NCBI RefSeq assembly: GCF_002742335.1
Contig: NZ_MDGR01000007.1
Location: 434,001-498,000 of the forward strand
Source of the DNA: Reichenbachiella sp. 5M10
GTDB taxonomy: Bacteria > Bacteroidota > Bacteroidia > Cytophagales > Cyclobacteriaceae
Length of the DNA stretch: 64,000 nt
Direction of reading: 5' to 3'
Below the pieces are notes generated by a model that worked only from the letters and a program-made list of their open reading frames with translations, did no database searches and had not been told where the DNA came from. The first letter of the stretch is position 1. The number at the start of each line of letters is the position of its first letter. The translations under genes were made by a program, and so were the position numbers. Below are positions 1-64,000 of this stretch, one piece after another.

Positions 1-1149
1 TCTCAGTTCGGCGAGTCCTCGGAGTCTGCCGATGGCGGAGTAGCCCGGATTGGTTTGCTTGGTCAGGTCATCTAGCATTTTGTGCCCATGATCTGGCCTG
101 AATGGCATGCGTAGATCCTTGCGGCCTTGTGCCGTACGTTTGTCTTGTTCGTCGACGAGCGCTTTCATCACAGTATACATGTCTACGTCTCCGTCCAAGT
201 GATCCGCTTCATGGAAGTTGCCTTCCGCGTCGCGTTTGGTGGCACGCAGATGGATGAAGTGTATCCGATGCCCGAGGCGCTCGACCATGCCCACGAGATC
301 ATTGTCCGCGCGCACTCCGAAGGACCCAGTACAGTAGGTGAGGCCATTGTGCGGGCTGTCTACCGCTGCATAGAGGTCATGTACATCTTGCTCCGTACTC
401 ATCACTCTCGGGAGCCCCAAAATTGGGAATGGGGGATCATCAGGATGGATGCATAGCAGTACGCCCGCTGACTCAGCAGCAGGTACTATGGCTGCCAGGA
501 ATTGAAATAGATTGGCTTTCAAAGTCGCTGCATCGATGTGATCGTAGGAGGATAGCACGGCTTGGAACTGATCGAGGGTGTAGCCTTCTTCAGCGCCGGG
601 TAGCCCCGCGATGATGTTGCCGACGAGTTTCGTTTTGTCCGCTTCGCTCATTGCCTCGTGGTAGGTCTTGGCTTTCGCTATTTGGTCAGGAGTGTAGGCC
701 GCTTCTGCACCGGGTCGTTTGAGCAAGAACAGCTCAAAGGCCGCAAAGGCCGTCACGTCAAAGCGCAGTGCTGTAGAGCCATCTCCGAAGGCATACTCTA
801 GATCGGTACGTGTCCAGTCGAGTACGGGCATGAAGTTGTAGCATACGGTATCGATACCGCATTGGCCGAGGTTGATTAGGGACTGTCGGTAGTTCTCGAT
901 ATAGTTCTCGAAATTGCCGCTGCGTTTTTTGATGTCTTCGTGTACCGGGACACTTTCTGCCACGCTCCAAGTGAGCCCTGCATCTTCTATCTCTTCTTTT
1001 CGTTTTTGAATCTCAGTGATTGTCCATACTTCTCCGTTGGGGATGTGATGTAGTGCTGAGACGATGCCTGTCGCACCGGCTTGTCGGATATCGGAGAGGC
1101 TGACGCCATCATTGGGACCATACCATCTCCAGGTTTGTTCTAGTTTCAT
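1..1149 (-). CDS. uxuA: Mannonate dehydratase UxuA (3' end cut by window edge)
   Basis: Dehydrates D-mannonate to 2-keto-3-deoxy-D-gluconate in the cytoplasm, the step that brings glucuronate into the KDG pool. The reverse strand reads open from the edge to base 1149, giving 383 residues; the family is close to 394, so only the extreme C-terminus is missing. The N-terminus ([15 protein letters not shown], then [11 protein letters not shown]) and the end of the visible part ([16 protein letters not shown]) are typical of UxuA. I chose ATG 1149 because it aligns with the usual family start; an in-frame ATG at 1164 would add five residues and lies 2 nt after the stop of the oxidoreductase gene, so translational coupling from there is possible. 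It is second in a minus-strand operon with the SDR gene. Family assignment is firm. Confidence 0.93.
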
Positions 1150-1166
1150 TGTAGTCTTTTTCATTG

Positions 1167-2003
1167 TTACACACCACTAAATGCACTGAAGCCTCCATCA
1201 ATAGGAATAGTCACACCCGTCACGAAGGCGGACCCATCCCCACAGAGCCATTCCAAAGTTCCTAATAAATCCTCAGGTGTCCCAAAGCGAGACATCGGCG
1301 TGTGATCGATGATGGTGTTGCCACGTGCCGTGAGGTCACCACTTTCTTCGGTGAGGAGTCTGCGGTTTTGCTCCGTGAGGAAAAAACCAGGCGCCATGGC
1401 ATTGACACGGATGCCGACTTTGGAGAAGTGCACGGCGAGCCATTGCGTAAAATTAGAAATGGCGGCTTTCGCTCCACTATAGGCTGGAATCTTAGTGAGT
1501 GGTGTGAAGGCGTTCATCGATGAGATGTTGACGATGATGCCAGCTTGACGGGTGACCATATCTTGGGCGAAAATCTGACAGGGCAGGAGGGTCCCGATGA
1601 AATTGAGGTCAAACACGAACTTGATTCCCTCTGGATCGAGATCGAAAAAAGTTGTCAATTCTTCGGTAGACTCTAGGTCATTGGGATCAAAGTAAGGTTT
1701 GGAGGTAGTGCCTTTGGGGTGATTGCCGCCTGCTCCATTGACCAAGATGTCGCAAGGACCGAGCTGTGTGTTTACTTCAGCATGTGCGGCTAGGAGACTT
1801 TTTTTGTCCAATACATTGGCTTCTACACCGATGGCTTGTCCACCTTTTTGGCGGATAGCTTTGGCAACCTGCTCTGCATTCTCTTTTTTCAGGTCTAGGA
1901 TCGCAACTTTGGCTCCAAGGCCTGCGAGTTGGCTCGCCATGGTGCTGCAGAGTACTCCACCTCCACCGGTGATGACGACTACTTTATGCTCTATTGTATT
2001 CAT
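1167..2003 (-). CDS. uxuB: SDR-family D-mannonate oxidoreductase (fructuronate reductase), UxuB type
   Basis: A classical short-chain dehydrogenase of 278 residues, predicted to reduce D-fructuronate to D-mannonate with NAD(P)H. An N-terminal Rossmann motif ([14 protein letters not shown]), the NGAGGN segment and the catalytic Tyr/Lys in [10 protein letters not shown] are visible. The length and the insert around residues 95-130 (NHPKGTT...[14 protein letters not shown]) match the Bacillus-type SDR mannonate oxidoreductase, not the larger E. coli UxuB family. It lies directly upstream of uxuA, which supplies the next reaction. It is divergent from a LacI-type gene across a 150-bp region with repeated putative operator sequences, so that regulator probably controls it. 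Substrate is inferred from family resemblance plus neighbour; the alternative is another uronate-related SDR. Confidence 0.85.
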
Positions 2004-2018
2004 GATGTTTTCTTTTGT

Positions 2019-2085
2019 GTGTACGTTACCGCAATCTAGAGTTAAAAAACACTCGGTGAAGAGTGTTGTGATTGCGTGTACGTTA
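2019..2085. promoter_or_regulatory. Putative LacI-family operator region between uxuB and its regulator
   Basis: The 10-mer GTGTACGTTA occurs twice in direct orientation, at 2019-2028 and 2076-2085, in the intergenic space between divergent genes. Between the copies sit two nested inverted repeats: GCAATC (2031-2036) with GATTGC (2070-2075), and AACACTC (2048-2054) with GAGTGTT (2061-2067). The second copy continues as TTAACA, giving a TGT...ACA framed site resembling LacI-family operators. This placement would let one regulator control both directions. Binding is inference. Confidence 0.5.
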
Positions 2086-2153
2086 ACATGGTTTTGACAA
2101 ATGTACTATATTGCACTGGAATTCAAAATAATTTTGTTCATTTTAGCTCTCAT

Positions 2154-3194
2154 ATGAAACCGAGAATTACTATTAAGGAGATTGCCAAACAGGCGGAGGT
2201 ATCCATAGGGACAGTGGATCGGGTGCTACACGATCGGGGACGTGTCTCGGAAGAAACCAAGGAAAGAGTGCTACAAATTGCCAAGGAGGGGAACTACTCG
2301 TCAAATGTGTATGCTCGAAACCTCAAGCTCAACAAGACCTATCATTTGGCGGTGATCTTGCCGGAGCAAAACCCGTATTGGATCAAACACCGTCAGGGGG
2401 TAGAGAAGGCAGTCGGAGAGCACGACTTTTTGCAGGTGACCTTGCATGACTATAGTTTGGAGGAAGACTCACCTGTACGCATAGAGCAGTTGGTGCGCGA
2501 AGTACTTGCACAGGAACCAGACGGGATCGTGCTGGCTCCTATATTTCTCGGACAGGACAGTGCGGTGATCCAATTGCTCCATGAGAGTCAGGTTCCGGTG
2601 GTTTTGGTCGATTCCAAAATCCAGCTACCCAATTGTATTTCGCGCATAGGCCAGGATGCCTACCAGAGTGGGAGGATGTCTGCGGGGCTTTTGCACGAGG
2701 GCTATACCGAGGACTATGCCTTGTATGTGACGACTTTTCACAAAGCAGATTTGCACAATCAAACCATCATGGCACGTATTCAAGGCCTGAAAGATTTCTT
2801 GACAGAAGTCGAAAATGGGCCAGATGTCATCATGATCAATCTCGAAAAGGATGGGCTATCTTTGGCAGATGCGGTAGATCATATGAAGGCGAGTGACAAG
2901 CCGGTACGGGTTTTTGTACCCAATTCGAGAGCATACCTGTTGGCTCGTTCGCTAGGTCTGGTGCAGCAGCAGTTGAAATTACGCATGGTCGGTTATGACC
3001 TGATCGAGGAAAATAAGAACTATCTGATGAAGGGGACGATCAATTATTTGATCCATCAGCAACCAAAGCAACAGGGGTTTCGAGCGATTCAGACGCTGCA
3101 TCAACACCTGCTACTCAACATGGAGGTAGATCCCGAGCAGCGCTTGCCGTTGGATATCATCACCAAGGAGAATCTGATGTACTGTGAACATTAG
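2154..3194 (+). CDS. LacI-family transcriptional regulator, likely of uronate catabolism
   Basis: A 346-residue regulator with an N-terminal LacI helix-turn-helix (TIKEIAKQAEVSIGTVDRVLHDRGRVS) followed by a periplasmic-binding-protein-like sensor domain (about residues 60-345). The recognition helix has TVDRVLHDRG rather than the common TVSRALN, as in a Bacteroidota subgroup. An upstream in-frame ORF extends to 2076, but that stretch lies over the putative operator and has no LacI-like sequence. I therefore place the start at ATG 2154, which begins MKPRITIKEIA. It is divergent from uxuB-uxuA, so a role in sensing glucuronate, fructuronate or mannonate is the natural inference. The effector is unknown. 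Confidence 0.88.
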   Translation: MKPRITIKEIAKQAEVSIGTVDRVLHDRGRVSEETKERVLQIAKEGNYSSNVYARNLKLNKTYHLAVILPEQNPYWIKHRQGVEKAVGEHDFLQVTLHDYSLEEDSPVRIEQLVREVLAQEPDGIVLAPIFLGQDSAVIQLLHESQVPVVLVDSKIQLPNCISRIGQDAYQSGRMSAGLLHEGYTEDYALYVTTFHKADLHNQTIMARIQGLKDFLTEVENGPDVIMINLEKDGLSLADAVDHMKASDKPVRVFVPNSRAYLLARSLGLVQQQLKLRMVGYDLIEENKNYLMKGTINYLIHQQPKQQGFRAIQTLHQHLLLNMEVDPEQRLPLDIITKENLMYCEH

Positions 3195-3241
3195 TGTTAG
3201 ATACTAGACTTAGACTTTCAGAACCAAGAACCTAGACGTTG

Positions 3242-4258
3242 TTAGCTTGTTTTTAATGAGGATTGTCTGACGATGATCTCAGAGGGAATGATGGTTTGGT
3301 TGGCGGGTAGCTCCTTTCCATTGATTTGATCGAGGAGGAGTGCTGCTGTTTTTTGTCCCATGAGGTTAGGGTTTTGGTTGACAGTACTCAGTGCGGGGGA
3401 GGTGTAGGCTGAGATGGGTTCGCCACTGAATCCAAAGACCTTGATTTCTTGGGGTATTCGGATGCCTGCTTTCTGAAGGACTTCCATCGCTGCGATGGCT
3501 GCTACGTCGTTGGCAGAGAAGATAGCATCAGGCATTTGTCCCTTAGTCAGCAGTTGCTGGGCGATCTCTTGACCGTCTTGTTGTTTGAGGCGGCTTTTGA
3601 AGACCCAATCCTCCTGAAATTTGATGTTATTTTTTTTCAGCGCCTCTTTATACCCTCTTAACCTTTCTTGATAAATACTGGCCTCACTGTTGCCTCCCAA
3701 GTGTATGATATGGCGGCAGCCATTTTGGATCAGGCTTTCGGTTACTTCATAGGCTCTCGAAAAGTCGTCTATGAGCACGTTGTGTCCTGAGATGGTTTTG
3801 CATTCACGGTCAAAAAACACCACCGGCTTCCCATTTGCTTCGATGCGTTGTATGTGACTCCCGTCGCTCTGCTCGGTAGCGATCGACAAGATGATGCCAT
3901 CGACTTGATTGGCGAGGAGTGTATCGACGAGTTGTGCTTCGCGCTCTGGGCTGTCGTGTGACTGACAGATCATGAGGTTGTAGCCTTGCTCAGAGACGAC
4001 GGCTTCCATACCTCCGATGGCAGTGGAGAAGAAGTGCCGAGAGATGTTGGGTACGATCACACCTATAGTGGTGGTCTTTTGGGTGCGAAGGTTTGAGGCC
4101 AGATGATTGCGTGCATAGCCCATTTCTGCAGCCTTGTCTCGAATGAGCTTCTTGGTCTTTTCTTTGACCCGTGGACTACCGGCTAGAGCCCGAGAGACCG
4201 TGCTGGCATTGATGTTGAGTTCACGGGCTATGTCGTGTATGGTGGCCTTCTTTTTCAT
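3242..4258 (-). CDS. LacI-family transcriptional regulator divergent from kduI-kduD
   Basis: A full-length 338-residue LacI/GalR regulator. The N-terminus (TIHDIARELNINASTVSRALAGSPRV) is a canonical LacI helix-turn-helix with hinge region, followed by the ligand-binding domain with GVIVPNISRHFFSTAIGG and, near the end, PSEIIVRQSS. I use ATG 4258, which places the DNA-binding domain at the N-terminus; the longer reading adds 14 hydrophobic residues encoded over the operator. A 22-bp perfect palindrome lies 34 bp upstream, between this gene and kduI, and overlaps the probable kduI promoter. Autoregulation and repression of kduI-kduD-DUF4861 is the simplest model. The inducer is presumably a uronate intermediate, by inference from the operon. 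Confidence 0.9.
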   Translation of the reverse strand: MKKKATIHDIARELNINASTVSRALAGSPRVKEKTKKLIRDKAAEMGYARNHLASNLRTQKTTTIGVIVPNISRHFFSTAIGGMEAVVSEQGYNLMICQSHDSPEREAQLVDTLLANQVDGIILSIATEQSDGSHIQRIEANGKPVVFFDRECKTISGHNVLIDDFSRAYEVTESLIQNGCRHIIHLGGNSEASIYQERLRGYKEALKKNNIKFQEDWVFKSRLKQQDGQEIAQQLLTKGQMPDAIFSANDVAAIAAMEVLQKAGIRIPQEIKVFGFSGEPISAYTSPALSTVNQNPNLMGQKTAALLLDQINGKELPANQTIIPSEIIVRQSSLKTS

Positions 4259-4291
4259 TGGTGTTGCGAAGATAAAATAAAAAAGCAACAC

Positions 4292-4313
4292 AAAATACAA
4301 TCGATTGTATTTT
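4292..4313. promoter_or_regulatory. 22-bp perfect palindromic operator upstream of kduI
   Basis: Half-sites AAAATACAATC (4292-4302) and GATTGTATTTT (4303-4313) form an uninterrupted perfect palindrome with a central CG, the usual symmetry of LacI-family operators. It lies between the divergent LacI gene and kduI, with its centre about 22 bp upstream of the predicted -7 element, so bound repressor would cover the -33 region. No other copy was noticed in the window by eye. Confidence 0.75.
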
Positions 4314-4320
4314 TAATATT

Positions 4321-4328
4321 TACCTTTG
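4321..4328 (+). promoter_or_regulatory. Bacteroidota -7 promoter element for kduI
   Basis: TACCTTTG matches the Bacteroidota primary-sigma -7 consensus TAnnTTTG exactly. It lies 36 bp upstream of the kduI start and just downstream of the palindromic operator. No strong -33 TTG at the ideal spacing is evident; the palindrome occupies that region. Confidence 0.6.
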
Positions 4329-4363
4329 GTGCAAAGGAATTTAAAATCAAAAAGAAATAGCTC

Positions 4364-5206
4364 ATGAGTGTTTCGTACGAAGTAAGATATGCATCGAGTC
4401 CAGATGCGGTAAAAAAATTGGACACCAAAGAACTAAGAAATGAGTTCTTGATCGACAATCTAATGAAGCCGGATGAGGTTGTTTTGGTCTATACACACTA
4501 TGACCGATACATCGCTGGATCTGCAGTGCCTGCTTCTAAGAAATTGACCTTGGAAACCATCGATCCGTTGAAGTCGGAGACTTTCCTAGCAAGGAGAGAG
4601 CTCGGTGTGATCAATGTCGGAGGGGACGGTACGGTATACGTAGATGGAGAGGCCTTCGAATTGACCTATAAGGATGCACTATACGTAGGTATGGGAGCCA
4701 AAGAAGTGATCTTCGAAAGCAAAGACGCATCTGCCCCAGCGAAGTTCTACTTGAACTCAGCACCCGCACATCATGCATTCCCCAACAAGAAGGTCACCAA
4801 AGCAGAGGCGAAAAAGCTAGAGCTAGGCACGCTCGAAACCGCCAATGCGAGAACAGTAAACCAAATGCTCATAGGCGGTGTGGTAGATACATGCCAACTA
4901 CAGATGGGGATGACCGAGCTCAAGACAGGTAGTGTATGGAACACCCTACCCTCTCACGTGCACGATCGTCGTATGGAGGTGTATATGTATATCGAAGTAC
5001 CTCCAGAGCAGTCTGTGTGTCACTTCATGGGGCAGACTGACGAGACAAGACACATCTGGATGCAAAACGAGCAAGCGGTGATCTCTCCTCCATGGTCGAT
5101 CCATTCAGGTGCAGGTACATCTAACTATACATTCATCTGGGGTATGGCAGGAGAGAATCTTGACTACACAGATATGGATGTTTGTCCAATCAATGAATTA
5201 AGATAA
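4364..5206 (+). CDS. kduI: 5-dehydro-4-deoxy-D-glucuronate isomerase KduI
   Basis: Cytoplasmic zinc cupin isomerase that converts 4-deoxy-L-threo-5-hexosulose uronate, the open form of unsaturated uronate released by GH88-type enzymes, to 3-deoxy-D-glycero-2,5-hexodiulosonate. The 280-residue length equals the family norm. The predicted metal ligands are present in the expected places: His198, His200 and Glu205 in the SHVHDRRMEVYMY segment and His247 in PWSIHSGAG. The ATG at 4364 starts MSVSYEVRYASSPD, a typical KduI N-terminus. It is first in a three-gene operon with kduD (5-nt gap) and a DUF4861 lipoprotein, under a palindromic operator. Its presence argues that the glycan is cut by a lyase or yields unsaturated uronate. 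Confidence 0.96.
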   Translation: MSVSYEVRYASSPDAVKKLDTKELRNEFLIDNLMKPDEVVLVYTHYDRYIAGSAVPASKKLTLETIDPLKSETFLARRELGVINVGGDGTVYVDGEAFELTYKDALYVGMGAKEVIFESKDASAPAKFYLNSAPAHHAFPNKKVTKAEAKKLELGTLETANARTVNQMLIGGVVDTCQLQMGMTELKTGSVWNTLPSHVHDRRMEVYMYIEVPPEQSVCHFMGQTDETRHIWMQNEQAVISPPWSIHSGAGTSNYTFIWGMAGENLDYTDMDVCPINELR

Positions 5207-5211
5207 GAAGC

Positions 5212-6000
5212 ATGGATTTATTCAATTTAAAGGGAAAAGTAGCACTCGTGACGGGTGCTACACATGGTCTAGGGATGGCCATGGCGATGGGACTTGGCAA
5301 AGCAGGAGCGACGGTCGTGATCAACGGCAACTCATCGCAAGAAAAGATCGACAATGCGATCAAAGAATACGAAAAGGAAGGTATCAAGGTCAGCGGTTAT
5401 AAGTTTGACGTGACGGACGAAGCAGCTGTCAAAGCAGCTGTCGCTAAAATCCAGTCGGAAGTAGGGGACATTGATATCTTGGTCAACAATGCTGGGATCA
5501 TCAAGCGCGTGCCGCTCGAAGAGATGGAAGTAGCGGAGTTTGAGCAGGTCATCAAGGTGGATTTGGTAAGCCCATTCATCGTATCCAAGCATGTGGTGAA
5601 AGGTATGATCGCTCGCAAGAGCGGTAAAATCATCAACATCTGCTCGATGATGAGTGAGCTCGGTAGAAATACCGTAGGTGCCTATGCAGCTGCCAAAGGT
5701 GGTCTGAAAATGCTGACGCAAAACATGGCGACAGAGTGGGCCAAACACAATATCCAGACCAACGGAATCGGGCCTGGGTATTTTGCGACGAGCCAAACTG
5801 CTCCTATTCGAGTCGATGGACACCCGTTCAATGACTTCATCGTGGGACGTACGCCTGCTGGCAAATGGGGAGACCCGTCTGATTTGGAGGGCGCAGCGAT
5901 CTTTTTGAGTTCCAAGGCGAGTGATTTTGTCAATGGACAAGTGATCTATGTCGATGGGGGGATCCTCGCGACGATCGGCAAACCAAGCAACGAAGACTAA
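5212..6000 (+). CDS. kduD: 2-dehydro-3-deoxy-D-gluconate 5-dehydrogenase KduD
   Basis: An SDR of 262 residues that reduces the KduI product to 2-keto-3-deoxygluconate using NAD(P)H. The cofactor motif TGATHGLGMAMAMG lies near the N-terminus, followed by NNAGI, the catalytic Ser in ICSMMSELGR and Tyr/Lys in YAAAKGG, and the C-terminal YVDGGILATIG common in KduD. It sits 5 nt after kduI, and its TAA stop overlaps the ATG of the next gene by one base, so the three genes are probably translationally coupled. Gluconate 5-dehydrogenase is the close alternative by sequence, but the kduI partner makes KduD much more likely. Confidence 0.94.
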   Translation: MDLFNLKGKVALVTGATHGLGMAMAMGLGKAGATVVINGNSSQEKIDNAIKEYEKEGIKVSGYKFDVTDEAAVKAAVAKIQSEVGDIDILVNNAGIIKRVPLEEMEVAEFEQVIKVDLVSPFIVSKHVVKGMIARKSGKIINICSMMSELGRNTVGAYAAAKGGLKMLTQNMATEWAKHNIQTNGIGPGYFATSQTAPIRVDGHPFNDFIVGRTPAGKWGDPSDLEGAAIFLSSKASDFVNGQVIYVDGGILATIGKPSNED

Positions 6001-7208
6001 TGAAGTATATAGGAATCATAACACTAGCACTACTGGGGTTGGCAGCATGTCAGTCTCCAGTGGTGACTGTGACGCTCAAAAACACCTTGTCTGAAGATGT
6101 CAAGGAAATGCCTGTCGTGATCGAGAGAGCGCTGATCGAGCAAAAGTTGGGTGCACTGGATGAAGGTGTATTCCCATTGCTGGCGGATCATGGAGTGGTT
6201 GTACCTCAGCAATTGGATGATCTGGATCAGGACGGCAACTGGGATCAGATTGCTCTGTTGGTGTCTACAAAGGCTAGTACAGACTTGGTGTTGGACTTGG
6301 TCACAACCCAAGAGTACCCGAATTTTGCGACACGTACAAGTGTGTATCTAGGGGTAGACTACAACCGTTCGGATGCATTTGTAGAGAAGGATCAAGAGGA
6401 GAGACACCCAGACAATATCGCGATGAAGTACCCGATGATGTATCAGATGGAAGGCCCCGCTTGGGAAAACGATAAAGTAGGCTTTCGCTTGTACTTTGAC
6501 TCCAGAAACGGCAAGGATATATATGGCAAAACTACCGAAGATATGACATTGCATGTGGCTGGGACAAAGGGTCAAAACTACCACGAGCAGGATGCCTGGG
6601 GTATGGATGTGCTCAAGGTGGGCAATAGCCTTGGAGCAGGAGCTGTCGCCATGATGTATGAGGATTCGCTAGTGCGATTGGCCAATACCGCAAGTGGTGA
6701 GTATCAAGTGCTCATCGAGGGACCAGTACGAACGATTTTTGATGTACGACATCAGGGGTGGGATACGCCAGTAGGAAGTCTAGCAGTCACGGAGCGTATC
6801 ACGATCTGGGCTGGACAGTATGGTTACCAAGAAGAGATACTCTGTGATCAAAAGGACATCACTTGGGTGACCGGTATCGTCAACAAACACTCGGATGAGA
6901 TGATCAAAGGAGAGTCCGAGACCAACAATTACATCTATACATTTGACCAACAATCTGAGAACAAGGATAACTTGGGTATGGCTGTGATTGTACCGAAGAC
7001 ATCTTTTGTGTCAGCTGCCGAAACAGCCAACGAAGGAGAAGGTGTCACGGAAACCTACTATGTGTCTTTCCAGTCTGTCGATACACCGAAGTATTTCTTC
7101 GTGGCAGGATGGGAGCCTACTACGACGGAGTTTCAAACTGCTGAAGGGTTTGCAGAGGTAGTCGCACAGCAAGCAATGGTTTATAACCATTCTGTTGTAG
7201 CAGAGTAA
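6000..7208 (+). CDS. DUF4861-family lipoprotein
   Basis: A 402-residue protein that resembles the DUF4861 family, whose members recur beside uronate-degradation genes and have, as far as I know, no settled function. It begins with a lipoprotein signal peptide (MKYIGIITLALLGLAAC, lipobox LAAC), so it is probably anchored in the periplasm or outer membrane. The body is mostly beta-strand-like with motifs QLDDLDQDGNWDQIALLV, GPAWENDKVGFRLYFD and EGPVRTIFDVRHQGW. The start codon overlaps the kduD stop (TAATG). A secreted protein coupled to cytoplasmic kduI-kduD is odd and suggests it acts on the same sugar before uptake, perhaps as an enzyme or epimerase on uronate oligosaccharides. That role is speculation. 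Confidence 0.8.
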   Translation: MKYIGIITLALLGLAACQSPVVTVTLKNTLSEDVKEMPVVIERALIEQKLGALDEGVFPLLADHGVVVPQQLDDLDQDGNWDQIALLVSTKASTDLVLDLVTTQEYPNFATRTSVYLGVDYNRSDAFVEKDQEERHPDNIAMKYPMMYQMEGPAWENDKVGFRLYFDSRNGKDIYGKTTEDMTLHVAGTKGQNYHEQDAWGMDVLKVGNSLGAGAVAMMYEDSLVRLANTASGEYQVLIEGPVRTIFDVRHQGWDTPVGSLAVTERITIWAGQYGYQEEILCDQKDITWVTGIVNKHSDEMIKGESETNNYIYTFDQQSENKDNLGMAVIVPKTSFVSAAETANEGEGVTETYYVSFQSVDTPKYFFVAGWEPTTTEFQTAEGFAEVVAQQAMVYNHSVVAE

Positions 7209-7236
7209 TCCAAAATAGAGGTTTGGGAGGATTTTT

Positions 7237-7297
7237 GTACGGAATTACCCCCTAAATCGTACGGTATTTACCTCAATCTTCGCCAATTTTAGGCTTG
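7237..7297 (+). promoter_or_regulatory. GTACGG direct repeats and possible promoter upstream of the hybrid sensor gene
   Basis: GTACGG occurs at 7237-7242 and 7259-7264, 22 bp apart (two helical turns), each followed by a related ATTACC/TATTTACC. TAGGCTTG at 7290-7297 is one mismatch from the TAnnTTTG -7 consensus. The core GTAC half-site is also repeated in front of susC and the TIG lipoprotein gene, there 10 bp apart. Autoregulation by the hybrid sensor is possible but unproven. Confidence 0.4.
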
Positions 7298-7301
7298 GAA
7301 T

Positions 7302-7336
7302 GGCGACTGCTTTCCCGTGATGCAGTCGCCTTTTTT
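7302..7336 (+). terminator. Rho-independent terminator after DUF4861, in front of the sensor gene
   Basis: Stem GGCGACTGC (7302-7310) pairs perfectly with GCAGTCGCC (7322-7330) around an 11-nt loop, followed by TTTTTT. It should end the kduI-kduD-DUF4861 transcript. It leaves only 31 bp before the sensor start codon, so it may lie inside the sensor's own leader. Confidence 0.8.
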
Positions 7337-7367
7337 ATTCTAGGAGACTAATGAGAGCTAAGTAAGC

Positions 7368-10300
7368 GTGAGAGGAATGAAGGAATGCATAGCCGTGTGG
7401 GTACTCATGCTGTACACCTGGGGGTGTATGGCTGGAGAAGGTAAGCTCGCTTTCAAACATTTTCATTCGGCGGAAGGACTGTCCCAAAGCGGAGTGATTG
7501 CCATCGCTCAGGACCATTTTGGTCTGCTATGGTTGGGTACGCGAGATGGGCTCAACCGATACGATGGTCGGAGCTTTCAGGTCTATCGCTACGATCCATC
7601 AGACTCCACGAGTATCTCCAACAATGACATCTTGGATATCAAAGTAGATTCCAAAGGGGACCTCTGGATCGGTACATACAACGGCCTCAACCGCTACCTA
7701 CAGAGAGAGGAGCGTTTTGACCGCTACTTGTCCAGCGAGGAAGACCATGTGCTCTCCAACAATACCATTCGAACCCTCGAGCTAGTGACCGACGATTGGG
7801 TATGGGTAGGTACACAGGAGGGGCTCAATCTCCTACATACCAGTACCCAAGAGATCAAAACCATTCGTCATATATCAGGAGTGAGTCAGACTATACCAGG
7901 TGACTATATCTTGGATATCTACCGCGATAGTCGTGGCGATGTGTGGGTAGCAACTGACCAAGGACTTTGTGTCACGAGAAATCCACTGGACGAATCCCCT
8001 GTTTTTAGTGCGGTTGCACTGCGACAGGGATCGAAGGATCCGATCTTTGTCCAAGAAATCATCGAAGATGAGAAAGGTGATTTGTGGGTGGGGACACGGG
8101 ACTTTGGACTCTACCAGATAGATTCGTCGGGGGAGCTGTTGGGGTATCTCAGTACGCAAACGACCCCCGCACTCGTACATGATAACGTCCGTTCTCTGGC
8201 GGTAGGTGCCGATGAGTCTCTCTGGATCGGAACCTACCATGGACTCAATCGCCTGATGCCTGATGGTCAGATGCAATCGAGTTTGGCCGACCCATTGGAT
8301 GTAGACGGCCTCTCCGAAAACAAAGTCAAAAAAGTGTACTGTAGCAGCAACGGTGCCATTTGGGTAGGCACGTATTTTGGAGGGCTCAACATGTGGCATG
8401 AGGTCAACTTCAATTTCAATGCGCTGAGTCAGAATCCGGATGGCGGTGGATTGAGCAACAATGTCGTGAGTGCCATCTTGCAAGAGGGGCAGAGATTCAT
8501 CATCGGGACCGAGGGAGGAGGGGTCAACCTCTACGACCGATCTACAGGAGATTTTTCGTATATCAATACAGTACAAGGAGATCTAGCTAGCGACAATGTC
8601 AAGTACCTCCGTTGGGATCGTCAGGGGGAATCGATTTGGATCTGCACTTTCGATGCGGGAGTGACACTTTGGGATTTGCATATGAGACGCAAGCTGCTCA
8701 TGCTTTCGACAGAGACTGGTCTCAGTCACAACAGCGTCTACGACATGGCACAAGATCGTCATGGTAGATGGGCCATAGGAACTTTCGGTGGAGGTCTCAA
8801 TGTCTATGATCCTGAAACCAACAATGTCAGATGGGTACAACAGGATGACAGTCAGCCGCACGGGTTGTCTGACAACCAGGTGCGGTCATTGCTTGTAGAT
8901 AGAGATCAGAACCTCTGGGTAGCTACCCAAAATGGACTCAACTTTTCCACTGCTGAGGCAGCGGATCCATATGCTTCGTTTGCGTACTACTTTTATGATA
9001 CCGAACTGCAAAATGGACAAGACGTCCTCTTTATCTATCAATCCAAGGACGGCACGATTTGGACGGCTACCAAAGAAAAAGGACTGTACCGTCTGGTAGA
9101 AGGACATTTTGAATGGGTGGACTTGTTTGGTGAATTGTCCAACCCGAGTCAGATCATACACTCGATCGAAGAGGATGAGGAAGGCTACCTTTGGGTTAGT
9201 TCCAACAATGGAATTGCACGCCTCGATCCGAAGAGTGGACAAGTGAAACTGTTTACCGAATCGGATGGGCTCAATTCAAATGAGTTCAACAACAAGTCTT
9301 CCTTGGTGACACAGGATGGCATGATGTTTTTTGGTTCGCCCAAAGGGATCACATGGTTTGACCCAGCAGAACTCAAGCAAAATCAATTTGCCACGGCCGT
9401 TGTGCTCAATCGCCTCACCGTCAACAATGCTGTCGTGCACCCAGGAGATACGACGCAGATATTGGGGGAGACCCTGGCGATGACCCAGGAGATTGAGCTG
9501 GATTATGACCAGTCCAATTTTTCCATAGAGTATGCTCTGCCGAGTTATGTCAATTCGAAGAAAAACAAGTTTCAGTATCGAATGGATGGGTTGGAGTCAG
9601 AGTGGAAGCATACGATGGTTAATTCGGCCAGTTATACGATTCAGAATCCAGGAGACTATGTGTTTCAGATACGAGGGGCCAATAGTGATGGGTTGTGGTC
9701 GGAGGAATGGACAGAACTGCATATCCGAGTAAACCCAGCGCCATGGCGCTCTACGTGGGCTTTTGTGCTCTATGCATTGGTGATTGTAGGAGCATTGTTC
9801 TTGTTTTTTCGGATCACAAGATCTCGTGCTCAGCTCAAGTATGACTTGAATCTAGAATTGGAACTGCACAAAAAGGAGCAGGAACTGACGGATAGTAAGC
9901 TGCAGTTTTTTACCAATATTTCGCACGAATTTAGAACACCGTTGACCTTGATTTTGGGGCCTTTGGAGCAGATTCTGCGAGACTATCAGGGGAGTAGTAC
10001 GATTTACAAACAGATGAAAGTCATGCAGCACAATGCAGGGCAGTTGCTCAAACTCATCAATCAGTTGATGGACTTTCGCAAGATGGAAAACAAACAAGCA
10101 CCACTGGAGACGGCTGAGGGTAATTTGGTCAAGTTCGTACGAGAAGTCTGTTTGTCTTTCAATACCTATGCCCGCAACGGCAAGTATGATTATACTTTTC
10201 GATCCTCAGAAGAGGATATTCGCGTGTATTTTGACCGTGACAAATTGGAGCGAGTCATTTACAATCTCTTGTCCAACGCCTTCAAATATACCGAAGAAGG

Positions 10301-11471
10301 AGGACAGGTGACCGTGACTGTGGAGCGATTGGAGAGGGCCGTGGAGATACGTGTCCTCGACAGTGGTCAGGGGATTCCGCAGGATACGCAAGACAAAATA
10401 TTCGATCGGTTTTTTCAGTTGCCAGCTCATACGTCGCAGAGCCAATCCCAGCGAGGGACTGGGATTGGTTTGGCGCTGACCAAGAGCATAGTTGATCTAC
10501 ATCATGGGGAGATTGAGGTGGAGAGTCAGCTCGGGAAGGGTAGTACCTTTTGTGTAAGGCTCTTGTTGGGGAAGGAGCATTTGCAGCCCAATGAGATCAT
10601 GGAGGATTTTAAGGACAGTGAGTCATTGGATCACTATCAGCCAGAGGTCACGACTGATTGGTCGGACGTGATTCAAGATGCGATCGTACAGCCCAAAGAC
10701 CCATCCGCTAAGACTATACTGGTGGTAGAGGATAATGCGGAGGTACGTCGATTCATCCGAGATATTTTGGCGGCAGATTACAACATCCTAGAGGCAGAAA
10801 ATGGCCGAAAGGGATTGGAAGTGGCCGTGCGAGAGGTGCCGGACCTGATCATCAGTGACGTGATGATGCCAGAGATGGACGGAATCGAATTTTGTGCACA
10901 AGCGAAATCCAATCTCAAAATTAGCCATACCCCGTTTATCTTGCTGACGGCAAGAACTTCCCTGATCTTCAAGTACGAGGGTTTGGAGTCTGGTGCAGAT
11001 GAGTACATCAATAAACCCTTCAATACCAAAGAACTCCACCTCAAAGTAAGAAATATGCTGCGTTTTGTGGACAACCTCAAGGGACGTTTTCAGTCCAATG
11101 CCGAGATTGCTCCGAGCGAATTGACCATCTCGTCGCTAGACGAAGAAATGCTCAAACGAGCCATTGAGATCGTGGATCAGAACATAGAAAACCAGTTTTT
11201 CGATGTGGCTCTGTTTTGTACTGAGCTCGGTGTGAGTCGGACGATGTTGTTTACCAAAGTGAAGGCTTGGACTAATCTCACCCCCAACGAATTTATCCAC
11301 TCGATGCGCATGAAACGTGCAGCGAGCTTACTGGAGCAAGCCAAAATCACCGTAAGTCAGATTAGTTTCAAAGTAGGCTTCAAAAATCCCAAGTACTTCA
11401 GCAAATGCTTCCAAAAATACCACGGATGCACCCCCACTCAATATGCTGATAAGTTCAAATTGAAATCATAA
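7368..11471 (+). CDS. Hybrid two-component system sensor/regulator (HTCS) of the PUL
   Basis: One 1367-residue polypeptide combines sensor kinase and DNA-binding regulator, the standard PUL switch of Bacteroidota. In order: N-terminal signal sequence; a periplasmic beta-propeller of repeated Reg_prop units (for example DLWIGTYNGLNRY, AIWVGTYFGGLNMW, NLWVATQNGLNFS) over about residues 25-700; a Y_Y_Y domain (about 705-790); one transmembrane helix (about 797-817); HisKA with His853 in ISHEFRTPLT; HATPase; receiver domain with Asp1164 in IISDVMMPEMDG; and a C-terminal AraC helix-turn-helix (about 1265-1367). It lies between the kdu operon and the susCD operon, same strand, and probably senses an oligosaccharide of the glycan and activates susC and the TIG gene. 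A second ATG at 7377 is an alternative start. Confidence 0.95.
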   Translation: MRGMKECIAVWVLMLYTWGCMAGEGKLAFKHFHSAEGLSQSGVIAIAQDHFGLLWLGTRDGLNRYDGRSFQVYRYDPSDSTSISNNDILDIKVDSKGDLWIGTYNGLNRYLQREERFDRYLSSEEDHVLSNNTIRTLELVTDDWVWVGTQEGLNLLHTSTQEIKTIRHISGVSQTIPGDYILDIYRDSRGDVWVATDQGLCVTRNPLDESPVFSAVALRQGSKDPIFVQEIIEDEKGDLWVGTRDFGLYQIDSSGELLGYLSTQTTPALVHDNVRSLAVGADESLWIGTYHGLNRLMPDGQMQSSLADPLDVDGLSENKVKKVYCSSNGAIWVGTYFGGLNMWHEVNFNFNALSQNPDGGGLSNNVVSAILQEGQRFIIGTEGGGVNLYDRSTGDFSYINTVQGDLASDNVKYLRWDRQGESIWICTFDAGVTLWDLHMRRKLLMLSTETGLSHNSVYDMAQDRHGRWAIGTFGGGLNVYDPETNNVRWVQQDDSQPHGLSDNQVRSLLVDRDQNLWVATQNGLNFSTAEAADPYASFAYYFYDTELQNGQDVLFIYQSKDGTIWTATKEKGLYRLVEGHFEWVDLFGELSNPSQIIHSIEEDEEGYLWVSSNNGIARLDPKSGQVKLFTESDGLNSNEFNNKSSLVTQDGMMFFGSPKGITWFDPAELKQNQFATAVVLNRLTVNNAVVHPGDTTQILGETLAMTQEIELDYDQSNFSIEYALPSYVNSKKNKFQYRMDGLESEWKHTMVNSASYTIQNPGDYVFQIRGANSDGLWSEEWTELHIRVNPAPWRSTWAFVLYALVIVGALFLFFRITRSRAQLKYDLNLELELHKKEQELTDSKLQFFTNISHEFRTPLTLILGPLEQILRDYQGSSTIYKQMKVMQHNAGQLLKLINQLMDFRKMENKQAPLETAEGNLVKFVREVCLSFNTYARNGKYDYTFRSSEEDIRVYFDRDKLERVIYNLLSNAFKYTEEGGQVTVTVERLERAVEIRVLDSGQGIPQDTQDKIFDRFFQLPAHTSQSQSQRGTGIGLALTKSIVDLHHGEIEVESQLGKGSTFCVRLLLGKEHLQPNEIMEDFKDSESLDHYQPEVTTDWSDVIQDAIVQPKDPSAKTILVVEDNAEVRRFIRDILAADYNILEAENGRKGLEVAVREVPDLIISDVMMPEMDGIEFCAQAKSNLKISHTPFILLTARTSLIFKYEGLESGADEYINKPFNTKELHLKVRNMLRFVDNLKGRFQSNAEIAPSELTISSLDEEMLKRAIEIVDQNIENQFFDVALFCTELGVSRTMLFTKVKAWTNLTPNEFIHSMRMKRAASLLEQAKITVSQISFKVGFKNPKYFSKCFQKYHGCTPTQYADKFKLKS

Positions 11472-11513
11472 GAAGGCAGTAAAAATAGGCTGAATGACGA
11501 TTCAACCGATGGA

Positions 11514-11570
11514 ATTGTACGATAGTGTACCGTTTCTGAATTTTTGGTGACTGCAATAAGTATAGAATTG
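11514..11570 (+). promoter_or_regulatory. Putative HTCS-binding site and promoter of the susCD operon
   Basis: The site carries two GTAC cores 10 bp apart (11517 and 11527) in ATTGTACGATAGTGTACC, followed by TCTGAATTT at 11535-11543. A nearly identical arrangement stands in front of the convergent TIG lipoprotein gene. TAGAATTG at 11563-11570 is one mismatch from the TAnnTTTG -7 element and begins 49 bp after the motif start; the equivalent distance at the TIG gene is 50 bp. Conserved sequence and spacing at two separate PUL promoters supports a shared activator, most simply the adjacent HTCS. Confidence 0.6.
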
Positions 11571-11592
11571 TCCTTGTAAATTTTTAGAAAGC

Positions 11593-11676
11593 ATGAATCT
11601 AAAAAAGCATTGGCAAGAATGGATATTGGGCGCCTTCATCGTGATGATGTCCCTTGTCATTATTTATTTCATTTAA
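11593..11676 (+). CDS. 27-residue single-pass membrane micropeptide upstream of susC
   Basis: An ATG-initiated frame encodes a basic/aromatic N-terminus (MNLKKHWQEW) followed by one hydrophobic helix (ILGAFIVMMSLVIIYFI), then TAA. It starts about 23 nt after the predicted -7 element and ends 15 nt before the susC start, so it would be the first translated unit of the PUL operon. The clean start, the positive-inside pattern and the membrane helix suggest a real small inner-membrane protein. It is too short to place in a family from sequence alone. It could be a leader that tunes susC translation, a stress-type membrane peptide, or chance. Confidence 0.5.
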   Translation: MNLKKHWQEWILGAFIVMMSLVIIYFI

Positions 11677-11691
11677 CAAAAAAACAATCTT

Positions 11692-14600
11692 ATGAAAGAA
11701 GATTTACTACAGCGCTTGAAGCTTGGTCTAGCCGTCTTCGTGATGGTAGCGGTCACCACCGCAGCACAAGCACAGAGCAACACAGTACAAGGGGTAGTCA
11801 CCTCGATGAGCGATGGGTCTCCCGTACCAGGAGCCGCCGTATTGATCGAAGGGACGAGCAACGGAACCGTCACAGACTTTGACGGTGCATTTTCATTGAC
11901 CGCAGCACCAGAAGACGTGCTGGTCATTTCATTTGTGGGGTTCAAGACGGTCAAGTTGGCAGTCAAAAATCAAACGAAATTTGACGTAGCGATGGAGGAA
12001 GATTTCACCGCACTCGAAGAAGTCGTGGTAGTAGGCTATGGTACAGTCAAAAAGAGTGATTTGTCTGGGTCGGTATCGTCAGTCAAGTCCGCAGACATCG
12101 CTGCATATCCTGCTCTGTCCGCTACTCAGACCTTGCAAGGTAGAGCGGCAGGTGTACAGATCAGTTCTAACAATGGCGGCCAGCCAGGGGCCAGTTTCAA
12201 TGTCAAAATCAGAGGAGGGACTTCCATCAACGCCAGCAGTGATCCGATCACGGTAGTGGATGGGTTTGTCGGTGGAGAGATGCCTCCACCAGAAGATATT
12301 GCGTCGATCGAAGTGCTCAAAGATGCTTCGGCTACTGCGATCTATGGATCAAGAGGTGCCAATGGAGTCATCATGGTGACCACCAAAAAAGGATCCAAAG
12401 GAAGAATAAAAATCGACATCAATTCTTCGTATAGTTCTCAGACGCCGACCAAGCAGTTGGATTTGCTCAATGCTGACGAGTTCGTAGACTACATGAATGA
12501 GTTTGGGCCCTATACGAATCTAGGTTCTGACACCAATTGGCAAGACAAAATCTACCAAACAGGGCTCATTTCTAACAACCAAATCTCGGTGAGTGGTGGA
12601 GCAGACAATGTCAGGTATTACCTGTCTGGCACCTACTTTGATCAAGAAGGAGTAGTCGTAGGTTCGGAGTACAAGCGCTACTCTCTCAACGGAAACGTGA
12701 GTGTCGATGCGACCGATTACCTCAAAGTCGGCATGAGCATGTATGGTCGACGAGGTACGAGCATCGGTGTACGTACCCAAGAGGGATCTGGAGGCACTGG
12801 ACAAGCAGGTGTGACAAGTTCGGCTTTGAGATTCAATCCAGACCTAGGTGTCTATGATGTCAACGGAATGTATACGCGATCGACGGTCGGTGACCAACTC
12901 GACAACCCCGTAGCGATGGCTACCGAATATGATAGAGAGCGTGTGACAGATCGCTTTCAGAGCAATGTCTTCGCGGATTTGAAAATTACCGAATGGTTGA
13001 GTTTCAAGACAACTCTCGGGCTTGGGACGACCAACTGGAGAGATGGTGAATATTGGCCTACCGCGTTGATTCGTGGAGAGGGTGCTGGTGGACTAGGAGG
13101 GATCGAATCTCGAAAGCAGTCGTCTGTCATTTCGGAGAACTACTTCACCATTGACAAGGAATTTGGCGTGCATCACTTGACGTGGGTGACGGGGTATTCA
13201 TACCAGAAAAATACGTCTGAATCATGGTATGCTTCTAGCCAAGGGTACATCACTGATGCAGGGAGGTTTTGGGCACTCGATCAAGGAGCCAATGCCAATG
13301 TACCGACTTCTAGTTTGACAGAGTCTACGATTAAGTCATTCTATTCAAGAGCCAACTATTCGTTGCAAAACAAATACGTGTTGACTTTCACGGGACGATA
13401 CGACGGAGCATCCAACTTTGCAGCAAACAACAAGTGGGCCTTCTTTCCTTCAGGGGCGGTGGCTTGGGACATCAAGGGAGAGAGCTTCATGGATGACCTT
13501 GCTTTCTTGACTCAGTTCAAACTCAGAGGTAGCTATGGTTTGACAGGAAATCAAGCCATTAGCCCTTACCAGTCTTTGGCGAGTCTAGAGCCGACCTACT
13601 CGATCGTGCCAGGAGACAATGCACTTGTAGTGGGGTCATTGGCCAATTCTAACTTGACATGGGAGACTACGACACAGGCAGACATAGGATTGGATATTGG
13701 ACTCTTCGAAGGCCGAGTCAATATCGTGATGGATTATTATCAAAAAGTCACGCATGACTTGTTGTTTCAGAGGCAGTTGCCTTCGTATGTAGGCCCACCT
13801 ACTCAGTTGCAAAATATCGGCAAGGTCAGCAACAAAGGCTTTGAGTTCATGTTGAGTACCAAAAATCTCGTCGGAGAATTTACTTGGAATTCGGACTTTA
13901 TCATTTCGGCCAACCGAAACAAGGTGATGGAATTGCCAGATTCGGTAGAGTTTTATGGGCAGGAGCCTGGTCATTTTTTGCTGGATGGTTCGTCACAGTT
14001 GTTGCTGGAAGGACAGCCTGTGGGGGTGTTTTACGGATATGAATATGAAGGAATCTACCAGACGGGAGATGCTTTCACTCCTGGATCAGGGTTCGAACAA
14101 GAGGCTGGAGGTGAGCAATATGCAGATATCTCTGGACCAGACGGTACACCTGATGGTGTGCTCAGTGCCGATGATCGAAAAATCATAGGCAATCCGCACC
14201 CAGATTTCGTGTGGTCATTCAACAATAGTTTTGGCTACAAAAACTTCGATCTCAATATTTTCATACAAGGTGTGCATGGCAATGACATGTTGAGTTTCAC
14301 CAATATGGAGCTAGAGACGATGTCTGGCAAGAGCAACGCTGCGGCATCTGCAGTGGACCGATGGACACCAAGTAATCCCAATACCAATATCGCGAAGGCT
14401 TCTTCGTCACGTGCGTACCGTGTATCGTCCAAGTATATCTATGACGCGAGTTACATGAGATTGAAAAACGTGACGCTGGGCTATACTTTTCCTAAGACAG
14501 TGTTAGACAAAACTTTCATTCGCTCATTGAGACTGTATGTGAGTGGGCAGAACTTGTTGACGGTGACGGATTACCCAGGACTGGATCCAGAAGTAGGGTA

Positions 14601-14706
14601 CCAGAACGGAGGTAGCGGGGCTGACGGCAACCGAAACATAGGTTTGGATTATGCGAGTTATCCAAACGTTCGTGCCTACACTTTTGGAATCAACTTAGGA
14701 CTTTAA
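11692..14706 (+). CDS. SusC-family TonB-dependent outer-membrane glycan transporter
   Basis: A 1004-residue TonB-dependent receptor that imports oligosaccharides across the outer membrane together with SusD. It has a signal peptide ending near AQAQS, an N-terminal carboxypeptidase-regulatory-like domain (VQGVVTSMSDGSPVPGAAV, about residues 30-110), the conserved region LEEVVVVGYGTVKKSDLSGS leading into the plug (about 125-240, with ATAIYGSRGANGVIMVTTKKG), and a long beta-barrel ending in an aromatic-rich terminus (YTFGINLGL). The length is normal for the family. It is followed after 11 nt by susD, and the pair is part of a long operon reaching to 24288. Confidence 0.97.
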   Translation: MKEDLLQRLKLGLAVFVMVAVTTAAQAQSNTVQGVVTSMSDGSPVPGAAVLIEGTSNGTVTDFDGAFSLTAAPEDVLVISFVGFKTVKLAVKNQTKFDVAMEEDFTALEEVVVVGYGTVKKSDLSGSVSSVKSADIAAYPALSATQTLQGRAAGVQISSNNGGQPGASFNVKIRGGTSINASSDPITVVDGFVGGEMPPPEDIASIEVLKDASATAIYGSRGANGVIMVTTKKGSKGRIKIDINSSYSSQTPTKQLDLLNADEFVDYMNEFGPYTNLGSDTNWQDKIYQTGLISNNQISVSGGADNVRYYLSGTYFDQEGVVVGSEYKRYSLNGNVSVDATDYLKVGMSMYGRRGTSIGVRTQEGSGGTGQAGVTSSALRFNPDLGVYDVNGMYTRSTVGDQLDNPVAMATEYDRERVTDRFQSNVFADLKITEWLSFKTTLGLGTTNWRDGEYWPTALIRGEGAGGLGGIESRKQSSVISENYFTIDKEFGVHHLTWVTGYSYQKNTSESWYASSQGYITDAGRFWALDQGANANVPTSSLTESTIKSFYSRANYSLQNKYVLTFTGRYDGASNFAANNKWAFFPSGAVAWDIKGESFMDDLAFLTQFKLRGSYGLTGNQAISPYQSLASLEPTYSIVPGDNALVVGSLANSNLTWETTTQADIGLDIGLFEGRVNIVMDYYQKVTHDLLFQRQLPSYVGPPTQLQNIGKVSNKGFEFMLSTKNLVGEFTWNSDFIISANRNKVMELPDSVEFYGQEPGHFLLDGSSQLLLEGQPVGVFYGYEYEGIYQTGDAFTPGSGFEQEAGGEQYADISGPDGTPDGVLSADDRKIIGNPHPDFVWSFNNSFGYKNFDLNIFIQGVHGNDMLSFTNMELETMSGKSNAAASAVDRWTPSNPNTNIAKASSSRAYRVSSKYIYDASYMRLKNVTLGYTFPKTVLDKTFIRSLRLYVSGQNLLTVTDYPGLDPEVGYQNGGSGADGNRNIGLDYASYPNVRAYTFGINLGL

Positions 14707-14717
14707 AATTGAAGAAA

Positions 14718-16292
14718 ATGAAAAATTTGAAATATACATTGATCGCATGTCTGTCGCTACTCATGATGGGTGCCTATTCATGCGGCACCTTGGAGGAGGA
14801 GCCCGTGGGGCTGCTGTCTCCAGAGGCAACCTACAAGACTCCGTCAGATGTCGCCAACGGCATCAATGGAGGCTACTCCTTGCTCGCCCACGAAAATTTC
14901 ATGGGCAGAAAACTCTCACTTTCGTTGATGTTGAGAGGCGACATGATTTCTATAGGTGACGCGACGACTTCTTCTCGTCGCATCGAGGTGGATCAGATGT
15001 CCATGAGTGCCAACAACGGGATGGTGGCTAGTTTTTGGCCGATGGGTTACCAGATATTGGCAGCTGTCAATTACGCGATCGAGGGCGGAGAGAGTGTCCA
15101 AGCAGACGAAGATCAAATCAATCCTGTGATTGCTGAGGGACGTTTTTTGCGCGCATACATTCACTACAACTTTGTTCGATTGTTTGGCGAGATTCCTTAC
15201 ATTGATTTTGCCTTTGCAGATGCAGAATTGGCATATACACTACCTCAGACTCCTGTGGATGAAGTGTATGCGGGGATTATAGAGGATCTAGAGTATGCCA
15301 AGATGTGGCTCCCGGATGTGGCGCTCAGAAGGGCCAGACCAAGCAAGGGTACCGCTGCGAGTTTTTTAGCTTCTGTGTACTTGACGATAGAGGATTGGGA
15401 TGCCGCGTATGCTGAAGCCAAATATGTGATTGACAACAGCGGCAAGTTCATGTACAACCTTGAGGCAGACTATGCGGATCTCTACAACTCTTCTTTAGCG
15501 GGAGCATCCAACGAGGTGATTTTCGAAATCGATTTCCAAGGAAACGATGCTGCCGGTAACCCGAGTTCACTTGGGGGGGGCAATGCAGCGACGGATTATA
15601 TCGCGTCAGTGACTGGACCTAGAGGAGACGAGCGCTACGAGACAGGCGAAGGCTGGAGTGTTGCCGTACCGTTATTGGACGTGTATGATTCGTGGGATGC
15701 TCAGGACTATCGCCGTGCGGTGAGTTTCGATACTTCGATCATCTATTTGGGGGTTGAGACACCCTATACAGATTGGGGTAGTATTGCCAATAATGTTGCA
15801 CGTCCACATATTGCGAAGTATTTTAGAGCTACAGGCGAAGCGGGTACGCTAGCGGCCAACAATAGCAGAGACTCTGATGTGGATTTTCCGGTGATGCGCT
15901 ATGCAGAGGTATTACTGATAGCTGCCGAAGCACTCAACGAAATGAATGCTGGACCGAATGCAGAGGCAGAAGGCTACATCAACGAGGTACGCCGTAGAGC
16001 ACGTAGAGAGCTGGATGGTGATGCTGCCAATGATAGTCCCGTGCCTGCCAATGTGAGCGCGGGCTTGTCACAAGATGCTTTTCGAGATGTGGCATTGGAC
16101 GAGAGACGTTTGGAGTTGGCCTTCGAAGGTGTCCGCTGGTATGACGTCAAAAGAAGGAAGCTGGGAGACATCGTTTTCGCGGCGAGTGGAAGAGAACCTC
16201 AAAACTTCAACCCTGCCAAGGATTACTTGTTTCCCAAGTATCAGGCAGACGTAGATAGAAACGAAAACTTGTATCAAAACGATAATTACTGA
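14718..16292 (+). CDS. SusD/RagB-family surface glycan-binding lipoprotein
   Basis: Cell-surface lipoprotein forming the lid of the SusC transporter and binding the glycan. The ATG at 14718 gives 524 residues with a lipoprotein signal (MKNLKYTLIACLSLLMMGAYSC); a TTG nine bases upstream is in frame but a less likely start. SusD hallmarks are visible: ANGINGGYSLL near the N-terminus, AEGRFLRAYIHYNFVRLFGEIPYID in the TPR region, and the C-terminal FRDVALDERRLELAFEGVRWYDVKRR followed by NPAKDYLFP. Its stop overlaps the start of the GH88 gene (ATGA), indicating tight coupling. Confidence 0.97.
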   Translation: MKNLKYTLIACLSLLMMGAYSCGTLEEEPVGLLSPEATYKTPSDVANGINGGYSLLAHENFMGRKLSLSLMLRGDMISIGDATTSSRRIEVDQMSMSANNGMVASFWPMGYQILAAVNYAIEGGESVQADEDQINPVIAEGRFLRAYIHYNFVRLFGEIPYIDFAFADAELAYTLPQTPVDEVYAGIIEDLEYAKMWLPDVALRRARPSKGTAASFLASVYLTIEDWDAAYAEAKYVIDNSGKFMYNLEADYADLYNSSLAGASNEVIFEIDFQGNDAAGNPSSLGGGNAATDYIASVTGPRGDERYETGEGWSVAVPLLDVYDSWDAQDYRRAVSFDTSIIYLGVETPYTDWGSIANNVARPHIAKYFRATGEAGTLAANNSRDSDVDFPVMRYAEVLLIAAEALNEMNAGPNAEAEGYINEVRRRARRELDGDAANDSPVPANVSAGLSQDAFRDVALDERRLELAFEGVRWYDVKRRKLGDIVFAASGREPQNFNPAKDYLFPKYQADVDRNENLYQNDNY

Positions 16293-17491
16293 TGATGAAT
16301 TTAAGAATTTTAGCTGTACTGGCTTTGTCACTTTGCTTGGGTTGCGAAGAGGCAGCGGACAAGAGTGGGAGTAATGAAGACGGAAACACAAATTCTTTAC
16401 CAATCAAACCGAGCCTCAGTGCTCGGTTTGATTACTTACTCAATTACGCGGTAGACTCTACGGCATTTCCTCGAAGTTTGGAAAAGAACAAAGAAGTACG
16501 AGGAGTCCCTTCCTCAGATTGGACCAGCGGTTTTTTCCCGGGTTCGCTCACATACCTCTACCTATTGACCGGTGAGGACAAGTATTTGGCTCGAGCCAAA
16601 GCATGGGTGCCATATATGGAAAAAGAACAATGGAACGGGCGTACTCACGATATGGGGTTCAAAGTCTACTCGAGTGTTGGCAAAGTCAACGAGATTACTC
16701 CAGAGCGACACTACGAAGAGGTGCTCATCCAAAGCGCCAACACCTTGATGACCCGCTACAATCCAGTGATAGGCTGTACCAAGTCTTGGGATTTTGGTCA
16801 GGACAAATGGCAATTTCCCGTCATCATTGACAACATGCTCAACTTAGAGCTATTCTTTCAAGCGACACGTTTGACAGGTGATAGCAGCTACCATCAAGCG
16901 GCCGTCTCTCATGCAACACAAACGATGCGCAATCATTTTCGTCCCGATTACAGTAGTTACCATGTCGTAGACTATGATGTGGAGACGGGACAGCCTGTAC
17001 AGAAGATCACCCACCAAGGGATTCATGATGAGTCTGTATGGTCGAGAGGTCAGGGCTGGGGACTATATGGTTTTACGATGGTCTATCGCTACACACAGGA
17101 CCCTATATTTTTGGCGCAAGCCGAGAAGATCGCCAATTTCATCATGACGCAGGACAACTTGCCAGAGGACAAAATATTCTATTGGGATATGAAAGATCCC
17201 AACATCCCCAATGCTCCACGAGATGCCTCGGCTGCCGCGGTGATTGCTTCGGGCTTGTTCGAACTGGATGAGTACACGACGGATGAGCGATATGCGACAT
17301 TCGCCCAACAGATCATGGAGTCACTGGACTCAGAGGCTTATATCTTGCCGACTGAGATGACTGTGCCGTTTTTGCTAGGACACAGCACGGGCAACTATCC
17401 TAAGGATGATGAAATAGACGAACCGATTGCTTATGCAGATTATTATTTTTTGGAGGCGCTATACCGATCGACTCCTTCGGGTCAAAAGTAA
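16292..17491 (+). CDS. GH88 unsaturated glucuronyl hydrolase, lipoprotein
   Basis: Hydrates and thereby releases the 4,5-unsaturated uronate at the non-reducing end of lyase-generated oligosaccharides; the product feeds KduI. The 399-residue protein has a lipoprotein signal (LALSLCLGC) and an alpha6/alpha6-barrel sequence. Two Asp residues fall in the conserved GH88 positions: Asp120 in THDMGF and Asp180 in DNMLNLELF, 60 residues apart, as in the Bacillus enzyme (Asp88 and Asp149). WTSGFFPGSLTYLY near the N-terminus and HDESVWSRGQGWGLYGF are further GH88 signatures. It lies between susD and a GH2 gene in the same operon. It is the strongest evidence that the polymer is attacked by a lyase. 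GH105 is the alternative family, but GH88 fits better. Confidence 0.93.
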   Translation: MMNLRILAVLALSLCLGCEEAADKSGSNEDGNTNSLPIKPSLSARFDYLLNYAVDSTAFPRSLEKNKEVRGVPSSDWTSGFFPGSLTYLYLLTGEDKYLARAKAWVPYMEKEQWNGRTHDMGFKVYSSVGKVNEITPERHYEEVLIQSANTLMTRYNPVIGCTKSWDFGQDKWQFPVIIDNMLNLELFFQATRLTGDSSYHQAAVSHATQTMRNHFRPDYSSYHVVDYDVETGQPVQKITHQGIHDESVWSRGQGWGLYGFTMVYRYTQDPIFLAQAEKIANFIMTQDNLPEDKIFYWDMKDPNIPNAPRDASAAAVIASGLFELDEYTTDERYATFAQQIMESLDSEAYILPTEMTVPFLLGHSTGNYPKDDEIDEPIAYADYYFLEALYRSTPSGQK

Positions 17492-17540
17492 AGAACGAAT
17501 CGGGTGGGGAAACCTGCTCTAGGTGGATAAAGTAATGGAT

Positions 17541-19925
17541 ATGAAGAGATCAATATGGATTTTGCTGGGCATACTGTTTGCACAGAGCAGCTTGGCGTTG
17601 GAGAGAGAGAAGAGCAATTTTAATGCTTCGTGGGAGTATTTGGAGCAGGCAGCTCCAAGTACTGCAGAGGCGAATCAAGAGACCGGATGGGTGACACTAG
17701 ATCTGCCCCACACCTGGAACGCCACCGATGTGATGGATCAAACACCTGGCTACCGTAGGGATGCGAGCTGGTATCGCAAGACTTTTGATCTAGGTGATTT
17801 GAGCGAAGGCGAGAGGTGTTTTCTGTACTTCGAGGGTGCCAATATCACGACGGATGTCTATGTCAACGGGCACTTCGTCACCAAGCACATCGGAGGCTAC
17901 ATCGGGTTCGAAGCGGAGATGACTGAATACCTTGTCCAGGGCGCCAATACGGTCATGGTGCGTGTAGACAATGGCTATGATCCACAGGTCATTCCTTCAC
18001 AAAAGTCAGATTTTTTCATCTACGGAGGGATCACGAGAGACGTGTGGTTGGTCAAGACGAATGCCTTGCGAATCACAGATGTGAGTATCGCGACACCAGA
18101 GGTCAGTGCCAAAAGGGCCACTACCGGCATCACTGTAGACCTAGAAGGAAACCTCACGGAGGGCTACCAGACCCGTATCCAAGTGATCGACCCAAGGGGG
18201 CGAGTCGTCTACGATCAAAAATCAGCCACACAAAGACAGACAGTGACCAATTTTCAAATCACCAAGCCAAGATTGTGGGACGTGGCTAATCCGCAGCTGT
18301 ACAATGTAAAGATACAACTCTTGCAAAACGGCAAAGTTGTCGATCAAGTAGAAGACACTTATGGCTACCGATGGTTTGAGTTTGCACAGAATGGTCCGTT
18401 CTATCTCAACGGCAAACGTCTGCTGCTGCGTGGTACGCACCGTCACGAGGAGTCTGCAGGGATCGGTGCTGCCCTCCCCAATGAGATGCACCGTCAGGAT
18501 ATGGAGATGATCAAAGGCATGGGAGCCAATTTTGTCCGACTAGCGCACTATCCCCAGGACCCGGAGATATACAAGGCCTGTGACGAATTAGGTATTCTTG
18601 TCTGGGACGAATTGCCATGGTGCAGAGGAGGAGTCGGAGACGAGACATGGAAGACCAATACCAAAAACCTGCTCACCGAGATGATTGACCAAAATTACAA
18701 TCACCCGAGCATCATCCTCTGGTCACTTGGCAATGAAATCTATTGGTTGCCGGATTTTGAAAACGGCGATGACGAGCAGGAGCTCAATGCCTTCCTCACT
18801 GAGCTCAACGACCTGTCCCATGCACTAGATCCAAGTCGAAAGACGTCTATTCGCAAGTACTACGCGGGAGCAGATATCGTCGATGTATTCAGTCCGTCGA
18901 TCTGGTCGGGATGGTACTCAGGGACCTACAAGGGATATAAGAATGCGCTCGAAAAATCACTGGCGAAGTACGATCACTTCCTGCACATGGAGTATGGAGG
19001 GTCGAGTATGGTCGGTCGCCACAGCGAAAACCCCATCACCGGCGATGGAGAGATCAGTGCTGGAGATTGGGAAGAGCCCATCAATCAGGTAGAATACCAC
19101 AACATCGCCAACGATGGAGATTGGAGCGAAAACTACATCGTGGACTTGTTTGACTGGTATCTGTCGATTTCTGAGTCTCACGAGCAATTTGCAGGTTCTG
19201 CTCAGTGGGCGTTCAAGGATTTTGGCACGCCACTACGTCCTGAGAATGACATCCCGTATCTCAACGAAAAAGGGCTGGCAGATCGCTCGGGCAAACCCAA
19301 AGATGCTTATTATGTGTTTAAGAGCTACTGGTCAGATGAGCCCTTCGTCTATATCGAGTCACACACGTGGACAGAGCGATCTGGTCCAGAGGGCAAGGCC
19401 AAAAACATCTCTGTATTCAGCAACAACGAGACCGTAGAATTGATTGTGAATGGGCAGAGCCTCGGCAAGAAAACCAGAGACATGAGTCAGTATCCTGCTT
19501 GCGGACTCAACTGGGATGTGCAGTTTCAAGCAGGCGAAAACACCTTCGAGGCGATTGGGTACCAAGGCAAGAAAGTCGTATCGGTCGATTCGCTGATAGT
19601 CAATTACAGCTTTGAACAGGCAGGTGCGCCAGATCAGATCGTGCTATCGGCCGAGTTGCTAGACAATGGCAACTACCTCGTGACAGCCAAGGCGGTAGAC
19701 GCCAAGGGACTGCGGTGTTTGGATTATGAGGACAGGGCCTATTTTCAGTGCCTCGCAGGAGGCGAACTGATCAAGGATCAGGGGACACCTACAGGTAGTG
19801 AGGTGATCAATATGGCCAATGGACGAGCAGCGATCGAGGTGGTGCCTCATCCCAAAAGCGAGAAATTGGTGATGGGAGTGTACAACCAAAACTTCAAGGG
19901 GACCTACTTGGAAATCAAGAAGTGA
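17541..19925 (+). CDS. GH2-family glycoside hydrolase (beta-galactosidase/beta-glucuronidase-like)
   Basis: Exo-acting retaining beta-glycosidase of 794 residues from ATG 17541, which opens a signal peptide (MKRSIWILLGILFAQSSLA); GTG 17523 and ATG 17535 are in-frame alternatives. The GH2 order is visible: N-terminal sugar-binding domain (TLDLPHTWNATDV, SWYRKTFDL), immunoglobulin-like domain, TIM barrel with RGTHRHEE, the acid/base Glu399 in LWSLGNEI and the nucleophile Glu484 in HMEYGG, then C-terminal beta domains. No lipobox, so probably periplasmic. Galactosidase, glucuronidase or mannosidase activity cannot be separated by eye. In this operon it would trim residues exposed after GH88 action. 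Confidence 0.9.
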   Translation: MKRSIWILLGILFAQSSLALEREKSNFNASWEYLEQAAPSTAEANQETGWVTLDLPHTWNATDVMDQTPGYRRDASWYRKTFDLGDLSEGERCFLYFEGANITTDVYVNGHFVTKHIGGYIGFEAEMTEYLVQGANTVMVRVDNGYDPQVIPSQKSDFFIYGGITRDVWLVKTNALRITDVSIATPEVSAKRATTGITVDLEGNLTEGYQTRIQVIDPRGRVVYDQKSATQRQTVTNFQITKPRLWDVANPQLYNVKIQLLQNGKVVDQVEDTYGYRWFEFAQNGPFYLNGKRLLLRGTHRHEESAGIGAALPNEMHRQDMEMIKGMGANFVRLAHYPQDPEIYKACDELGILVWDELPWCRGGVGDETWKTNTKNLLTEMIDQNYNHPSIILWSLGNEIYWLPDFENGDDEQELNAFLTELNDLSHALDPSRKTSIRKYYAGADIVDVFSPSIWSGWYSGTYKGYKNALEKSLAKYDHFLHMEYGGSSMVGRHSENPITGDGEISAGDWEEPINQVEYHNIANDGDWSENYIVDLFDWYLSISESHEQFAGSAQWAFKDFGTPLRPENDIPYLNEKGLADRSGKPKDAYYVFKSYWSDEPFVYIESHTWTERSGPEGKAKNISVFSNNETVELIVNGQSLGKKTRDMSQYPACGLNWDVQFQAGENTFEAIGYQGKKVVSVDSLIVNYSFEQAGAPDQIVLSAELLDNGNYLVTAKAVDAKGLRCLDYEDRAYFQCLAGGELIKDQGTPTGSEVINMANGRAAIEVVPHPKSEKLVMGVYNQNFKGTYLEIKK

Positions 19926-19974
19926 TACCTATCCGTCTGTACGGATAATGGAGAAAGAATTAAACAGCATGAGT

Positions 19975-22623
19975 ATGAAATATTGGAGCAGCATGGTGGT
20001 GGTCATGGGCTGGTGTGTAGTCGCAACAGCACAGACCCCCCAGATTTGGATAGATTATCAAGAGGACAGGGCCCAGGGAGTCATTCCTGAATTGACGGAT
20101 TATTCGTATGCGGGGTATCATTTTTCCGAAAAGGAAATCCCAGACGTGTCCGATTGGACGTATTTTGATGTCACAGACTATGGTGCAGTAGCAGATGACG
20201 AGTTGTACGACGATGCAGCGATACAGCAGGCCATCGATGCAGCACAAGCGAGTGATGGACCCGCGGTGGTGTTTTTCCCTGTGGGGAAATTCATCGTGAG
20301 TGAAGACCATGATACCAACAAAAAAATCCTGGTGAGCCGGGACAGCATCGTACTCAAAGGATCGGGCTCTGCAGAGGGGGGGACGGAGATATTCATGGAC
20401 CAGAGTCGTGTCCAGAACGGCCACTGGCAGTTTCTCTTTGAGACAAATACCAGTGCTGTCAGTGGCAATACCTTCATCACCGAACCCGTACCTGAGGGAG
20501 CTCACTCCGTCATAGTGGAGGATGCGAGTGGGTTCGTAGTAGGGGAAGTGGTACTGATCTCACACAAGAGTACAGCTTTTGCGGAGGCACATTTTGGCGA
20601 ACTCGAGTTGGACGAGAGTTGGACACGCTTGTTTGGATATGGAGGAGGAATGAGCCTCTACGAGCTGCATGAGATCAGTGAGATCAATGGCTCCAAAATT
20701 ACTTTTAAAAACCCAGTCCAGACGGGATTGCCGTTGTTGAGTTCGAAGTACACCGTGGCACATTATTCGTTGATTGAGGAGGTGGGAGTCGAAGACATTT
20801 TGTTTACTAGCGATTGGGAAAACTATCCCGAGGATTTCTACCATCACAAGGACGACATTCACGACTATGCTTGGAATGCTGTACAGTTTAGCCATGTGCG
20901 CAACGCTTGGTTGAGGAATTGTGAGTTCAGGCATTGGAACCAAGTCATGGATGTCCGTGAATCGATTGGTGTGACTGTAGAGAATGTGGTCCTCTCAGGC
21001 AAGAAAGGGCACGCGTCATTTTTGACGAGGCGTGGGTACGGTTTGTTGGTCAAAGACTGTGATGACCAAGTCGGACAGCACCACGGCCCAGGGACTGGCT
21101 ACTCAGGCGTCAATACGGTCTACCTCAGACACAAGATGCTCACCGATCAGTCTATCGATAGCCATAGTGGACAACCTTATGCGACACTCATGGATGATGT
21201 AGATGGAGGAGTGATGGACAAAAATGGAGGACCATATGAAAGTTACCCGCACCATGGACAGGATTTTACTTTTTGGAACTATGTCCACAAAGCCTCTGGG
21301 CCGAAGACTTATGACTATTGGAATGCCACAAACCGAAACGGTAATACCTATGCGCACCCACATTTTATCGGTTTTCAGGCCAATGATGTAGTCAACCAAA
21401 TAGATATGGGGATCCACCAGATGGAGGGACAACGCGTGTCTCCTGCGTCATTGTTCGAAGCACAATTGGCGCTTCGACAAGCAGACGAAGCTTCCAAACC
21501 AACGATTGCTTGGCTCAGTCCAGCCTATGGGGGGCAGTTGGAAATCGGAGATGATCTGCAAGTCAAAGTAGCAGTTGCTGATCCAGATGGGACGGTCGAC
21601 GAAGTGATTTTCTACTTTGACGGGGTGATCCAGCGGGAGATCAATGCGGCACCTTACAATTGGGGAGAAGAAGAAGTACTTGATCCCGTGTTGTTTGATT
21701 TGCCAGGAGGTACCTATCCCTTGAAAATCAAAGCGACGGACAATGACGGGAATGTGGCTGTGGACTCGATTCTCATCTATGTAGGACAGGCGCCTACGGT
21801 GGCGTTTGAGCAGCCTTTGGATGAGGTGGTTCATCAAAGCGGGACACCGCTGATTGTCGAAGCAATCGCGAGTGACGAGGACGGCACGATTGCTTCGGTG
21901 ACGCTGACGCTCGATGGGCAGGAGGTCAGTACGCTGATCGAGCCACCCTATCGGTGGGAAGGACTCTCTGAGCTCGACGCACTCGTGAGTGGGACTTATG
22001 TACTGACACTCGAAGCGATAGACAATGATCAATTGTCCACTACGATCGAACACACGTTGTTGGTCAATGATTTTCCTCAGTTGAGCATCACTAGTCCCAC
22101 CGCGAATCAGCACTTTGCGGTCGGGAGTGATGTACAGGTGGATGCTGTGGCGACAGATGCAGATGGAAGTATCGTTGAGGTACTGTTGTATCTCAACGAA
22201 GACTTGCAGCGCAAAGAAACGTCCGTGCCCTACAGTTGGGGAGAGCGGAGTGATTTGGACCCAGATTTGTTTGGTATGGATCCTGGAGCATACACGATCA
22301 GAGTCACAGCGATCGACGACCTAGGGAGTGAGTCTACCAGTATGCTGAGCATCGTTATAGAAGAGGTGCTGGAGGTGGAGCCTGAGTTGCAGGTGATGGT
22401 TTATCCCAATCCATTTGGGGACCATTTGTCGATTGAGTCAGTTGCTCCCATATCTCGTATATCCTTGGTCAACCTGATGGGACAGGAGCGACGGTTGAGT
22501 AGTTACCCTGAGGGGCAGTACTTAGCATCCGTAGAAACCTCGCAACTCCCACAGGGCATTTACCTTTTGAGAATCTGGACCCATAGCGCTGATTTTCAAA
22601 TTGTTAAATTGATCAAACAATAG
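19975..22623 (+). CDS. Secreted right-handed beta-helix protein with Ig repeats and type IX sorting tail (putative polysaccharide lyase)
   Basis: From ATG 19975 (882 residues; ATGs at 19948 and 19969 are also in frame) the protein has a signal peptide ending ATAQ. A Pectate_lyase_3-like beta-helix follows, opening with FDVTDYGAVADDELYDDAAIQQAIDAA and running to about residue 500. Three Ig-like repeats of about 95 residues come next, each with a YxW...G.Y..... A.D pattern. Last is a C-terminal type IX secretion sorting domain (VYPNPFGDHLSIE ... GIYLLRIW). It is therefore likely exported and attached to the cell surface. It shares DxHSG...L.DD...HG..FTFWN with the next gene product, and the N-terminal DYSYAGY block; the architecture resembles DUF4955-type proteins. 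Enzyme activity is unknown; lyase action is inferred from GH88 and KduI/D in the same PUL. Confidence 0.78.
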   Translation: MKYWSSMVVVMGWCVVATAQTPQIWIDYQEDRAQGVIPELTDYSYAGYHFSEKEIPDVSDWTYFDVTDYGAVADDELYDDAAIQQAIDAAQASDGPAVVFFPVGKFIVSEDHDTNKKILVSRDSIVLKGSGSAEGGTEIFMDQSRVQNGHWQFLFETNTSAVSGNTFITEPVPEGAHSVIVEDASGFVVGEVVLISHKSTAFAEAHFGELELDESWTRLFGYGGGMSLYELHEISEINGSKITFKNPVQTGLPLLSSKYTVAHYSLIEEVGVEDILFTSDWENYPEDFYHHKDDIHDYAWNAVQFSHVRNAWLRNCEFRHWNQVMDVRESIGVTVENVVLSGKKGHASFLTRRGYGLLVKDCDDQVGQHHGPGTGYSGVNTVYLRHKMLTDQSIDSHSGQPYATLMDDVDGGVMDKNGGPYESYPHHGQDFTFWNYVHKASGPKTYDYWNATNRNGNTYAHPHFIGFQANDVVNQIDMGIHQMEGQRVSPASLFEAQLALRQADEASKPTIAWLSPAYGGQLEIGDDLQVKVAVADPDGTVDEVIFYFDGVIQREINAAPYNWGEEEVLDPVLFDLPGGTYPLKIKATDNDGNVAVDSILIYVGQAPTVAFEQPLDEVVHQSGTPLIVEAIASDEDGTIASVTLTLDGQEVSTLIEPPYRWEGLSELDALVSGTYVLTLEAIDNDQLSTTIEHTLLVNDFPQLSITSPTANQHFAVGSDVQVDAVATDADGSIVEVLLYLNEDLQRKETSVPYSWGERSDLDPDLFGMDPGAYTIRVTAIDDLGSESTSMLSIVIEEVLEVEPELQVMVYPNPFGDHLSIESVAPISRISLVNLMGQERRLSSYPEGQYLASVETSQLPQGIYLLRIWTHSADFQIVKLIKQ

Positions 22624-22632
22624 CAACAGCGG

Positions 22633-24288
22633 ATGAAAAGAATATTGGCATATTTACTCATGGGGGTAGGGTTGTTGGCGCTTTCGTGTGCAGCGATGGC
22701 TCAAAACCTACCCGCAATCCTATCCGACCCCAAGGTACAAGCTCATAATTATCTTCCAGATTACTCTTATGCAGGGTATCGTTTTGGTGAGGAGAAGATC
22801 CCAACACAGACAGAATCTACAGTGATTCATGTATTGGATTTTGGGGCAGTACCAGACGATGGACTCGATGATACCCAGGCTATTTTTTCTGCTTTGGCGA
22901 AAGCCAATGACGTGGAGGGTAAGGTACAGCTGCAGTTTCCGAGTGGTCGGTTCATTCTGAGCGACATCCTCTACCTCACTCGTAGTGATATCGTCCTACG
23001 TGGAGCAGGCAGTGGAGTAGCAGGTACGACGCTGTACTACCCACGTCCGATGAGTTACTTTGAGGACCCAGAGCCCTTGACGGAATTGAGAGAGTACTTG
23101 GTGGCACTGGACAAGCGCCAGCGTGAGCCACAAAACAATTTGGATTTGCCGTTTTCGCAATATGCCTGGTCTGGCGGGATGATCTGGGTCGCTGTGCCTG
23201 GCGCACGGGTCAAATCCTATCTCGACAAGTACGACAAGAAGCCCAAAGTACTTGCCAAATTGCTGCAGGGCAAGAGAGGAGAGCATGAGATTACTGTCGC
23301 ATCAGCGAGTAAGTTACACGTAGGTGATGTGGTGCAGCTCGAGTGGTACAACAAAGAAGGAAAGGATGGTTCGCTGATCCAATCGATGTACGATTCAGCA
23401 GATGTCAAGATCGGGTCGCATCACTGGAAGTACCCCAGTCATGCGCTTGTGATGCAGCAGGTGCAAATCACGACCATCGAAGGGAACAAAGTATCGATCA
23501 AAGACCCTCTGCTCCACGACATCCAAGAGGCATGGCAGCCACAGATGGTAGAGTGGCAGCATTTGGAGGAAGTGGGTATAGAGCATTTCAACATTGAGTT
23601 TCCGATGGCGCCCAACATCGCACACCACGTCGAGGATGGCTACAATGCCATCTACCTCACCAACCTGTTCAATGGGTGGGTGAGGGATGTCAAGATCAAA
23701 AATGCGGACAGCGGTATCCTCACCGAACAAATTTCCAATGTGACCATCGAGGAGATCACAACGATCGGTGACAAGAAAGCGCACTATAGCGTGGCGATGG
23801 GTTCGGTGCACAACGTCCTCGTGCGTGATCTCAGCGTACACAATCGGGTGATTCATCCGTTGAGTTTCAATACGCATGCTACCAAGAGTGTCTACACTCA
23901 ATGTACCGTGTATCGAGATCCGATACTGGATCAGCACTCAGGAGCCAATCACCAAAACTTGTTTGATGATATCCGAGTCTATGTCGATTTGGATGGAGAG
24001 AAATACCCATTGTTCGCTGGAGGTGGAGCAGGGTATTGGAAACCTTCGCATGGAGCCTACACGACCTTTTGGAACATCGATGTGCGGTTTCAAAACCGAA
24101 TGGATGATCCGCAACCTGTCTTGCTCGATGGTATGAAGGATGGACCCTCGGTACGTTTGATTGGTATACATGCCAACCGTGAGATAGTGCTTGACTACCA
24201 GCCCAATCCGTACATAGAGGAGACCAACGAAGAAATGATTACTGTACCCTCTTTGTATACATACCAGCTGCAGCAGCGCACGAAATAG
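22633..24288 (+). CDS. Right-handed beta-helix protein, paralogue of the preceding gene (putative polysaccharide lyase)
   Basis: A 551-residue secreted protein with an N-terminal signal peptide (AYLLMGVGLLALSCAAMAQ) and no C-terminal sorting domain, so more likely periplasmic. An LSCAA cysteine sits in the signal region, but its surroundings fit type I cleavage after AMAQ better. The Pectate_lyase_3-like opening (VIHVLDFGAVPDDGLDDTQAIFSAL) is followed by beta-helix-type repeats. The segment DQHSGANHQNLFDDI ... HGAYTTFWNIDV parallels the preceding protein. It starts 9 nt after that gene and ends the operon; a strong terminator follows. The pair may divide the work: the surface enzyme cuts polymer and this one processes imported oligosaccharides. 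Glycosidase activity is the main alternative. Confidence 0.75.
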   Translation: MKRILAYLLMGVGLLALSCAAMAQNLPAILSDPKVQAHNYLPDYSYAGYRFGEEKIPTQTESTVIHVLDFGAVPDDGLDDTQAIFSALAKANDVEGKVQLQFPSGRFILSDILYLTRSDIVLRGAGSGVAGTTLYYPRPMSYFEDPEPLTELREYLVALDKRQREPQNNLDLPFSQYAWSGGMIWVAVPGARVKSYLDKYDKKPKVLAKLLQGKRGEHEITVASASKLHVGDVVQLEWYNKEGKDGSLIQSMYDSADVKIGSHHWKYPSHALVMQQVQITTIEGNKVSIKDPLLHDIQEAWQPQMVEWQHLEEVGIEHFNIEFPMAPNIAHHVEDGYNAIYLTNLFNGWVRDVKIKNADSGILTEQISNVTIEEITTIGDKKAHYSVAMGSVHNVLVRDLSVHNRVIHPLSFNTHATKSVYTQCTVYRDPILDQHSGANHQNLFDDIRVYVDLDGEKYPLFAGGGAGYWKPSHGAYTTFWNIDVRFQNRMDDPQPVLLDGMKDGPSVRLIGIHANREIVLDYQPNPYIEETNEEMITVPSLYTYQLQQRTK

Positions 24289-24314
24289 CTACGTTTTATT
24301 CAGTGTATTATTTC

Positions 24315-24349
24315 AAGGTTGTTGGTCGAAAGATCAACAACCTTTTTTT
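24315..24349 (+). terminator. Strong rho-independent terminator of the susCD operon
   Basis: A 13-bp stem (AAGGTTGTTG 24315-24324 with CAACAACCTT 24335-24344, extended by a G-U and two further pairs) closes on a GAAA tetraloop and runs into seven T. It marks the end of the 12.7-kb operon that starts before the micropeptide. Confidence 0.9.
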
Positions 24350-24584
24350 ATGGGATAGATTTTTAGGAGTATGCTCGATGACCCAAAGGATAGGACGGAG
24401 GAGAGATGGAGGTATTCTTTCTTTCATATGGGGACGGAGAGAGGGAAAGAGCTCATATGTCTAGGGATTACCATCCATACACCCGTCGCTGTTGGTACAG
24501 AGATTCTTTGTAGGTAGCAGGCCTGCGGTTTTGGCCTGCAATCCTTGATTCCTAATTTTGTGATGGGCTTTTGCTACGAGGTAT
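24350..24584. other. Non-coding gap between convergent PUL transcription units
   Basis: No credible gene is visible here. The only structure is a 7-bp hairpin, GCAGGCC (24517-24523) with GGCCTGC (24533-24539), without a T-run. The rest is purine-rich spacer between the beta-helix gene and the TIG lipoprotein gene. Confidence 0.6.
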
Positions 24585-24615
24585 AAAAAATGCCGAGAAG
24601 TAATCTTCCCGGCAT
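24585..24615 (-). terminator. Terminator of the TIG lipoprotein gene
   Basis: On the minus strand ATGCCGGGAAG (24615-24605) pairs with CTTCTCGGCAT (24600-24590) with one mismatch and a 4-nt loop, followed by TTTTTT. It lies 38 bp past the stop of the lipoprotein gene. Confidence 0.85.
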
Positions 24616-24652
24616 AGAGTTAAACCAACTTATTGTGTTTTCGAAGCTGAAC

Positions 24653-25936
24653 TTAGTAGCTCAATGGACCACCAATTGAGATGCTCACGTTATCGAAGCT
24701 CAAAGTCGCTAAGATAGATCCAGTGTCTGGTCCTAGAGGCAAGGCAGTACCCGTGCCGTAGTTTCTTCTTTGGGCGACTGCATACCTGGTCATGTCTTTG
24801 AAATCGAAAGTGCCAATTGCTGCATCGTCATCGAAAGCCGTGGCAGGGACAGAGAGGCTGTACCAGCCATTTTCATCCGCTTCATAGCCCATGTCGTGTA
24901 TCTCTTGGAGGGTAGGTTGCCATTCGTAATCATCGCCTTCGAACCTGAATCTCAAACCAGCGACTACAGCGCCTTCGGACTCGGTGTAGCCCTCTGGCAA
25001 CTCGCCAAAGTTGATTTGGATGTTGAAATACACATCTTTTGCATCGAGGTTGTCACCAAAGAAGTCCGCAAATGTACCCACGTCCTGCGTACGCAATCCA
25101 AGTTGTGCCATGTAGCTGGTACTGATCTCTGTGCTGCTGTATCCTTCCATGTGAAAGAACGTCCCGTCGATCGCTGGTGGTAGATCCGTAGCGTCTTCGG
25201 ATACATCTATGCTGAGCCCATGCACGGTTGATTCTTCTACGTCTGCACTACCAGTCATACCGATCACGTTTGGATCTTCACTGTCGAAAGTCTCCTGGTA
25301 GATCTCGTCAATCATTTTGATCACATAGAATTTGTGCATCTCTGTCGAGGTAGTCGCTGTCCCTCCGTCATTGACGATCGTGAGGGTGCTGAGACCAAGG
25401 GCTGATCCCTCTGCGATAGTGACGATTGCGGTAGTTTCTGTCGTGCTTGCCACGGTGGCTTCTACTTCACCTATTTTGACAGAGGTGACGGTCAGCATGT
25501 CTGTACCCGTGATGGTGATTTGTTCACCTATTTGTGCAGATTTGGGGCTGATTTCTGACACGACAGCCGCTCCTACGACGATCACACTGAAATCCACTTG
25601 AGTCTCTGCTACTCCTCCAGGTGTAGTGACTCTGATTTTGCCTGTCACACCATCTTCAGGTACGGAAGTGACGATTTCTGTAGTGCTATTGGAGGTGATT
25701 GTAGCGGGGACACCGCCGAATGTCACCGACTCTGCATCGTCGAGATCTGTACCAGTAATCGTGATCGCGTCACCTGGCTCTCCGCTTTCTACACTGATAG
25801 CTGTGATCGTAGGGATGGGGGCTGTAGTGTCGCCTTCGTCTTCACTACATGAGACGAATACGGAAGCGAATAGTATGAGGGCTCCTGCCGCCCAAGTACT
25901 CTTGATTTTTACGTTTTTTGATAAAATTTTATACAT
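24653..25936 (-). CDS. IPT/TIG-domain surface glycan-binding lipoprotein
   Basis: A 427-residue lipoprotein (signal AAGALILFASVFVSC, then an acidic SEDEGDT stretch that resembles a surface-export signal). Two tandem IPT/TIG Ig-like domains follow (about residues 40-120, IDs TAISVESGEPGDAITITGTDL; and about 125-210, SEISPKSAQIGEQITITGTDM). A C-terminal domain of about 215 residues probably holds the glycan-binding site. This layout is that of SusE/SGBP-type proteins, which capture polysaccharide at the cell surface for SusC/D. It is transcribed toward the susCD operon instead of within it, yet its promoter region repeats the susC motif, so co-induction is likely. It has no catalytic signature. 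Confidence 0.85.
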   Translation of the reverse strand: MYKILSKNVKIKSTWAAGALILFASVFVSCSEDEGDTTAPIPTITAISVESGEPGDAITITGTDLDDAESVTFGGVPATITSNSTTEIVTSVPEDGVTGKIRVTTPGGVAETQVDFSVIVVGAAVVSEISPKSAQIGEQITITGTDMLTVTSVKIGEVEATVASTTETTAIVTIAEGSALGLSTLTIVNDGGTATTSTEMHKFYVIKMIDEIYQETFDSEDPNVIGMTGSADVEESTVHGLSIDVSEDATDLPPAIDGTFFHMEGYSSTEISTSYMAQLGLRTQDVGTFADFFGDNLDAKDVYFNIQINFGELPEGYTESEGAVVAGLRFRFEGDDYEWQPTLQEIHDMGYEADENGWYSLSVPATAFDDDAAIGTFDFKDMTRYAVAQRRNYGTGTALPLGPDTGSILATLSFDNVSISIGGPLSY

Positions 25937-25961
25937 AGTATGAATATTTAGTTTTCTGACT

Positions 25962-26019
25962 CATAGTTAGTGAGAATCAAAAATCTAGAAATTCAGAATG
26001 GGGTACAAAATCGTACAAT
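25962..26019 (-). promoter_or_regulatory. Putative HTCS-binding site and promoter of the TIG lipoprotein gene
   Basis: Read on the minus strand from 26019: ATTGTACGATTTTGTACC with two GTAC cores 10 bp apart, then TCTGAATTT. This is the same order as at susC. A -7-like TAACTATG lies at 25969-25962, beginning 50 bp from the motif start, against 49 bp at susC. Confidence 0.6.
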
Positions 26020-26185
26020 CACTCATTGGGCGCTGTATAGGCTTGTTTTTGGAAGGGAAAGAGGGCCCGTAGTATAGGGGACGAGTGAGTGTCTAGTGTC
26101 AGAGAGAGGGAGTGGTGTCAGAGATTGACAGGAAGAGGGGGTGGACAGCCTAGCGTTTCAATGTGCGCTTGGGAGGTAGGAGGCT

Positions 26186-26908
26186 TCATAGAAATGCGAT
26201 ATCATACCCATCGTCGACCAGAGAAAAGTACTTCTCTTCGTTGAACTGATAGAGAAACGCACCCTTCTTGGAAGCACTCTTGTCTTTTTTGTCCAAGCGA
26301 TCCAGTATTCCTGTAGAGAGTATTTTCTTTCGGAAGTTTCTGTCGTCTATGGGAGCTTGGTAAATCTCCATATAGAGTTTGAGCAGCTTGGGTAGGGTAA
26401 ACTCATCAGGAAGGAGGTTGAAACCAATCGGTTTGCGCTTGATCTTGCCCTGTAGATGTGTCAGTGCATCTTGTACCATGTGGTTGTGATCTACGACGAG
26501 TGGGGGGATGTCTGTCAGGTCAAACCATCGGGCTTGGTAGGTATTGACGAGCTCGTCATTTTGCTCATTGATCCGAATTAGGCTGTAGTAGGTGATAGAG
26601 ATGACACGTGCCCCTGGGTCACGGCTAGGCTGTGTGTAGGCGTGAAACTGCTCGAGATAGACTTCATCAAGCCCTGTGAATTTTTGAAGAATACGTGCTG
26701 CAGCCTGTACGCCCGATTCTTGGGGTTGGATGAAACTCCCGATCAACGACCAGGTCCCTGCTTGAGGAGCGACTTGCCTTTTGAAGAGCAGTACTTTCAG
26801 TTTCTCTTCGTCTGGGTCAAATCCAAAGATGACATTGTCTACTGCGACCAAGATGGGGGTAGCTTCTTGATAAGATTCCGAATGGGTAGGGGATTGTGCT
26901 GCATTCAT
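26186..26908 (-). CDS. Nudix-fold transcriptional regulator (NrtR/AraR-like), catalytically degenerate
   Basis: A 240-residue regulator: N-terminal Nudix domain (about residues 15-150) fused to a C-terminal winged helix (about 155-235, GFNLLPDEFTLPKLLKLYMEIYQ, then NFRKKIL). In the Nudix box the expected REUXEEXGU reads RILQKFTGL, so the catalytic Glu residues are absent and the domain should bind a ligand rather than hydrolyse one. Bacteroidota AraR, a regulator responding to L-arabinose, is of this kind. It is divergent from a GH2 lipoprotein gene with a spaced palindrome between them that overlaps its own promoter. Effector unknown; a sugar released by the GH2 enzyme is plausible. Confidence 0.88.
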   Translation of the reverse strand: MNAAQSPTHSESYQEATPILVAVDNVIFGFDPDEEKLKVLLFKRQVAPQAGTWSLIGSFIQPQESGVQAAARILQKFTGLDEVYLEQFHAYTQPSRDPGARVISITYYSLIRINEQNDELVNTYQARWFDLTDIPPLVVDHNHMVQDALTHLQGKIKRKPIGFNLLPDEFTLPKLLKLYMEIYQAPIDDRNFRKKILSTGILDRLDKKDKSASKKGAFLYQFNEEKYFSLVDDGYDIAFL

Positions 26909-26918
26909 AATTCAAGGC

Positions 26919-26960
26919 CAAAACTACACAAAATATCATAAACGTTTGCTGTACGTTTAT
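26919..26960 (-). promoter_or_regulatory. Promoter and palindromic operator of the Nudix regulator
   Basis: TAGTTTTG on the minus strand (26926-26919) is a perfect TAnnTTTG -7 element, 11 bp from the regulator's start codon. ATAAACGT (26938-26945) and ACGTTTAT (26953-26960) form an 8-bp inverted repeat with a 7-bp spacer, covering the -33 region. Autorepression, and control of the divergent GH2 gene, is inferred. Confidence 0.65.
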
Positions 26961-27037
26961 TGTGATGAGCTCAGTCTTGGATCGAGAGAGACAGGTTGTT
27001 TATTCGCTGTTTCTGATACATGGATGGAGAGATGTAA

Positions 27038-27045
27038 TAGAATTG
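27038..27045 (+). promoter_or_regulatory. Possible -7 element of the GH2 lipoprotein gene
   Basis: TAGAATTG, followed by TC, is the same 10-mer found at the predicted susC -7 element (11563-11572). It lies 85 bp upstream of the GH2 start. Weak evidence on its own. Confidence 0.35.
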
Positions 27046-27129
27046 TCGTTTTTTGGTGGATTAGTACAATTCCGTCCCTGCATAATGAGAGATCATTGTG
27101 TTCGATACGATTACTATTTTTTTGAAAAG

Positions 27130-29466
27130 ATGAAAAGACTAACAACGGCAATTTCGGCACTAGCGGTTCTCCTACTTGTACAGTGTTCCTCACCGGAGAT
27201 CACTACTCGACGTGTGACAGATTTTAATTCAAATTGGACATTCACTAGTGATAGCACCGGACAACAAGGCTGGGCCAAAGTCCAACTCCCTCATACAGCA
27301 CGAATCGAGCCGTTGGTCGTCAACGACATGTGGCAGGGGACCTGCTGGTATGAAAAAGTTTTTGAATTGGGGAGTCTAGAAGATCAACGTGCTTTCGTAC
27401 GCTTCGAGGGAGTGATGCACGAGGCAGACATTTGGGTCAACGATACTTTCGTGACCAAGCATGTCGGAGGCTATTTGCCGTTTGTGGTAGATGTCACAGA
27501 CTATGCCTTGGTAGGGCAAAATAACATTCGTCTTCGCGTCAATAACGAAGACAACCCAGTCATCCCTCCAGGCAAGGCCATCGACGTGTTGGACTTTAGT
27601 TACTACGGAGGGATCTATCGCGATGTGACTCTTACGATCACCCACGATATCCACATCACGGATGCGGTGGCGGCTGATCAGGTCAACGGTGGAGGAGTCT
27701 TGGTGCATTTCACAGAGGTGAGCAAAGAACTGGCCAAGGGAATCGTCAAAGTCCATCTTCGAAACGATGGAGATTTGGACCGTGCAGTGCGGTTCACGGC
27801 AGATATCGGAGGGACAACAGTACGCACGGAGGCTGCTTGGCTGCATGGGCACAGCGATACGACACTGATACAAGCGATTGAGATTGTCAAGCCGAGATTG
27901 TGGGAACCACAATCTCCAGAACTCTACACCTTGAGCATTGAGGTAGAGGCAGACGACCAAGTAGTGGATCATCTCGAAGAGTCAACGGGGATTCGTCAGA
28001 TTGAGCTGACCGAGGACGGTTTTTTCCTCAACGGAGAAAAACTATTTATACGCGGAACCAACCGTCATCAAGAGTATCCTTACATAGGCTATGCACTCTC
28101 TGACGAAGCTCAGTATAGAGATGCTGTCAAGATCAAGAATGCGGGCTTTGACATGGTACGCTTGTCACACTACCCACAGGATGAAGCTTTTTTGCAAGCC
28201 TGTGACGAACTGGGGATCATCGTCATGAACTGTCTCACGGGATGGCAATTTGTAGGAGATGAGGCTTTCATTGCCAATTCGTACCAAGAGATACGAGACA
28301 TGATTCGTAGGGATCGCAACCATCCCAGTGTGTTTTTTTGGGAGGTATCACTCAATGAGTCTGGCATGTCAGACGAGTTTATGACGACTGCCAATGCCAT
28401 CCTTGACGCGGAGCTACCCTATCAAGATATTTACAGTGCGGGGTGGATTGATCATCCCGCTTACGACCTATTCATCCCGGCGAGACAGCACGGCAAGAGT
28501 CCCGATTATTGGAATTTCTACCAAGATGGCCAGCGCAAAGTCTTCGTGGCAGAGTACGGTGATTGGGAGTATTATGCACAGAATGCGGGCTTCAATCAAA
28601 AAGCCTTTGAGGACTTGGCCGAGGAAGCACGTACGAGTCGTCAGCTCAGAGGAGCCGGCGAACAGCGTCTCCAGCAGCAGGCTCTCAATTACCAAGAAGC
28701 AGCAAACTCCAACCGCAAAGGGCAGGACGTCGGTACGATTGGGCATGCCAACTGGCTGATGTTTGATTACAATCGGGGCTATGCCGATGACATAGAATCC
28801 TCTGGGATCAGTGATATTTTTCGTTTGCCAAAATTCGCTTTTTCCTTCTATAGGAGTCAGAGACCGGCAGCAGAGTATTATGACTTTGCGGCTAGCGAGG
28901 CAGGACCAATGGTGGAGATTGCAAGCTATTGGACGGCAGAATCTGCTCCGCAGATCAAAGTCTACAGCAATACGGAAGAAGTGATGCTCTACCTCAACGA
29001 CGAATTGTTCGGCCAGAAGACCGTCGAGCGAGACGTGTATTCGACGGATTTGGATTTCCCTCCTTTCGTTTTTGACTTGGAGGCGTTCGAAGAGGGGACG
29101 TTGAAGGCAGTTGCCAAGATAGGTGGACAGGTGGTGGCCAAGGATAGCGTATCGACTCCTAAAGCTCCCGTCACCATCAAGTTGTCCGTGGATCTATCTG
29201 GTGTACCTTTGGCAGAGGAGCAGTCCGATGTGGTATTCGTGTATGCTCAGATCGTGGATCAGCATGGGACTCTGGTACCGACCGATGAGCGAGCGGTGAC
29301 TTTCACGCTAGATGGGGCTGAGGCCGAATTGATTGGGGAAAATCCTGTGAAGGCTGAAGCAGGTATAGCGACGATTTTGCTACGTACACATTCGTTTGTA
29401 CAGGATCTGACTATTCGTGCGAGGGCCGAAGGAGTAGCCTCTGACGACTTGGTCCTTCAAAAGTGA
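27130..29466 (+). CDS. GH2-family glycoside hydrolase, lipoprotein
   Basis: A second GH2 enzyme, 778 residues from ATG 27130, with a lipoprotein signal (SALAVLLLVQC). The open frame continues upstream to 26962, but that part is not signal-like and would bury the lipobox, so I reject the longer form. N-terminal sugar-binding domain (WAKVQLPHTARI, CWYEKVFEL), Ig-like domain, TIM barrel with RGTNRHQEYPYIGYAL, predicted acid/base Glu410 in WEVSLNES and nucleophile Glu475 in VAEYGD, then C-terminal beta domains. The acid/base motif reads SLNE instead of the common GNE. It is only distantly similar to the operon GH2, so probably of different specificity. It is monocistronic, divergent from the Nudix regulator, and closed by a terminator. 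Confidence 0.9.
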   Translation: MKRLTTAISALAVLLLVQCSSPEITTRRVTDFNSNWTFTSDSTGQQGWAKVQLPHTARIEPLVVNDMWQGTCWYEKVFELGSLEDQRAFVRFEGVMHEADIWVNDTFVTKHVGGYLPFVVDVTDYALVGQNNIRLRVNNEDNPVIPPGKAIDVLDFSYYGGIYRDVTLTITHDIHITDAVAADQVNGGGVLVHFTEVSKELAKGIVKVHLRNDGDLDRAVRFTADIGGTTVRTEAAWLHGHSDTTLIQAIEIVKPRLWEPQSPELYTLSIEVEADDQVVDHLEESTGIRQIELTEDGFFLNGEKLFIRGTNRHQEYPYIGYALSDEAQYRDAVKIKNAGFDMVRLSHYPQDEAFLQACDELGIIVMNCLTGWQFVGDEAFIANSYQEIRDMIRRDRNHPSVFFWEVSLNESGMSDEFMTTANAILDAELPYQDIYSAGWIDHPAYDLFIPARQHGKSPDYWNFYQDGQRKVFVAEYGDWEYYAQNAGFNQKAFEDLAEEARTSRQLRGAGEQRLQQQALNYQEAANSNRKGQDVGTIGHANWLMFDYNRGYADDIESSGISDIFRLPKFAFSFYRSQRPAAEYYDFAASEAGPMVEIASYWTAESAPQIKVYSNTEEVMLYLNDELFGQKTVERDVYSTDLDFPPFVFDLEAFEEGTLKAVAKIGGQVVAKDSVSTPKAPVTIKLSVDLSGVPLAEEQSDVVFVYAQIVDQHGTLVPTDERAVTFTLDGAEAELIGENPVKAEAGIATILLRTHSFVQDLTIRARAEGVASDDLVLQK

Positions 29467-29511
29467 TTCAAGAAAATAGTTGTTTTCAACTATTGTACTA
29501 TACTAAGTTTC

Positions 29512-29545
29512 GGGCTTGGCGTTCATTCGCCAAGCCTATTTTTTT
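29512..29545 (+). terminator. Terminator after the GH2 lipoprotein gene
   Basis: GGCTTGGCG (29513-29521) pairs perfectly with CGCCAAGCC (29528-29536) over a 6-nt loop, followed by a T-rich run. A second hairpin, AATAGTTG-TTTT-CAACTATT at 29475-29494, precedes it right after the stop codon. Confidence 0.88.
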
Positions 29546-29577
29546 AGGAATAGTCAAGGGGACCAATCCCCGTTCTC

Positions 29578-30459
29578 TCAATGCTCCAAAATCTGAATTT
29601 GGTAAGAGGCATAGTGTGTATTGCCTGCTTTGAGTTTGATGTTTCCCATCTTGGCCAGCCACTCCTGTGTGCTATCCTCATAGTCAGGCAACCCGTCCCA
29701 AGGTTCGATACAGACATAGGGGGCGCCTGGTTTGGACCAGATGCCAAGAAATGGAAAGTCTGCGTAATTGAGCTTGATTTGATGCTTGTTTTTCTTGGAT
29801 TTGATTGAGACCTCCGACGAATTGAGTTCAGTGAAAATGAGGGCATCTTTGTCAAACAATGTTTCGGTCAAGGCGAGTCTATTGGTGTCTTTCAAACAAG
29901 GCGTTTCTGTTTTTTTGAGGAGACCATCGTTGGTCAGTAGCGAAATACCTGCTGTCTCGCGATCTTGAAATTCGAGGAAGTAATCTCGGATCGTTTCCCC
30001 TTTTTTCCATAGAAGGTTGAAGGCAGGGTGTCCACCTATCGCAAAATACATGGGGTCTTTACCGATATTGACGATTTCATGAAAGACTTGGAGCCGGTTG
30101 TCCATCAACAGAAAGTTGATTTTGAAGTCAAATGGGAAAGGAAACACTTTCATCGTCTCTTCTGAGTGCGAGAGCGAAAATGACAATCTACTCGGAGAGC
30201 GGTTGATTAGTTTGACGTTGGGGTTGTGACGGATGATGCCGTGCTTGGGGAGTTGATAACGCTGCCCCTCAAATGTATATGATCCGCCTTTGAGTGCTCC
30301 GATGTTGGGAAACAGTACAGGAGCAGAGCTGCCCCATATGCTAGGATCGGCTTGCCAGATGTATTCTCGTTGAGAACTTTTGGACAGGATGCTACAGAGT
30401 TCAGCACCAACTTCTTCGACTTCTACTCTAAAATGCTCATTTTCGATGCTGTATTTCAC
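29578..30459 (-). CDS. Aldose 1-epimerase-family protein (LacX-like)
   Basis: A 293-residue galactose-mutarotase-fold protein of the LacX type, without a signal peptide. Recognisable segments are GAELCSILSKSSQREYIWQADPSIW near the N-terminus, LFPNIGALKGGSYTFEGQRYQLPKHGI, then FAIGGHPAFNL and the late YVCIEPWDGLPD. The family interconverts alpha and beta anomers of sugars or binds sugar phosphates; LacX proteins themselves are poorly characterised. It is transcribed toward the GH2 gene on the opposite strand and may belong to the carbohydrate region, but nothing ties it to one sugar. The family call is firm. Confidence 0.88.
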   Translation of the reverse strand: MKYSIENEHFRVEVEEVGAELCSILSKSSQREYIWQADPSIWGSSAPVLFPNIGALKGGSYTFEGQRYQLPKHGIIRHNPNVKLINRSPSRLSFSLSHSEETMKVFPFPFDFKINFLLMDNRLQVFHEIVNIGKDPMYFAIGGHPAFNLLWKKGETIRDYFLEFQDRETAGISLLTNDGLLKKTETPCLKDTNRLALTETLFDKDALIFTELNSSEVSIKSKKNKHQIKLNYADFPFLGIWSKPGAPYVCIEPWDGLPDYEDSTQEWLAKMGNIKLKAGNTHYASYQIQILEH

Positions 30460-30590
30460 GCGTTGACTGTTATAAGGTGGACGCTAAAATTAATGAATTA
30501 GCCCAATGTACGTGGGATATTTCGTAGGTTTTTGTGAGAGGGTGATGTAGTGATTCTCGACGAACACGTGGGAGGTAGGTTTCGATGGCT

Positions 30591-33080
30591 TTACTTGGTT
30601 TTTTCGTTGGCAGTTGCTTGTTTTTGATTGAGGTGTTTGCTGATGATGGCGAGTAAGTCTTGTGGGTTGTAGGGTTTGGCGATGAAGTCATCTATGCCTG
30701 CTTCGGTGATGTTTTGATGGACTCGATCCAAGGTATCTGCGGAGACCGCAATGATCGGGATATGCTGGAGGGAGTGGTTGTCGAGCGATCGGATCGTACG
30801 TGCAGTCTCATAGCCATCCATGTCGGGCATCTGTAAATCGAGCAGTATAATGTCATAATCTTCGTTGAACACAGCCTGTAGTGCTTCTTCGCCCGAAAGT
30901 ACAGTTTCACAGTGCATGCCCCATTTTTGGACAAATTTCTGTGCCATGACAAGGTTGACTTCATTGTCGTCGACGATGAGTACTCGTTTGTTTCGTACTT
31001 GAGGAGTGAGGTCTTCGGGATCCAAGTTGATGATGGATTCTAGAGCCGAGGATTCTTTGAGCTCAAGAGTGAAAAAGAATTTAGAGCCAACTCCTAGTTC
31101 ACTCTCGACATAGATCTGGCTCTGGAAGAGTGCGATGAGGCGTTTGGTGATGGCCAAACCGAGCCCTGTGCCACCAAACTTCCTAGAAGTGTCGGTATGT
31201 GCTTGCGTGAAACTCTCAAAAATCACTTCCATTTTGTCTTTGGAGATGCCTATGCCGGTGTCCTCGACGATAAACTGCAGTTTGACCACCTTGTTTCGGT
31301 GCTCTTTGAGATTGATAAGGAGGCGTACTTCCCCTTTTGGGGTAAACTTTATGGCATTGCTGATGAGGTTGTTGAGGATTTGTGTGATGCGTGCAGGGTC
31401 TCCTTGTAGTGCAGAGGGGATGCGATGATCGATCAAGATGTTGAATAGAATCCCGTTGTCTGATGCCCTGATTTCGTGTGCATTGCCGATGCCTTTGGTG
31501 AGTTCGCGTAGATCGAAAGAAATGTCTTCAAGCTTTATTTTTCCTGCTTCGACCTTGCTGTAGTCTAGGATGTCGTTGATTAGGACGAGGAGGTTTTCCG
31601 CAGAGAATTTGAGCGTCTTGAGATTGTCCATTTGTGATTTTTTTGGATTTTCGGACAGGAGGAGATGGATCATTCCGATCACGGCGTTCATTGGTGTGCG
31701 GATCTCGTGACTCATCACTGAGAGAAACTCAGATTTGATTTTGGCGGCTGCTTCGGCTTGATGAATCGCTTGTTTGAGGATTTGATTCTTCTCGTTGATT
31801 TTTTCGGTACGGCTATCGATGATTTTCTCGAGTTGCTCTTTTTGCCACTGAGCGAGGTGTTCGTTGGTTTTGAATTGTTTGATTTGTTGGTCAAACGCCA
31901 GTTCTCGTTCTGCATCGATCACTTTTCTTTTTTGGGTCAACCCAATGGTGAAAATGATGATTTCGAACAATACCCCGTACTTGACGAGCATGGCTGTTGA
32001 GGTGTTGGGATCCCAGATGATCGCCTCTATGAGGGCAAAGAGAATCAGTAGGAAGGTCCCAAAGAAATAGTACTTCATCAGGGGGTACTTGGAACCTCTG
32101 AGCATGTATTGTAGCCAAATCACCGCGAGGACATTGAGTACTACTTCGATTCGGATGATTGTGACAGGGAGGTAGATGTTTTGGGTGATCAGCATGAATA
32201 CCAATAGTCCCAGGCCTAGGAGTCCGTTGGCATAGAGCAGGGGGCCAATGTAGCGCAGGAGGTTAGGGTAGGTGTTGCGCAGGTCAAGAAAGCTTACAAC
32301 AAAGCGCCAATGAAACATATGCGTGAAGCAGATGACAGGCATGAAGTAGGGTGTGAATTGAGGGAAAGGCTGTAGGATGAATTCTCGTAGGATGTTGGAG
32401 AGGAAGAGATAAGAGACGGAGACCGACAGCAGGTATAGTGAGTAGTCCAAGTAGGAGCGTATCCTTGAACTAAAGTACAAAAAGAGGTTGTAAAGGAGGA
32501 TGATCCAAAAAATGCCTTGAATGATGAGGTCGGAGACTTGTTTGTCTATGATTTTTTCGGACCATTGTTCGATAGTGTAGAGTCGTGGTGAAAAATCGGG
32601 ATCATGATGGATTGTCTCTTCGATACGCAGGTAGATGTCGAGAGTGGTCTGCGGACCGATATTGATGGGGATATAGTAGCTTCCCTTGTCGATGTGTTTT
32701 TCACGGCCTTTGTAGAGGTAGCCGCTTTTGGCATGGTCGATCAGTTTGCCATCGCGATAGTAGTAGGCATCTATGAAGTCGTTTTTGCCGACATAGAGGA
32801 AATAAAACTTGACCAGATCGAGTTCATTGCGCACAGAGATTTTGCCCCAATGCACGTCTGTTGGTTGGAGAGTGTACTGGGTCGAGAACCGCTGTTGGTA
32901 GATGGGTTGTATGACTTCTTGGATGGTGACGCGGCGCGTACTGTCAGACCAGACGGTCAAAAATGGGCGAATGTCGCGCTGGCTTTCGAGTGCTTCTTCG
33001 AGATTGAGTGGGTTTTGGCCCAAAACACTAGGCACATGGAGGAGTATGATTAGTATACTGACAAGTGAAAAACGCATCAT
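30591..33080 (-). CDS. 7TMR-DISM hybrid sensor histidine kinase with receiver domain
   Basis: An 829-residue inner-membrane hybrid kinase. After a signal peptide (LVSILIILLHVPSVLG) come a 7TMR-DISM extracellular beta-sandwich domain (about residues 30-170), seven transmembrane helices (about 180-390), a linker with coiled-coil character, HisKA with His458 in VMSHEIRTPMNAVIGM, HATPase (ends GGTGLGLAITKRLIALF), and a C-terminal receiver with Asp748 in ILLDLQMPDMDG. There is no DNA-binding output domain, so it must signal through a partner not adjacent here. DISMED2 domains resemble carbohydrate-binding folds, but the ligand is unknown. It is a single gene. Confidence 0.92.
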   Translation of the reverse strand: MMRFSLVSILIILLHVPSVLGQNPLNLEEALESQRDIRPFLTVWSDSTRRVTIQEVIQPIYQQRFSTQYTLQPTDVHWGKISVRNELDLVKFYFLYVGKNDFIDAYYYRDGKLIDHAKSGYLYKGREKHIDKGSYYIPINIGPQTTLDIYLRIEETIHHDPDFSPRLYTIEQWSEKIIDKQVSDLIIQGIFWIILLYNLFLYFSSRIRSYLDYSLYLLSVSVSYLFLSNILREFILQPFPQFTPYFMPVICFTHMFHWRFVVSFLDLRNTYPNLLRYIGPLLYANGLLGLGLLVFMLITQNIYLPVTIIRIEVVLNVLAVIWLQYMLRGSKYPLMKYYFFGTFLLILFALIEAIIWDPNTSTAMLVKYGVLFEIIIFTIGLTQKRKVIDAERELAFDQQIKQFKTNEHLAQWQKEQLEKIIDSRTEKINEKNQILKQAIHQAEAAAKIKSEFLSVMSHEIRTPMNAVIGMIHLLLSENPKKSQMDNLKTLKFSAENLLVLINDILDYSKVEAGKIKLEDISFDLRELTKGIGNAHEIRASDNGILFNILIDHRIPSALQGDPARITQILNNLISNAIKFTPKGEVRLLINLKEHRNKVVKLQFIVEDTGIGISKDKMEVIFESFTQAHTDTSRKFGGTGLGLAITKRLIALFQSQIYVESELGVGSKFFFTLELKESSALESIINLDPEDLTPQVRNKRVLIVDDNEVNLVMAQKFVQKWGMHCETVLSGEEALQAVFNEDYDIILLDLQMPDMDGYETARTIRSLDNHSLQHIPIIAVSADTLDRVHQNITEAGIDDFIAKPYNPQDLLAIISKHLNQKQATANEKTK

Positions 33081-33258
33081 TTCTTTCTATACTGGCGAAT
33101 AGACTTTGAAGATAGGTATTTTCGAACGAAATCAAATACACTGACCCGTTCTCTTGCTTGGGCCTTTGTCTGCGAGGAATATTGGGCTGATCTCTTGATC
33201 TACAAATTGCATCTAGGATGGATAGTACATATATTAGCTGAAAAACTAACGATATCGT

Positions 33259-33747
33259 ATGAAACGGTTTACCACTGCCTTATTTGCACTTTTGATGTGC
33301 GCAATGTGTCAACAGACAATGGCCCAAAAGGCCTGGAAACAATACAGCTGGGATGCTTACAATGTCGAATTTGAATTGCCAGAGGATTTTGTCGTCACGA
33401 CCAATACGGCGGATGCATTAGAAGCCGAAGGTGAGGGGATTCGGTTTGCTTTATATCCTTTTGATGACAAAGAACTCGAAGAGAAGGATTTGGCAGGGTT
33501 CATCGTCGACATGGCAGAGCGAGACCTCAACCTGAGTGAGATTGACGAGATGGAAGTGATAGAAGTCGACGGTATGACGGGTGGTTTCGTATCGGGACAA
33601 AAGGACGGTCTCATGTACCTCGTGCTTGGATTGATCGATACAGTAAATAGCAACAATTTCTACGCTTTCGTGGCGTTCGAAGAGGAGCAAGAAGATGTGA
33701 TCGAAGATGCCATTACATTGTTTGAGAGCTTTGGCAAAATAGACTAA
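33259..33747 (+). CDS. Secreted hypothetical protein
   Basis: A 162-residue protein with a signal peptide (FTTALFALLMCAMCQQTMAQ) and a small, acidic mature domain. Motifs YNVEFELPEDFVVTTNT and VEVDGMTGGFVSGQKDGLMYLVLGLID suggest a compact alpha/beta fold of the kind seen in PsbP- or DUF1795-like secreted proteins, but I cannot assign a family. It stands alone, with a good terminator 22 bp after the stop. Predicted periplasmic. Confidence 0.7.
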   Translation: MKRFTTALFALLMCAMCQQTMAQKAWKQYSWDAYNVEFELPEDFVVTTNTADALEAEGEGIRFALYPFDDKELEEKDLAGFIVDMAERDLNLSEIDEMEVIEVDGMTGGFVSGQKDGLMYLVLGLIDTVNSNNFYAFVAFEEEQEDVIEDAITLFESFGKID

Positions 33748-33769
33748 TCTCACCCCACAAAAAAAACTG

Positions 33770-33797
33770 AAATCAGTCCTTATGGGCTGATTTTTTT
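33770..33797 (+). terminator. Terminator between the secreted hypothetical and the CPBP gene
   Basis: AAATCAGTCC (33770-33779) pairs with GGGCTGATTT (33784-33793), one G-U, 4-nt TTAT loop, running into T. The next gene's ATG lies only 7 nt past the T-run. Confidence 0.85.
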
Positions 33798-33804
33798 GTG
33801 TCCT

Positions 33805-34758
33805 ATGAAAGTGCTTTTCGTTTACGTACAGACTTATTTGCAGGAGTATTTTCACCGGAGATTGTATGTGCTCACCGCGGTATTTTTGGCCTTATGTATC
33901 GGGTTCAATTTTGTCTTGGATTTCGAGAATAGTTACATTGATCAGTACTATGGTTCGACGTTGCGTTGGCCCATGTATTTTGTTTGGATGTCGTTTCCTT
34001 TTTTGGGAGTATGTGGATTGCTGTATGCTTTGGGTCTAAACCGGGTTTGGCTGTATTCACGGGAGTTTTGGGTGTTGTTCTTTGTAGGGTTCTTGGTGGT
34101 GTCCTTGGAGAGATCTTTTGCATATCAAGAGTATTTCTTGGATGATTTATCCTATTATGATCGCAAGTTCCTACGCAAGACTTTCGTCAAGCTCAAACCA
34201 ATACTGACTACTGTGCTTCCGTTGCTGGTGTTTTATTATTGCTACGAAAAACCTCGGGATGAACAGCAGAGCTGGTACGGGCTCAACTTCAAGCCTTTTG
34301 ATTTCAAGCCCTATGCCTTTTTGATTTTACTCGTTTTTGTAGGGATTGGCTTTGCGTCGTTTTTGGGTGATCTTGGGCGTTATTATCCCGTCTATCAGCG
34401 GACTGGAGGAGCGTCGTTTGCAGAGCAGCATGATCTGCCGGCGTGGCTGACACTGCTAGGCTATGAGTCTATTTATGGATTGAGTTTTTTGGGAGTCGAA
34501 TTTTTCTTTCGTGGTTTTTTGGTGATTGGGTTTGCACGGGTATTGGGAGGCTATGCGGTATTGGCAATGGTCGGGCCGTACGTGTTTTTACACTTTGGCA
34601 AGCCGCTATCAGAGTGTGTCAGTTCCGCTTTTGGAGGGTATTTGATAGGGATATTGGCGTATTATTCTCGGCATATCTGGGGAGGAGTCGTGCTGCATGT
34701 GGCACTGGCTTGGTTCATGGAGATTTTTGCAGCCTTGCAAAAACTATACAATGATTGA
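33805..34758 (+). CDS. CPBP-family intramembrane protease-like protein
   Basis: A 317-residue polytopic membrane protein, about eight predicted helices, with CPBP (Abi/Rce1-like) motifs in the C-terminal third: EFFFRGFLVIGF (motif 1, where the usual EExxxR appears as VExxxR), YVFLHFGKP (motif 2) and HVALAWF (motif 3). Such proteins process membrane substrates or act in immunity to bacteriocins; the role here is unknown. The TTG-initiated longer form overlaps the terminator of the preceding gene, so ATG 33805 is preferred. The loss of the first motif-1 Glu may reduce activity. Confidence 0.82.
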   Translation: MKVLFVYVQTYLQEYFHRRLYVLTAVFLALCIGFNFVLDFENSYIDQYYGSTLRWPMYFVWMSFPFLGVCGLLYALGLNRVWLYSREFWVLFFVGFLVVSLERSFAYQEYFLDDLSYYDRKFLRKTFVKLKPILTTVLPLLVFYYCYEKPRDEQQSWYGLNFKPFDFKPYAFLILLVFVGIGFASFLGDLGRYYPVYQRTGGASFAEQHDLPAWLTLLGYESIYGLSFLGVEFFFRGFLVIGFARVLGGYAVLAMVGPYVFLHFGKPLSECVSSAFGGYLIGILAYYSRHIWGGVVLHVALAWFMEIFAALQKLYND

Positions 34759-34959
34759 TGGCTATCGCGTCTCAGTGATAGGGAAGGACTGGCTGTGGAT
34801 AGTAAACCTCTAGTTTGGACACAGTACTGCTTCTAAGTTTTTTCTCCCTAGGTGTGAAATAATTTTCTATAGGTATGGATTGAAATTTGATTTTTTCGAT
34901 CTTTATTTAGCAGAGAAAAATAGGTTTGACATCCGAAATCGGAATAAATACAGGCTGAC

Positions 34960-35292
34960 ATGGAAAACAATGAAAAAATCAGAGTATCGCAGGAGTATAG
35001 CAAGTTGAGTGATGACCTCAAGGAGCAAATGAAGCTGGTGTATCCAGAAGGTTTTAGCCAGTTTTTGTTTCAGTATACCAACAAGGACGGGGCGCGGATC
35101 AGTGCGATTCGGTTCGAGACAGATGCCAAGATTTACCTGATTCGCATGTCAGCATTGGAAGCAGAACAAATCATAGCCGACGACAGTGATTATGATAGTG
35201 AGGGCTATCTACGCGAGGACGTACGAGACGACTATGAGGACAAATATTCGGATATAGATTATTTGTCGGACAACGAGAACTACGAAGGCTAG
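34960..35292 (+). CDS. Small acidic hypothetical protein
   Basis: A 110-residue cytoplasmic protein with no signal or membrane segment. The N-terminal 70 residues (KLSDDLKEQMKLVYPEGFSQFLFQYTNKDG) look like a small alpha/beta domain, and the C-terminus is strongly acidic and Asp/Tyr-rich (DDSDYDSEG ... DKYSDIDYLSDNENYEG). It precedes rmuC by 81 bp. I do not recognise a characterised family. Confidence 0.7.
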   Translation: MENNEKIRVSQEYSKLSDDLKEQMKLVYPEGFSQFLFQYTNKDGARISAIRFETDAKIYLIRMSALEAEQIIADDSDYDSEGYLREDVRDDYEDKYSDIDYLSDNENYEG

Positions 35293-35373
35293 ATTCGGTA
35301 GATGATGCTCGGTCGACAAAAGAATTTCTTTGGCCGATCGAGCAAATTGCACGGCTTGGTCTAGATTTGTTTC

Positions 35374-36708
35374 ATGGAAGCATATCATTTTATATATCTA
35401 TTCACAGGGTTGGTTTTGGGCGGAGTGATTGCTTGGTTTTTTGCCAAGTCAAAGTTTCAGTCCGAAGAAAACAACGAGGAGCAATTTAGACTCAAAGAAC
35501 TTGAATACCAGCTCAATTCTGAGAAGGAGCGCTCCGTTATGCTGGGTAAAGATATCACTTCCATCAACGATGAGTTGCGCGCTGAGCGCGAAAAGGCCAT
35601 GCAACTCAACAATCAACACGCGCGCCTCGAAGCAGACTATAAGAACCTTCAAGAAGCACTCAAGACTCAAAAGGATGAACTGAATCAAATACGAGAGAAG
35701 TTTTCGGCAGAGTTTAAGAATTTGGCCAATGAAATATTCGAAGAAAAGAGCAAGAAATTTACAGATCAGAACAAACTTCAAGTGGGTGAGCTCCTGAAGC
35801 CGCTGGGAGACAAGATCGTAGAGTTTGAGCGAAAGGTAGAGCAGACCAACAAAGAAAGTATAGAGCGCAATTCGGCACTCAAAGAGCAAATCTCAGGATT
35901 CAAAGAACTGAACCAGAAGATCACCAAAGAAGCAGAAAACTTAGTCAAAGCTCTCAAAGGAGATACCAAAGCACAAGGAAATTGGGGAGAGTTTATCTTG
36001 GAGAGTATTTTGGAAAAATCTGGCTTGGAAAAAGGAAGAGAATACTTTATTCAGCAGTCTCTCAAGGACGAAGAAGGCAACCGCTATCAACCTGATGTGG
36101 TAGTCAACTTGCCAGATAGCAAGAGCGTGATTGTAGATTCTAAGGTGTCATTGATCGCCTATGAGCGATTCGTCAATACGGATGATAAGGCTGAGAGAGA
36201 TTCTCATGTCAAAGCACATCTACTGTCGATGAGAGCCCACATCAAGGGGCTTAGTGAAAAGAATTATCAAAACCTCTATGGAGTCGAGGGGCTTGATTTC
36301 GTGTTGCTATTTGTACCAGTGGAGCCGGCTTTCTCTGTGGCAGTGCAATACGACCCAGAGTTGTTTAACGATGCATACGCCAAGAATATAGTAATCGTCA
36401 GTCCGGCGACCTTGATCGCTACGTTGCGCACGATTGCCAGTATTTGGAAACAAGAATACCAGAATCGAAATGCCATCGAAATTGCCCGTCAAGGAGGTGC
36501 GTTATACGACAAGTTTGTAGCGTTTGTGGAAGACGTCAAAGGAATAGGACGTCAGATTGATTTGACGCAAAAAGTCTACAAGGAGTCAGCCAAAAAACTT
36601 TACGAAGGAACAGGTAACTTGGTCAGTCGTGCAGAGAAAATGAAAAAATTAGGAGCCAAGGCTACTAAAAATATGGATCAAAAATTAATAGAAAGGTCCG
36701 AAGAATAA
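35374..36708 (+). CDS. rmuC: DNA recombination protein RmuC homologue
   Basis: A 444-residue protein with an N-terminal transmembrane helix (FIYLFTGLVLGGVIAWFFA), a long coiled coil (about residues 30-200) and the RmuC nuclease-like domain (GNWGEFILESILEKSGLEKGREYF, then QPDVVVNLPDSKSVIVDSKVSLIAYERF, FVPVEPAF). RmuC proteins limit recombination between inverted repeats. The catalytic-type DSK motif is present. A standalone housekeeping gene. Confidence 0.94.
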   Translation: MEAYHFIYLFTGLVLGGVIAWFFAKSKFQSEENNEEQFRLKELEYQLNSEKERSVMLGKDITSINDELRAEREKAMQLNNQHARLEADYKNLQEALKTQKDELNQIREKFSAEFKNLANEIFEEKSKKFTDQNKLQVGELLKPLGDKIVEFERKVEQTNKESIERNSALKEQISGFKELNQKITKEAENLVKALKGDTKAQGNWGEFILESILEKSGLEKGREYFIQQSLKDEEGNRYQPDVVVNLPDSKSVIVDSKVSLIAYERFVNTDDKAERDSHVKAHLLSMRAHIKGLSEKNYQNLYGVEGLDFVLLFVPVEPAFSVAVQYDPELFNDAYAKNIVIVSPATLIATLRTIASIWKQEYQNRNAIEIARQGGALYDKFVAFVEDVKGIGRQIDLTQKVYKESAKKLYEGTGNLVSRAEKMKKLGAKATKNMDQKLIERSEE

Positions 36709-36771
36709 AGCTATAATATTTAGATAAAACTAAAATAATTAGCATTTTTGAATCTAGAATTCAGATATGCT

Positions 36772-37836
36772 ATGCTAGATCAAAATCACGGAAGAGGGGC
36801 TCAGAGCAACCCGACCAGTCAGTTCTTGAAACAAGAAGTGGAGGGTGATTTAGAGTTTTATGAGCACCTGCATCTGAGTGGAGAGACACTGAGACAGAAG
36901 ACTTCTTTTCAGAAGGTGTCGCCTAAATCCATTGTCAATAAAGTAGAGAGCCCGGATTTACCCTTTGGTTATTCGATGAACCCATACCAAGGCTGTGAGC
37001 ATGGCTGCATATATTGCTATGCTCGTACCACGCATGAATATTGGGGATACAGTGCAGGACGTGATTTTGAGAGTAAAATCTTGGTCAAGAGCAACGCGGC
37101 GACCCTGCTTCGCAAAAAATTTGACAGCAAGAATTGGTCAGGTGAGCCTATCCTGCTGTCTGGAAATACAGATTGCTATCAACCTATCGAGCGCAAATTG
37201 GAGATCACAAGGAGTATCTTGCAGGTGTGCCGTGAGTACCGCAACCCCGTCGGCATCATCACCAAAAATGCCATGGTGCTACGTGATTTGGATATCCTCT
37301 CAGAGATGGCAGAGATGAATTTAGTACACGTGGTGCTGTCTATCACTTCGCTCAATGAAAAACTGAGAGAAAAACTAGAGCCTCGTACCTCTACCTCTGG
37401 TCTTCGTTTCAATGCCGTCCGGCGCTTGTCTGAGAGTGGTGTACCTGTCTCCGTGATGATGGCCCCTGTGATCCCAGCGATCAACAGTACTGAGATTATG
37501 AAGATCGCCGAAAAGGCAGCTGAAAATGGTGCGGTGATGCTCAATCATACTATTGTCAGACTCAATGGAGTCATTGGGCAGCTTTTCGAAGAGTGGCTGG
37601 AGGAGCATTTTCCAGAGCGCAAAGAAAAGGTCCTCCATCAAATCAAGGAACTTCATGGAGGAGATCTCAGTGATAGTCGCTTCAAGGTACGTATGCGTGG
37701 GGAGGGAGAATATGCTGACCAAATATCCAAGATGTTTGTACTGGCACGAAAGAAATATGGACTGAACCGAGAGCGTAGTGCTTTAGATAGCTCACTTTTT
37801 CGTCGTGCGAAAGAGGGGCAGTTGAGTTTGTTTTAA
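36772..37836 (+). CDS. SplB-like radical SAM protein (PA0069/Rv2578c family)
   Basis: A 354-residue radical SAM enzyme. The iron-sulfur cluster motif is GCEHGCIYCYAR (CxxxCxxC) within the family-typical context PFGYSMNPYQGCEHGCIYCYART. Other signatures are LSGNTDCYQPIERKLEITR and the C-terminal MNPYQ-type partner FRRAKEGQLSLF. I start at ATG 36772 rather than the in-frame TTG at 36748. The family is named after spore photoproduct lyase similarity, but its substrate is not known. Confidence 0.9.
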   Translation: MLDQNHGRGAQSNPTSQFLKQEVEGDLEFYEHLHLSGETLRQKTSFQKVSPKSIVNKVESPDLPFGYSMNPYQGCEHGCIYCYARTTHEYWGYSAGRDFESKILVKSNAATLLRKKFDSKNWSGEPILLSGNTDCYQPIERKLEITRSILQVCREYRNPVGIITKNAMVLRDLDILSEMAEMNLVHVVLSITSLNEKLREKLEPRTSTSGLRFNAVRRLSESGVPVSVMMAPVIPAINSTEIMKIAEKAAENGAVMLNHTIVRLNGVIGQLFEEWLEEHFPERKEKVLHQIKELHGGDLSDSRFKVRMRGEGEYADQISKMFVLARKKYGLNRERSALDSSLFRRAKEGQLSLF

Positions 37837-37877
37837 TACAGCATTGTCCTTATGATTTTTTACCTTTCTACAAAAGA

Positions 37878-38636
37878 ATGAAAGGTATGAAAAATCAAAC
37901 AACAATATTGTGGGCTATTTTTATGTGCTGTGGGTTGGGGCTCAAGGCACAGGGTCAGGTCATTCGATTGACTACAGAGACTACAGAGGTTACCGTCACG
38001 CCTATCAGGCATGCGACCATGCAGATCACATATGGCGAGGTAGTCATGGTGACGGACCCTCATGACATGGAGGGAGTAGACGACTTGCAAGCACCCACTC
38101 TCGTGTTGATTACGGATATACACGGTGATCACTTGGATATTGAGGCTTTGCGTGCTTTGGGAGCACAGGGCACCACTATAGTAGCACCTCAAGCAGTCGC
38201 TGATAAGTTGAGTGCCGAGTTTGGACAAGTCATCGTGCTGGCCAATGGAGATACTCAGCTCGTGCAAGGAGTAGCGATTGAGGCGGTTCCGATGTACAAT
38301 TTGCCAGAGGATGAATCCTCTCGACATCCCAAAGGGAGAGGCAATGGGTATGTTTTGACCATGGGGGGTAAGCGGATTTATATCTCAGGGGATACAGAGG
38401 ATATTGAGGAGATGCGAGCTTTGTCCAGTATTGATTTGGCTTTTGTTTGCATGAACCTGCCCTATACCATGGATGTGGACGCTGCGGCTGATGCGGTACT
38501 GGCATTCAAGCCCAAAGTAGTAGTACCCTATCACTATAGAGGCAAAGGAGGGTTGAGTGATGTCGATCGGTTCAAGTCCATCGTTGGTGCAGGGAGTGAT
38601 CAAGTAGAGGTAGTCTTGCTCAACTGGTACCCTTGA
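37878..38636 (+). CDS. Secreted MBL-fold metal-dependent hydrolase
   Basis: A 252-residue metallo-beta-lactamase-fold protein with an N-terminal signal sequence (LWAIFMCCGLGLKAQG). Metal ligands appear in TDIHGDHLD (the HxHxDH variant DIHGDH) and in the later ISGDTED and PYHYRG segments. This resembles the UlaG-like hydrolase group. Substrate unknown. It is convergent with the VF530 gene. Confidence 0.85.
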   Translation: MKGMKNQTTILWAIFMCCGLGLKAQGQVIRLTTETTEVTVTPIRHATMQITYGEVVMVTDPHDMEGVDDLQAPTLVLITDIHGDHLDIEALRALGAQGTTIVAPQAVADKLSAEFGQVIVLANGDTQLVQGVAIEAVPMYNLPEDESSRHPKGRGNGYVLTMGGKRIYISGDTEDIEEMRALSSIDLAFVCMNLPYTMDVDAAADAVLAFKPKVVVPYHYRGKGGLSDVDRFKSIVGAGSDQVEVVLLNWYP

Positions 38637-38687
38637 CGAGTTATGGGTCCTAATTGAAGGGAAAAGGAGGGGAGGTAGAGTGATTTG

Positions 38688-38972
38688 CTAGTTTTTCTTG
38701 GAGATACGGTTGCTCACATGGTTGACTTTCTTTTGGAGTGACCTGAGGTAGAGGTGCTCGACTTTTTCTCGTGCCCATGGGGTACGTCTGAGAAATTTCA
38801 AGCTCGATTTGATCGTCTGATTATTGTTGAAGCAGTTGATACGGATGTGTTTACCGAGTTCTTCCCAACCGTAGAGGTCTACCAAATAATCGAGCATGTC
38901 TGCCAGTTTTACCCCATGCAAAGGATTGTTGATCTGGTCGCCTGGCACTTCTTTTTTCTGATCTGATGACAT
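38688..38972 (-). CDS. VF530-family (DUF2132) small DNA-binding-like protein
   Basis: The ATG at 38972 gives 94 residues; a TTG start at 39005 would add 11. The core [28 protein letters not shown] and [26 protein letters not shown] is highly characteristic of the VF530 family, whose founding member has a helical fold resembling nucleic-acid-binding proteins. Cytoplasmic, function not established. The lysine-rich C-terminal tail ([18 protein letters not shown]) is consistent with nucleic-acid contact. Confidence 0.88.
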
Positions 38973-39130
38973 GTGTGTTTGCTGAAAATTGTCTTTGCTC
39001 TGCAAGATAAGGCCTGGAAGGGGAGATTTCTCCCAATTGGGAAATATAAGGAGTAAGAATGGTTTATTTACCTGTCCTTGTCGTGGGAGGCATGGGTTAA
39101 ATTGCCTTTCAAAAGGCGAAAAAGTTAATA

Positions 39131-40114
39131 ATGAAAGTAAGAAAATTAGGGAAGACAGGATTCGAAATTACAGAAGTGGCACTTGGTACTTGGCAAGTAG
39201 GTGGACAATGGGGTTCTGGTTTTGATCACCGTTTGGCGCAAAATATTTTGGCACAAGCCATCGAGGGTGGGGTCAATTTTATCGATACGGCCGATGTCTA
39301 TGAGGATGGGGAGAGTGAAATCGCTGTAGGTCGTGCCATCAAGAATGCAGGAAAGAGAATCTACGTCGCGACCAAGTGTGGTCGACAAATCAGTCCACAT
39401 CTCAATGAAGGGTATACACCCAAAGTGCTTCGTAGCTATGTCGAGGATTCACTGCGGCGGTTGTCGTTGGACTGCATAGATTTGATTCAGTTGCATTGCC
39501 CACCGACACAGGTGTTTTATCGGTCAGAGATTTTTGAAGAATTTGACAAACTCAAAGATGAAGGCAAAATTCTGCATCTAGGTGTGAGCGTAGAGAAGGT
39601 TGAAGAAGCGATCAAGGCCATCGAATTTGAAAATGTAAGTACAGTACAGATCATTTACAATATGTTTCGTCAGAGGCCTCAGGAGTTGTTTTTCGAGCAA
39701 GCTGCCAAACGTGAGGTGGGAGTGATAGTTCGTGTCCCTCTTGCGAGTGGGTTGCTGACGGGCAAGTTCAATATGGAGAGTCAATTTGGCCCACAGGATC
39801 ATCGTCAGTTTAATCGAGAAGGAGCCATGTTTGATAGGGGGGAAACCTTTGCGGGCATTCCCTTCGAGGCAGGATTGGATGCAGTGGAGGATCTCAAAGC
39901 CATATTTGGAGAGGATGGATTGGTGCCTGCTGCATTGAAATGGATTTTGCGCAGACCTGAAGTGAGCTGTGTGATACCTGGAGCCTCCAAAAAGGAGCAG
40001 TTGGAATCCAATCTTCAAGCTGCTGCTACTCCTGATTTGACTGTTGCACAACTGGAAGCTGTGCAACAGATCTATGAAGAACAAATCAAGGCTTATGTGC
40101 ATCAAACCTGGTGA
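39131..40114 (+). CDS. Aldo/keto reductase
   Basis: A 327-residue NADPH-dependent oxidoreductase of the TIM-barrel aldo/keto reductase family, YdjG/YhdN-like. The catalytic tetrad can be placed: Asp and Tyr in [13 protein letters not shown], Lys in YVATKCGR, His in LIQLHCPP. The cofactor-binding C-terminal part has [17 protein letters not shown]. Cytoplasmic, substrate not predictable; some family members act on sugars, but no neighbour supports this. Confidence 0.92.
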
Positions 40115-40149
40115 CAGTCTATGACCAGGCTCAAGGTGTTGATTAGGAG

Positions 40150-41085
40150 CTAGAAGAAAAGTGAGGTAGAAAAGAGGAAGCCGACTACACCTACGTGCCG
40201 GTTGTCTTTTTCGATGGGGGTCCGTCCGTAGTAGGTGGAGAGTGAGACGAAAAAGGCATCGGATCCAGCGTAGGCTAGTTTTACGTAGGCATTGGCGGTG
40301 ATGTCTCCTTGAGTAGAGAATGTGTTGACCTGTGTATTGACAGTGCCCCCTAGTACCAACGAGACGGGGATTTGTATCAATTCGCCAAAGTAAAAATCCG
40401 TATTACCTCCTACAAAATATTGCCATTTGGATTGGCCTCTATCGAGCGTCTCGCCGTAGGCCATTTTTGCATCAGAGTTGAAGGCTAACCAATGGCTCAG
40501 TGCATAAGAAAAGGATAAACCACCTCCACTCAGAAGTGACGTAGTTTTTTGTGTGACGCTGGGGTTAGGTTTGTCATTGATGATGTCGTTGATGTAGGAG
40601 GATACATCGACGAGGCTCGCTTGGGTATTGGTGAGAGAGTAGTACATCGACAATCTGTGGCGATCACTGCTAGACACCTTGAATTTGACCCCGGTTTCTG
40701 TAGTGACGATGGTGTTGATTCCTTGTGTGAGGATGGATTGGACTCCTGCACCGATCCGTGCAGAATAGTCTACCCGAAAGAAGAAGCCTGCCCAATCTTT
40801 GATGCGCTGAGAATAGTTCATACTCAGTCCGACATAGACCAAGGAGTTGTTGAGGTTGAGGAGAGCACTGTCACCGAGTTGGACTGACTCTGTGGTGAAG
40901 CTGGAAGAAGTGGCAAGCCCCATGTTGAAGTCCAAGTTGGTACGAATAAAGGGGGAACGCATAGTCTCCAGCGTGTTCACGACGTGTGCGTTGAGGTATG
41001 GAACTTTCTTGGGACTTAGTTCTTGTCCGACGAGCGGATGGATACTTGTCAGTACCAAGCAGATATAGATCATGTTTTTTATCAT
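40150..41085 (-). CDS. Outer-membrane beta-barrel-like protein (third of a trio)
   Basis: A 311-residue protein with a signal peptide (IYICLVLTSIHPLVGQ) and a mature part of alternating-residue strands (LVYVGLSMNYSQRI, FFFRVDYSARIGAGV, GGGLSFSYALSHWLAFN), ending in the aromatic GFLFSTSLFF. This is consistent with an outer-membrane barrel. Its ATG overlaps the stop of the gene before it (ATGA), so the two are co-translated. No specific family recognised. Confidence 0.75.
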   Translation of the reverse strand: MIKNMIYICLVLTSIHPLVGQELSPKKVPYLNAHVVNTLETMRSPFIRTNLDFNMGLATSSSFTTESVQLGDSALLNLNNSLVYVGLSMNYSQRIKDWAGFFFRVDYSARIGAGVQSILTQGINTIVTTETGVKFKVSSSDRHRLSMYYSLTNTQASLVDVSSYINDIINDKPNPSVTQKTTSLLSGGGLSFSYALSHWLAFNSDAKMAYGETLDRGQSKWQYFVGGNTDFYFGELIQIPVSLVLGGTVNTQVNTFSTQGDITANAYVKLAYAGSDAFFVSLSTYYGRTPIEKDNRHVGVVGFLFSTSLFF

Positions 41086-41768
41086 TGCTCGCTATTGAAA
41101 GGGATAACCCACGTGAATCGCGTTTCAGCAGTGGAGGTCTTGAGTCGTGGTAGCTCGTCTTGTAGGGCAGATGTGGTGGATTCGGCCAGGTTGATGACGC
41201 CTTGGCTATAGACTAGGTCAAGGGTAAAGAATTGCTTCTTGATGTGAAACTTGTACCCTAGACTGACAGAAGCGGATAGGTTGAAATTTCGAATGTAATG
41301 GACAAGGCTTTGGCTTTGATTGGTTTGTAGATTGCGACCATTGGAGTGTACCAAATAGTCGTAGATCAAGCCTACACTGTATTGCCAGTTGCCGTTGTCA
41401 CTGATGATTTTGAAGTAGACTGGTAAGGAGAGGTAGTGAAGTTTGACCTCTGTCGTTTTGATGAATTTATCGCTGTTTTCATCTTCTGGGTCGTAATTTT
41501 TGTTCTCGGTCAATACGGTACCTTCTATTTTTTTGTAAGCTAGTTGGGCGTTGAGGAGGACATCTTCTTTGAGACCGTACTCATACATGAGACCTGCTTG
41601 GTATGTGTGATGGATGTTGAAACGGACTTCGTCCGCACTGTTGGCTTGATCCCCAGCGAATTTGCTGGACACACTGCCTGCGAATACCCCCCAGTTCGAA
41701 GAGTGTTGGGCGTAGGGAGAAAGAAACATTGAGTATAGCAAGGACAGGGTAAGGACGAATCTTTTCAT
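41082..41768 (-). CDS. Outer-membrane beta-barrel-like protein (second of a trio)
   Basis: A 228-residue protein with a signal peptide (RFVLTLSLLYSMFLSPYAQ) and strands typical of the PorT/OMP_b-brl_2 kind (YQAGLMYEYGLKEDVLLNAQLAYKK, LHYLSLPVYFKI, YSVGLIYDYLV). It follows the first trio gene after 7 nt. Probably an outer-membrane protein of unknown role. Confidence 0.77.
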   Translation of the reverse strand: MKRFVLTLSLLYSMFLSPYAQHSSNWGVFAGSVSSKFAGDQANSADEVRFNIHHTYQAGLMYEYGLKEDVLLNAQLAYKKIEGTVLTENKNYDPEDENSDKFIKTTEVKLHYLSLPVYFKIISDNGNWQYSVGLIYDYLVHSNGRNLQTNQSQSLVHYIRNFNLSASVSLGYKFHIKKQFFTLDLVYSQGVINLAESTTSALQDELPRLKTSTAETRFTWVIPFNSEQ

Positions 41769-41775
41769 GGGGGAG

Positions 41776-42444
41776 CTATAGTCGTATTGGGATAGTCAAT
41801 TGTACTTTGGTCGTCCATACATTATCATTGCCCTCTCGGTTGCCCCAAGTGGAGATATTGTCCAAATAGTCTGTTAGGGTGTTGAGAAAACCAGTCTGTA
41901 TCCCTATTCCATAGTCGTTGTTGAGGGTATATATGAACCCGAGTTGTGTAGGTAGCATGATGCTGATGTTTCGGTAGTCTTCTCCAAGCGCTCGAGTGTT
42001 GGATTGACTGGCTAGGTCGTTTGAGTCGTCATCCTTGGGAACGTACCGGATGATGCCAATGCCTTGTGCTAGATAGAGTTTGAACCGATCTCGTTGGATC
42101 AGGTTGAGCTGAGCCTCGTAGTGCAAACTAAAGTAGTTTGTGCGAAAGGATTCGTTGGGTGTGGCAGGAACAGTAGTGCTGCCCTCGAACAGATAGTCTA
42201 GTTCATTGCCGCGCAAGGAGGAAATGTTTAGAATGAGGTTGCTGTTGAACCGTTTTTGATTGTTGAGTTTGAGCCCCAAGGTGAGGAGTATCTGTCCACT
42301 AGCATAGCTTGATCCCAAATCCCCCTTGTAGTGAGAGGATCCCAGTCCAAACATGAATGCTTTGGTTTTTGGTTCATCTTGGGCTTGTAGCCCGTGTATG
42401 AGTAAAAAACTGAGCAGTAGGAGATATGTGAGTTTGTATTTCAA
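41776..42444 (-). CDS. Outer-membrane beta-barrel-like protein (first of a trio)
   Basis: A 222-residue protein with signal peptide (YLLLLSFLLIHGLQAQ) and predicted barrel strands (AFMFGLGSSHYKGDLGSSYASGQILLTLGLKL, YFSLHYEAQLNLI, QLGFIYTLNNDYGIGIQTGF). The frame begins with TTG (MKYKLTYLL) and no ATG is available, so translation probably starts at TTG 42444. It lies downstream of accC and its terminator, and is read in the same direction as the two following genes. Confidence 0.75.
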   Translation of the reverse strand: MKYKLTYLLLLSFLLIHGLQAQDEPKTKAFMFGLGSSHYKGDLGSSYASGQILLTLGLKLNNQKRFNSNLILNISSLRGNELDYLFEGSTTVPATPNESFRTNYFSLHYEAQLNLIQRDRFKLYLAQGIGIIRYVPKDDDSNDLASQSNTRALGEDYRNISIMLPTQLGFIYTLNNDYGIGIQTGFLNTLTDYLDNISTWGNREGNDNVWTTKVQLTIPIRL

Positions 42445-42447
42445 AGC

Positions 42448-42481
42448 AAAAAAATAACCGAGTACGGAAGATACTCGGTTA
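42448..42481 (-). terminator. Terminator of the accB-accC transcript
   Basis: On the minus strand TAACCGAGTA (42481-42472) pairs perfectly with TACTCGGTTA (42464-42455) around a 7-nt loop, followed by TTTTTTT. It separates accC from the outer-membrane trio. Confidence 0.92.
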
Positions 42482-42512
42482 CGAATTAAATATTGTAAAT
42501 CGACAATTCCAA

Positions 42513-43862
42513 TTACAAATCGCTCATGTCAAAAGTCTCCATAAAGGACGTGTTGAATTGACCCGACTTGAATATTTCGTCCTCCATCAACTTGATGTGG
42601 AAAGGAATCGTAGTTTTGACTCCTTCAATGACGAATTCTTCCAAGGCTCGCTTCATTCTCACCAGTGCCTCTTCTCTAGACTGTGCAGAGATGATCAATT
42701 TGGCGATCATGGAGTCATAGTTGGGAGGGATCGTATAGCCAGCATACACATGGCTGTCTACGCGTACACCGTGTCCGCCCGGTAGGTGGAGGTTGGTGAT
42801 TTTGCCTGGAGATGGTCTGAAGTCCTTTGCTGGATCCTCTGCATTGATACGACATTCGATGGCGTGCAACTGCGGGAAGTAGTTCTTTCCAGAAATCGGA
42901 ATGCCAGCGGCTACTTTGATTTGTTCTTTGATCAAGTCAAAGTCTGTGACTTCTTCTGTGATGGGGTGCTCTACTTGGATACGAGTATTCATTTCCATGA
43001 AATAGAAATCACCGTGTTTGTCCAAGAGGAATTCTACTGTACCAGCGCCTTCGTATTTGATAGCCTCAGCACCTGCGATGGCTGCTGCACCCATTTTTTC
43101 TCTGAGTTCTTGAGTCATGACGGTAGCAGGGCATGGCGTCTCCTCGGCCAATTTCTGGTGTCTACGCTGTACCGAACAGTCTCTCTCGGAGAGGTGACAG
43201 GCTTTGCCGTTGCTGTCTCCGATGATTTGGATTTCTACGTGACGAGGCTCCTCGACAAATTTCTCCAAGTACATGCCATCGTTACCGAAAGCTGCTTTTG
43301 ATTCTGTTCGTGCATCATCCCATGCCTTCTGAAATCCGCTTTCATCTTTGATGACGCGCATACCTCGTCCACCACCTCCAGCTGTTGCTTTGATGATGAC
43401 AGGGTATTTGATTTGCTTGGCGATTTCCTTTCCTTGTTCGACGGATTCTAGGAGTCCCTCTGATCCTGGGATCGTCGGTACGCCGGCTTTTTTCATCGTT
43501 TCTTTGGCGGTTGCTTTGTCTCCCATTTGGTTGATCATTCTCGAACTCGCACCGATGAATTTGATGTTGTACTCTTCACACACTCTAGAGAATTCGGCAT
43601 TTTCCGAAAGGAAACCGTATCCAGGGTGGATGGCATCAGCATTGGTAATTTCCGCAGCTGATACGATTTTTTTGATATCCAGGTAAGATTGTGCACTGAT
43701 TGGGGGGCCGATACATACTGCTTCGTCGGCGAAGCGTACGTGTAGACTTTCGGCATCTGCAGTCGAATAAACCGCGACTGTTTTGATCCCCATTTCTTTA
43801 CAAGTCCTGATGACTCTCAGAGCAATTTCTCCCCTGTTTGCAATTAATATTTTCTTAAACAC
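42513..43862 (-). CDS. accC: Acetyl-CoA carboxylase, biotin carboxylase subunit AccC
   Basis: A 449-residue ATP-grasp enzyme that carboxylates biotin on AccB, the first step of fatty-acid synthesis. The N-terminus [27 protein letters not shown]-binding [29 protein letters not shown], and [18 protein letters not shown] are textbook AccC. It follows accB by 27 nt and ends the fabH-efp-accB-accC operon. Confidence 0.98.
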
Positions 43863-43889
43863 TATTGAGGTATTTAATTGAAGGAAAAA

Positions 43890-44372
43890 TTATGATGGAT
43901 CTACCAAGAACAAAGGTTGATCGTATTCGACAGGTTGAGCATTTTCAACCAATACTTTGACGATGGTGCCAGATACTTCTGATTCGATCTCGTTGAATAG
44001 CTTCATAGCTTCTACGATACATACTGGGGCACCTACTTCTACTTTGTCCCCGATACTTACAAATTCTGGAGACTCAGGGTTCGCTGATCTGTAGAATGTA
44101 CCGATCATCGGAGACTTGATCTCGATGTAATTGTTGGCAGCAGGTGCTGGTGCAGCTGCGGCAGCAGGAGCCGGAGTAGATACAGGTGCAGGAGCTGCTA
44201 CGGGAGCGGGAGCCGCTACAGGAGCAGGAGCGGCAGCTATTGTTTTTTCAATAATCTGTGCCTCGTTGCTTCTTTTTACCTTTATCTTAAATTCTTCGGT
44301 TTCAATGTTTACTTCTTCCAAACCTGAATTCGATAGGAAGTCGATCAAATCTCTAATTTCTTTAACCTTCAT
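43890..44372 (-). CDS. accB: Biotin carboxyl carrier protein AccB
   Basis: A 160-residue carrier of acetyl-CoA carboxylase. The N-terminal part [21 protein letters not shown] is followed by a long Ala/Pro linker (about residues 45-80, built of repeated APAPVA units). The C-terminal biotinyl domain holds the acceptor Lys in VEAMKLFNE. The Ala/Pro linker is encoded by repetitive GC-richer DNA on the minus strand at about 44130-44240. Confidence 0.98.
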
Positions 44373-44488
44373 TTGATTGATGTTTAATTATTTGATTCCC
44401 ATGAGCTGCTGCTGTTGGGTATTTTTACAAATTTACTAGAATCATGCAATTTTACATTGCCTATATATCACAACAAAAGAGTAAGGAA

Positions 44489-45055
44489 TTACTTCTTTAC
44501 TCTTTCTACGTAAGCGCCTGTTTTACTTTCTATTTTCAATAAATCACCTTCATTGACAAATAGCGGTACTTGAATCTCTGCTCCAGTCTCCAAGGTTGCT
44601 GGTTTGCTGGCATTGGTTGCAGTGTCTCCTTTGAGGCCTGGTTCTGTGTAGGTGACCTCCAGCTGGATGTGCTGGGGCAGTTCACAGCCCAAGATCAATT
44701 CTTCTTCTGCATGAAAAATCATAGTCACTGGATCGCCATCTTTCAAGAATTGTGGTGCATCGATCAAACTCTCTTCGATAGATACTTGCTCGTAGCTTTC
44801 GGTATCCATAAAATTGTAGCCCATGTCATCCTTGTATAGAAACTGGTAGTCTCTGCGCTCAATTCTAGCAGTGTTGACTTTGTGTCCAGAGGTGAAGGTG
44901 TTGTCGAGTACCTTTCCCGTTTTGACGTTTTTCAATTTGGTTCTGACAAATGCAGGGCCTTTGCCAGGTTTGACATGCTGAAAATCAATGATGAAGTACA
45001 ATCCATGATTGTATTCAATGCACATTCCATTTTTAAAATCTGCGGTACTAGCCAT
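44489..45055 (-). CDS. efp: Elongation factor P
   Basis: A 188-residue translation factor that relieves ribosome stalling at polyproline stretches. It has the standard three beta-barrel order: the domain I loop [18 protein letters not shown] with the conserved Lys region, then [10 protein letters not shown] in domain II and the C-terminal [24 protein letters not shown]. It sits between fabH and accB in the usual Bacteroidota order. Confidence 0.98.
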
Positions 45056-45082
45056 TCTGAATTCGAATTTTAATGTTTTTAG

Positions 45083-46081
45083 TTACTCTGAGTCGTAGGC
45101 CCATTTCAAATAAAGTGAGCCCCAAGTGAAGCCTCCTCCAAAGGCAGCTAAGATAACATTGTCACCTTTTTTGAGCTGTTTTTCATAGTCCCATAGACAA
45201 AGAGGCAAGGTGCCGGCAGTCGTGTTGCCGTATTTTTCGATATTGATCATGACTTTGTCATCTTCAATACCCATTCTTCTAGCTGTCGCATCGATGATGC
45301 GTTTGTTCGCCTGATGAGGGACGAGCCAAGCTACGTCATCTCCTGTCAGGTTGTTTTTTTCCATGATTTCTGCCGATACGTCCGCCATATTTGTCACTGC
45401 AAACTTAAATACTGTAGCCCCTTCTTGGAAGGCATAGTGTTTTTTGGCAGTGACACTTTCGATAGTGGCCGGCATGCGACTGCCCCCACCAGGCATTCCG
45501 AGGTAGTTGGCGCCTGATCCATCTGTTTTGAGGATAGCATCGACGATACCATTTTCATCTTGACTTGGCTCGAGGAGTACAGCCCCACCTCCATCACCAA
45601 AGATGATGCAAGTTGTGCGGTCTTCGTAGTTGATGATCGAGGACATCTTGTCTGCACCGATCACGATGACTTTCTTGTAGGTACCTGACTCGATGAATTG
45701 TGCACCAGTAGATAGGCCATACAAAAAACCCGAGCAAGCGGCCGACATGTCAAAACTAAACGAATTGGTAGCGCCGATTTGGTCCGCTACGATGTTGGCG
45801 GTCGCTGGGAAAGGCATGTCGGGAGTGACCGTCGCACAGATGATGAGGTCTATGTCTTTGGGGTCTGTTCCTGTTTTTTCGAGGAGGCCTTTGCAGGACT
45901 CGATTCCGATGACAGAGGTGCCTTGCCCTTCACCTTTTAGTATTCTTCTTTCTTTGATCCCAGTACGGGTAGTGATCCATTCGTCGCTGGTCTCTACCAT
46001 GGTTTCTAACTCTGCATTGGTCAATACATACTCTGGCACATAGCCATGTACGCCTGTTATTGCAGCTCTTATCTTACTCAT
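45083..46081 (-). CDS. fabH: 3-oxoacyl-ACP synthase III FabH
   Basis: A 332-residue condensing enzyme starting fatty-acid synthesis from acetyl-CoA and malonyl-ACP. The catalytic triad is visible: Cys in [14 protein letters not shown], His in [11 protein letters not shown], and Asn in [11 protein letters not shown]. The oxyanion-hole and dimer motifs ([15 protein letters not shown]) are also present. It starts the fabH-efp-accB-accC set; a hairpin separates it from rpmF, suggesting its own promoter. Confidence 0.97.
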
Positions 46082-46231
46082 TTGCAGATTGTCTTAAGGG
46101 TAATTCTGGATGAAATATTAGCGGTGATTGGCCCATTTGATCGGCAATTTAAGCATTTATTTCAGTTTTGAAAGCACGACAAAGCACCATCCAAAACTTA
46201 GTATGCATGCATCATATCATATAAACACAGA

Positions 46232-46255
46232 AAGTCTGCTCTGTAAAGCAGACTT
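46232..46255 (-). terminator. Hairpin after rpmF, probable weak terminator
   Basis: AAGTCTGCT and AGCAGACTT form a perfect 9-bp stem with a 6-nt loop between rpmF and fabH. On the minus strand only a T-rich, not continuous, tail (TCTGTGTTT) follows, so termination may be partial. Confidence 0.6.
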
Positions 46256-46284
46256 CTAATATTTTACCAAAAAGTATCAATAGC

Positions 46285-46476
46285 TTATGCTACTACTTCT
46301 TTTTCGATAACTACTTTGCCCTTGTAGTATAGGTTTCCTTCGTGCCAATATGCTCTGTGAGGTAAATGTGCCTCTCCAGTAGTCGCACAAACTACATAGT
46401 TTTTCGCCTCAGACTTGTAGTGTGTTCTTCTTTTGTCTCTTCTTGTTTTCGAGATTTTGCGTTTTGGATGCGCCAT
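46285..46476 (-). CDS. rpmF: Ribosomal protein L32
   Basis: A 63-residue large-subunit protein. [21 protein letters not shown] is the typical N-terminus, with the zinc-finger-derived segment [15 protein letters not shown], in which only the first Cys of the usual ribbon remains. It follows the DUF177 gene by 12 nt, the standard pairing. The plsX gene often found next is absent. Confidence 0.97.
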
Positions 46477-46488
46477 TTTCTTATAATT

Positions 46489-47040
46489 TTAATTTTCCTT
46501 ATTCTTAATTTTTTTCAATAGAGCCCATCTAGGATCTATTTCTTCTTCGTTTGAGTCTTGCTCGTCCGTTTCCTCTTCGTCTTCTTCCGAGGTGTAAACC
46601 AACTGTAGCTCGTACTCATCATCTTCCTCCTCCTCAAATCTAGGGTGAAGCTTTTTCATTGGGACAGCCAATGTCAGGTAGTCAAAAATGTTTTTTTCAA
46701 CATTGATGCTTTGCTGGCCATTTGGAATCGTCCAAATCTCGTCTTGACTATCGTCAAACTCTTCACCATACTTGAGGATCAATTGCTCCTCTATGTCTAT
46801 AGGGTGGTCAAAAGTGTCCATACTACGGTCACATACCAACTCCACAGTTCCTGTAATATGGAAATTGACCTCAATCAATCGCTCCTTTTTTATCAGTACT
46901 ATATCGCAGTGTCCATGACCGGACTCAATCAAACTACCTTCGGACTTTTTGAAAAGCTCCTCATTAAACTCAAAATCAAAATCATGCGATCCCAATTTGA
47001 GACCGAAAATATCAATTCTGAAATGTTTACTCGCTTTCAT
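46489..47040 (-). CDS. YceD/DUF177-family protein
   Basis: A 183-residue cytoplasmic protein of the YceD family, which in many bacteria precedes rpmF and is linked to 23S rRNA processing or stability. GSLIESGHGHCDIVLIKKERLIEVNFHITGTVELVCDRSMDTF is the family core, with the conserved CDR. The C-terminus is strongly acidic (EEEDDEYE ... EEDEEETDEQDSNEEEID). Confidence 0.92.
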   Translation of the reverse strand: MKASKHFRIDIFGLKLGSHDFDFEFNEELFKKSEGSLIESGHGHCDIVLIKKERLIEVNFHITGTVELVCDRSMDTFDHPIDIEEQLILKYGEEFDDSQDEIWTIPNGQQSINVEKNIFDYLTLAVPMKKLHPRFEEEEDDEYELQLVYTSEEDEEETDEQDSNEEEIDPRWALLKKIKNKEN

Positions 47041-47158
47041 TCTTGATTTGTCAGAAAATAAGTGCGCAAATTTAGAGATATAAATTTAATAATTAAAAAC
47101 TATTCGGGAATTTTGGGAAGGAATTGCCTGTTCTTATTCGAACTTATAAATATTGAAA

Positions 47159-47782
47159 ATGAGAGAGTTGCTGCAAAACAAGTTTGGAAGTGTGTTTCAA
47201 AAGGAATTAATCGATGAGATAGCGGCTCGGTCTATCCTGAGAACTCTCGAGATAGGTGAGACATTGATCGATTATGGCAAGTATATCAAATCCATTCCTC
47301 TAGTGCTAGAGGGTAGTGTCAAAATCATCCGGGAGGATGACAAAGGCAATGAGCTGTTTCTATACTATATATCGGGTGGAGATACATGTGCCCTTTCTTT
47401 GACTTGTTGTATGAATCAAAAGAAGAGTGAGATCAAGGCCATTGTGGAAACAGGAGGGGCCATTGCTATGTTGCCCTTGCAGTACATGGATGAGTGGATG
47501 AAGTATGCGAGCTGGAGACAGTATGTGTTTCGATCGTATCATGAGCGCTTCGAAGAGATGTTGTCTGCTTTGGATTCGGTGGCTTTTCTGAATCTTGACG
47601 AGAGATTGCTCAATTATTTACTAGACATCAAAGAAAATACGGGGACTTTTGAAATCTTTCGTACGCATCAGGAAATCGCCAACGACCTGGGTACGTCACG
47701 TGTAGTGGTTTCGAGATTGCTCAAACGTCTCGTACAGGAAGACCGCATTGAGCTTCATCGCAATCGCATCGAGATCCTCTAG
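47159..47782 (+). CDS. Crp/Fnr-family transcriptional regulator
   Basis: A 207-residue regulator with an N-terminal cyclic-nucleotide-binding-like domain (SIPLVLEGSVKIIREDDKGNELFLYYISGGDTCALSLTCCM) and a C-terminal helix-turn-helix (RTHQEIANDLGTSRVVVSRLLKRL). The CALSLTCCM region has several Cys but not the four-Cys FNR cluster pattern. ATG 47159 is used instead of TTG 47153. A palindromic site lies directly downstream in front of the SulP gene, the probable target. Confidence 0.92.
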   Translation: MRELLQNKFGSVFQKELIDEIAARSILRTLEIGETLIDYGKYIKSIPLVLEGSVKIIREDDKGNELFLYYISGGDTCALSLTCCMNQKKSEIKAIVETGGAIAMLPLQYMDEWMKYASWRQYVFRSYHERFEEMLSALDSVAFLNLDERLLNYLLDIKENTGTFEIFRTHQEIANDLGTSRVVVSRLLKRLVQEDRIELHRNRIEIL

Positions 47783-47785
47783 GTT

Positions 47786-47830
47786 TGTAACATTGGTTAC
47801 ATCGAGAGGACGGAATCTCGCGTAGTTTTG
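47786..47830 (+). promoter_or_regulatory. Crp/Fnr-type operator and -7 element of the SulP gene
   Basis: TGTAAC (47786-47791) and GTTACA (47796-47801) form a perfect inverted repeat with a 4-bp spacer. TAGTTTTG at 47823-47830 matches the TAnnTTTG -7 consensus exactly. If transcription starts near 47835, the operator centre falls near -41.5, the class II activator position. Confidence 0.75.
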
Positions 47831-47852
47831 TGGTGAGTGATTACATTAGCCT

Positions 47853-49550
47853 ATGATAGATCGTTTGCTGCCTATTTTACACACGCTGAAGCACTACAGC
47901 AGAGCACAATTAAAAGGGGATGTGATGGCGGGTATGACCGTTGGGGTGATGATCGTGCCTCAAGGCATGGCCTACGCAATGATTGCAGGGTTGCCACCTG
48001 TTTACGGATTGTATGCATCTATATTTCCTCCTTTGATATATGCCTTGTTTGGGAGCTCGAGACAGCTATCGATAGGGCCTGTAGCGATGGATTCATTGCT
48101 GATAGCGACAGGAGTATCGTCCATGGCAGTGGTGGGGAGTGGAGAGTATATCGCGTTGGTGATATTGTTGGCATTCATGATTGGGGTGATGCAGTTGATG
48201 ATGGGTGTTTTTCGCTTGGGTTTTTTGACCAACTTTCTTTCCCGTCCTGTGATTATGGGGTTTACTCACGCTGCGGTATTGATCATTACGGTGAGTCACT
48301 TGTCTTATTTTACAGGAGTGCAATTGTCCACGCACGCACATCTGCATGGAACCTTGATCGAATGGGTGACGCGTTGGGATGAAGTGGATGTGTGGACTCT
48401 TCTACTAGGCTTGGGTAGTTTTATAGTAATTTTTGCTTTTAAGAAATGGAGCCCTCGAGTGCCTAGTGGGTTGGTGGTGTTGGTAGGGGGAGCTACTCTG
48501 GTTTATTTGCTGGGATTGGATCAGGTAGGAGTAGAGACGGTGGGGACCGTGCCTGCAGGGCTCCCAGATATTGCAATGCCTTCGTGGACAATCAACGAGA
48601 TTCGTTCTTTGCTACCTATCGCTTTTTCGCTGGCATTGATTGGGTTTATCGAGGCATATTCGATTGGCAAGACCTTACAATTCAAACATAACAATAGCTA
48701 TGAAGTCAAAGCCAACAAGGAGCTTGTGGCATTAGGTTTAGGCAATGTCGTGGGGTCATTTTTCAGTAGTTTCTCTACTTCGGGGAGTTTTAGTCGTTCG
48801 GCGGTCAATGACAAGGCGGGCGCACAAACCACCTTGGCTTTGGTGTATAGTGCCGTGATCGTGGTTGTGGTACTGTTGTTTTTGACTCCTTTGTTTTACT
48901 TCCTGCCCAAGGTAGTCCTAGCAGCGATCATCGTGGTGGGTGTACTGGCATTGATTGATATTCCTAGCATTGTTCGATTGTACAGGACAGATAGCTATGA
49001 TTTTATCCTGTTGATGGTCGCTTTTGTAGGGACGATTGTTTTAGGGATTGTCTGGGGAGTGATGCTGGGCGTTGTGCTTTCATTGATGGTACTGGTATAC
49101 AAGACGAACAATCCACATATTGCCGAACTAGGGCAAATCGGGGAAACTACGTTTTTTAGGAATCTCAGTCGTTTTGCCAACGCGATCAATCGACCAGAGA
49201 TTGGAATCGTGCGCTTCGATGCGATCCTTTATTTTGCTAATGTCGCAGCTCTCAAAGAAAAAGTAGCAGCAATCGTCGCAGAGAAACCAGAGATGAAGAC
49301 TTTCGTTTTGGATGCTCAGAGTATCAGTGATATAGATTCGACGGGCTTGGATACATTGCGTGAGATTTTTGTGGATTTGAAGGGGCGAGGCATTGTTTTC
49401 AAGGTGACGTCTGTCATAGGTCCTGTTCGAGACAAGCTGCACGGAGCGGGATTGGTGGAGCAGATTGGTGTGCAGCACTTTCATGATTCCATAGGAGCTG
49501 CATTGGGAGTTTTGGATGTTGAGGATATTCCTTTTCAGACCAATCGATAA
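47853..49550 (+). CDS. SulP-family anion transporter with STAS domain
   Basis: A 565-residue inner-membrane permease with the SulP core ([47 protein letters not shown] is cut here to its hallmark part [18 protein letters not shown]), about 12 predicted helices, and a C-terminal cytoplasmic STAS domain (about residues 440-560; [19 protein letters not shown]). The family transports sulfate, bicarbonate or other anions; which one cannot be told here. The Crp/Fnr regulator directly upstream and the intervening operator suggest control in response to redox or sulfur status. Confidence 0.94.
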   Translation: [565 protein letters not shown]

Positions 49551-49601
49551 TTTTTTGGCATAGTATTGGGTATGGTGTCTTTGTAATTAAAAAGAGATAC
49601 C

Positions 49602-50120
49602 ATGAAAAGTTTATTCCTGATCCTTGCTTGTCTATTCCTCACTGTAGCTGCGGTGTTTGGTCAAAGCGCCAAGAAAGTTGCCAAACGAGAAGCTCGTGCT
49701 AAAGAGTATGCTGCGACCAAGGCACTCATTGAGTCAGGTACGTTTTCGTACGTAGCGGATTGGGCCACTACCCAAAAAGGAGCTCGAATCAACTTGGCGA
49801 CAAATGGAAACAGTCTCATCGTCACGCCAGGGGAGTCAGCAGCAAGTATGCCGTACTTTGGAGCGGTACAAGTACCCAACATGAGCGGAGAGGGTGGGAT
49901 CAATTTTGACGATCAAGTCAAAAATTACAAAGTAGACTATAAGGAAAAGAAAATGAAGATTATCGTCAGTTTTGATGTGAGATCCTCGAATGGAAACGAA
50001 AATTTCCATTGTGTATTCAACATCTCGTCGAGAGACAATGCCTCGTTGGGAATCACGAGTGGTGCTCGAAACAGCATTACATACGAAGGTAAAATTGCAG
50101 AGTGGAAAGAAAAGAATTAG
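49602..50120 (+). CDS. DUF4251-family secreted protein
   Basis: A 172-residue protein with a signal peptide (LILACLFLTVAAVFGQS). The mature part resembles the DUF4251 family common in Bacteroidota: YVADWATTQKGARINL, MPYFGAVQVPNMSGEGGINF, VSFDVRSSNGNENFHCVF. Probably periplasmic or lipid-free outer envelope; function unknown. It ends at a terminator shared with the convergent symporter gene. Confidence 0.83.
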   Translation: MKSLFLILACLFLTVAAVFGQSAKKVAKREARAKEYAATKALIESGTFSYVADWATTQKGARINLATNGNSLIVTPGESAASMPYFGAVQVPNMSGEGGINFDDQVKNYKVDYKEKKMKIIVSFDVRSSNGNENFHCVFNISSRDNASLGITSGARNSITYEGKIAEWKEKN

Positions 50121-50143
50121 GTTTTTTGGAAATGGTTATAATG

Positions 50144-50174
50144 AAAGAGGCTACCCATCGGTAGCCTCTTTTTT
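50144..50174. terminator. Bidirectional terminator between DUF4251 and symporter genes
   Basis: AAAGAGGCTACC (50144-50155) pairs with GGTAGCCTCTTT (50160-50171) over a CATC loop, with T on the plus side and A before the stem. Because both flanks are suitable it can serve both convergent genes. Confidence 0.88.
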
Positions 50175-50178
50175 GTCT

Positions 50179-51855
50179 TTACTCAGGTGTTTTTTCGTCT
50201 GGGTATTCTTTTTTGAACCCATCCCAAAAGTCGTTGACCGTTTGTTTCATGTCCTTGTGGAGATAGATCAACCCAAATAAATTGGGTAGAGTCATTACCG
50301 CAATCGCTATCCCTGCCAGAGACCAGATGATGGTCGTATCAGTGAAAGATGCCAAGAAGAAGCCAATCACATAGACAATGCGGTAGTAAACCACCGACCC
50401 ACTACCAAAGAGAAAGGTCATGGCACGGTCACCGTAGTACGACCAAGAGATCGCAGTACTGAAGGCGAATAGAAGAATACCTATCGAGACGATGTATGCC
50501 CCATAACTCCCAAAGAAGCCACGCCCAAAAGCCATAGCTGTCAACGGGGCACTGTGCACGAGAGATTTGCCTCGTAGGCTAATTTCTGGATCCGATGGAT
50601 TGCCTCCAGTGATAGGGGTAGTCCCGGTAAAGAGCTGTCCGTTTTTAAGTACTTCTACTTCTTCGGCTAGGGATCTGGCATGTAGGATTGTGACTGGAGT
50701 GATGAGTTGTCCTTCTTTGACAATGAGTTCTCCTTCGTAGAGAGGCAGTGGTGATTCGCCGGAGATATGTCCATAGAGCATCGCTTTGCCTTCATCGGTT
50801 TGATCAGTAATGTCGACATGCGTCAAAATACTCAAGTCTGAAGTCTGAAAATCATTGGAGTGCTTTTCGTTCCAGACACCTGAGGAGAGCAATACGAGCC
50901 CTGTGATCGTACAGATCACTATCGTATCGATGAATGGTTCTAAGATGGCAACCATGCCTTCGGATACAGGTTCGTGTCCTTTGGCTGAGGCATGAGCGAT
51001 AGGAGCACTGCCTTGGCCTGCTTCGTTAGAGAATAAGCCTCGTCCTACTCCCTTGGTAAAGGCGAAGGAAATCGATGCGCCAAGAAACCCACCAGTTGCG
51101 GATGATCCAGTGAAGAGATCCGAAAAGATAGAGCTTAGTGAGGGGATGATTTGGTCGTAGTTGTAAAAGATGACAGCAAATGCTCCGATGAAATAGATCA
51201 GAGCCATGGAGGGGACCAATTTTTCGGTCACCGCGGCGATACGATGGATGCCGCCAATGATAACAAAGCCTAGGAGTACGGCGAGTACCCCTCCTGTGAG
51301 CATGTGGTGGATGCCAAAAGTAGCATTGAGGGTATTGGAGATACTGTTGATTTGCGGTAAGCTTCCCGTCCCAAAGGAAGAAAGGACTGTAGCGACAGCA
51401 AAGGCGCCAGCGAGCCATTTCATGTTCATTTTGTTTTTCATGAAGTACATCGGTCCACCAGCCATGGTGCCATCGGCTGTTTTTTCTCGGTATTTGTGCG
51501 AGAGGGTCACTTCGACGAACTTGGTGCACATGCCTACTGCAGCAGTGACGAGCATCCAAAAGAGCGCAGCGGGACCTCCGATATGAATTGCCAGGGCGAC
51601 TCCAGCGATATTTCCTGTGCCCACGGTGCCTGAGAGGGCAGTAGCCAGTGCTTGAAAGTGAGAAGTGTCTCCTTCGTCATCACTTTTGTCAAACTTGCCT
51701 TTGACTACTCGGATGGCAAACCCGAAGTATCGGATTTGAGGAAATTTTAGATAGATAGTGAAAAATAACCCTGTACCGATGAGTACATACGGAAACCAAA
51801 AGGAGCTACCGATATAGCTGTCGATGAGCAGGAGTATATCATTTAATTGTTGCAT
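50179..51855 (-). CDS. AGCS-family sodium/alanine (glycine) symporter with a long extra loop
   Basis: A 558-residue amino-acid:sodium symporter, about 100 residues longer than the usual family length. The conserved family segments are [36 protein letters not shown] and [20 protein letters not shown]. The extra part lies near residues 328-433 between two transmembrane segments and looks soluble (for example [20 protein letters not shown]). It may be a regulatory or sensing loop. Substrate is probably alanine or glycine. Confidence 0.9.
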
Positions 51856-52150
51856 ATGGATTGTTGTTCATGTAATCTCGAAACAACAAATCTATAAAAA
51901 CAGGAGGCTTAGAAGAGGGATGGAAGCTATTTATCTTTGGGATACCGTCAAAAAACAGTTTTCGCAAGAAGGAACTAGAGACCCTTCGGAGACAGTTTTA
52001 GGATTTGTTTCCTTGTGGTAGGGGCGAGTTTTTTTGATCCATGGAGAGCTTTTGTTGATTTTGATAGGACTGAGACGTCGGCAAGAGGGAGAGCGGAATT
52101 ATATTGCAGGAGTAGAAAGAGGTAGATGATTCAACTAAAATAGAGACAAA
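51856..52150. other. Intergenic stretch between symporter and DinB genes
   Basis: Nearly 300 bases without a convincing gene. A 65-residue open frame spans 51824-52021 but overlaps the symporter start, has no family features, and is not called. I see no clear promoter, hairpin or repeat. Confidence 0.5.
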
Positions 52151-52705
52151 ATGAAACGATCAGAACTGCTACAAGCACTTACAGCCGATACGTTGCAGAT
52201 TATAGAGGAGGTCAAGGTTTTTGAAGCTTATGAGGAAGAGGTGCTGACCCGGCGGTCCAACCCCAACAAATGGAGTGTGGTCGAATGTCTCGAACACCTC
52301 AATATTGCGGATGCACATTATTTGCTGCTTTTTGATCAAAAGCTCCCAAATGGGCTGGTGAGTGAAGAAGTGGAGTACAAATCTTCGTGGGTGGGCAGCT
52401 ACTTTGTGAAATCTATGAAGCCCCGAACTGATGGGACGATCCCGTCACCGATGCGTACTTTACGCAAGTTTGACCCTGAAGTGGTTGTACATCAGGATAC
52501 TTTGTCCAAATTTTTGGAGGATCAGCACGAGTTGCTTCGCTACTTAGAGATGTGCCATAGTTTGGATTTGAAACGCATCAAGATTCCATCTGCGATTGGT
52601 CGTATAGTGACTTTTCGATTGGGAGATGCTCTGCGGTTTTTGGTGGCACACAATCAGCGCCACGTGATACAAGCGAAAAACGTCCTGCGTGAGCTAGGGG
52701 TCTAG
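52151..52705 (+). CDS. DinB-like superfamily protein
   Basis: A 184-residue four-helix-bundle protein of the DinB/YfiT-like group, usually metal-binding and possibly thiol transferase related. The three His ligand positions appear in VVECLEHLNIADAHYL and AHNQRHVIQAKNVLREL. Its stop overlaps the 3' end of the convergent methyltransferase gene by 4 nt. Function not known. Confidence 0.87.
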   Translation: MKRSELLQALTADTLQIIEEVKVFEAYEEEVLTRRSNPNKWSVVECLEHLNIADAHYLLLFDQKLPNGLVSEEVEYKSSWVGSYFVKSMKPRTDGTIPSPMRTLRKFDPEVVVHQDTLSKFLEDQHELLRYLEMCHSLDLKRIKIPSAIGRIVTFRLGDALRFLVAHNQRHVIQAKNVLRELGV

Positions 52706-53862
52706 TTCGCTTCCTCGATCAATTTCTCCAGTTGCTGGTAGTCTAGCCCGAACTCTGATTTGAGTTCTGCGATCTTCTGCGTCGCACTATCGTGATTTTT
52801 TTTGCTATGGTGATTGACTCCTACGAGCATGACGTTTTTGCGGGTGTGTTCGTTGGATACGAATTCAAATATCTTCGACTCATACCCTTCTCGCTCTAGG
52901 AGCAGGGCACGGATCGTGTCGGTGACCATTTCGTACTGTCTTTCTTTGAATATACCGTACTTGAGTAGCGGATTGGCTGTGGGTTTGCCTTTGAGTTGCT
53001 GACGTACTTGCTTGTGACAGCAGGGAGCAGAGACGATGAGACCTGCTTTTGAGGCTATTCCTTTGGCGAGAGCATCGTCAGTGGCCGTGTCACAGGCATG
53101 GAGGGCGATGAGGATATCTATGTCGTTGTTTTCATAGTCTTGGATAGGCTGGTTGACGAATTGGAGTTGTTGGTACCCGAGTTGTTGGGCAGTTGCGTTG
53201 CAGAAGTCTACTAGGTCTTTGCGGAGCTCGATGCCTGTGACAGAGACTTGGTAGCCCTTTTGTGTCATGTATTCGTAGAGAGCGAAGGTCAGGTAGCCTT
53301 TGCCTGAGCCCATGTCCACAATTTTTGGGGATTGAGGGAGTGTGGAAGATTGGATCAGTCCCTCCATGATCTCAAGAAATTTGTTGATCTGTCGGTATTT
53401 GTCGGCCATTTTGGGGATGATCTGGCCTTGGTTATCCGAGATGCCGAGTAGCTGTAGGTATTTGGCGCCAGCTTCGCTACGTTTCTTTTTGTTGTGGTCG
53501 TGAGCCAGAGAGGTGCTGCTACGGACGGCTTTGCTTTTTTGGATCGTTACCTTTCCTTTTTTGCTAGTCAGCAAAGAGCAATTCTGATCTTGGGTGCAAA
53601 GCGTCGCGTTTTTGAAATGAGTGTCTAATTGGAGGTTGATTTCGGCCAAGGCCTCGTCTGCCGTATAGTTTTTGGTTTCGTCTTTGGAGAGGTAGCGGTA
53701 GGTGAAGGAGTATAAGGTTCCGTCTTTGATGCGTACAGGTTTGACGAAAATGTTTTGGAGGGGAATGGTTTTGATCGGTGGTTTACTCAGTGTCAGTTTG
53801 ACGAATGTCTGATCTTGTATACTGGCATGGACATGATCCGAAAAATCTTGCTTTGTACTCAT
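52702..53862 (-). CDS. SAM-dependent methyltransferase (Methyltransf_32-like)
   Basis: A 386-residue protein with a Rossmann-type methyltransferase domain in the second half: motif I VDMGSGKGYLTFALYEYM, then LIALHACDTATDDALAKGI and the SAPCCHKQVRQQL segment typical of the Methyltransf_32 group. The first 150 residues form a separate domain with no recognised match. Members are often annotated as tRNA or unknown methyltransferases; substrate not assigned. Confidence 0.87.
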   Translation of the reverse strand: MSTKQDFSDHVHASIQDQTFVKLTLSKPPIKTIPLQNIFVKPVRIKDGTLYSFTYRYLSKDETKNYTADEALAEINLQLDTHFKNATLCTQDQNCSLLTSKKGKVTIQKSKAVRSSTSLAHDHNKKKRSEAGAKYLQLLGISDNQGQIIPKMADKYRQINKFLEIMEGLIQSSTLPQSPKIVDMGSGKGYLTFALYEYMTQKGYQVSVTGIELRKDLVDFCNATAQQLGYQQLQFVNQPIQDYENNDIDILIALHACDTATDDALAKGIASKAGLIVSAPCCHKQVRQQLKGKPTANPLLKYGIFKERQYEMVTDTIRALLLEREGYESKIFEFVSNEHTRKNVMLVGVNHHSKKNHDSATQKIAELKSEFGLDYQQLEKLIEEAN

Positions 53863-53878
53863 GGCACAAAGCTAAATA

Positions 53879-54778
53879 TTAAAATCCTTTGGGGCGTGAA
53901 AATTGCAGAATGATGGGGGTGTTGCCCATCAAACCATGTGTGTCTTGAGCGTGTTTGGTGACTGATTTCCCGTTGTTGTCAAGTCCTATCCATATCTCAT
54001 CATCGAGTAGGAGGAGAGCTTCTGCCATGCCGTATTTTTCTGGTCCGTAGAGTTTGCCTTCGTGGTGACTGGCGATGTGTCGGTAGTGTACTTTGTCGAT
54101 TACCTCATGTGTTTTGGGATTGATTTTGGTGATGTAGTTGCCGTTGCGTTCTATGAGATAGAGATAGCCGTTTTCGTATTTGGCATCCGAAAAATCACCA
54201 CTTTCTGTTTCGGGGATATTGAATTTATCGGTGATTTTTCCGCTTTCCATGTCGATCGTGAGGATGAAGCGTGGCTGTCTTTCTTTGATCAAATACATGG
54301 TTTGATTGCCACAGTCGATGGCTAGACCTTCCCATCCGGCATTGCCCCAGGTGTGGGGTCGAAGCTCTGCTGATTCGAAATCAATTGGTAAAATCTGTGG
54401 AGTGATCAGGGGGCCAGATGTAGTGTCGAGACGAAATCTGAGGATCTGACCATTGAGTTCGTCGGCTAGATAGAACAGCTCGTCGCAGTAATCGACCGCT
54501 TCTAGGTCCGTTTGAGCGAAAGCTCGAAAAGCATATTCCTTAGAGAAAGTAAAGTCAGGTCCCTGAGTACGAACCTCGTAGAGATAGGTGTTCCAAGGTT
54601 TGTCTGCAATCACATAAGTGTGCTCTGCTATGCGCACAATGCCACTGAGGTCAAACTGACGAGCATCGTCAGTTTGGAGCTGTACAATGTGTCGCAATTC
54701 TAGTGCAGGATAGCTAGGTTGTGCCCAGCTATCCTCGATATAGATAGTGACAAGAGCAATGAGAAGCAATACTCTCAT
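53879..54778 (-). CDS. Secreted beta-propeller-like protein (SdiA-regulated/phytase-esterase-like)
   Basis: A 299-residue protein from ATG 54778 (MRVLLLIALVTIYIEDSWAQ as signal peptide); the longer reading begins inside murA. Propeller-type blades are seen (SGIVRIAEHTYVIADKPWNTYLYEV, AVDYCDELFYLADELNGQILRF, EGLAIDCGNQTMYLIKERQPRFIL). The order recalls SdiA-regulated or esterase-like-of-phytase proteins. Periplasmic; function unknown. It follows murA by 13 nt and may be co-transcribed. Confidence 0.75.
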   Translation of the reverse strand: MRVLLLIALVTIYIEDSWAQPSYPALELRHIVQLQTDDARQFDLSGIVRIAEHTYVIADKPWNTYLYEVRTQGPDFTFSKEYAFRAFAQTDLEAVDYCDELFYLADELNGQILRFRLDTTSGPLITPQILPIDFESAELRPHTWGNAGWEGLAIDCGNQTMYLIKERQPRFILTIDMESGKITDKFNIPETESGDFSDAKYENGYLYLIERNGNYITKINPKTHEVIDKVHYRHIASHHEGKLYGPEKYGMAEALLLLDDEIWIGLDNNGKSVTKHAQDTHGLMGNTPIILQFSRPKGF

Positions 54779-54791
54779 GGCGTTCAAGTTT

Positions 54792-56096
54792 TTAGATACG
54801 TTCGATTTTAGCACCTATGGCATTCAGTCTGCTGTCGATATTCTGATAGCCACGATCGATCTGTTCGACATTGTGAATGATACTATCTCCTTCGGCAGAC
54901 ATCGCTGCGATGAGCAAAGAGACACCTGCACGAATATCAGGAGAGGTCATGGTGATGCCTTTGAGTGCAACTTGCTTGTCCAGTCCGATCACTGTCGCAC
55001 GGTGTGGATCACAGAGGATCACTTGTGCCCCCATTTCGATCAGTTTGTCTACAAAGAATAATCTGCTTTCAAACATCTTTTGATGGATGAGCACGGTGCC
55101 TTTGGCCTGTGTTGCTACGACGAGTGCGATACTGAGTAGGTCAGGGGTGAATCCTGGCCAGATTGCATCGGCTATGTTCATGATGGAACCATCGATGAAG
55201 GTTTCGATCTCGTAGTGGTCCTGCTCAGGGATGAAGATGTCATCTCCCCTGAATTCCATTTTGATGCCGAGTCTTTTGAATATGTCTGGGATGATTCCCA
55301 AATGGGGGATTCCAGCATTTTTGATGGTGATTTCGGATTGTGTCATGGCAGCCATACCGATGAAACTACCGATTTCGATCATGTCGGGCAGCATGGTGTG
55401 CTCTGTCCCGTGTAGGGACTCTACACCTTCGATGGTGAGGAGGTTGGATCCGATGCCTGATATTTTGGCCCCCATACGGTTGAGCATGCTACATAGCTGC
55501 TGCAGGTAAGGTTCGCAGGCTGCGTTGTAGATGGTTGTCGTACCTTTGGCCAGTACGGCAGCCATGACAATGTTGGCGGTGCCTGTGACCGAAGCTTCGT
55601 CCAATAGCATGTAGCAACCTGTCAGGTGCGAAGCATCGATGTTGTAATATCCAGACTTCTTGTCGTAATTAAACTCTGCTCCTAGTTTTTGGAATCCAGT
55701 AAAGTGCGTATCTAGTCTTCTACGGCCGATTTTGTCTCCGCCAGGCTGAGGGATCATACCTTTCTTGAATCGAGCCAAAAGAGGTCCGAGGAGCATGATC
55801 GATCCTCTCAGTGAAGAGGCCATTTCGCGGTATCGCGGTGACTCAAGAAAATCTATGTCTACTTGATCTGCCTTAAAAGTGTAGGACTCGGGGCTGTTTT
55901 TGGTGACCCGCACACCGATTTCATTGAGCAGCTCGATGAGTTTGTTGACATCCCGGATATTAGGGACTTTGTTGATGACCATTTCTTCTCCTGTGAGCAG
56001 AACGGCCGATAGTATTTGTAATGCTTCGTTTTTTGCACCTTGAGGGACGAGTTCTCCCTTGAGCTGAGTGCCTCCTGTCACATGAAAAGACGCCAT
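54792..56096 (-). CDS. murA: UDP-N-acetylglucosamine 1-carboxyvinyltransferase MurA
   Basis: A 434-residue enzyme for the first committed step of peptidoglycan synthesis, transferring enolpyruvate to UDP-GlcNAc. VTGGTQLKGELVPQGAKNEAL at the start and MLLGPLLARF, then PGGDKIGRRRLDTH, are family motifs. The residue that is Cys115 in the E. coli enzyme is Asp121 here. Its ATG overlaps the DUF4290 stop (TAATG), so the two are translationally coupled. Confidence 0.97.
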   Translation of the reverse strand: MASFHVTGGTQLKGELVPQGAKNEALQILSAVLLTGEEMVINKVPNIRDVNKLIELLNEIGVRVTKNSPESYTFKADQVDIDFLESPRYREMASSLRGSIMLLGPLLARFKKGMIPQPGGDKIGRRRLDTHFTGFQKLGAEFNYDKKSGYYNIDASHLTGCYMLLDEASVTGTANIVMAAVLAKGTTTIYNAACEPYLQQLCSMLNRMGAKISGIGSNLLTIEGVESLHGTEHTMLPDMIEIGSFIGMAAMTQSEITIKNAGIPHLGIIPDIFKRLGIKMEFRGDDIFIPEQDHYEIETFIDGSIMNIADAIWPGFTPDLLSIALVVATQAKGTVLIHQKMFESRLFFVDKLIEMGAQVILCDPHRATVIGLDKQVALKGITMTSPDIRAGVSLLIAAMSAEGDSIIHNVEQIDRGYQNIDSRLNAIGAKIERI

Positions 56097-56800
56097 TAAT
56101 TTCTTCTTCTTCGGTTGTTGTTATTGTTGTTGTTTCTTCGGTTGTTATTGCCACCGTTGTTGTTGCGTCTGTTGCGATCGTTTCGGTCGTTGTTGCGAGG
56201 TTGCTCCGTACCCATTTGGTTTTTGATCCCACGCTTGTCTTTCTTTTGTGGCTCGAAGAGGTCGCCGCTTTTTACTTTTTCCATGTCTATGTCGAGACGG
56301 TTTTTCGAAAGCTTGCGGATGTTTGTGTATACGACGCTATCCTCCATGATGTCCTGATTGTAGGAGTAGAAGAAGGTTTTCATCAGTTTGCCGATGTGTA
56401 TGATAGCAGCTTCTTGCTCTTCGGCATCTTCGAGAGTGATGGCTTTGTCGATCAAGAGCTCGATGTTTTTGCCAAAGTGTCTGAAAGTGATGTCATTATC
56501 AGAGTAAGGGACACGTAGTGGTTTCTTTTCCAATATCTCCTTGTCGGGAGTAGGGAACGGTCCGTCTATGTCCAATTTGAAGTTGGAAATGATGTGTAGA
56601 TCATCCCAGATTTTTTGGTTGGATTCAGTAGTCTCTTTTGCCGCTGGATTGATAAGTTTCATCATATCAACCATCGTTTGGGCTTTTTTGTTTCTTTCCT
56701 CTTTGTCCTCGATAGTCAGTAGGTGATCGACTAGTTTCTGTACGTTTCTTCCGTATTCTTTGAGCGTGAGCTGCTCCTGGACTGTATTGTAATCGTGCAT
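56096..56800 (-). CDS. DUF4290-family protein with Asn/Arg-rich tail
   Basis: A 234-residue cytoplasmic protein of a Bacteroidota-specific family regularly found before murA. Core segments are EYGRNVQKLVDHLLTIEDKEERNKKAQTMVDMMK and RHFGKNIELLIDKAI. The last 45 residues are almost only Asn, Arg, Asp and Gly (for example NNNGGNNNRRNNNNNNNRRRR), encoded by triplet-like repeats at about 56100-56200. Such tails often bind RNA or nucleic acid. Function unknown. Confidence 0.9.
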   Translation of the reverse strand: MHDYNTVQEQLTLKEYGRNVQKLVDHLLTIEDKEERNKKAQTMVDMMKLINPAAKETTESNQKIWDDLHIISNFKLDIDGPFPTPDKEILEKKPLRVPYSDNDITFRHFGKNIELLIDKAITLEDAEEQEAAIIHIGKLMKTFFYSYNQDIMEDSVVYTNIRKLSKNRLDIDMEKVKSGDLFEPQKKDKRGIKNQMGTEQPRNNDRNDRNRRNNNGGNNNRRNNNNNNNRRRRN

Positions 56801-56897
56801 GTGCTTTTTCTAAATAAGAGCCAAAATTAACCTTTTAACCCGATAATCTGTGCGAATTAAATTATTTACCTGTTATCAATCAAATATTATTGCAAGG

Positions 56898-57079
56898 ATG
56901 AAGACACTTTTTTTATCATTTTTTTCACTTGTCGTGCAACTTTTGTATGGCGATTGTCATCTAAACTTATGAAAGGTTTATTTACATGAATGTAGAATCC
57001 TCATAAACTAAACCTGACCCTAAGGTCAAAATGAAAAGCCCTGATTTCTGTATGTTGAAATCGGGGTTTTGTTTTTTTT
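56898..57079 (+). ncRNA. Candidate small transcript with 3' terminator (and 24-codon signal-peptide-like ORF)
   Basis: In a 290-bp gap between two minus-strand genes, the plus strand carries a hairpin TGACC-CTAA-GGTCA (57015-57028). A terminator-like stem follows, CCCTGATTTC (57039-57048) with GAAATCGGGG (57057-57066), then eight T. Its orientation implies a plus-strand transcript. A 24-codon frame at 56898-56972 begins MKTLFLSFFSLVVQLLYG, like a signal peptide with nothing behind it. The stem may instead just terminate the FKBP gene on the minus strand. Confidence 0.3.
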
Positions 57080-57092
57080 GTGCGTCGAATTC

Positions 57093-57545
57093 TTAATTGA
57101 CTGAAATCAGAGAGACATCAAAGATGAGCACAGAGCCTCCAGGGATGCTCCGTGTATCGGAGTTGCCATATCCTAAATGGGCAGGAATCAACAGTATCCC
57201 ACTACCTCCTTCTTTGAAGTAGCGAATGCCCTCGGTCCACCCCGAGATGACCTGCTGTAGATTGAATGAAATCCCAGAGCTGCTGCTTTGGTCAAAGATT
57301 TGTCCGTCTGTGAAATAGCCTTTGTACGCTACGGTTACGTTGGAGTTGAATTGCGGTCTTGTGCCAGTGCCTGCATCATGGATGACATAGTAGAGGCCTG
57401 TTTCGCTTTTGGTGGCGTTCAGGTTGTTTGCTGCGATGTAGGCGGTGATCTCAGCTTCGTTGAGTGCTGTATAATCTTTCTCTTCATCGTCTTGGCAAGA
57501 CATCAATAGCATAACTAGCAGTGCATAACATGTGTGTTTAATCAT
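57093..57545 (-). CDS. FKBP-type peptidyl-prolyl isomerase lipoprotein
   Basis: A 150-residue lipoprotein from ATG 57545 (TCYALLVMLLMSC; the longer form adds a non-signal stretch). The FKBP domain covers about residues 50-150: VTVAYKGYFTDGQIFDQSS, VISGWTEGIRYFKEGGSGILLIPAHLGYGN, GSVLIFDVSLISV. It should assist proline isomerisation in the periplasm or on the outer-membrane inner face. Confidence 0.94.
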   Translation of the reverse strand: MIKHTCYALLVMLLMSCQDDEEKDYTALNEAEITAYIAANNLNATKSETGLYYVIHDAGTGTRPQFNSNVTVAYKGYFTDGQIFDQSSSSGISFNLQQVISGWTEGIRYFKEGGSGILLIPAHLGYGNSDTRSIPGGSVLIFDVSLISVN

Positions 57546-57699
57546 ATTCTTCAATTTTGAGAATGTAAAAATAGCGAAATGTTTATTGTGAAATCCTACT
57601 GTCACTTCACGGAGAATATAGGGTAGCTTTGCTTAGTATGAAGTGTTCAAAATTAATGATTTCCAATTATCAGTATTGCCCTTGCTAGTCGGGAGTCCC

Positions 57700-57771
57700 C
57701 TAGGTTATCAATAGAAACTCTCTAGGTGCAAGATGCCTCAGCGTGCTGTGGGGCCTTTTGTTGAAGTAAAT
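57700..57771 (-). pseudogene. Remnant of an IS3-like transposase C-terminus
   Basis: The minus strand reads IYFNKRPHSTLRHLAPREFLLIT then TAG; the core NKRPHSTL..L.P.EFL is the familiar end of IS3-family (OrfB, DDE) transposases. An in-frame TGA lies immediately upstream, and no further transposase sequence is seen, so this is a decayed fragment. The surrounding 450-bp gap between the FKBP and acyl-CoA dehydrogenase genes holds no other gene. The motif is short, so chance cannot be fully excluded. Confidence 0.5.
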
Positions 57772-57948
57772 TCACCTCCATACCTGTAAAAACATCTTGG
57801 ATTGATCTAACCTATCAAAGATGTGTCATCGCAATTTTTTCTAAAAGGACTGCGTTGTGTGTTCTAAATTGCATCTAAGATTTGATTAAAAGTGCCAAAA
57901 TGACTAATCTCATGGGGCAGAGGAGGGGGGTGATGGCTGTAATTTAAG

Positions 57949-57977
57949 CGTTGTCCTCGCTGAGAGCGAGGACAACG
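57949..57977. repeat. Perfect 12-bp inverted repeat, hairpin without T-run
   Basis: CGTTGTCCTCGC (57949-57960) and GCGAGGACAACG (57966-57977) with a TGAGA loop. It lies 23 bp past the end of the acyl-CoA dehydrogenase gene, and on neither strand does a T-tract follow. Possibly an RNA-stabilising 3' structure or a rho-type end. Confidence 0.6.
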
Positions 57978-58000
57978 GTAGTTAGTAGTTGTTTTACCCA

Positions 58001-59182
58001 TCACTTCACCGCAGATATCCCCGTAATCTCATGCCCCAAGATCAGTAGATGAATGTCGTGGGTGCCTTCGTAGGTCACGACAGATTCTAGATTCATCATG
58101 TGCCGCATCATGGGGTACTCTCCTGTGATGCCCATGCCACCGTGGATTTGCCGGGCTTCTCGCGCTATGTCTAGGGCGGTGGCTACTGCGTTTCTTTTGG
58201 CAAGGGAGATTTGGGCGGTGGTTGCTTTGCCTTCGTTCATCAGGGAGCCTAAACGCCAGTTGAGGAGTTGGGCTTTGGTGATCTCGGTGAGCATCTCTGC
58301 GAGCTTTTTTTGGATCAGTTGGAAGGAACCAATCGGTTTGCCAAACTGATGGCGTTCCAGCGCATAACGTCGCGCCGAGTCGTAGCAGTCCATCGCAGCA
58401 CCGATAGCGCCCCAGGCGATCCCATAGCGGGCAGAGTCGAGACACATCATCGGTGCACCGAGACCTGACTTGCCAGGGAGTAGGTTCTCTTTCGGGATTT
58501 TGACATTGTCAAATACGAGTTCGCCTGTGCAGCTGGCACGCAGCGACCACTTGCCGTGCGTCTCTGGTGTGCTGAAACCCTCCATGCCGCGCTCTACGAT
58601 CAGGCCATGGATGCGGCCTTCTTCGTTTTTGGCCCAGACGACAGCTATGTCCGCCTTGGGGGCATTGGATATCCACATCTTGGCGCCATTGAGCAGGTAG
58701 TGGTCACCCATATCCTTGTAGTGCGAGACCATACCACTAGGGTTGGAGCCGTGATCAGGCTCGGTCAGTCCAAAGCAGCCTAGCATCTTACCCGAACCGA
58801 GTTTGGGTAGGTATTTTTGTTTTTGCTCTTCTGAGCCAAATTTGTAAATAGGATACATCACCAGTGAGCCTTGAACAGATGCAGTGGAGCGCATCCCTGA
58901 GTCGCCCCGCTCTATCTCCTGCATGATCAGACCATAGGCGATGTAGTCCAATCCGCCACCTCCATACTCCGCAGGGAGTTGCGGGCCGAAAGCCCCGATT
59001 TCTCCGAATTTTTTGACAATCTCGTAGGGGAAGTGGTTTCGCTCTGCCCAGTCTTCGATGTAGGGGCTGATTTCTTTTTTGACAAAAGCACGGATGCTTT
59101 GACGGATCATGAGGTGTTCAGGGGTGAGCAAGTCGTCTAGTTGGTAAAAGTCGGGCGACTCAAAGTGGTCTTTGTTTTTCAT
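58001..59182 (-). CDS. Acyl-CoA dehydrogenase, glutaryl-CoA dehydrogenase-like
   Basis: A 393-residue flavoprotein from ATG 59182; the ORF extends upstream to 59233 without family sequence. It has the standard acyl-CoA dehydrogenase order, with GCFGLTEPDHGSNPSGM, RYGIAWGAIGAAMDCYDSARRYALERHQFG, and Glu372 in VTYEGTHDIHLLILG, the catalytic base position of the GcdH group. It probably converts glutaryl-CoA to crotonyl-CoA, the last stage of tryptophan or lysine breakdown. It is divergent from tryptophan 2,3-dioxygenase, which fits. Other short-chain acyl-CoA dehydrogenases are possible. Confidence 0.88.
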   Translation of the reverse strand: MKNKDHFESPDFYQLDDLLTPEHLMIRQSIRAFVKKEISPYIEDWAERNHFPYEIVKKFGEIGAFGPQLPAEYGGGGLDYIAYGLIMQEIERGDSGMRSTASVQGSLVMYPIYKFGSEEQKQKYLPKLGSGKMLGCFGLTEPDHGSNPSGMVSHYKDMGDHYLLNGAKMWISNAPKADIAVVWAKNEEGRIHGLIVERGMEGFSTPETHGKWSLRASCTGELVFDNVKIPKENLLPGKSGLGAPMMCLDSARYGIAWGAIGAAMDCYDSARRYALERHQFGKPIGSFQLIQKKLAEMLTEITKAQLLNWRLGSLMNEGKATTAQISLAKRNAVATALDIAREARQIHGGMGITGEYPMMRHMMNLESVVTYEGTHDIHLLILGHEITGISAVK

Positions 59183-59347
59183 GGCTATGCTGTTTTGTCG
59201 GTGTGAACTTTGTCTTGGGATTTGAAAAATCACGAGTCAGTCCCATCGTACCGCTTGTCTCGGCTGAGGACTAATTTGTGTAATTATCTCATGGTTTCCA
59301 TGTATTCTTATCAAATTTACAGTTGCAACATCAAATAATAACCCAAA

Positions 59348-60313
59348 ATGAGTGCAGAACATATTGACCCTAAAATCTTAGCACAAGTCAAAAAACTGGA
59401 AAAAAAGTATGACGCCATGGGACAGGATTTGTCGTCCTATTTGGACGGGCTGCTTCATGCGGATTACTTGACTTACTGGGATTACATTCATCTGGATACG
59501 TTGTTGAGTCTTCAAAACCCGAAGACACATTTTCCTGACGAGAAGATTTTCATCATTTATCACCAGATCACGGAGCTGTATTTTCAGCTGATCCTCAACG
59601 AGATCGAGCAGATAGCAGAATTGGACACGCCAGACGAAAAGTGGTTTGCCATGCGACTCAAGCGGATCAATCGTTATCTGCTGCACTTGGTGGATTCTTT
59701 TGATGTGATGATCGACGGGATGGATCAGCAGCAATTTTTGCAGTTTAGGATGTCGCTCCTGCCTGCGAGTGGTTTTCAGTCGGGGCAATTGCGCTTGATC
59801 GAGTTGTCGTGTACCTCTATGATCCACTTGGTGGAGCAAACCCAAAGAGCAACTTTGGATCCCAATAACATAGAAGCGATGTACCCGCATCTGTACTGGA
59901 AGAAGGGAGCGACCGAACTCGCTACGGGCAAAAAGACCCTGACGCTACGCCAGTTCGAGGAGAAATATGCCGAGCAGTTCGTGAAACACGCCACCAACTA
60001 TCAATTCAAGAATATATGGTCAAAATATAAGTCGGACTATGAAGGTTGTACAACGAGTGAAGAGATCAAGAACTTGCTGAAACAGATTGACTTACTGGCC
60101 AATGTCAACTGGCGCTTGGCGCACTATAAATCTGCGGTGCGCTATCTACAGCGTGACCCAGACATCATCGCTGCGACGGGTGGTACCAACTGGCAGCAGT
60201 ATTTGCCACCGAGATTTCAGAAAGTTATCTTTTATCCTGAGCTTTGGTCGGACAAGGAAGTGGAAGACTGGGGAAAAAGTTGGGTAGATGAGACAGTTTT
60301 CAATGCACAATAG
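59348..60313 (+). CDS. kynA: Tryptophan 2,3-dioxygenase
   Basis: A 321-residue heme enzyme opening the indole ring of tryptophan to give N-formylkynurenine. Family signatures include YLDGLLHADYLTYWDYIHLDTLLSLQ (shortened here), THFPDEKIFIIYHQITELYFQLIL, MLPASGFQSGQLR-like SLLPASGFQSGQLRLIE, and the C-terminal GTNWQQYLPPRFQKVIFYPELW. Length matches bacterial enzymes of the group. No other kynurenine-pathway gene is in the window. Confidence 0.95.
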   Translation: MSAEHIDPKILAQVKKLEKKYDAMGQDLSSYLDGLLHADYLTYWDYIHLDTLLSLQNPKTHFPDEKIFIIYHQITELYFQLILNEIEQIAELDTPDEKWFAMRLKRINRYLLHLVDSFDVMIDGMDQQQFLQFRMSLLPASGFQSGQLRLIELSCTSMIHLVEQTQRATLDPNNIEAMYPHLYWKKGATELATGKKTLTLRQFEEKYAEQFVKHATNYQFKNIWSKYKSDYEGCTTSEEIKNLLKQIDLLANVNWRLAHYKSAVRYLQRDPDIIAATGGTNWQQYLPPRFQKVIFYPELWSDKEVEDWGKSWVDETVFNAQ

Positions 60314-60330
60314 TATCGTATATTAGTCAG

Positions 60331-62175
60331 GTGAATCGAGTGGTGAAGCAATGTATATTGATTGGGTGGGGAATGCTTTGGGTGTTGCAGGTGTGTGGGC
60401 AGCAAATAGAGCGCCGTACTTACTATGACCAAGCACATACGACGCTCAAGGAGGTTTTTTTTGTCAATGATACGCTCGAAAACCTGCTCAAGGGACCCTA
60501 TAAGTCATATTACCATTCGGGACAGGTCAAATCTGAAGGCGAGTACCTCTACAATCATGCGACAGGTGACTGGGTGTACTATTTCGAGAATGGAAATATT
60601 CGGAATACGGGGGCATTTTTTCGCGGCAAGTCGGTTGGGCTATGGACGTATTTTTATGAAAATGGGAACAAGCGCTCCGAGGGGGTGCTAGATGACAATC
60701 AACGTGCTGGGGCATGGACGTTTTACTACGAGAGCGGAGGACTGAAAAGCAGCGGAGAGTACATCGAGGGCAACAAAGAAGGGGTGTGGAGCTATTATTA
60801 TGAAGAAGGGTCGCTCAAAGCCCAAGCATTTTTCAAAAAGGGAAATGGACAGTACAAAGAATTTTACTTGTCAGGAAACCTAAAGATGGAGGGGCTCAAC
60901 CGTAGTGGAAAAAGTGACAGTCTGTGGACCTATTATTATGAATCTGGGGAAAAGATGGCAGAGGGGTATTATCAAAAAGGGTTGAAATCAGGGCCTTGGA
61001 AGTATTTTTTTAAGAATGGTGAAATTTCTGCTGAAGGAGGCTATGTCGAGGGGAAGACGATTGGAAACTGGATTTATTACCATGAAAATGGGGCGAAGAG
61101 TGCAGAGGGCTTGCAAAAGGACAGTCACAAGGATGGCTATTGGAAGATGTTTTATCAAACCGGAGAAATGAAAGGAGTGGGGGAGTTTGACGAAGGAACA
61201 GGTGAGTACAATGAGTACTATATCAGTGGCAAGCTCAAGGTAAACGGTCATTTCAAGGATGATCTTAACGATGGACATTGGACCTATTTTGACGAAGAAG
61301 GAAATGTCGAGGGGGAGGCAGATTTCGTCGAAGGACTCGGCCAATACAAGGGGTATTATCTTGATGGAAACCTCAAAATGACAGGGAAAATATCTAGCGG
61401 TCGCAGAGTAGGGGAATGGACGCTTTATAAAAAGAACGGAGAGATTGCAGGAAAATACCATCCTGTATATCAAGAGGATAACCCGATCTTCTTGACAGAA
61501 GAAAAACTCAACGACGGACGAAACGAGGAGGAGTATGAAAAGCCCGAATATAAATACAAGCGAAAGAAGTCCCGTTATTTTACACCGGTGGTCAATGAGT
61601 ATAGAGGGGTGATCTTTGGGACCAATCCTTTGATGATGCTGGTGGGGTATGCGCCGTTTTCGGTGGAGTACTATATGCAGGAGCGTCTTGGGTATGAATT
61701 GCTCTACATGTACCGAAGGAGCCCGTTCTTTTCTTCACTGACAGGCGAGTCAATGGGCGACGTGTTTGTCGAAGGACACTCACTTCAGTTCAAACAGAAG
61801 TTTTATAACAAAGATCAAAAGCATGGCATGATTTATATTGGGCAGGCAGCTGGAGTGGATATCAATAGGTATTCGGCGATTGTCAATGGAGGAGCTACAG
61901 ATAAGACCATTAGCGAAGGCGAAACGGAATACTATTATGGGGTGATCGTAGGAGATCGGTGGATGAAAAATCCTGGAAATGCAGGTTTTACGATCGATGC
62001 GTATTTCGGACTGGGATTAGGCTATCGGTACATCAGCAAGGATTACCAAGACAAGGCATGGGACAGCGTGTTTGAGGAGGTGCCTAGAGCAGGAGTGTAC
62101 GTGCCTATATTTTTTGGGATAAACATCGGATACCTCGGGTTCAAAAAACATCAAACCAACGGGCCAGTTAGATAA
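60331..62175 (+). CDS. MORN-variant (YwqK-type) repeat protein with C-terminal envelope domain
   Basis: A 614-residue secreted protein starting at GTG 60331 (signal IGWGMLWVLQVCGQQ). About fifteen MORN_2/YwqK-type repeats of roughly 23 residues fill residues 50-385, each with a G.W.YYxENG.....G.Y pattern. The C-terminal 200 residues (GVIFGTNPLMMLVGYAPFSVEYYMQERLGYELLYMY) look like a beta-rich outer-membrane-type domain. Role unknown; such repeats serve as protein-binding or surface-exposed scaffolds. It sits 17 nt after the dioxygenase stop. Confidence 0.82.
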   Translation: MNRVVKQCILIGWGMLWVLQVCGQQIERRTYYDQAHTTLKEVFFVNDTLENLLKGPYKSYYHSGQVKSEGEYLYNHATGDWVYYFENGNIRNTGAFFRGKSVGLWTYFYENGNKRSEGVLDDNQRAGAWTFYYESGGLKSSGEYIEGNKEGVWSYYYEEGSLKAQAFFKKGNGQYKEFYLSGNLKMEGLNRSGKSDSLWTYYYESGEKMAEGYYQKGLKSGPWKYFFKNGEISAEGGYVEGKTIGNWIYYHENGAKSAEGLQKDSHKDGYWKMFYQTGEMKGVGEFDEGTGEYNEYYISGKLKVNGHFKDDLNDGHWTYFDEEGNVEGEADFVEGLGQYKGYYLDGNLKMTGKISSGRRVGEWTLYKKNGEIAGKYHPVYQEDNPIFLTEEKLNDGRNEEEYEKPEYKYKRKKSRYFTPVVNEYRGVIFGTNPLMMLVGYAPFSVEYYMQERLGYELLYMYRRSPFFSSLTGESMGDVFVEGHSLQFKQKFYNKDQKHGMIYIGQAAGVDINRYSAIVNGGATDKTISEGETEYYYGVIVGDRWMKNPGNAGFTIDAYFGLGLGYRYISKDYQDKAWDSVFEEVPRAGVYVPIFFGINIGYLGFKKHQTNGPVR

Positions 62176-62181
62176 GGAGAC

Positions 62182-63750
62182 ATGACGAAGATTTTGAAAT
62201 ATAGACTCAAACCAGAGATAGCGCTGGACGAGACGAGCTTTGCGGCTTTTGTAACCAATAAACTCGGTGTAGAGGCTGACTGGAAGTTGCTCAAGCGCTC
62301 CATCGATGCAAGAAGTCGCCATGTGCAGGTCAATGTGGAGGTAGCACTATCCGAGGGAGGCGAAGATCCTCGACCGATGGCTTATCAAAAGCCACAAAAC
62401 AACGTAGCAGACAAGGCAGAAGTCATTATAGTAGGAGCAGGGCCAGCAGGATTGTTTGCTGCTATGCGCTGCATAGAGCTAGGGGCAAAACCCATCGTCC
62501 TAGAGCGCGGCAAAGATGTCCAAGCCCGCCGTAGAGACTTAGCTGCCATCAACAAAGAGCACAAGGTCAACCCCGACTCGAACTATTGTTTTGGAGAGGG
62601 AGGGGCAGGTACCTACTCGGATGGGAAACTCTACACCCGATCCAAAAAACGTGGAGATGTCACCCGCATCTTGGAGATACTCGTGGCACACGGGTCGCAG
62701 GAAGATATCCTAGTAGACACTCATCCGCACATCGGTACCAACAAGCTGCCCAAAGTAATCGAAGACATTCGTGAGACGATCCTCTCGCGTGGCGGAGAGA
62801 TACGCTTCGATACGCGTGTGGAGGATTTCGTGATCCGTGAGGGAGAGATGAAAGGTGTGAAGACACAGGATGGTAGCATCGTCGAAGGGATAGGCGTGAT
62901 CCTCGCTACAGGACATTCTGCAAGAGATATTTTTCGATTGCTTCAGACCTCTGGGGTCAAAATCGAATCCAAACCCTTTGCACTTGGCTTGCGGGTCGAG
63001 CATCCACAGCAGATCATAGACCAGATCCAGTACCACTGTGATACGCGAGGCGAGTATTTGCCTGCAGCGAGCTACAGTTTGGCGACACAGACGCAGTTTG
63101 ACCAGGTACAGCGTGGGGTATTCTCCTTCTGTATGTGCCCGGGAGGATTTATCGTGCCTGCTGCTACCACAGACGGTGAGGTGGTCGTCAACGGCATGAG
63201 TCCATCCAAGCGCGACTCGAAATTTGCCAATTCGGGTATCGTCGTGGCAGTGGAAAACGAAGACCTCAAGGCCTACAAGTCGGAGGGAGATTTCAAAGCA
63301 TTGGCGTTTCAGTCTGAAGTCGAGCAAAACGCCTGCCTCATAGCGGGAGGTACACAGGCAGCTCCTGCACAGCGTTTGGTGGATTTCGTCAAAGGCCGAA
63401 TCTCTACGGATTTGCCTGACTGCTCGTACCAGCCAGGCTTGACTGCCGTCAATATGCGGGAGTTTTTGCCCGAATCGATCTATATGCGTCTCCGTGATGG
63501 GTTCAAGAGTTTTGGACGAAAGTCAAAAGGCTACTATACCAACGACGCGCAGGTGCTCGGCGTGGAGAGTAGAACGTCGTCTCCTGTACATGTACCGAGA
63601 AATCGCGAGACATTGGAACATATAGAGGTCAAACGTTTGTTTCCTTGTGGTGAAGGCGCTGGCTATGCAGGCGGTATCATGTCGGCAGCTATCGATGGCG
63701 AAAAGTGTGCGGAGAAACTGATCGAAGCGTATTTGGATACTAGAGCATAG
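62182..63750 (+). CDS. FAD-dependent dehydrogenase (COG2509-type)
   Basis: A 522-residue flavoprotein with an N-terminal ~80-residue domain, then the FAD-binding motif VIIVGAGPAGLFAAMRCIELGAKPIVLERG. The family-typical CFGEGGAGTYSDGKLYTRSK, the ILATGHSARDIFRLL segment, and the C-terminal PCGEGAGYAGGIMSAAIDG follow. It is a well-conserved but uncharacterised group. It precedes a CoA-binding protein gene. Confidence 0.9.
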   Translation: MTKILKYRLKPEIALDETSFAAFVTNKLGVEADWKLLKRSIDARSRHVQVNVEVALSEGGEDPRPMAYQKPQNNVADKAEVIIVGAGPAGLFAAMRCIELGAKPIVLERGKDVQARRRDLAAINKEHKVNPDSNYCFGEGGAGTYSDGKLYTRSKKRGDVTRILEILVAHGSQEDILVDTHPHIGTNKLPKVIEDIRETILSRGGEIRFDTRVEDFVIREGEMKGVKTQDGSIVEGIGVILATGHSARDIFRLLQTSGVKIESKPFALGLRVEHPQQIIDQIQYHCDTRGEYLPAASYSLATQTQFDQVQRGVFSFCMCPGGFIVPAATTDGEVVVNGMSPSKRDSKFANSGIVVAVENEDLKAYKSEGDFKALAFQSEVEQNACLIAGGTQAAPAQRLVDFVKGRISTDLPDCSYQPGLTAVNMREFLPESIYMRLRDGFKSFGRKSKGYYTNDAQVLGVESRTSSPVHVPRNRETLEHIEVKRLFPCGEGAGYAGGIMSAAIDGEKCAEKLIEAYLDTRA

Positions 63751-63787
63751 ATATTTAGACCCAAGAGTCAAGAACCAAGATGAAAGA

Positions 63788-64000
63788 ATGATGACAGAAC
63801 AGAAGAAACTAACGGCAGTACTGGGCGCAAGTACCAATCCGACGCGCTACGCGTATCTGGCAGCTGAGCGATTGCACCAGCATGGGCACCCGATCAAACT
63901 GGTATCTATCAAGAAAGGCGAGTTGTTTGGTGAGCCTTTTCAGGACTTGCGTCAAAAGCCGGGGATCAAAGGAATAGACACTGTGACGCTTTATATAGGG
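63788..64000 (+). CDS. CoA-binding domain protein (3' end cut by window edge)
   Basis: The first 71 residues (ATG at 63788; ATG 63791 is one codon later) read KKLTAVLGASTNPTRYAYLAAERLHQHGHPIKLVSIKKGELFGE (abridged), with the GASTNP motif of CoA_binding_2 Rossmann proteins. The remainder, about 50 residues in this family, lies beyond the window. It is 37 nt after the FAD dehydrogenase gene. Function is not settled for the family. Confidence 0.8.
   Translation, partial: MMTEQKKLTAVLGASTNPTRYAYLAAERLHQHGHPIKLVSIKKGELFGEPFQDLRQKPGIKGIDTVTLYIG

Follow-up and report, generated by a model that had tools for sequence, protein, structure and literature searches.

Reports of PL29 lyase activity, in the excerpts available to us, concern gut Bacteroides and animal GAGs (PMC6994673, PMC9067506). 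The nearest described neighbourhood is the B. thetaiotaomicron PUL for CS/DS/HA (BT3324-BT3350), in which PL29 and GH88 occur together (excerpts of PMC6994673). A second point of reference is PL38, whose members act on alginate, glucuronan and hyaluronan and include glucuronan lyases (excerpts of PMC13027841). In the literature searched, with subscription journals outside its scope, the titles and opening lines of abstracts held no glucuronan PUL with PL29-like lyases, and no paper used the term DUF4955. Here we analyse a locus of Reichenbachiella sp. 5M10 (genome size 4.6 Mb) that lies in a window of 64,000 nucleotides, by which we mean the whole stretch of DNA that was analysed. The original prediction had described positions 11593-29466 as a PUL for a uronate polymer, in which two beta-helix proteins of no known lyase family (here A and B) were the only candidates for the first cut.

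Results

Architecture and conservation of the locus

The 18 main proteins encoded between positions 1 and 30459 were scanned with Pfam, and the genes considered here are as follows.

1..1164, minus strand: UxuA, mannonate dehydratase, truncated by the window edge (PF03786, E 2.5e-126)
1167..2003, minus strand: UxuB-type SDR (PF00106)
2076..3194, plus strand: LacI regulator 2 (PF00356)
3242..4300, minus strand: LacI regulator 1 (PF00356 and PF13377)
4364..5206, plus strand: KduI, isomerase acting on the product of unsaturated uronate (PF04962, E 1e-28)
5212..6000, plus strand: KduD-type SDR (PF00106, E 1e-56)
6000..7208, plus strand: DUF4861 protein (PF16153, E 3e-85)
7368..11471, plus strand: HTCS, hybrid two-component sensor/regulator (Reg_prop, Y_Y_Y, HisKA, HATPase_c, Response_reg, HTH_18)
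11692..14706, plus strand: SusC-like TonB-dependent transporter (PF00593, PF07715, PF13715)
14709..16292, plus strand: SusD-like glycan-binding protein (PF07980, PF14322)
16292..17491, plus strand: GH88 unsaturated glucuronyl hydrolase (PF07470, E 4e-14; PDB 3wiw, 313 bits)
17523..19925, plus strand: GH2a, predicted beta-glucuronidase (PDB 6d1p, 628 bits, and 6d7j, 581 bits; NEKG at residue 581)
19948..22623, plus strand: protein A, PL29-like beta-helix protein, predicted surface endo-lyase (Pfam; NF058554, E 2.1e-61)
22633..24288, plus strand: protein B, more distant PL29-like beta-helix protein, predicted periplasmic lyase (NF058554, E 3.2e-30)
24653..25936, minus strand: IPT/TIG protein, possible surface glycan-binding protein (PF01833, E 2e-17)
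26186..26908, minus strand: Nudix/NrtR-AraR-type regulator, probably outside the core (PF00293, PF21906, PF19368)
26962..29466, plus strand: GH2b, probably no glucuronidase and outside the core (NxKG string off the GH2a position, by eye)

The SusC/D, GH88, KduI/D and UxuA/B genes and the two GH2 genes of the original prediction were all confirmed by Pfam, as was its claim that sulfatases and GH28 are missing: in these 18 proteins Pfam recognised no sulfatase, no GH28 and no classical PL domain. With a SusC/SusD pair, degradative enzymes and a sensor, the locus is an HTCS-controlled SusC/D PUL of ordinary architecture, as found in Bacteroidota. No hexosaminidase or other hexosamine enzyme was recognised in the locus. 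UxaC and TRAP transporter genes lie directly upstream of the window.

Comparison with related genomes redraws the boundaries of the locus. Although its genes were confirmed, the originally proposed span is not the conserved unit, which runs from the HTCS gene (7368) to 24288 with the KduI/KduD block upstream. The Nudix regulator and GH2b (26186-29466) were not found in the syntenic stretches (37 kb each) of four congeners, and GH2b has no NxKG at the position where GH2a carries it; for these reasons both were rejected as members of the PUL. Orthologues of B occur in 4 of the 7 congeners searched, at 65-78% identity, and in each of these four the PUL is syntenic (HTCS, SusC, SusD, GH88, GH2a, A and B); by profile search, full-length B is present in 5/8 genomes of the genus, the window genome included. 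The KduD-type SDR is 91-99% identical in three of the four congener loci, and the UxuB-type SDR is 89% and 85% identical in two, lying near UxaC in one. The IPT/TIG gene is placed more variably, its orthologue adjoining B in G005, lying one ORF off in G001 and elsewhere in G004, with none seen in the syntenic stretch of G007.

The enzyme core also extends to a second genus (g62), where 15 of 61 genomes searched encode full-length B. We read every g62 locus with full-length B that the searches yielded, 20 in all (7 from a survey of the phylum and 13 from the g62 search), and B, HTCS, GH88 and GH2a share one cluster in each of them. The SusC/SusD pair is placed between HTCS and GH88 in 13 of these loci, so the enzyme core persists without the transporter pair in the cluster. 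UxuA and KDPG aldolase were confirmed in one g62 B locus and UxaC in two. A GlcA-directed enzyme core is conserved in two genera. Because B is the sole PL29-like protein of the g62 core, A was apparently added in the genus of the window.

Proteins A and B as distant relatives of PL29

Protein A matches PF12708, PF16315, PF17957 and PF18962 in Pfam (Pect-lyase_RHGA_epim, DUF4955, Big_7 and T9SS tail), with three Big_7 repeats followed by the T9SS sorting tail. Protein B (551 aa) has only a Pect-lyase motif, at residues 65-128, and carries a signal peptide, recognised by eye, and no T9SS tail. The tail suggests that A should be outside the cell, as a predicted surface endo-lyase, and the signal peptide together with the missing tail suggests that B is probably periplasmic.

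Both proteins match NF058554, the NCBIfam model 'BT3328 family hyaluronic acid endo-lyase', which represents the founder of PL29. The match of A (E 2.1e-61, 208 bits) spans model positions 305-828 of 840, and that of B (E 3.2e-30, 105 bits) is in two stretches; both scores are far below the family cut-off of 1100 bits. When a profile of 15 B-type proteins was compared with one of 10 A-type and PL29 proteins, the two aligned over 479 columns (E 4.4e-60). Homology thus covers the catalytic domain in A (by the model match) and in B (by the profile alignment). The ~300-residue N-terminal region of PL29, described in the excerpts of PMC6994673, is absent from both, the match of A starting only at model position 305. 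The PL29 proteins share on average 25% identity with A and 21% with B, low figures that count against the explanation proposed below.

The two proteins sit on a gradient of relatedness. Among 395 genomes of the phylum, 38 contain an NF058554 match, of which one (L049, 1247 bits) exceeds the cut-off; catalytic domains from other genomes score 941, 774, 532, 409 and 258 bits, followed by A, and the lower end is formed by B together with three other B-type proteins (89-110 bits) and a phage protein (65 bits). By profile evidence A and B are distant PL29 relatives and represent a divergent PL29-like branch. It follows that the original description of two proteins outside any known lyase family cannot be upheld, since both are related to PL29 over the catalytic domain, and the NF058554 matches rule out that they are without a recognisable family. 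The accompanying proposal of a new substrate or lyase family survives in part: the family itself is recognisable, and with identities of 21-25% and scores below the cut-off the substrate or subfamily may be new.

Three histidines (H299, H355 and H379 in A numbering) are kept in 31/31 aligned proteins and a fourth, H406, in 30/31. This alignment contains three PL29 rows (one over the cut-off and two below) and one phage protein; the counts leave aside five further rows that are outgroups or have long branches, and of these five three keep H299, H355 and H379 and two (L080, L095) have neither H299 nor H355. Histidine is enriched among the conserved columns (4 against ~1 expected, P 0.02), a figure that treats columns as independent and is indicative only. 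From their conservation, H299, H355, H379 and H406 of A are candidate active-site residues; their counterparts in B are H331, H384, H408 and H435. A tree, from which, like the later alignment, the row L046_7639-10716 was omitted (15% identity, apparently misaligned), groups PL29 proteins with A-like ones and the phage protein with B; because it has long branches and a midpoint root, no argument was rested on it. A contig scan for A gave one locus, which matched residues 589-759 only, the Big_7 region.

The fold of B is, from structural modelling, probably a beta-helix. Its AlphaFold model, built from a three-sequence alignment, has a mean pLDDT of 48 and a pTM of 0.53 and is too weak to place active-site residues. 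Foldseek searches with this weak model (best E 9e-11) returned right-handed beta-helix proteins with phage tailspikes on top, and the matches include a Klebsiella K1 capsule lyase; among the best 50 of 496 matches the TM score normalised by B is <=0.35, which means that the structure speaks to the level of fold only.

Are these proteins lyases? GH88 and KduI/KduD act on lyase products, so a lyase is required, and by Pfam the PUL encodes no classical lyase, which leaves the two beta-helix proteins, as originally proposed, as the only candidates for the cut; lyase activity is accordingly a prediction for both. PDB searches with sequences and profiles of A and B gave nothing at E <=0.001 beyond the first ~220 residues, except for the Ig-like repeats of A, and the matches in these first ~220 residues include epimerases, GH28-type and GH110 enzymes. 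This would suit an explanation in which A and B hydrolyse, epimerise or bind the glycan and a gene outside the locus supplies the lyase, as would the one heparinase-type lyase found elsewhere in the host genome. We regard it as very improbable, in view of the constant clustering of B with GH88 in g62 (20/20 loci) and of the kinship of the catalytic domains to a family of experimentally shown lyases (excerpts of PMC6994673).

The GH88 and GH2a pair

The GH88 protein matches PF07470 with 52.7 bits against a cut-off of 26.6, which places it in the family. Its closest PDB entry is 3wiw (313 bits, the next entries scoring ~159), with which its THDMGF and VIIDNMLN segments align. PF07470 covers GH105 as well as GH88; at E 0.001 the protein matches 8 PDB sequences, whose names are GH88 family, unsaturated glucuronyl or chondroitin-disaccharide hydrolase, or putative gbs1889, and because they are GH88-type we assign the protein to GH88 rather than GH105.

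GH2a is closest to PDB 6d1p (628 bits), named GH2 only, and 6d7j (581 bits), named beta-glucuronidase, as is 6dxu, which it also matches. At the position of the glucuronidase NxK motif it has N581-E-K-G, an instance of NxKG, the carboxylate-recognition motif of GH2 beta-glucuronidases. The motif and the nearest structures both group GH2a with GH2 beta-glucuronidases, and its score of 390 bits against NF050095 (the NCBIfam LacZ4 beta-glucuronidase equivalog) is below the cut-off of 950. NxKG is present in all six GH2a orthologues checked (four congeners, one g62 genome and L101), and also in a more distant protein of L098 and in g62 GH2c. GH2a is therefore a predicted beta-glucuronidase. GH2b, in which the single NxKG string lies outside the GH2a position by eye, is probably neither a glucuronidase nor part of the core. 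In G124, GH88 and GH2a are naturally fused in one protein of 1176 aa (GH88 at residues 59-393, GH2a at 403-1175).

This pairing bears directly on the substrate. On homoglucuronan, GH88 leaves GlcA as the new end, which would be a substrate for GH2a; on hyaluronan it leaves GlcNAc, and there a beta-glucuronidase would serve mostly to trim saturated ends. The conserved pair, the fusion and the lack of recognised hexosamine enzymes in the locus together favour a GlcA-rich polymer. The main rival explanation is a PUL for hyaluronan or unsulfated chondroitin, under which the GAG would be cut by A and B and unsaturated disaccharides split by GH88, with only the trimming of saturated GlcA ends left to GH2a. 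It gains from the PL29 kinship of A and B, from the company of GH88 and PL29 in the B. thetaiotaomicron locus and from a NagB-type protein in the genome, and in a chondroitin PUL of B. caccae saturated GlcA ends are handled by a different enzyme, a dehydratase that is paired with GH88 (excerpts of PMC12269599), so that a GlcA-removing partner of GH88 neither proves a homopolymer nor excludes a GAG. It sits poorly with a PUL in which, unlike in B. thetaiotaomicron, no PL8, PL33 or sulfatase was found, with the lack of a recognised hexosamine enzyme in the locus, and with a conserved and once GH88-fused beta-glucuronidase that unsaturated disaccharides would make superfluous; we consider it unlikely, if still a serious contender.

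Relatives of A and B in other neighbourhoods

G400 and G124, two genomes from another family, encode B in the vicinity of PL6-type, heparinase-II/III-type and PF05426 lyases. A GH2a with 53-55% identity lies within ~9 and ~15 kb of B, and the PF05426 lyases lie within ~18 kb of it. Four aligned PF05426 proteins from these genomes have 3nfv and 8bdq as nearest PDB entries, both of them PL38. As PL38 includes glucuronan lyases, this setting counts in favour of glucuronan. PF05426 and PL6-type neighbours also fit alginate or dermatan, an observation that weighs against it. A PF05426 protein also stands directly 3' of GH2a in all 5 g62 loci scanned for it (L133-L137), and is followed by two sulfatases in L135 and by one confirmed sulfatase in each of L136 and L137; L134 has no ORF of sulfatase size at that place. 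Because of these sulfatases, the branch comprising L135-L137 may act on a polymer that is sulfated or mixed.

The nearest outside relative of A (L079, in G308) has genes for GH29 and GH95 fucosidases, GH31, GH88, GH2 and a PF05426 lyase as neighbours. Like the L135-L137 sulfatases, this fucosidase setting is at odds with a plain glucuronan. GH88 shares the stretch with an A-type or PL29 gene at 8 of the 13 such places examined (more remote beta-helix matches not counted); at the PL29 places L089 and L090 the stretch has no GH88. A B-like protein is also encoded in contigs of a large tailed phage. Elsewhere in the host genome there are 14 sulfatase matches, one NagB-type gene and four other GH88-family matches, which likewise count against glucuronan.

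Such neighbourhoods raise the further explanation that the substrate is another GlcA-rich bacterial or algal polymer with neutral parts, such as glucuronomannan or a uronan that is fucosylated or sulfated, and that A and B are lyases all the same. The fucosidase, GH31 and PF05426 genes beside the L079 relative and the sulfatases of L135-L137 point that way; the neighbouring GH2b could be a galactosidase, and a PUL with GH88 and GH2 has been proposed for glucuronomannan (excerpts of PMC6298971). Set against this are the failure to find GH2b in the syntenic stretches and the lack of any neutral-sugar hydrolase in the core cluster of B, HTCS, GH88 and GH2a, and we think such a substrate distinctly unlikely.

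Discussion

The gene content of the locus, the PL29 kinship of A and B, the motif that marks GH2a as glucuronidase-like and the conserved neighbourhoods are established at the level of sequence. As substrate we infer a non-sulfated, mainly beta-linked polymer of D-glucuronic acid (beta-glucuronan type), cut by A at the surface and by B in the periplasm, a reading to which we give about an even chance. In this scheme protein A, exported by the type IX route, would cleave the chain by beta-elimination at the cell surface, SusC/D would import the resulting oligosaccharides and B would cut these further in the periplasm, a proposed division of labour between A and B. At the new non-reducing end GH88 would then release the unsaturated uronate, exposing a saturated glucuronate for GH2a to remove, and repeated cycles of the two would consume the whole chain and make a hexosaminidase dispensable. 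The unsaturated product would be processed by KduI/KduD, and glucuronate would be converted to KDG by UxaC, UxuB and UxuA. It tells against glucuronan that the PL29 enzyme tested cuts hyaluronan and chondroitin sulfate, according to excerpts of two reports (PMC6994673, PMC9067506).

We further propose, tentatively and with the chances somewhat against it, that the B clade is a new lyase family, sister to PL29 and specific for beta-glucuronan, that it forms with GH88 and beta-glucuronidase a module widespread in Bacteroidota, and that its phage relative is a capsule-type depolymerase. The PL29-like branch looks widespread, and a large virus seems to carry a relative too. PL29 relatives are now seen clustered with a beta-glucuronidase in a large second genus and in further families of the phylum; hyaluronan lyase should therefore not be the default annotation of PL29-like matches. 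If B cuts glucuronan, then B, GH88 and GH2a would be a defined gene set for a polyuronide for which the titles and abstract openings searched offered no Bacteroidota PUL. Substrate and mechanism are both open to direct testing, thanks to the natural GH88-GH2a fusion and the histidines that the proteins share.

Among known systems, the phage beta-helix tailspike depolymerases share with B the fold-level Foldseek matches of its weak model and a B-like gene in large tailed phage contigs; in contrast to them, A and B are encoded in a bacterial PUL, and inspection by eye gives each of them a signal peptide. The glucuronan lyases (PL20, PL38 and others) have the same predicted substrate, and B has PF05426 lyases in its neighbourhood in G400, G124 and five g62 loci, whereas A and B themselves have no PF05426 or PF14099 match (PL5/PL38- or heparin-lyase-type) in Pfam at E 0.001. 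The B. thetaiotaomicron PUL BT3324-BT3350 follows the same logic of PL29, GH88, HTCS and SusC/D; its sulfatases and PL8 were not found here, and the present locus has instead a GH2 beta-glucuronidase and a second PL29-like protein. There is likeness also to PL29/BT3328 (BtCDH) itself, whose beta-helix catalytic domain can be aligned over its length with A and B, whose near-invariant histidines they share, and whose locus likewise combines GH88, HTCS and SusC/D with an enzyme at the surface that is expected to cut first. Against that likeness stand the low identity and scores of A and B, their lack of the N-terminal region, and a PUL that has a beta-glucuronidase and in which no PL8, PL33 or sulfatase was found.

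Variation in the uronate locus and its relatives

In seven of the 20 g62 loci (those of the second genus with a B-GH88-GH2a cluster; L127, L131 and L133-L137), SusC/D were missing between the hybrid sensor/regulator HTCS and GH88, and HTCS, B, GH88 and GH2a were all retained. An MFS transporter gene was confirmed next to B in L130, where SusC/D are present, and in L135-L137 the ORF upstream of B matches this gene in size and has a similar start.

The hydrolases GH88 and GH2a also occur as a natural fusion, whose gene is adjoined by PF05426 lyase genes:

L120:5377-8907, minus strand, GH88 and GH2a in a single protein of 1176 aa

Beside KduI/KduD in the window lies a DUF4861 protein gene, with close orthologues in two of the four syntenic congener loci and a distant one in one more:

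Window 6000-7208, DUF4861 protein

The congener G002 has no B orthologue and carries at least three other PL29-like genes (loci L041, L043 and L044), one of which adjoins GH88 and scores 532 bits, far above protein A, against NF058554, the model of the PL29 hyaluronic acid endo-lyase BT3328.

A B-like protein was also found in three large viral contigs from IMG/VR (L104, L105 and L106; 142, 277 and 224 kb), two of which contain a tail sheath gene:

L104:4899-6311, B-like protein of 470 aa, also in L105 and L106

This protein aligns with B along almost its entire length at about 30% identity and is matched by NF058554 (E 5.5e-18), and is possibly a phage depolymerase of the PL29-like type.
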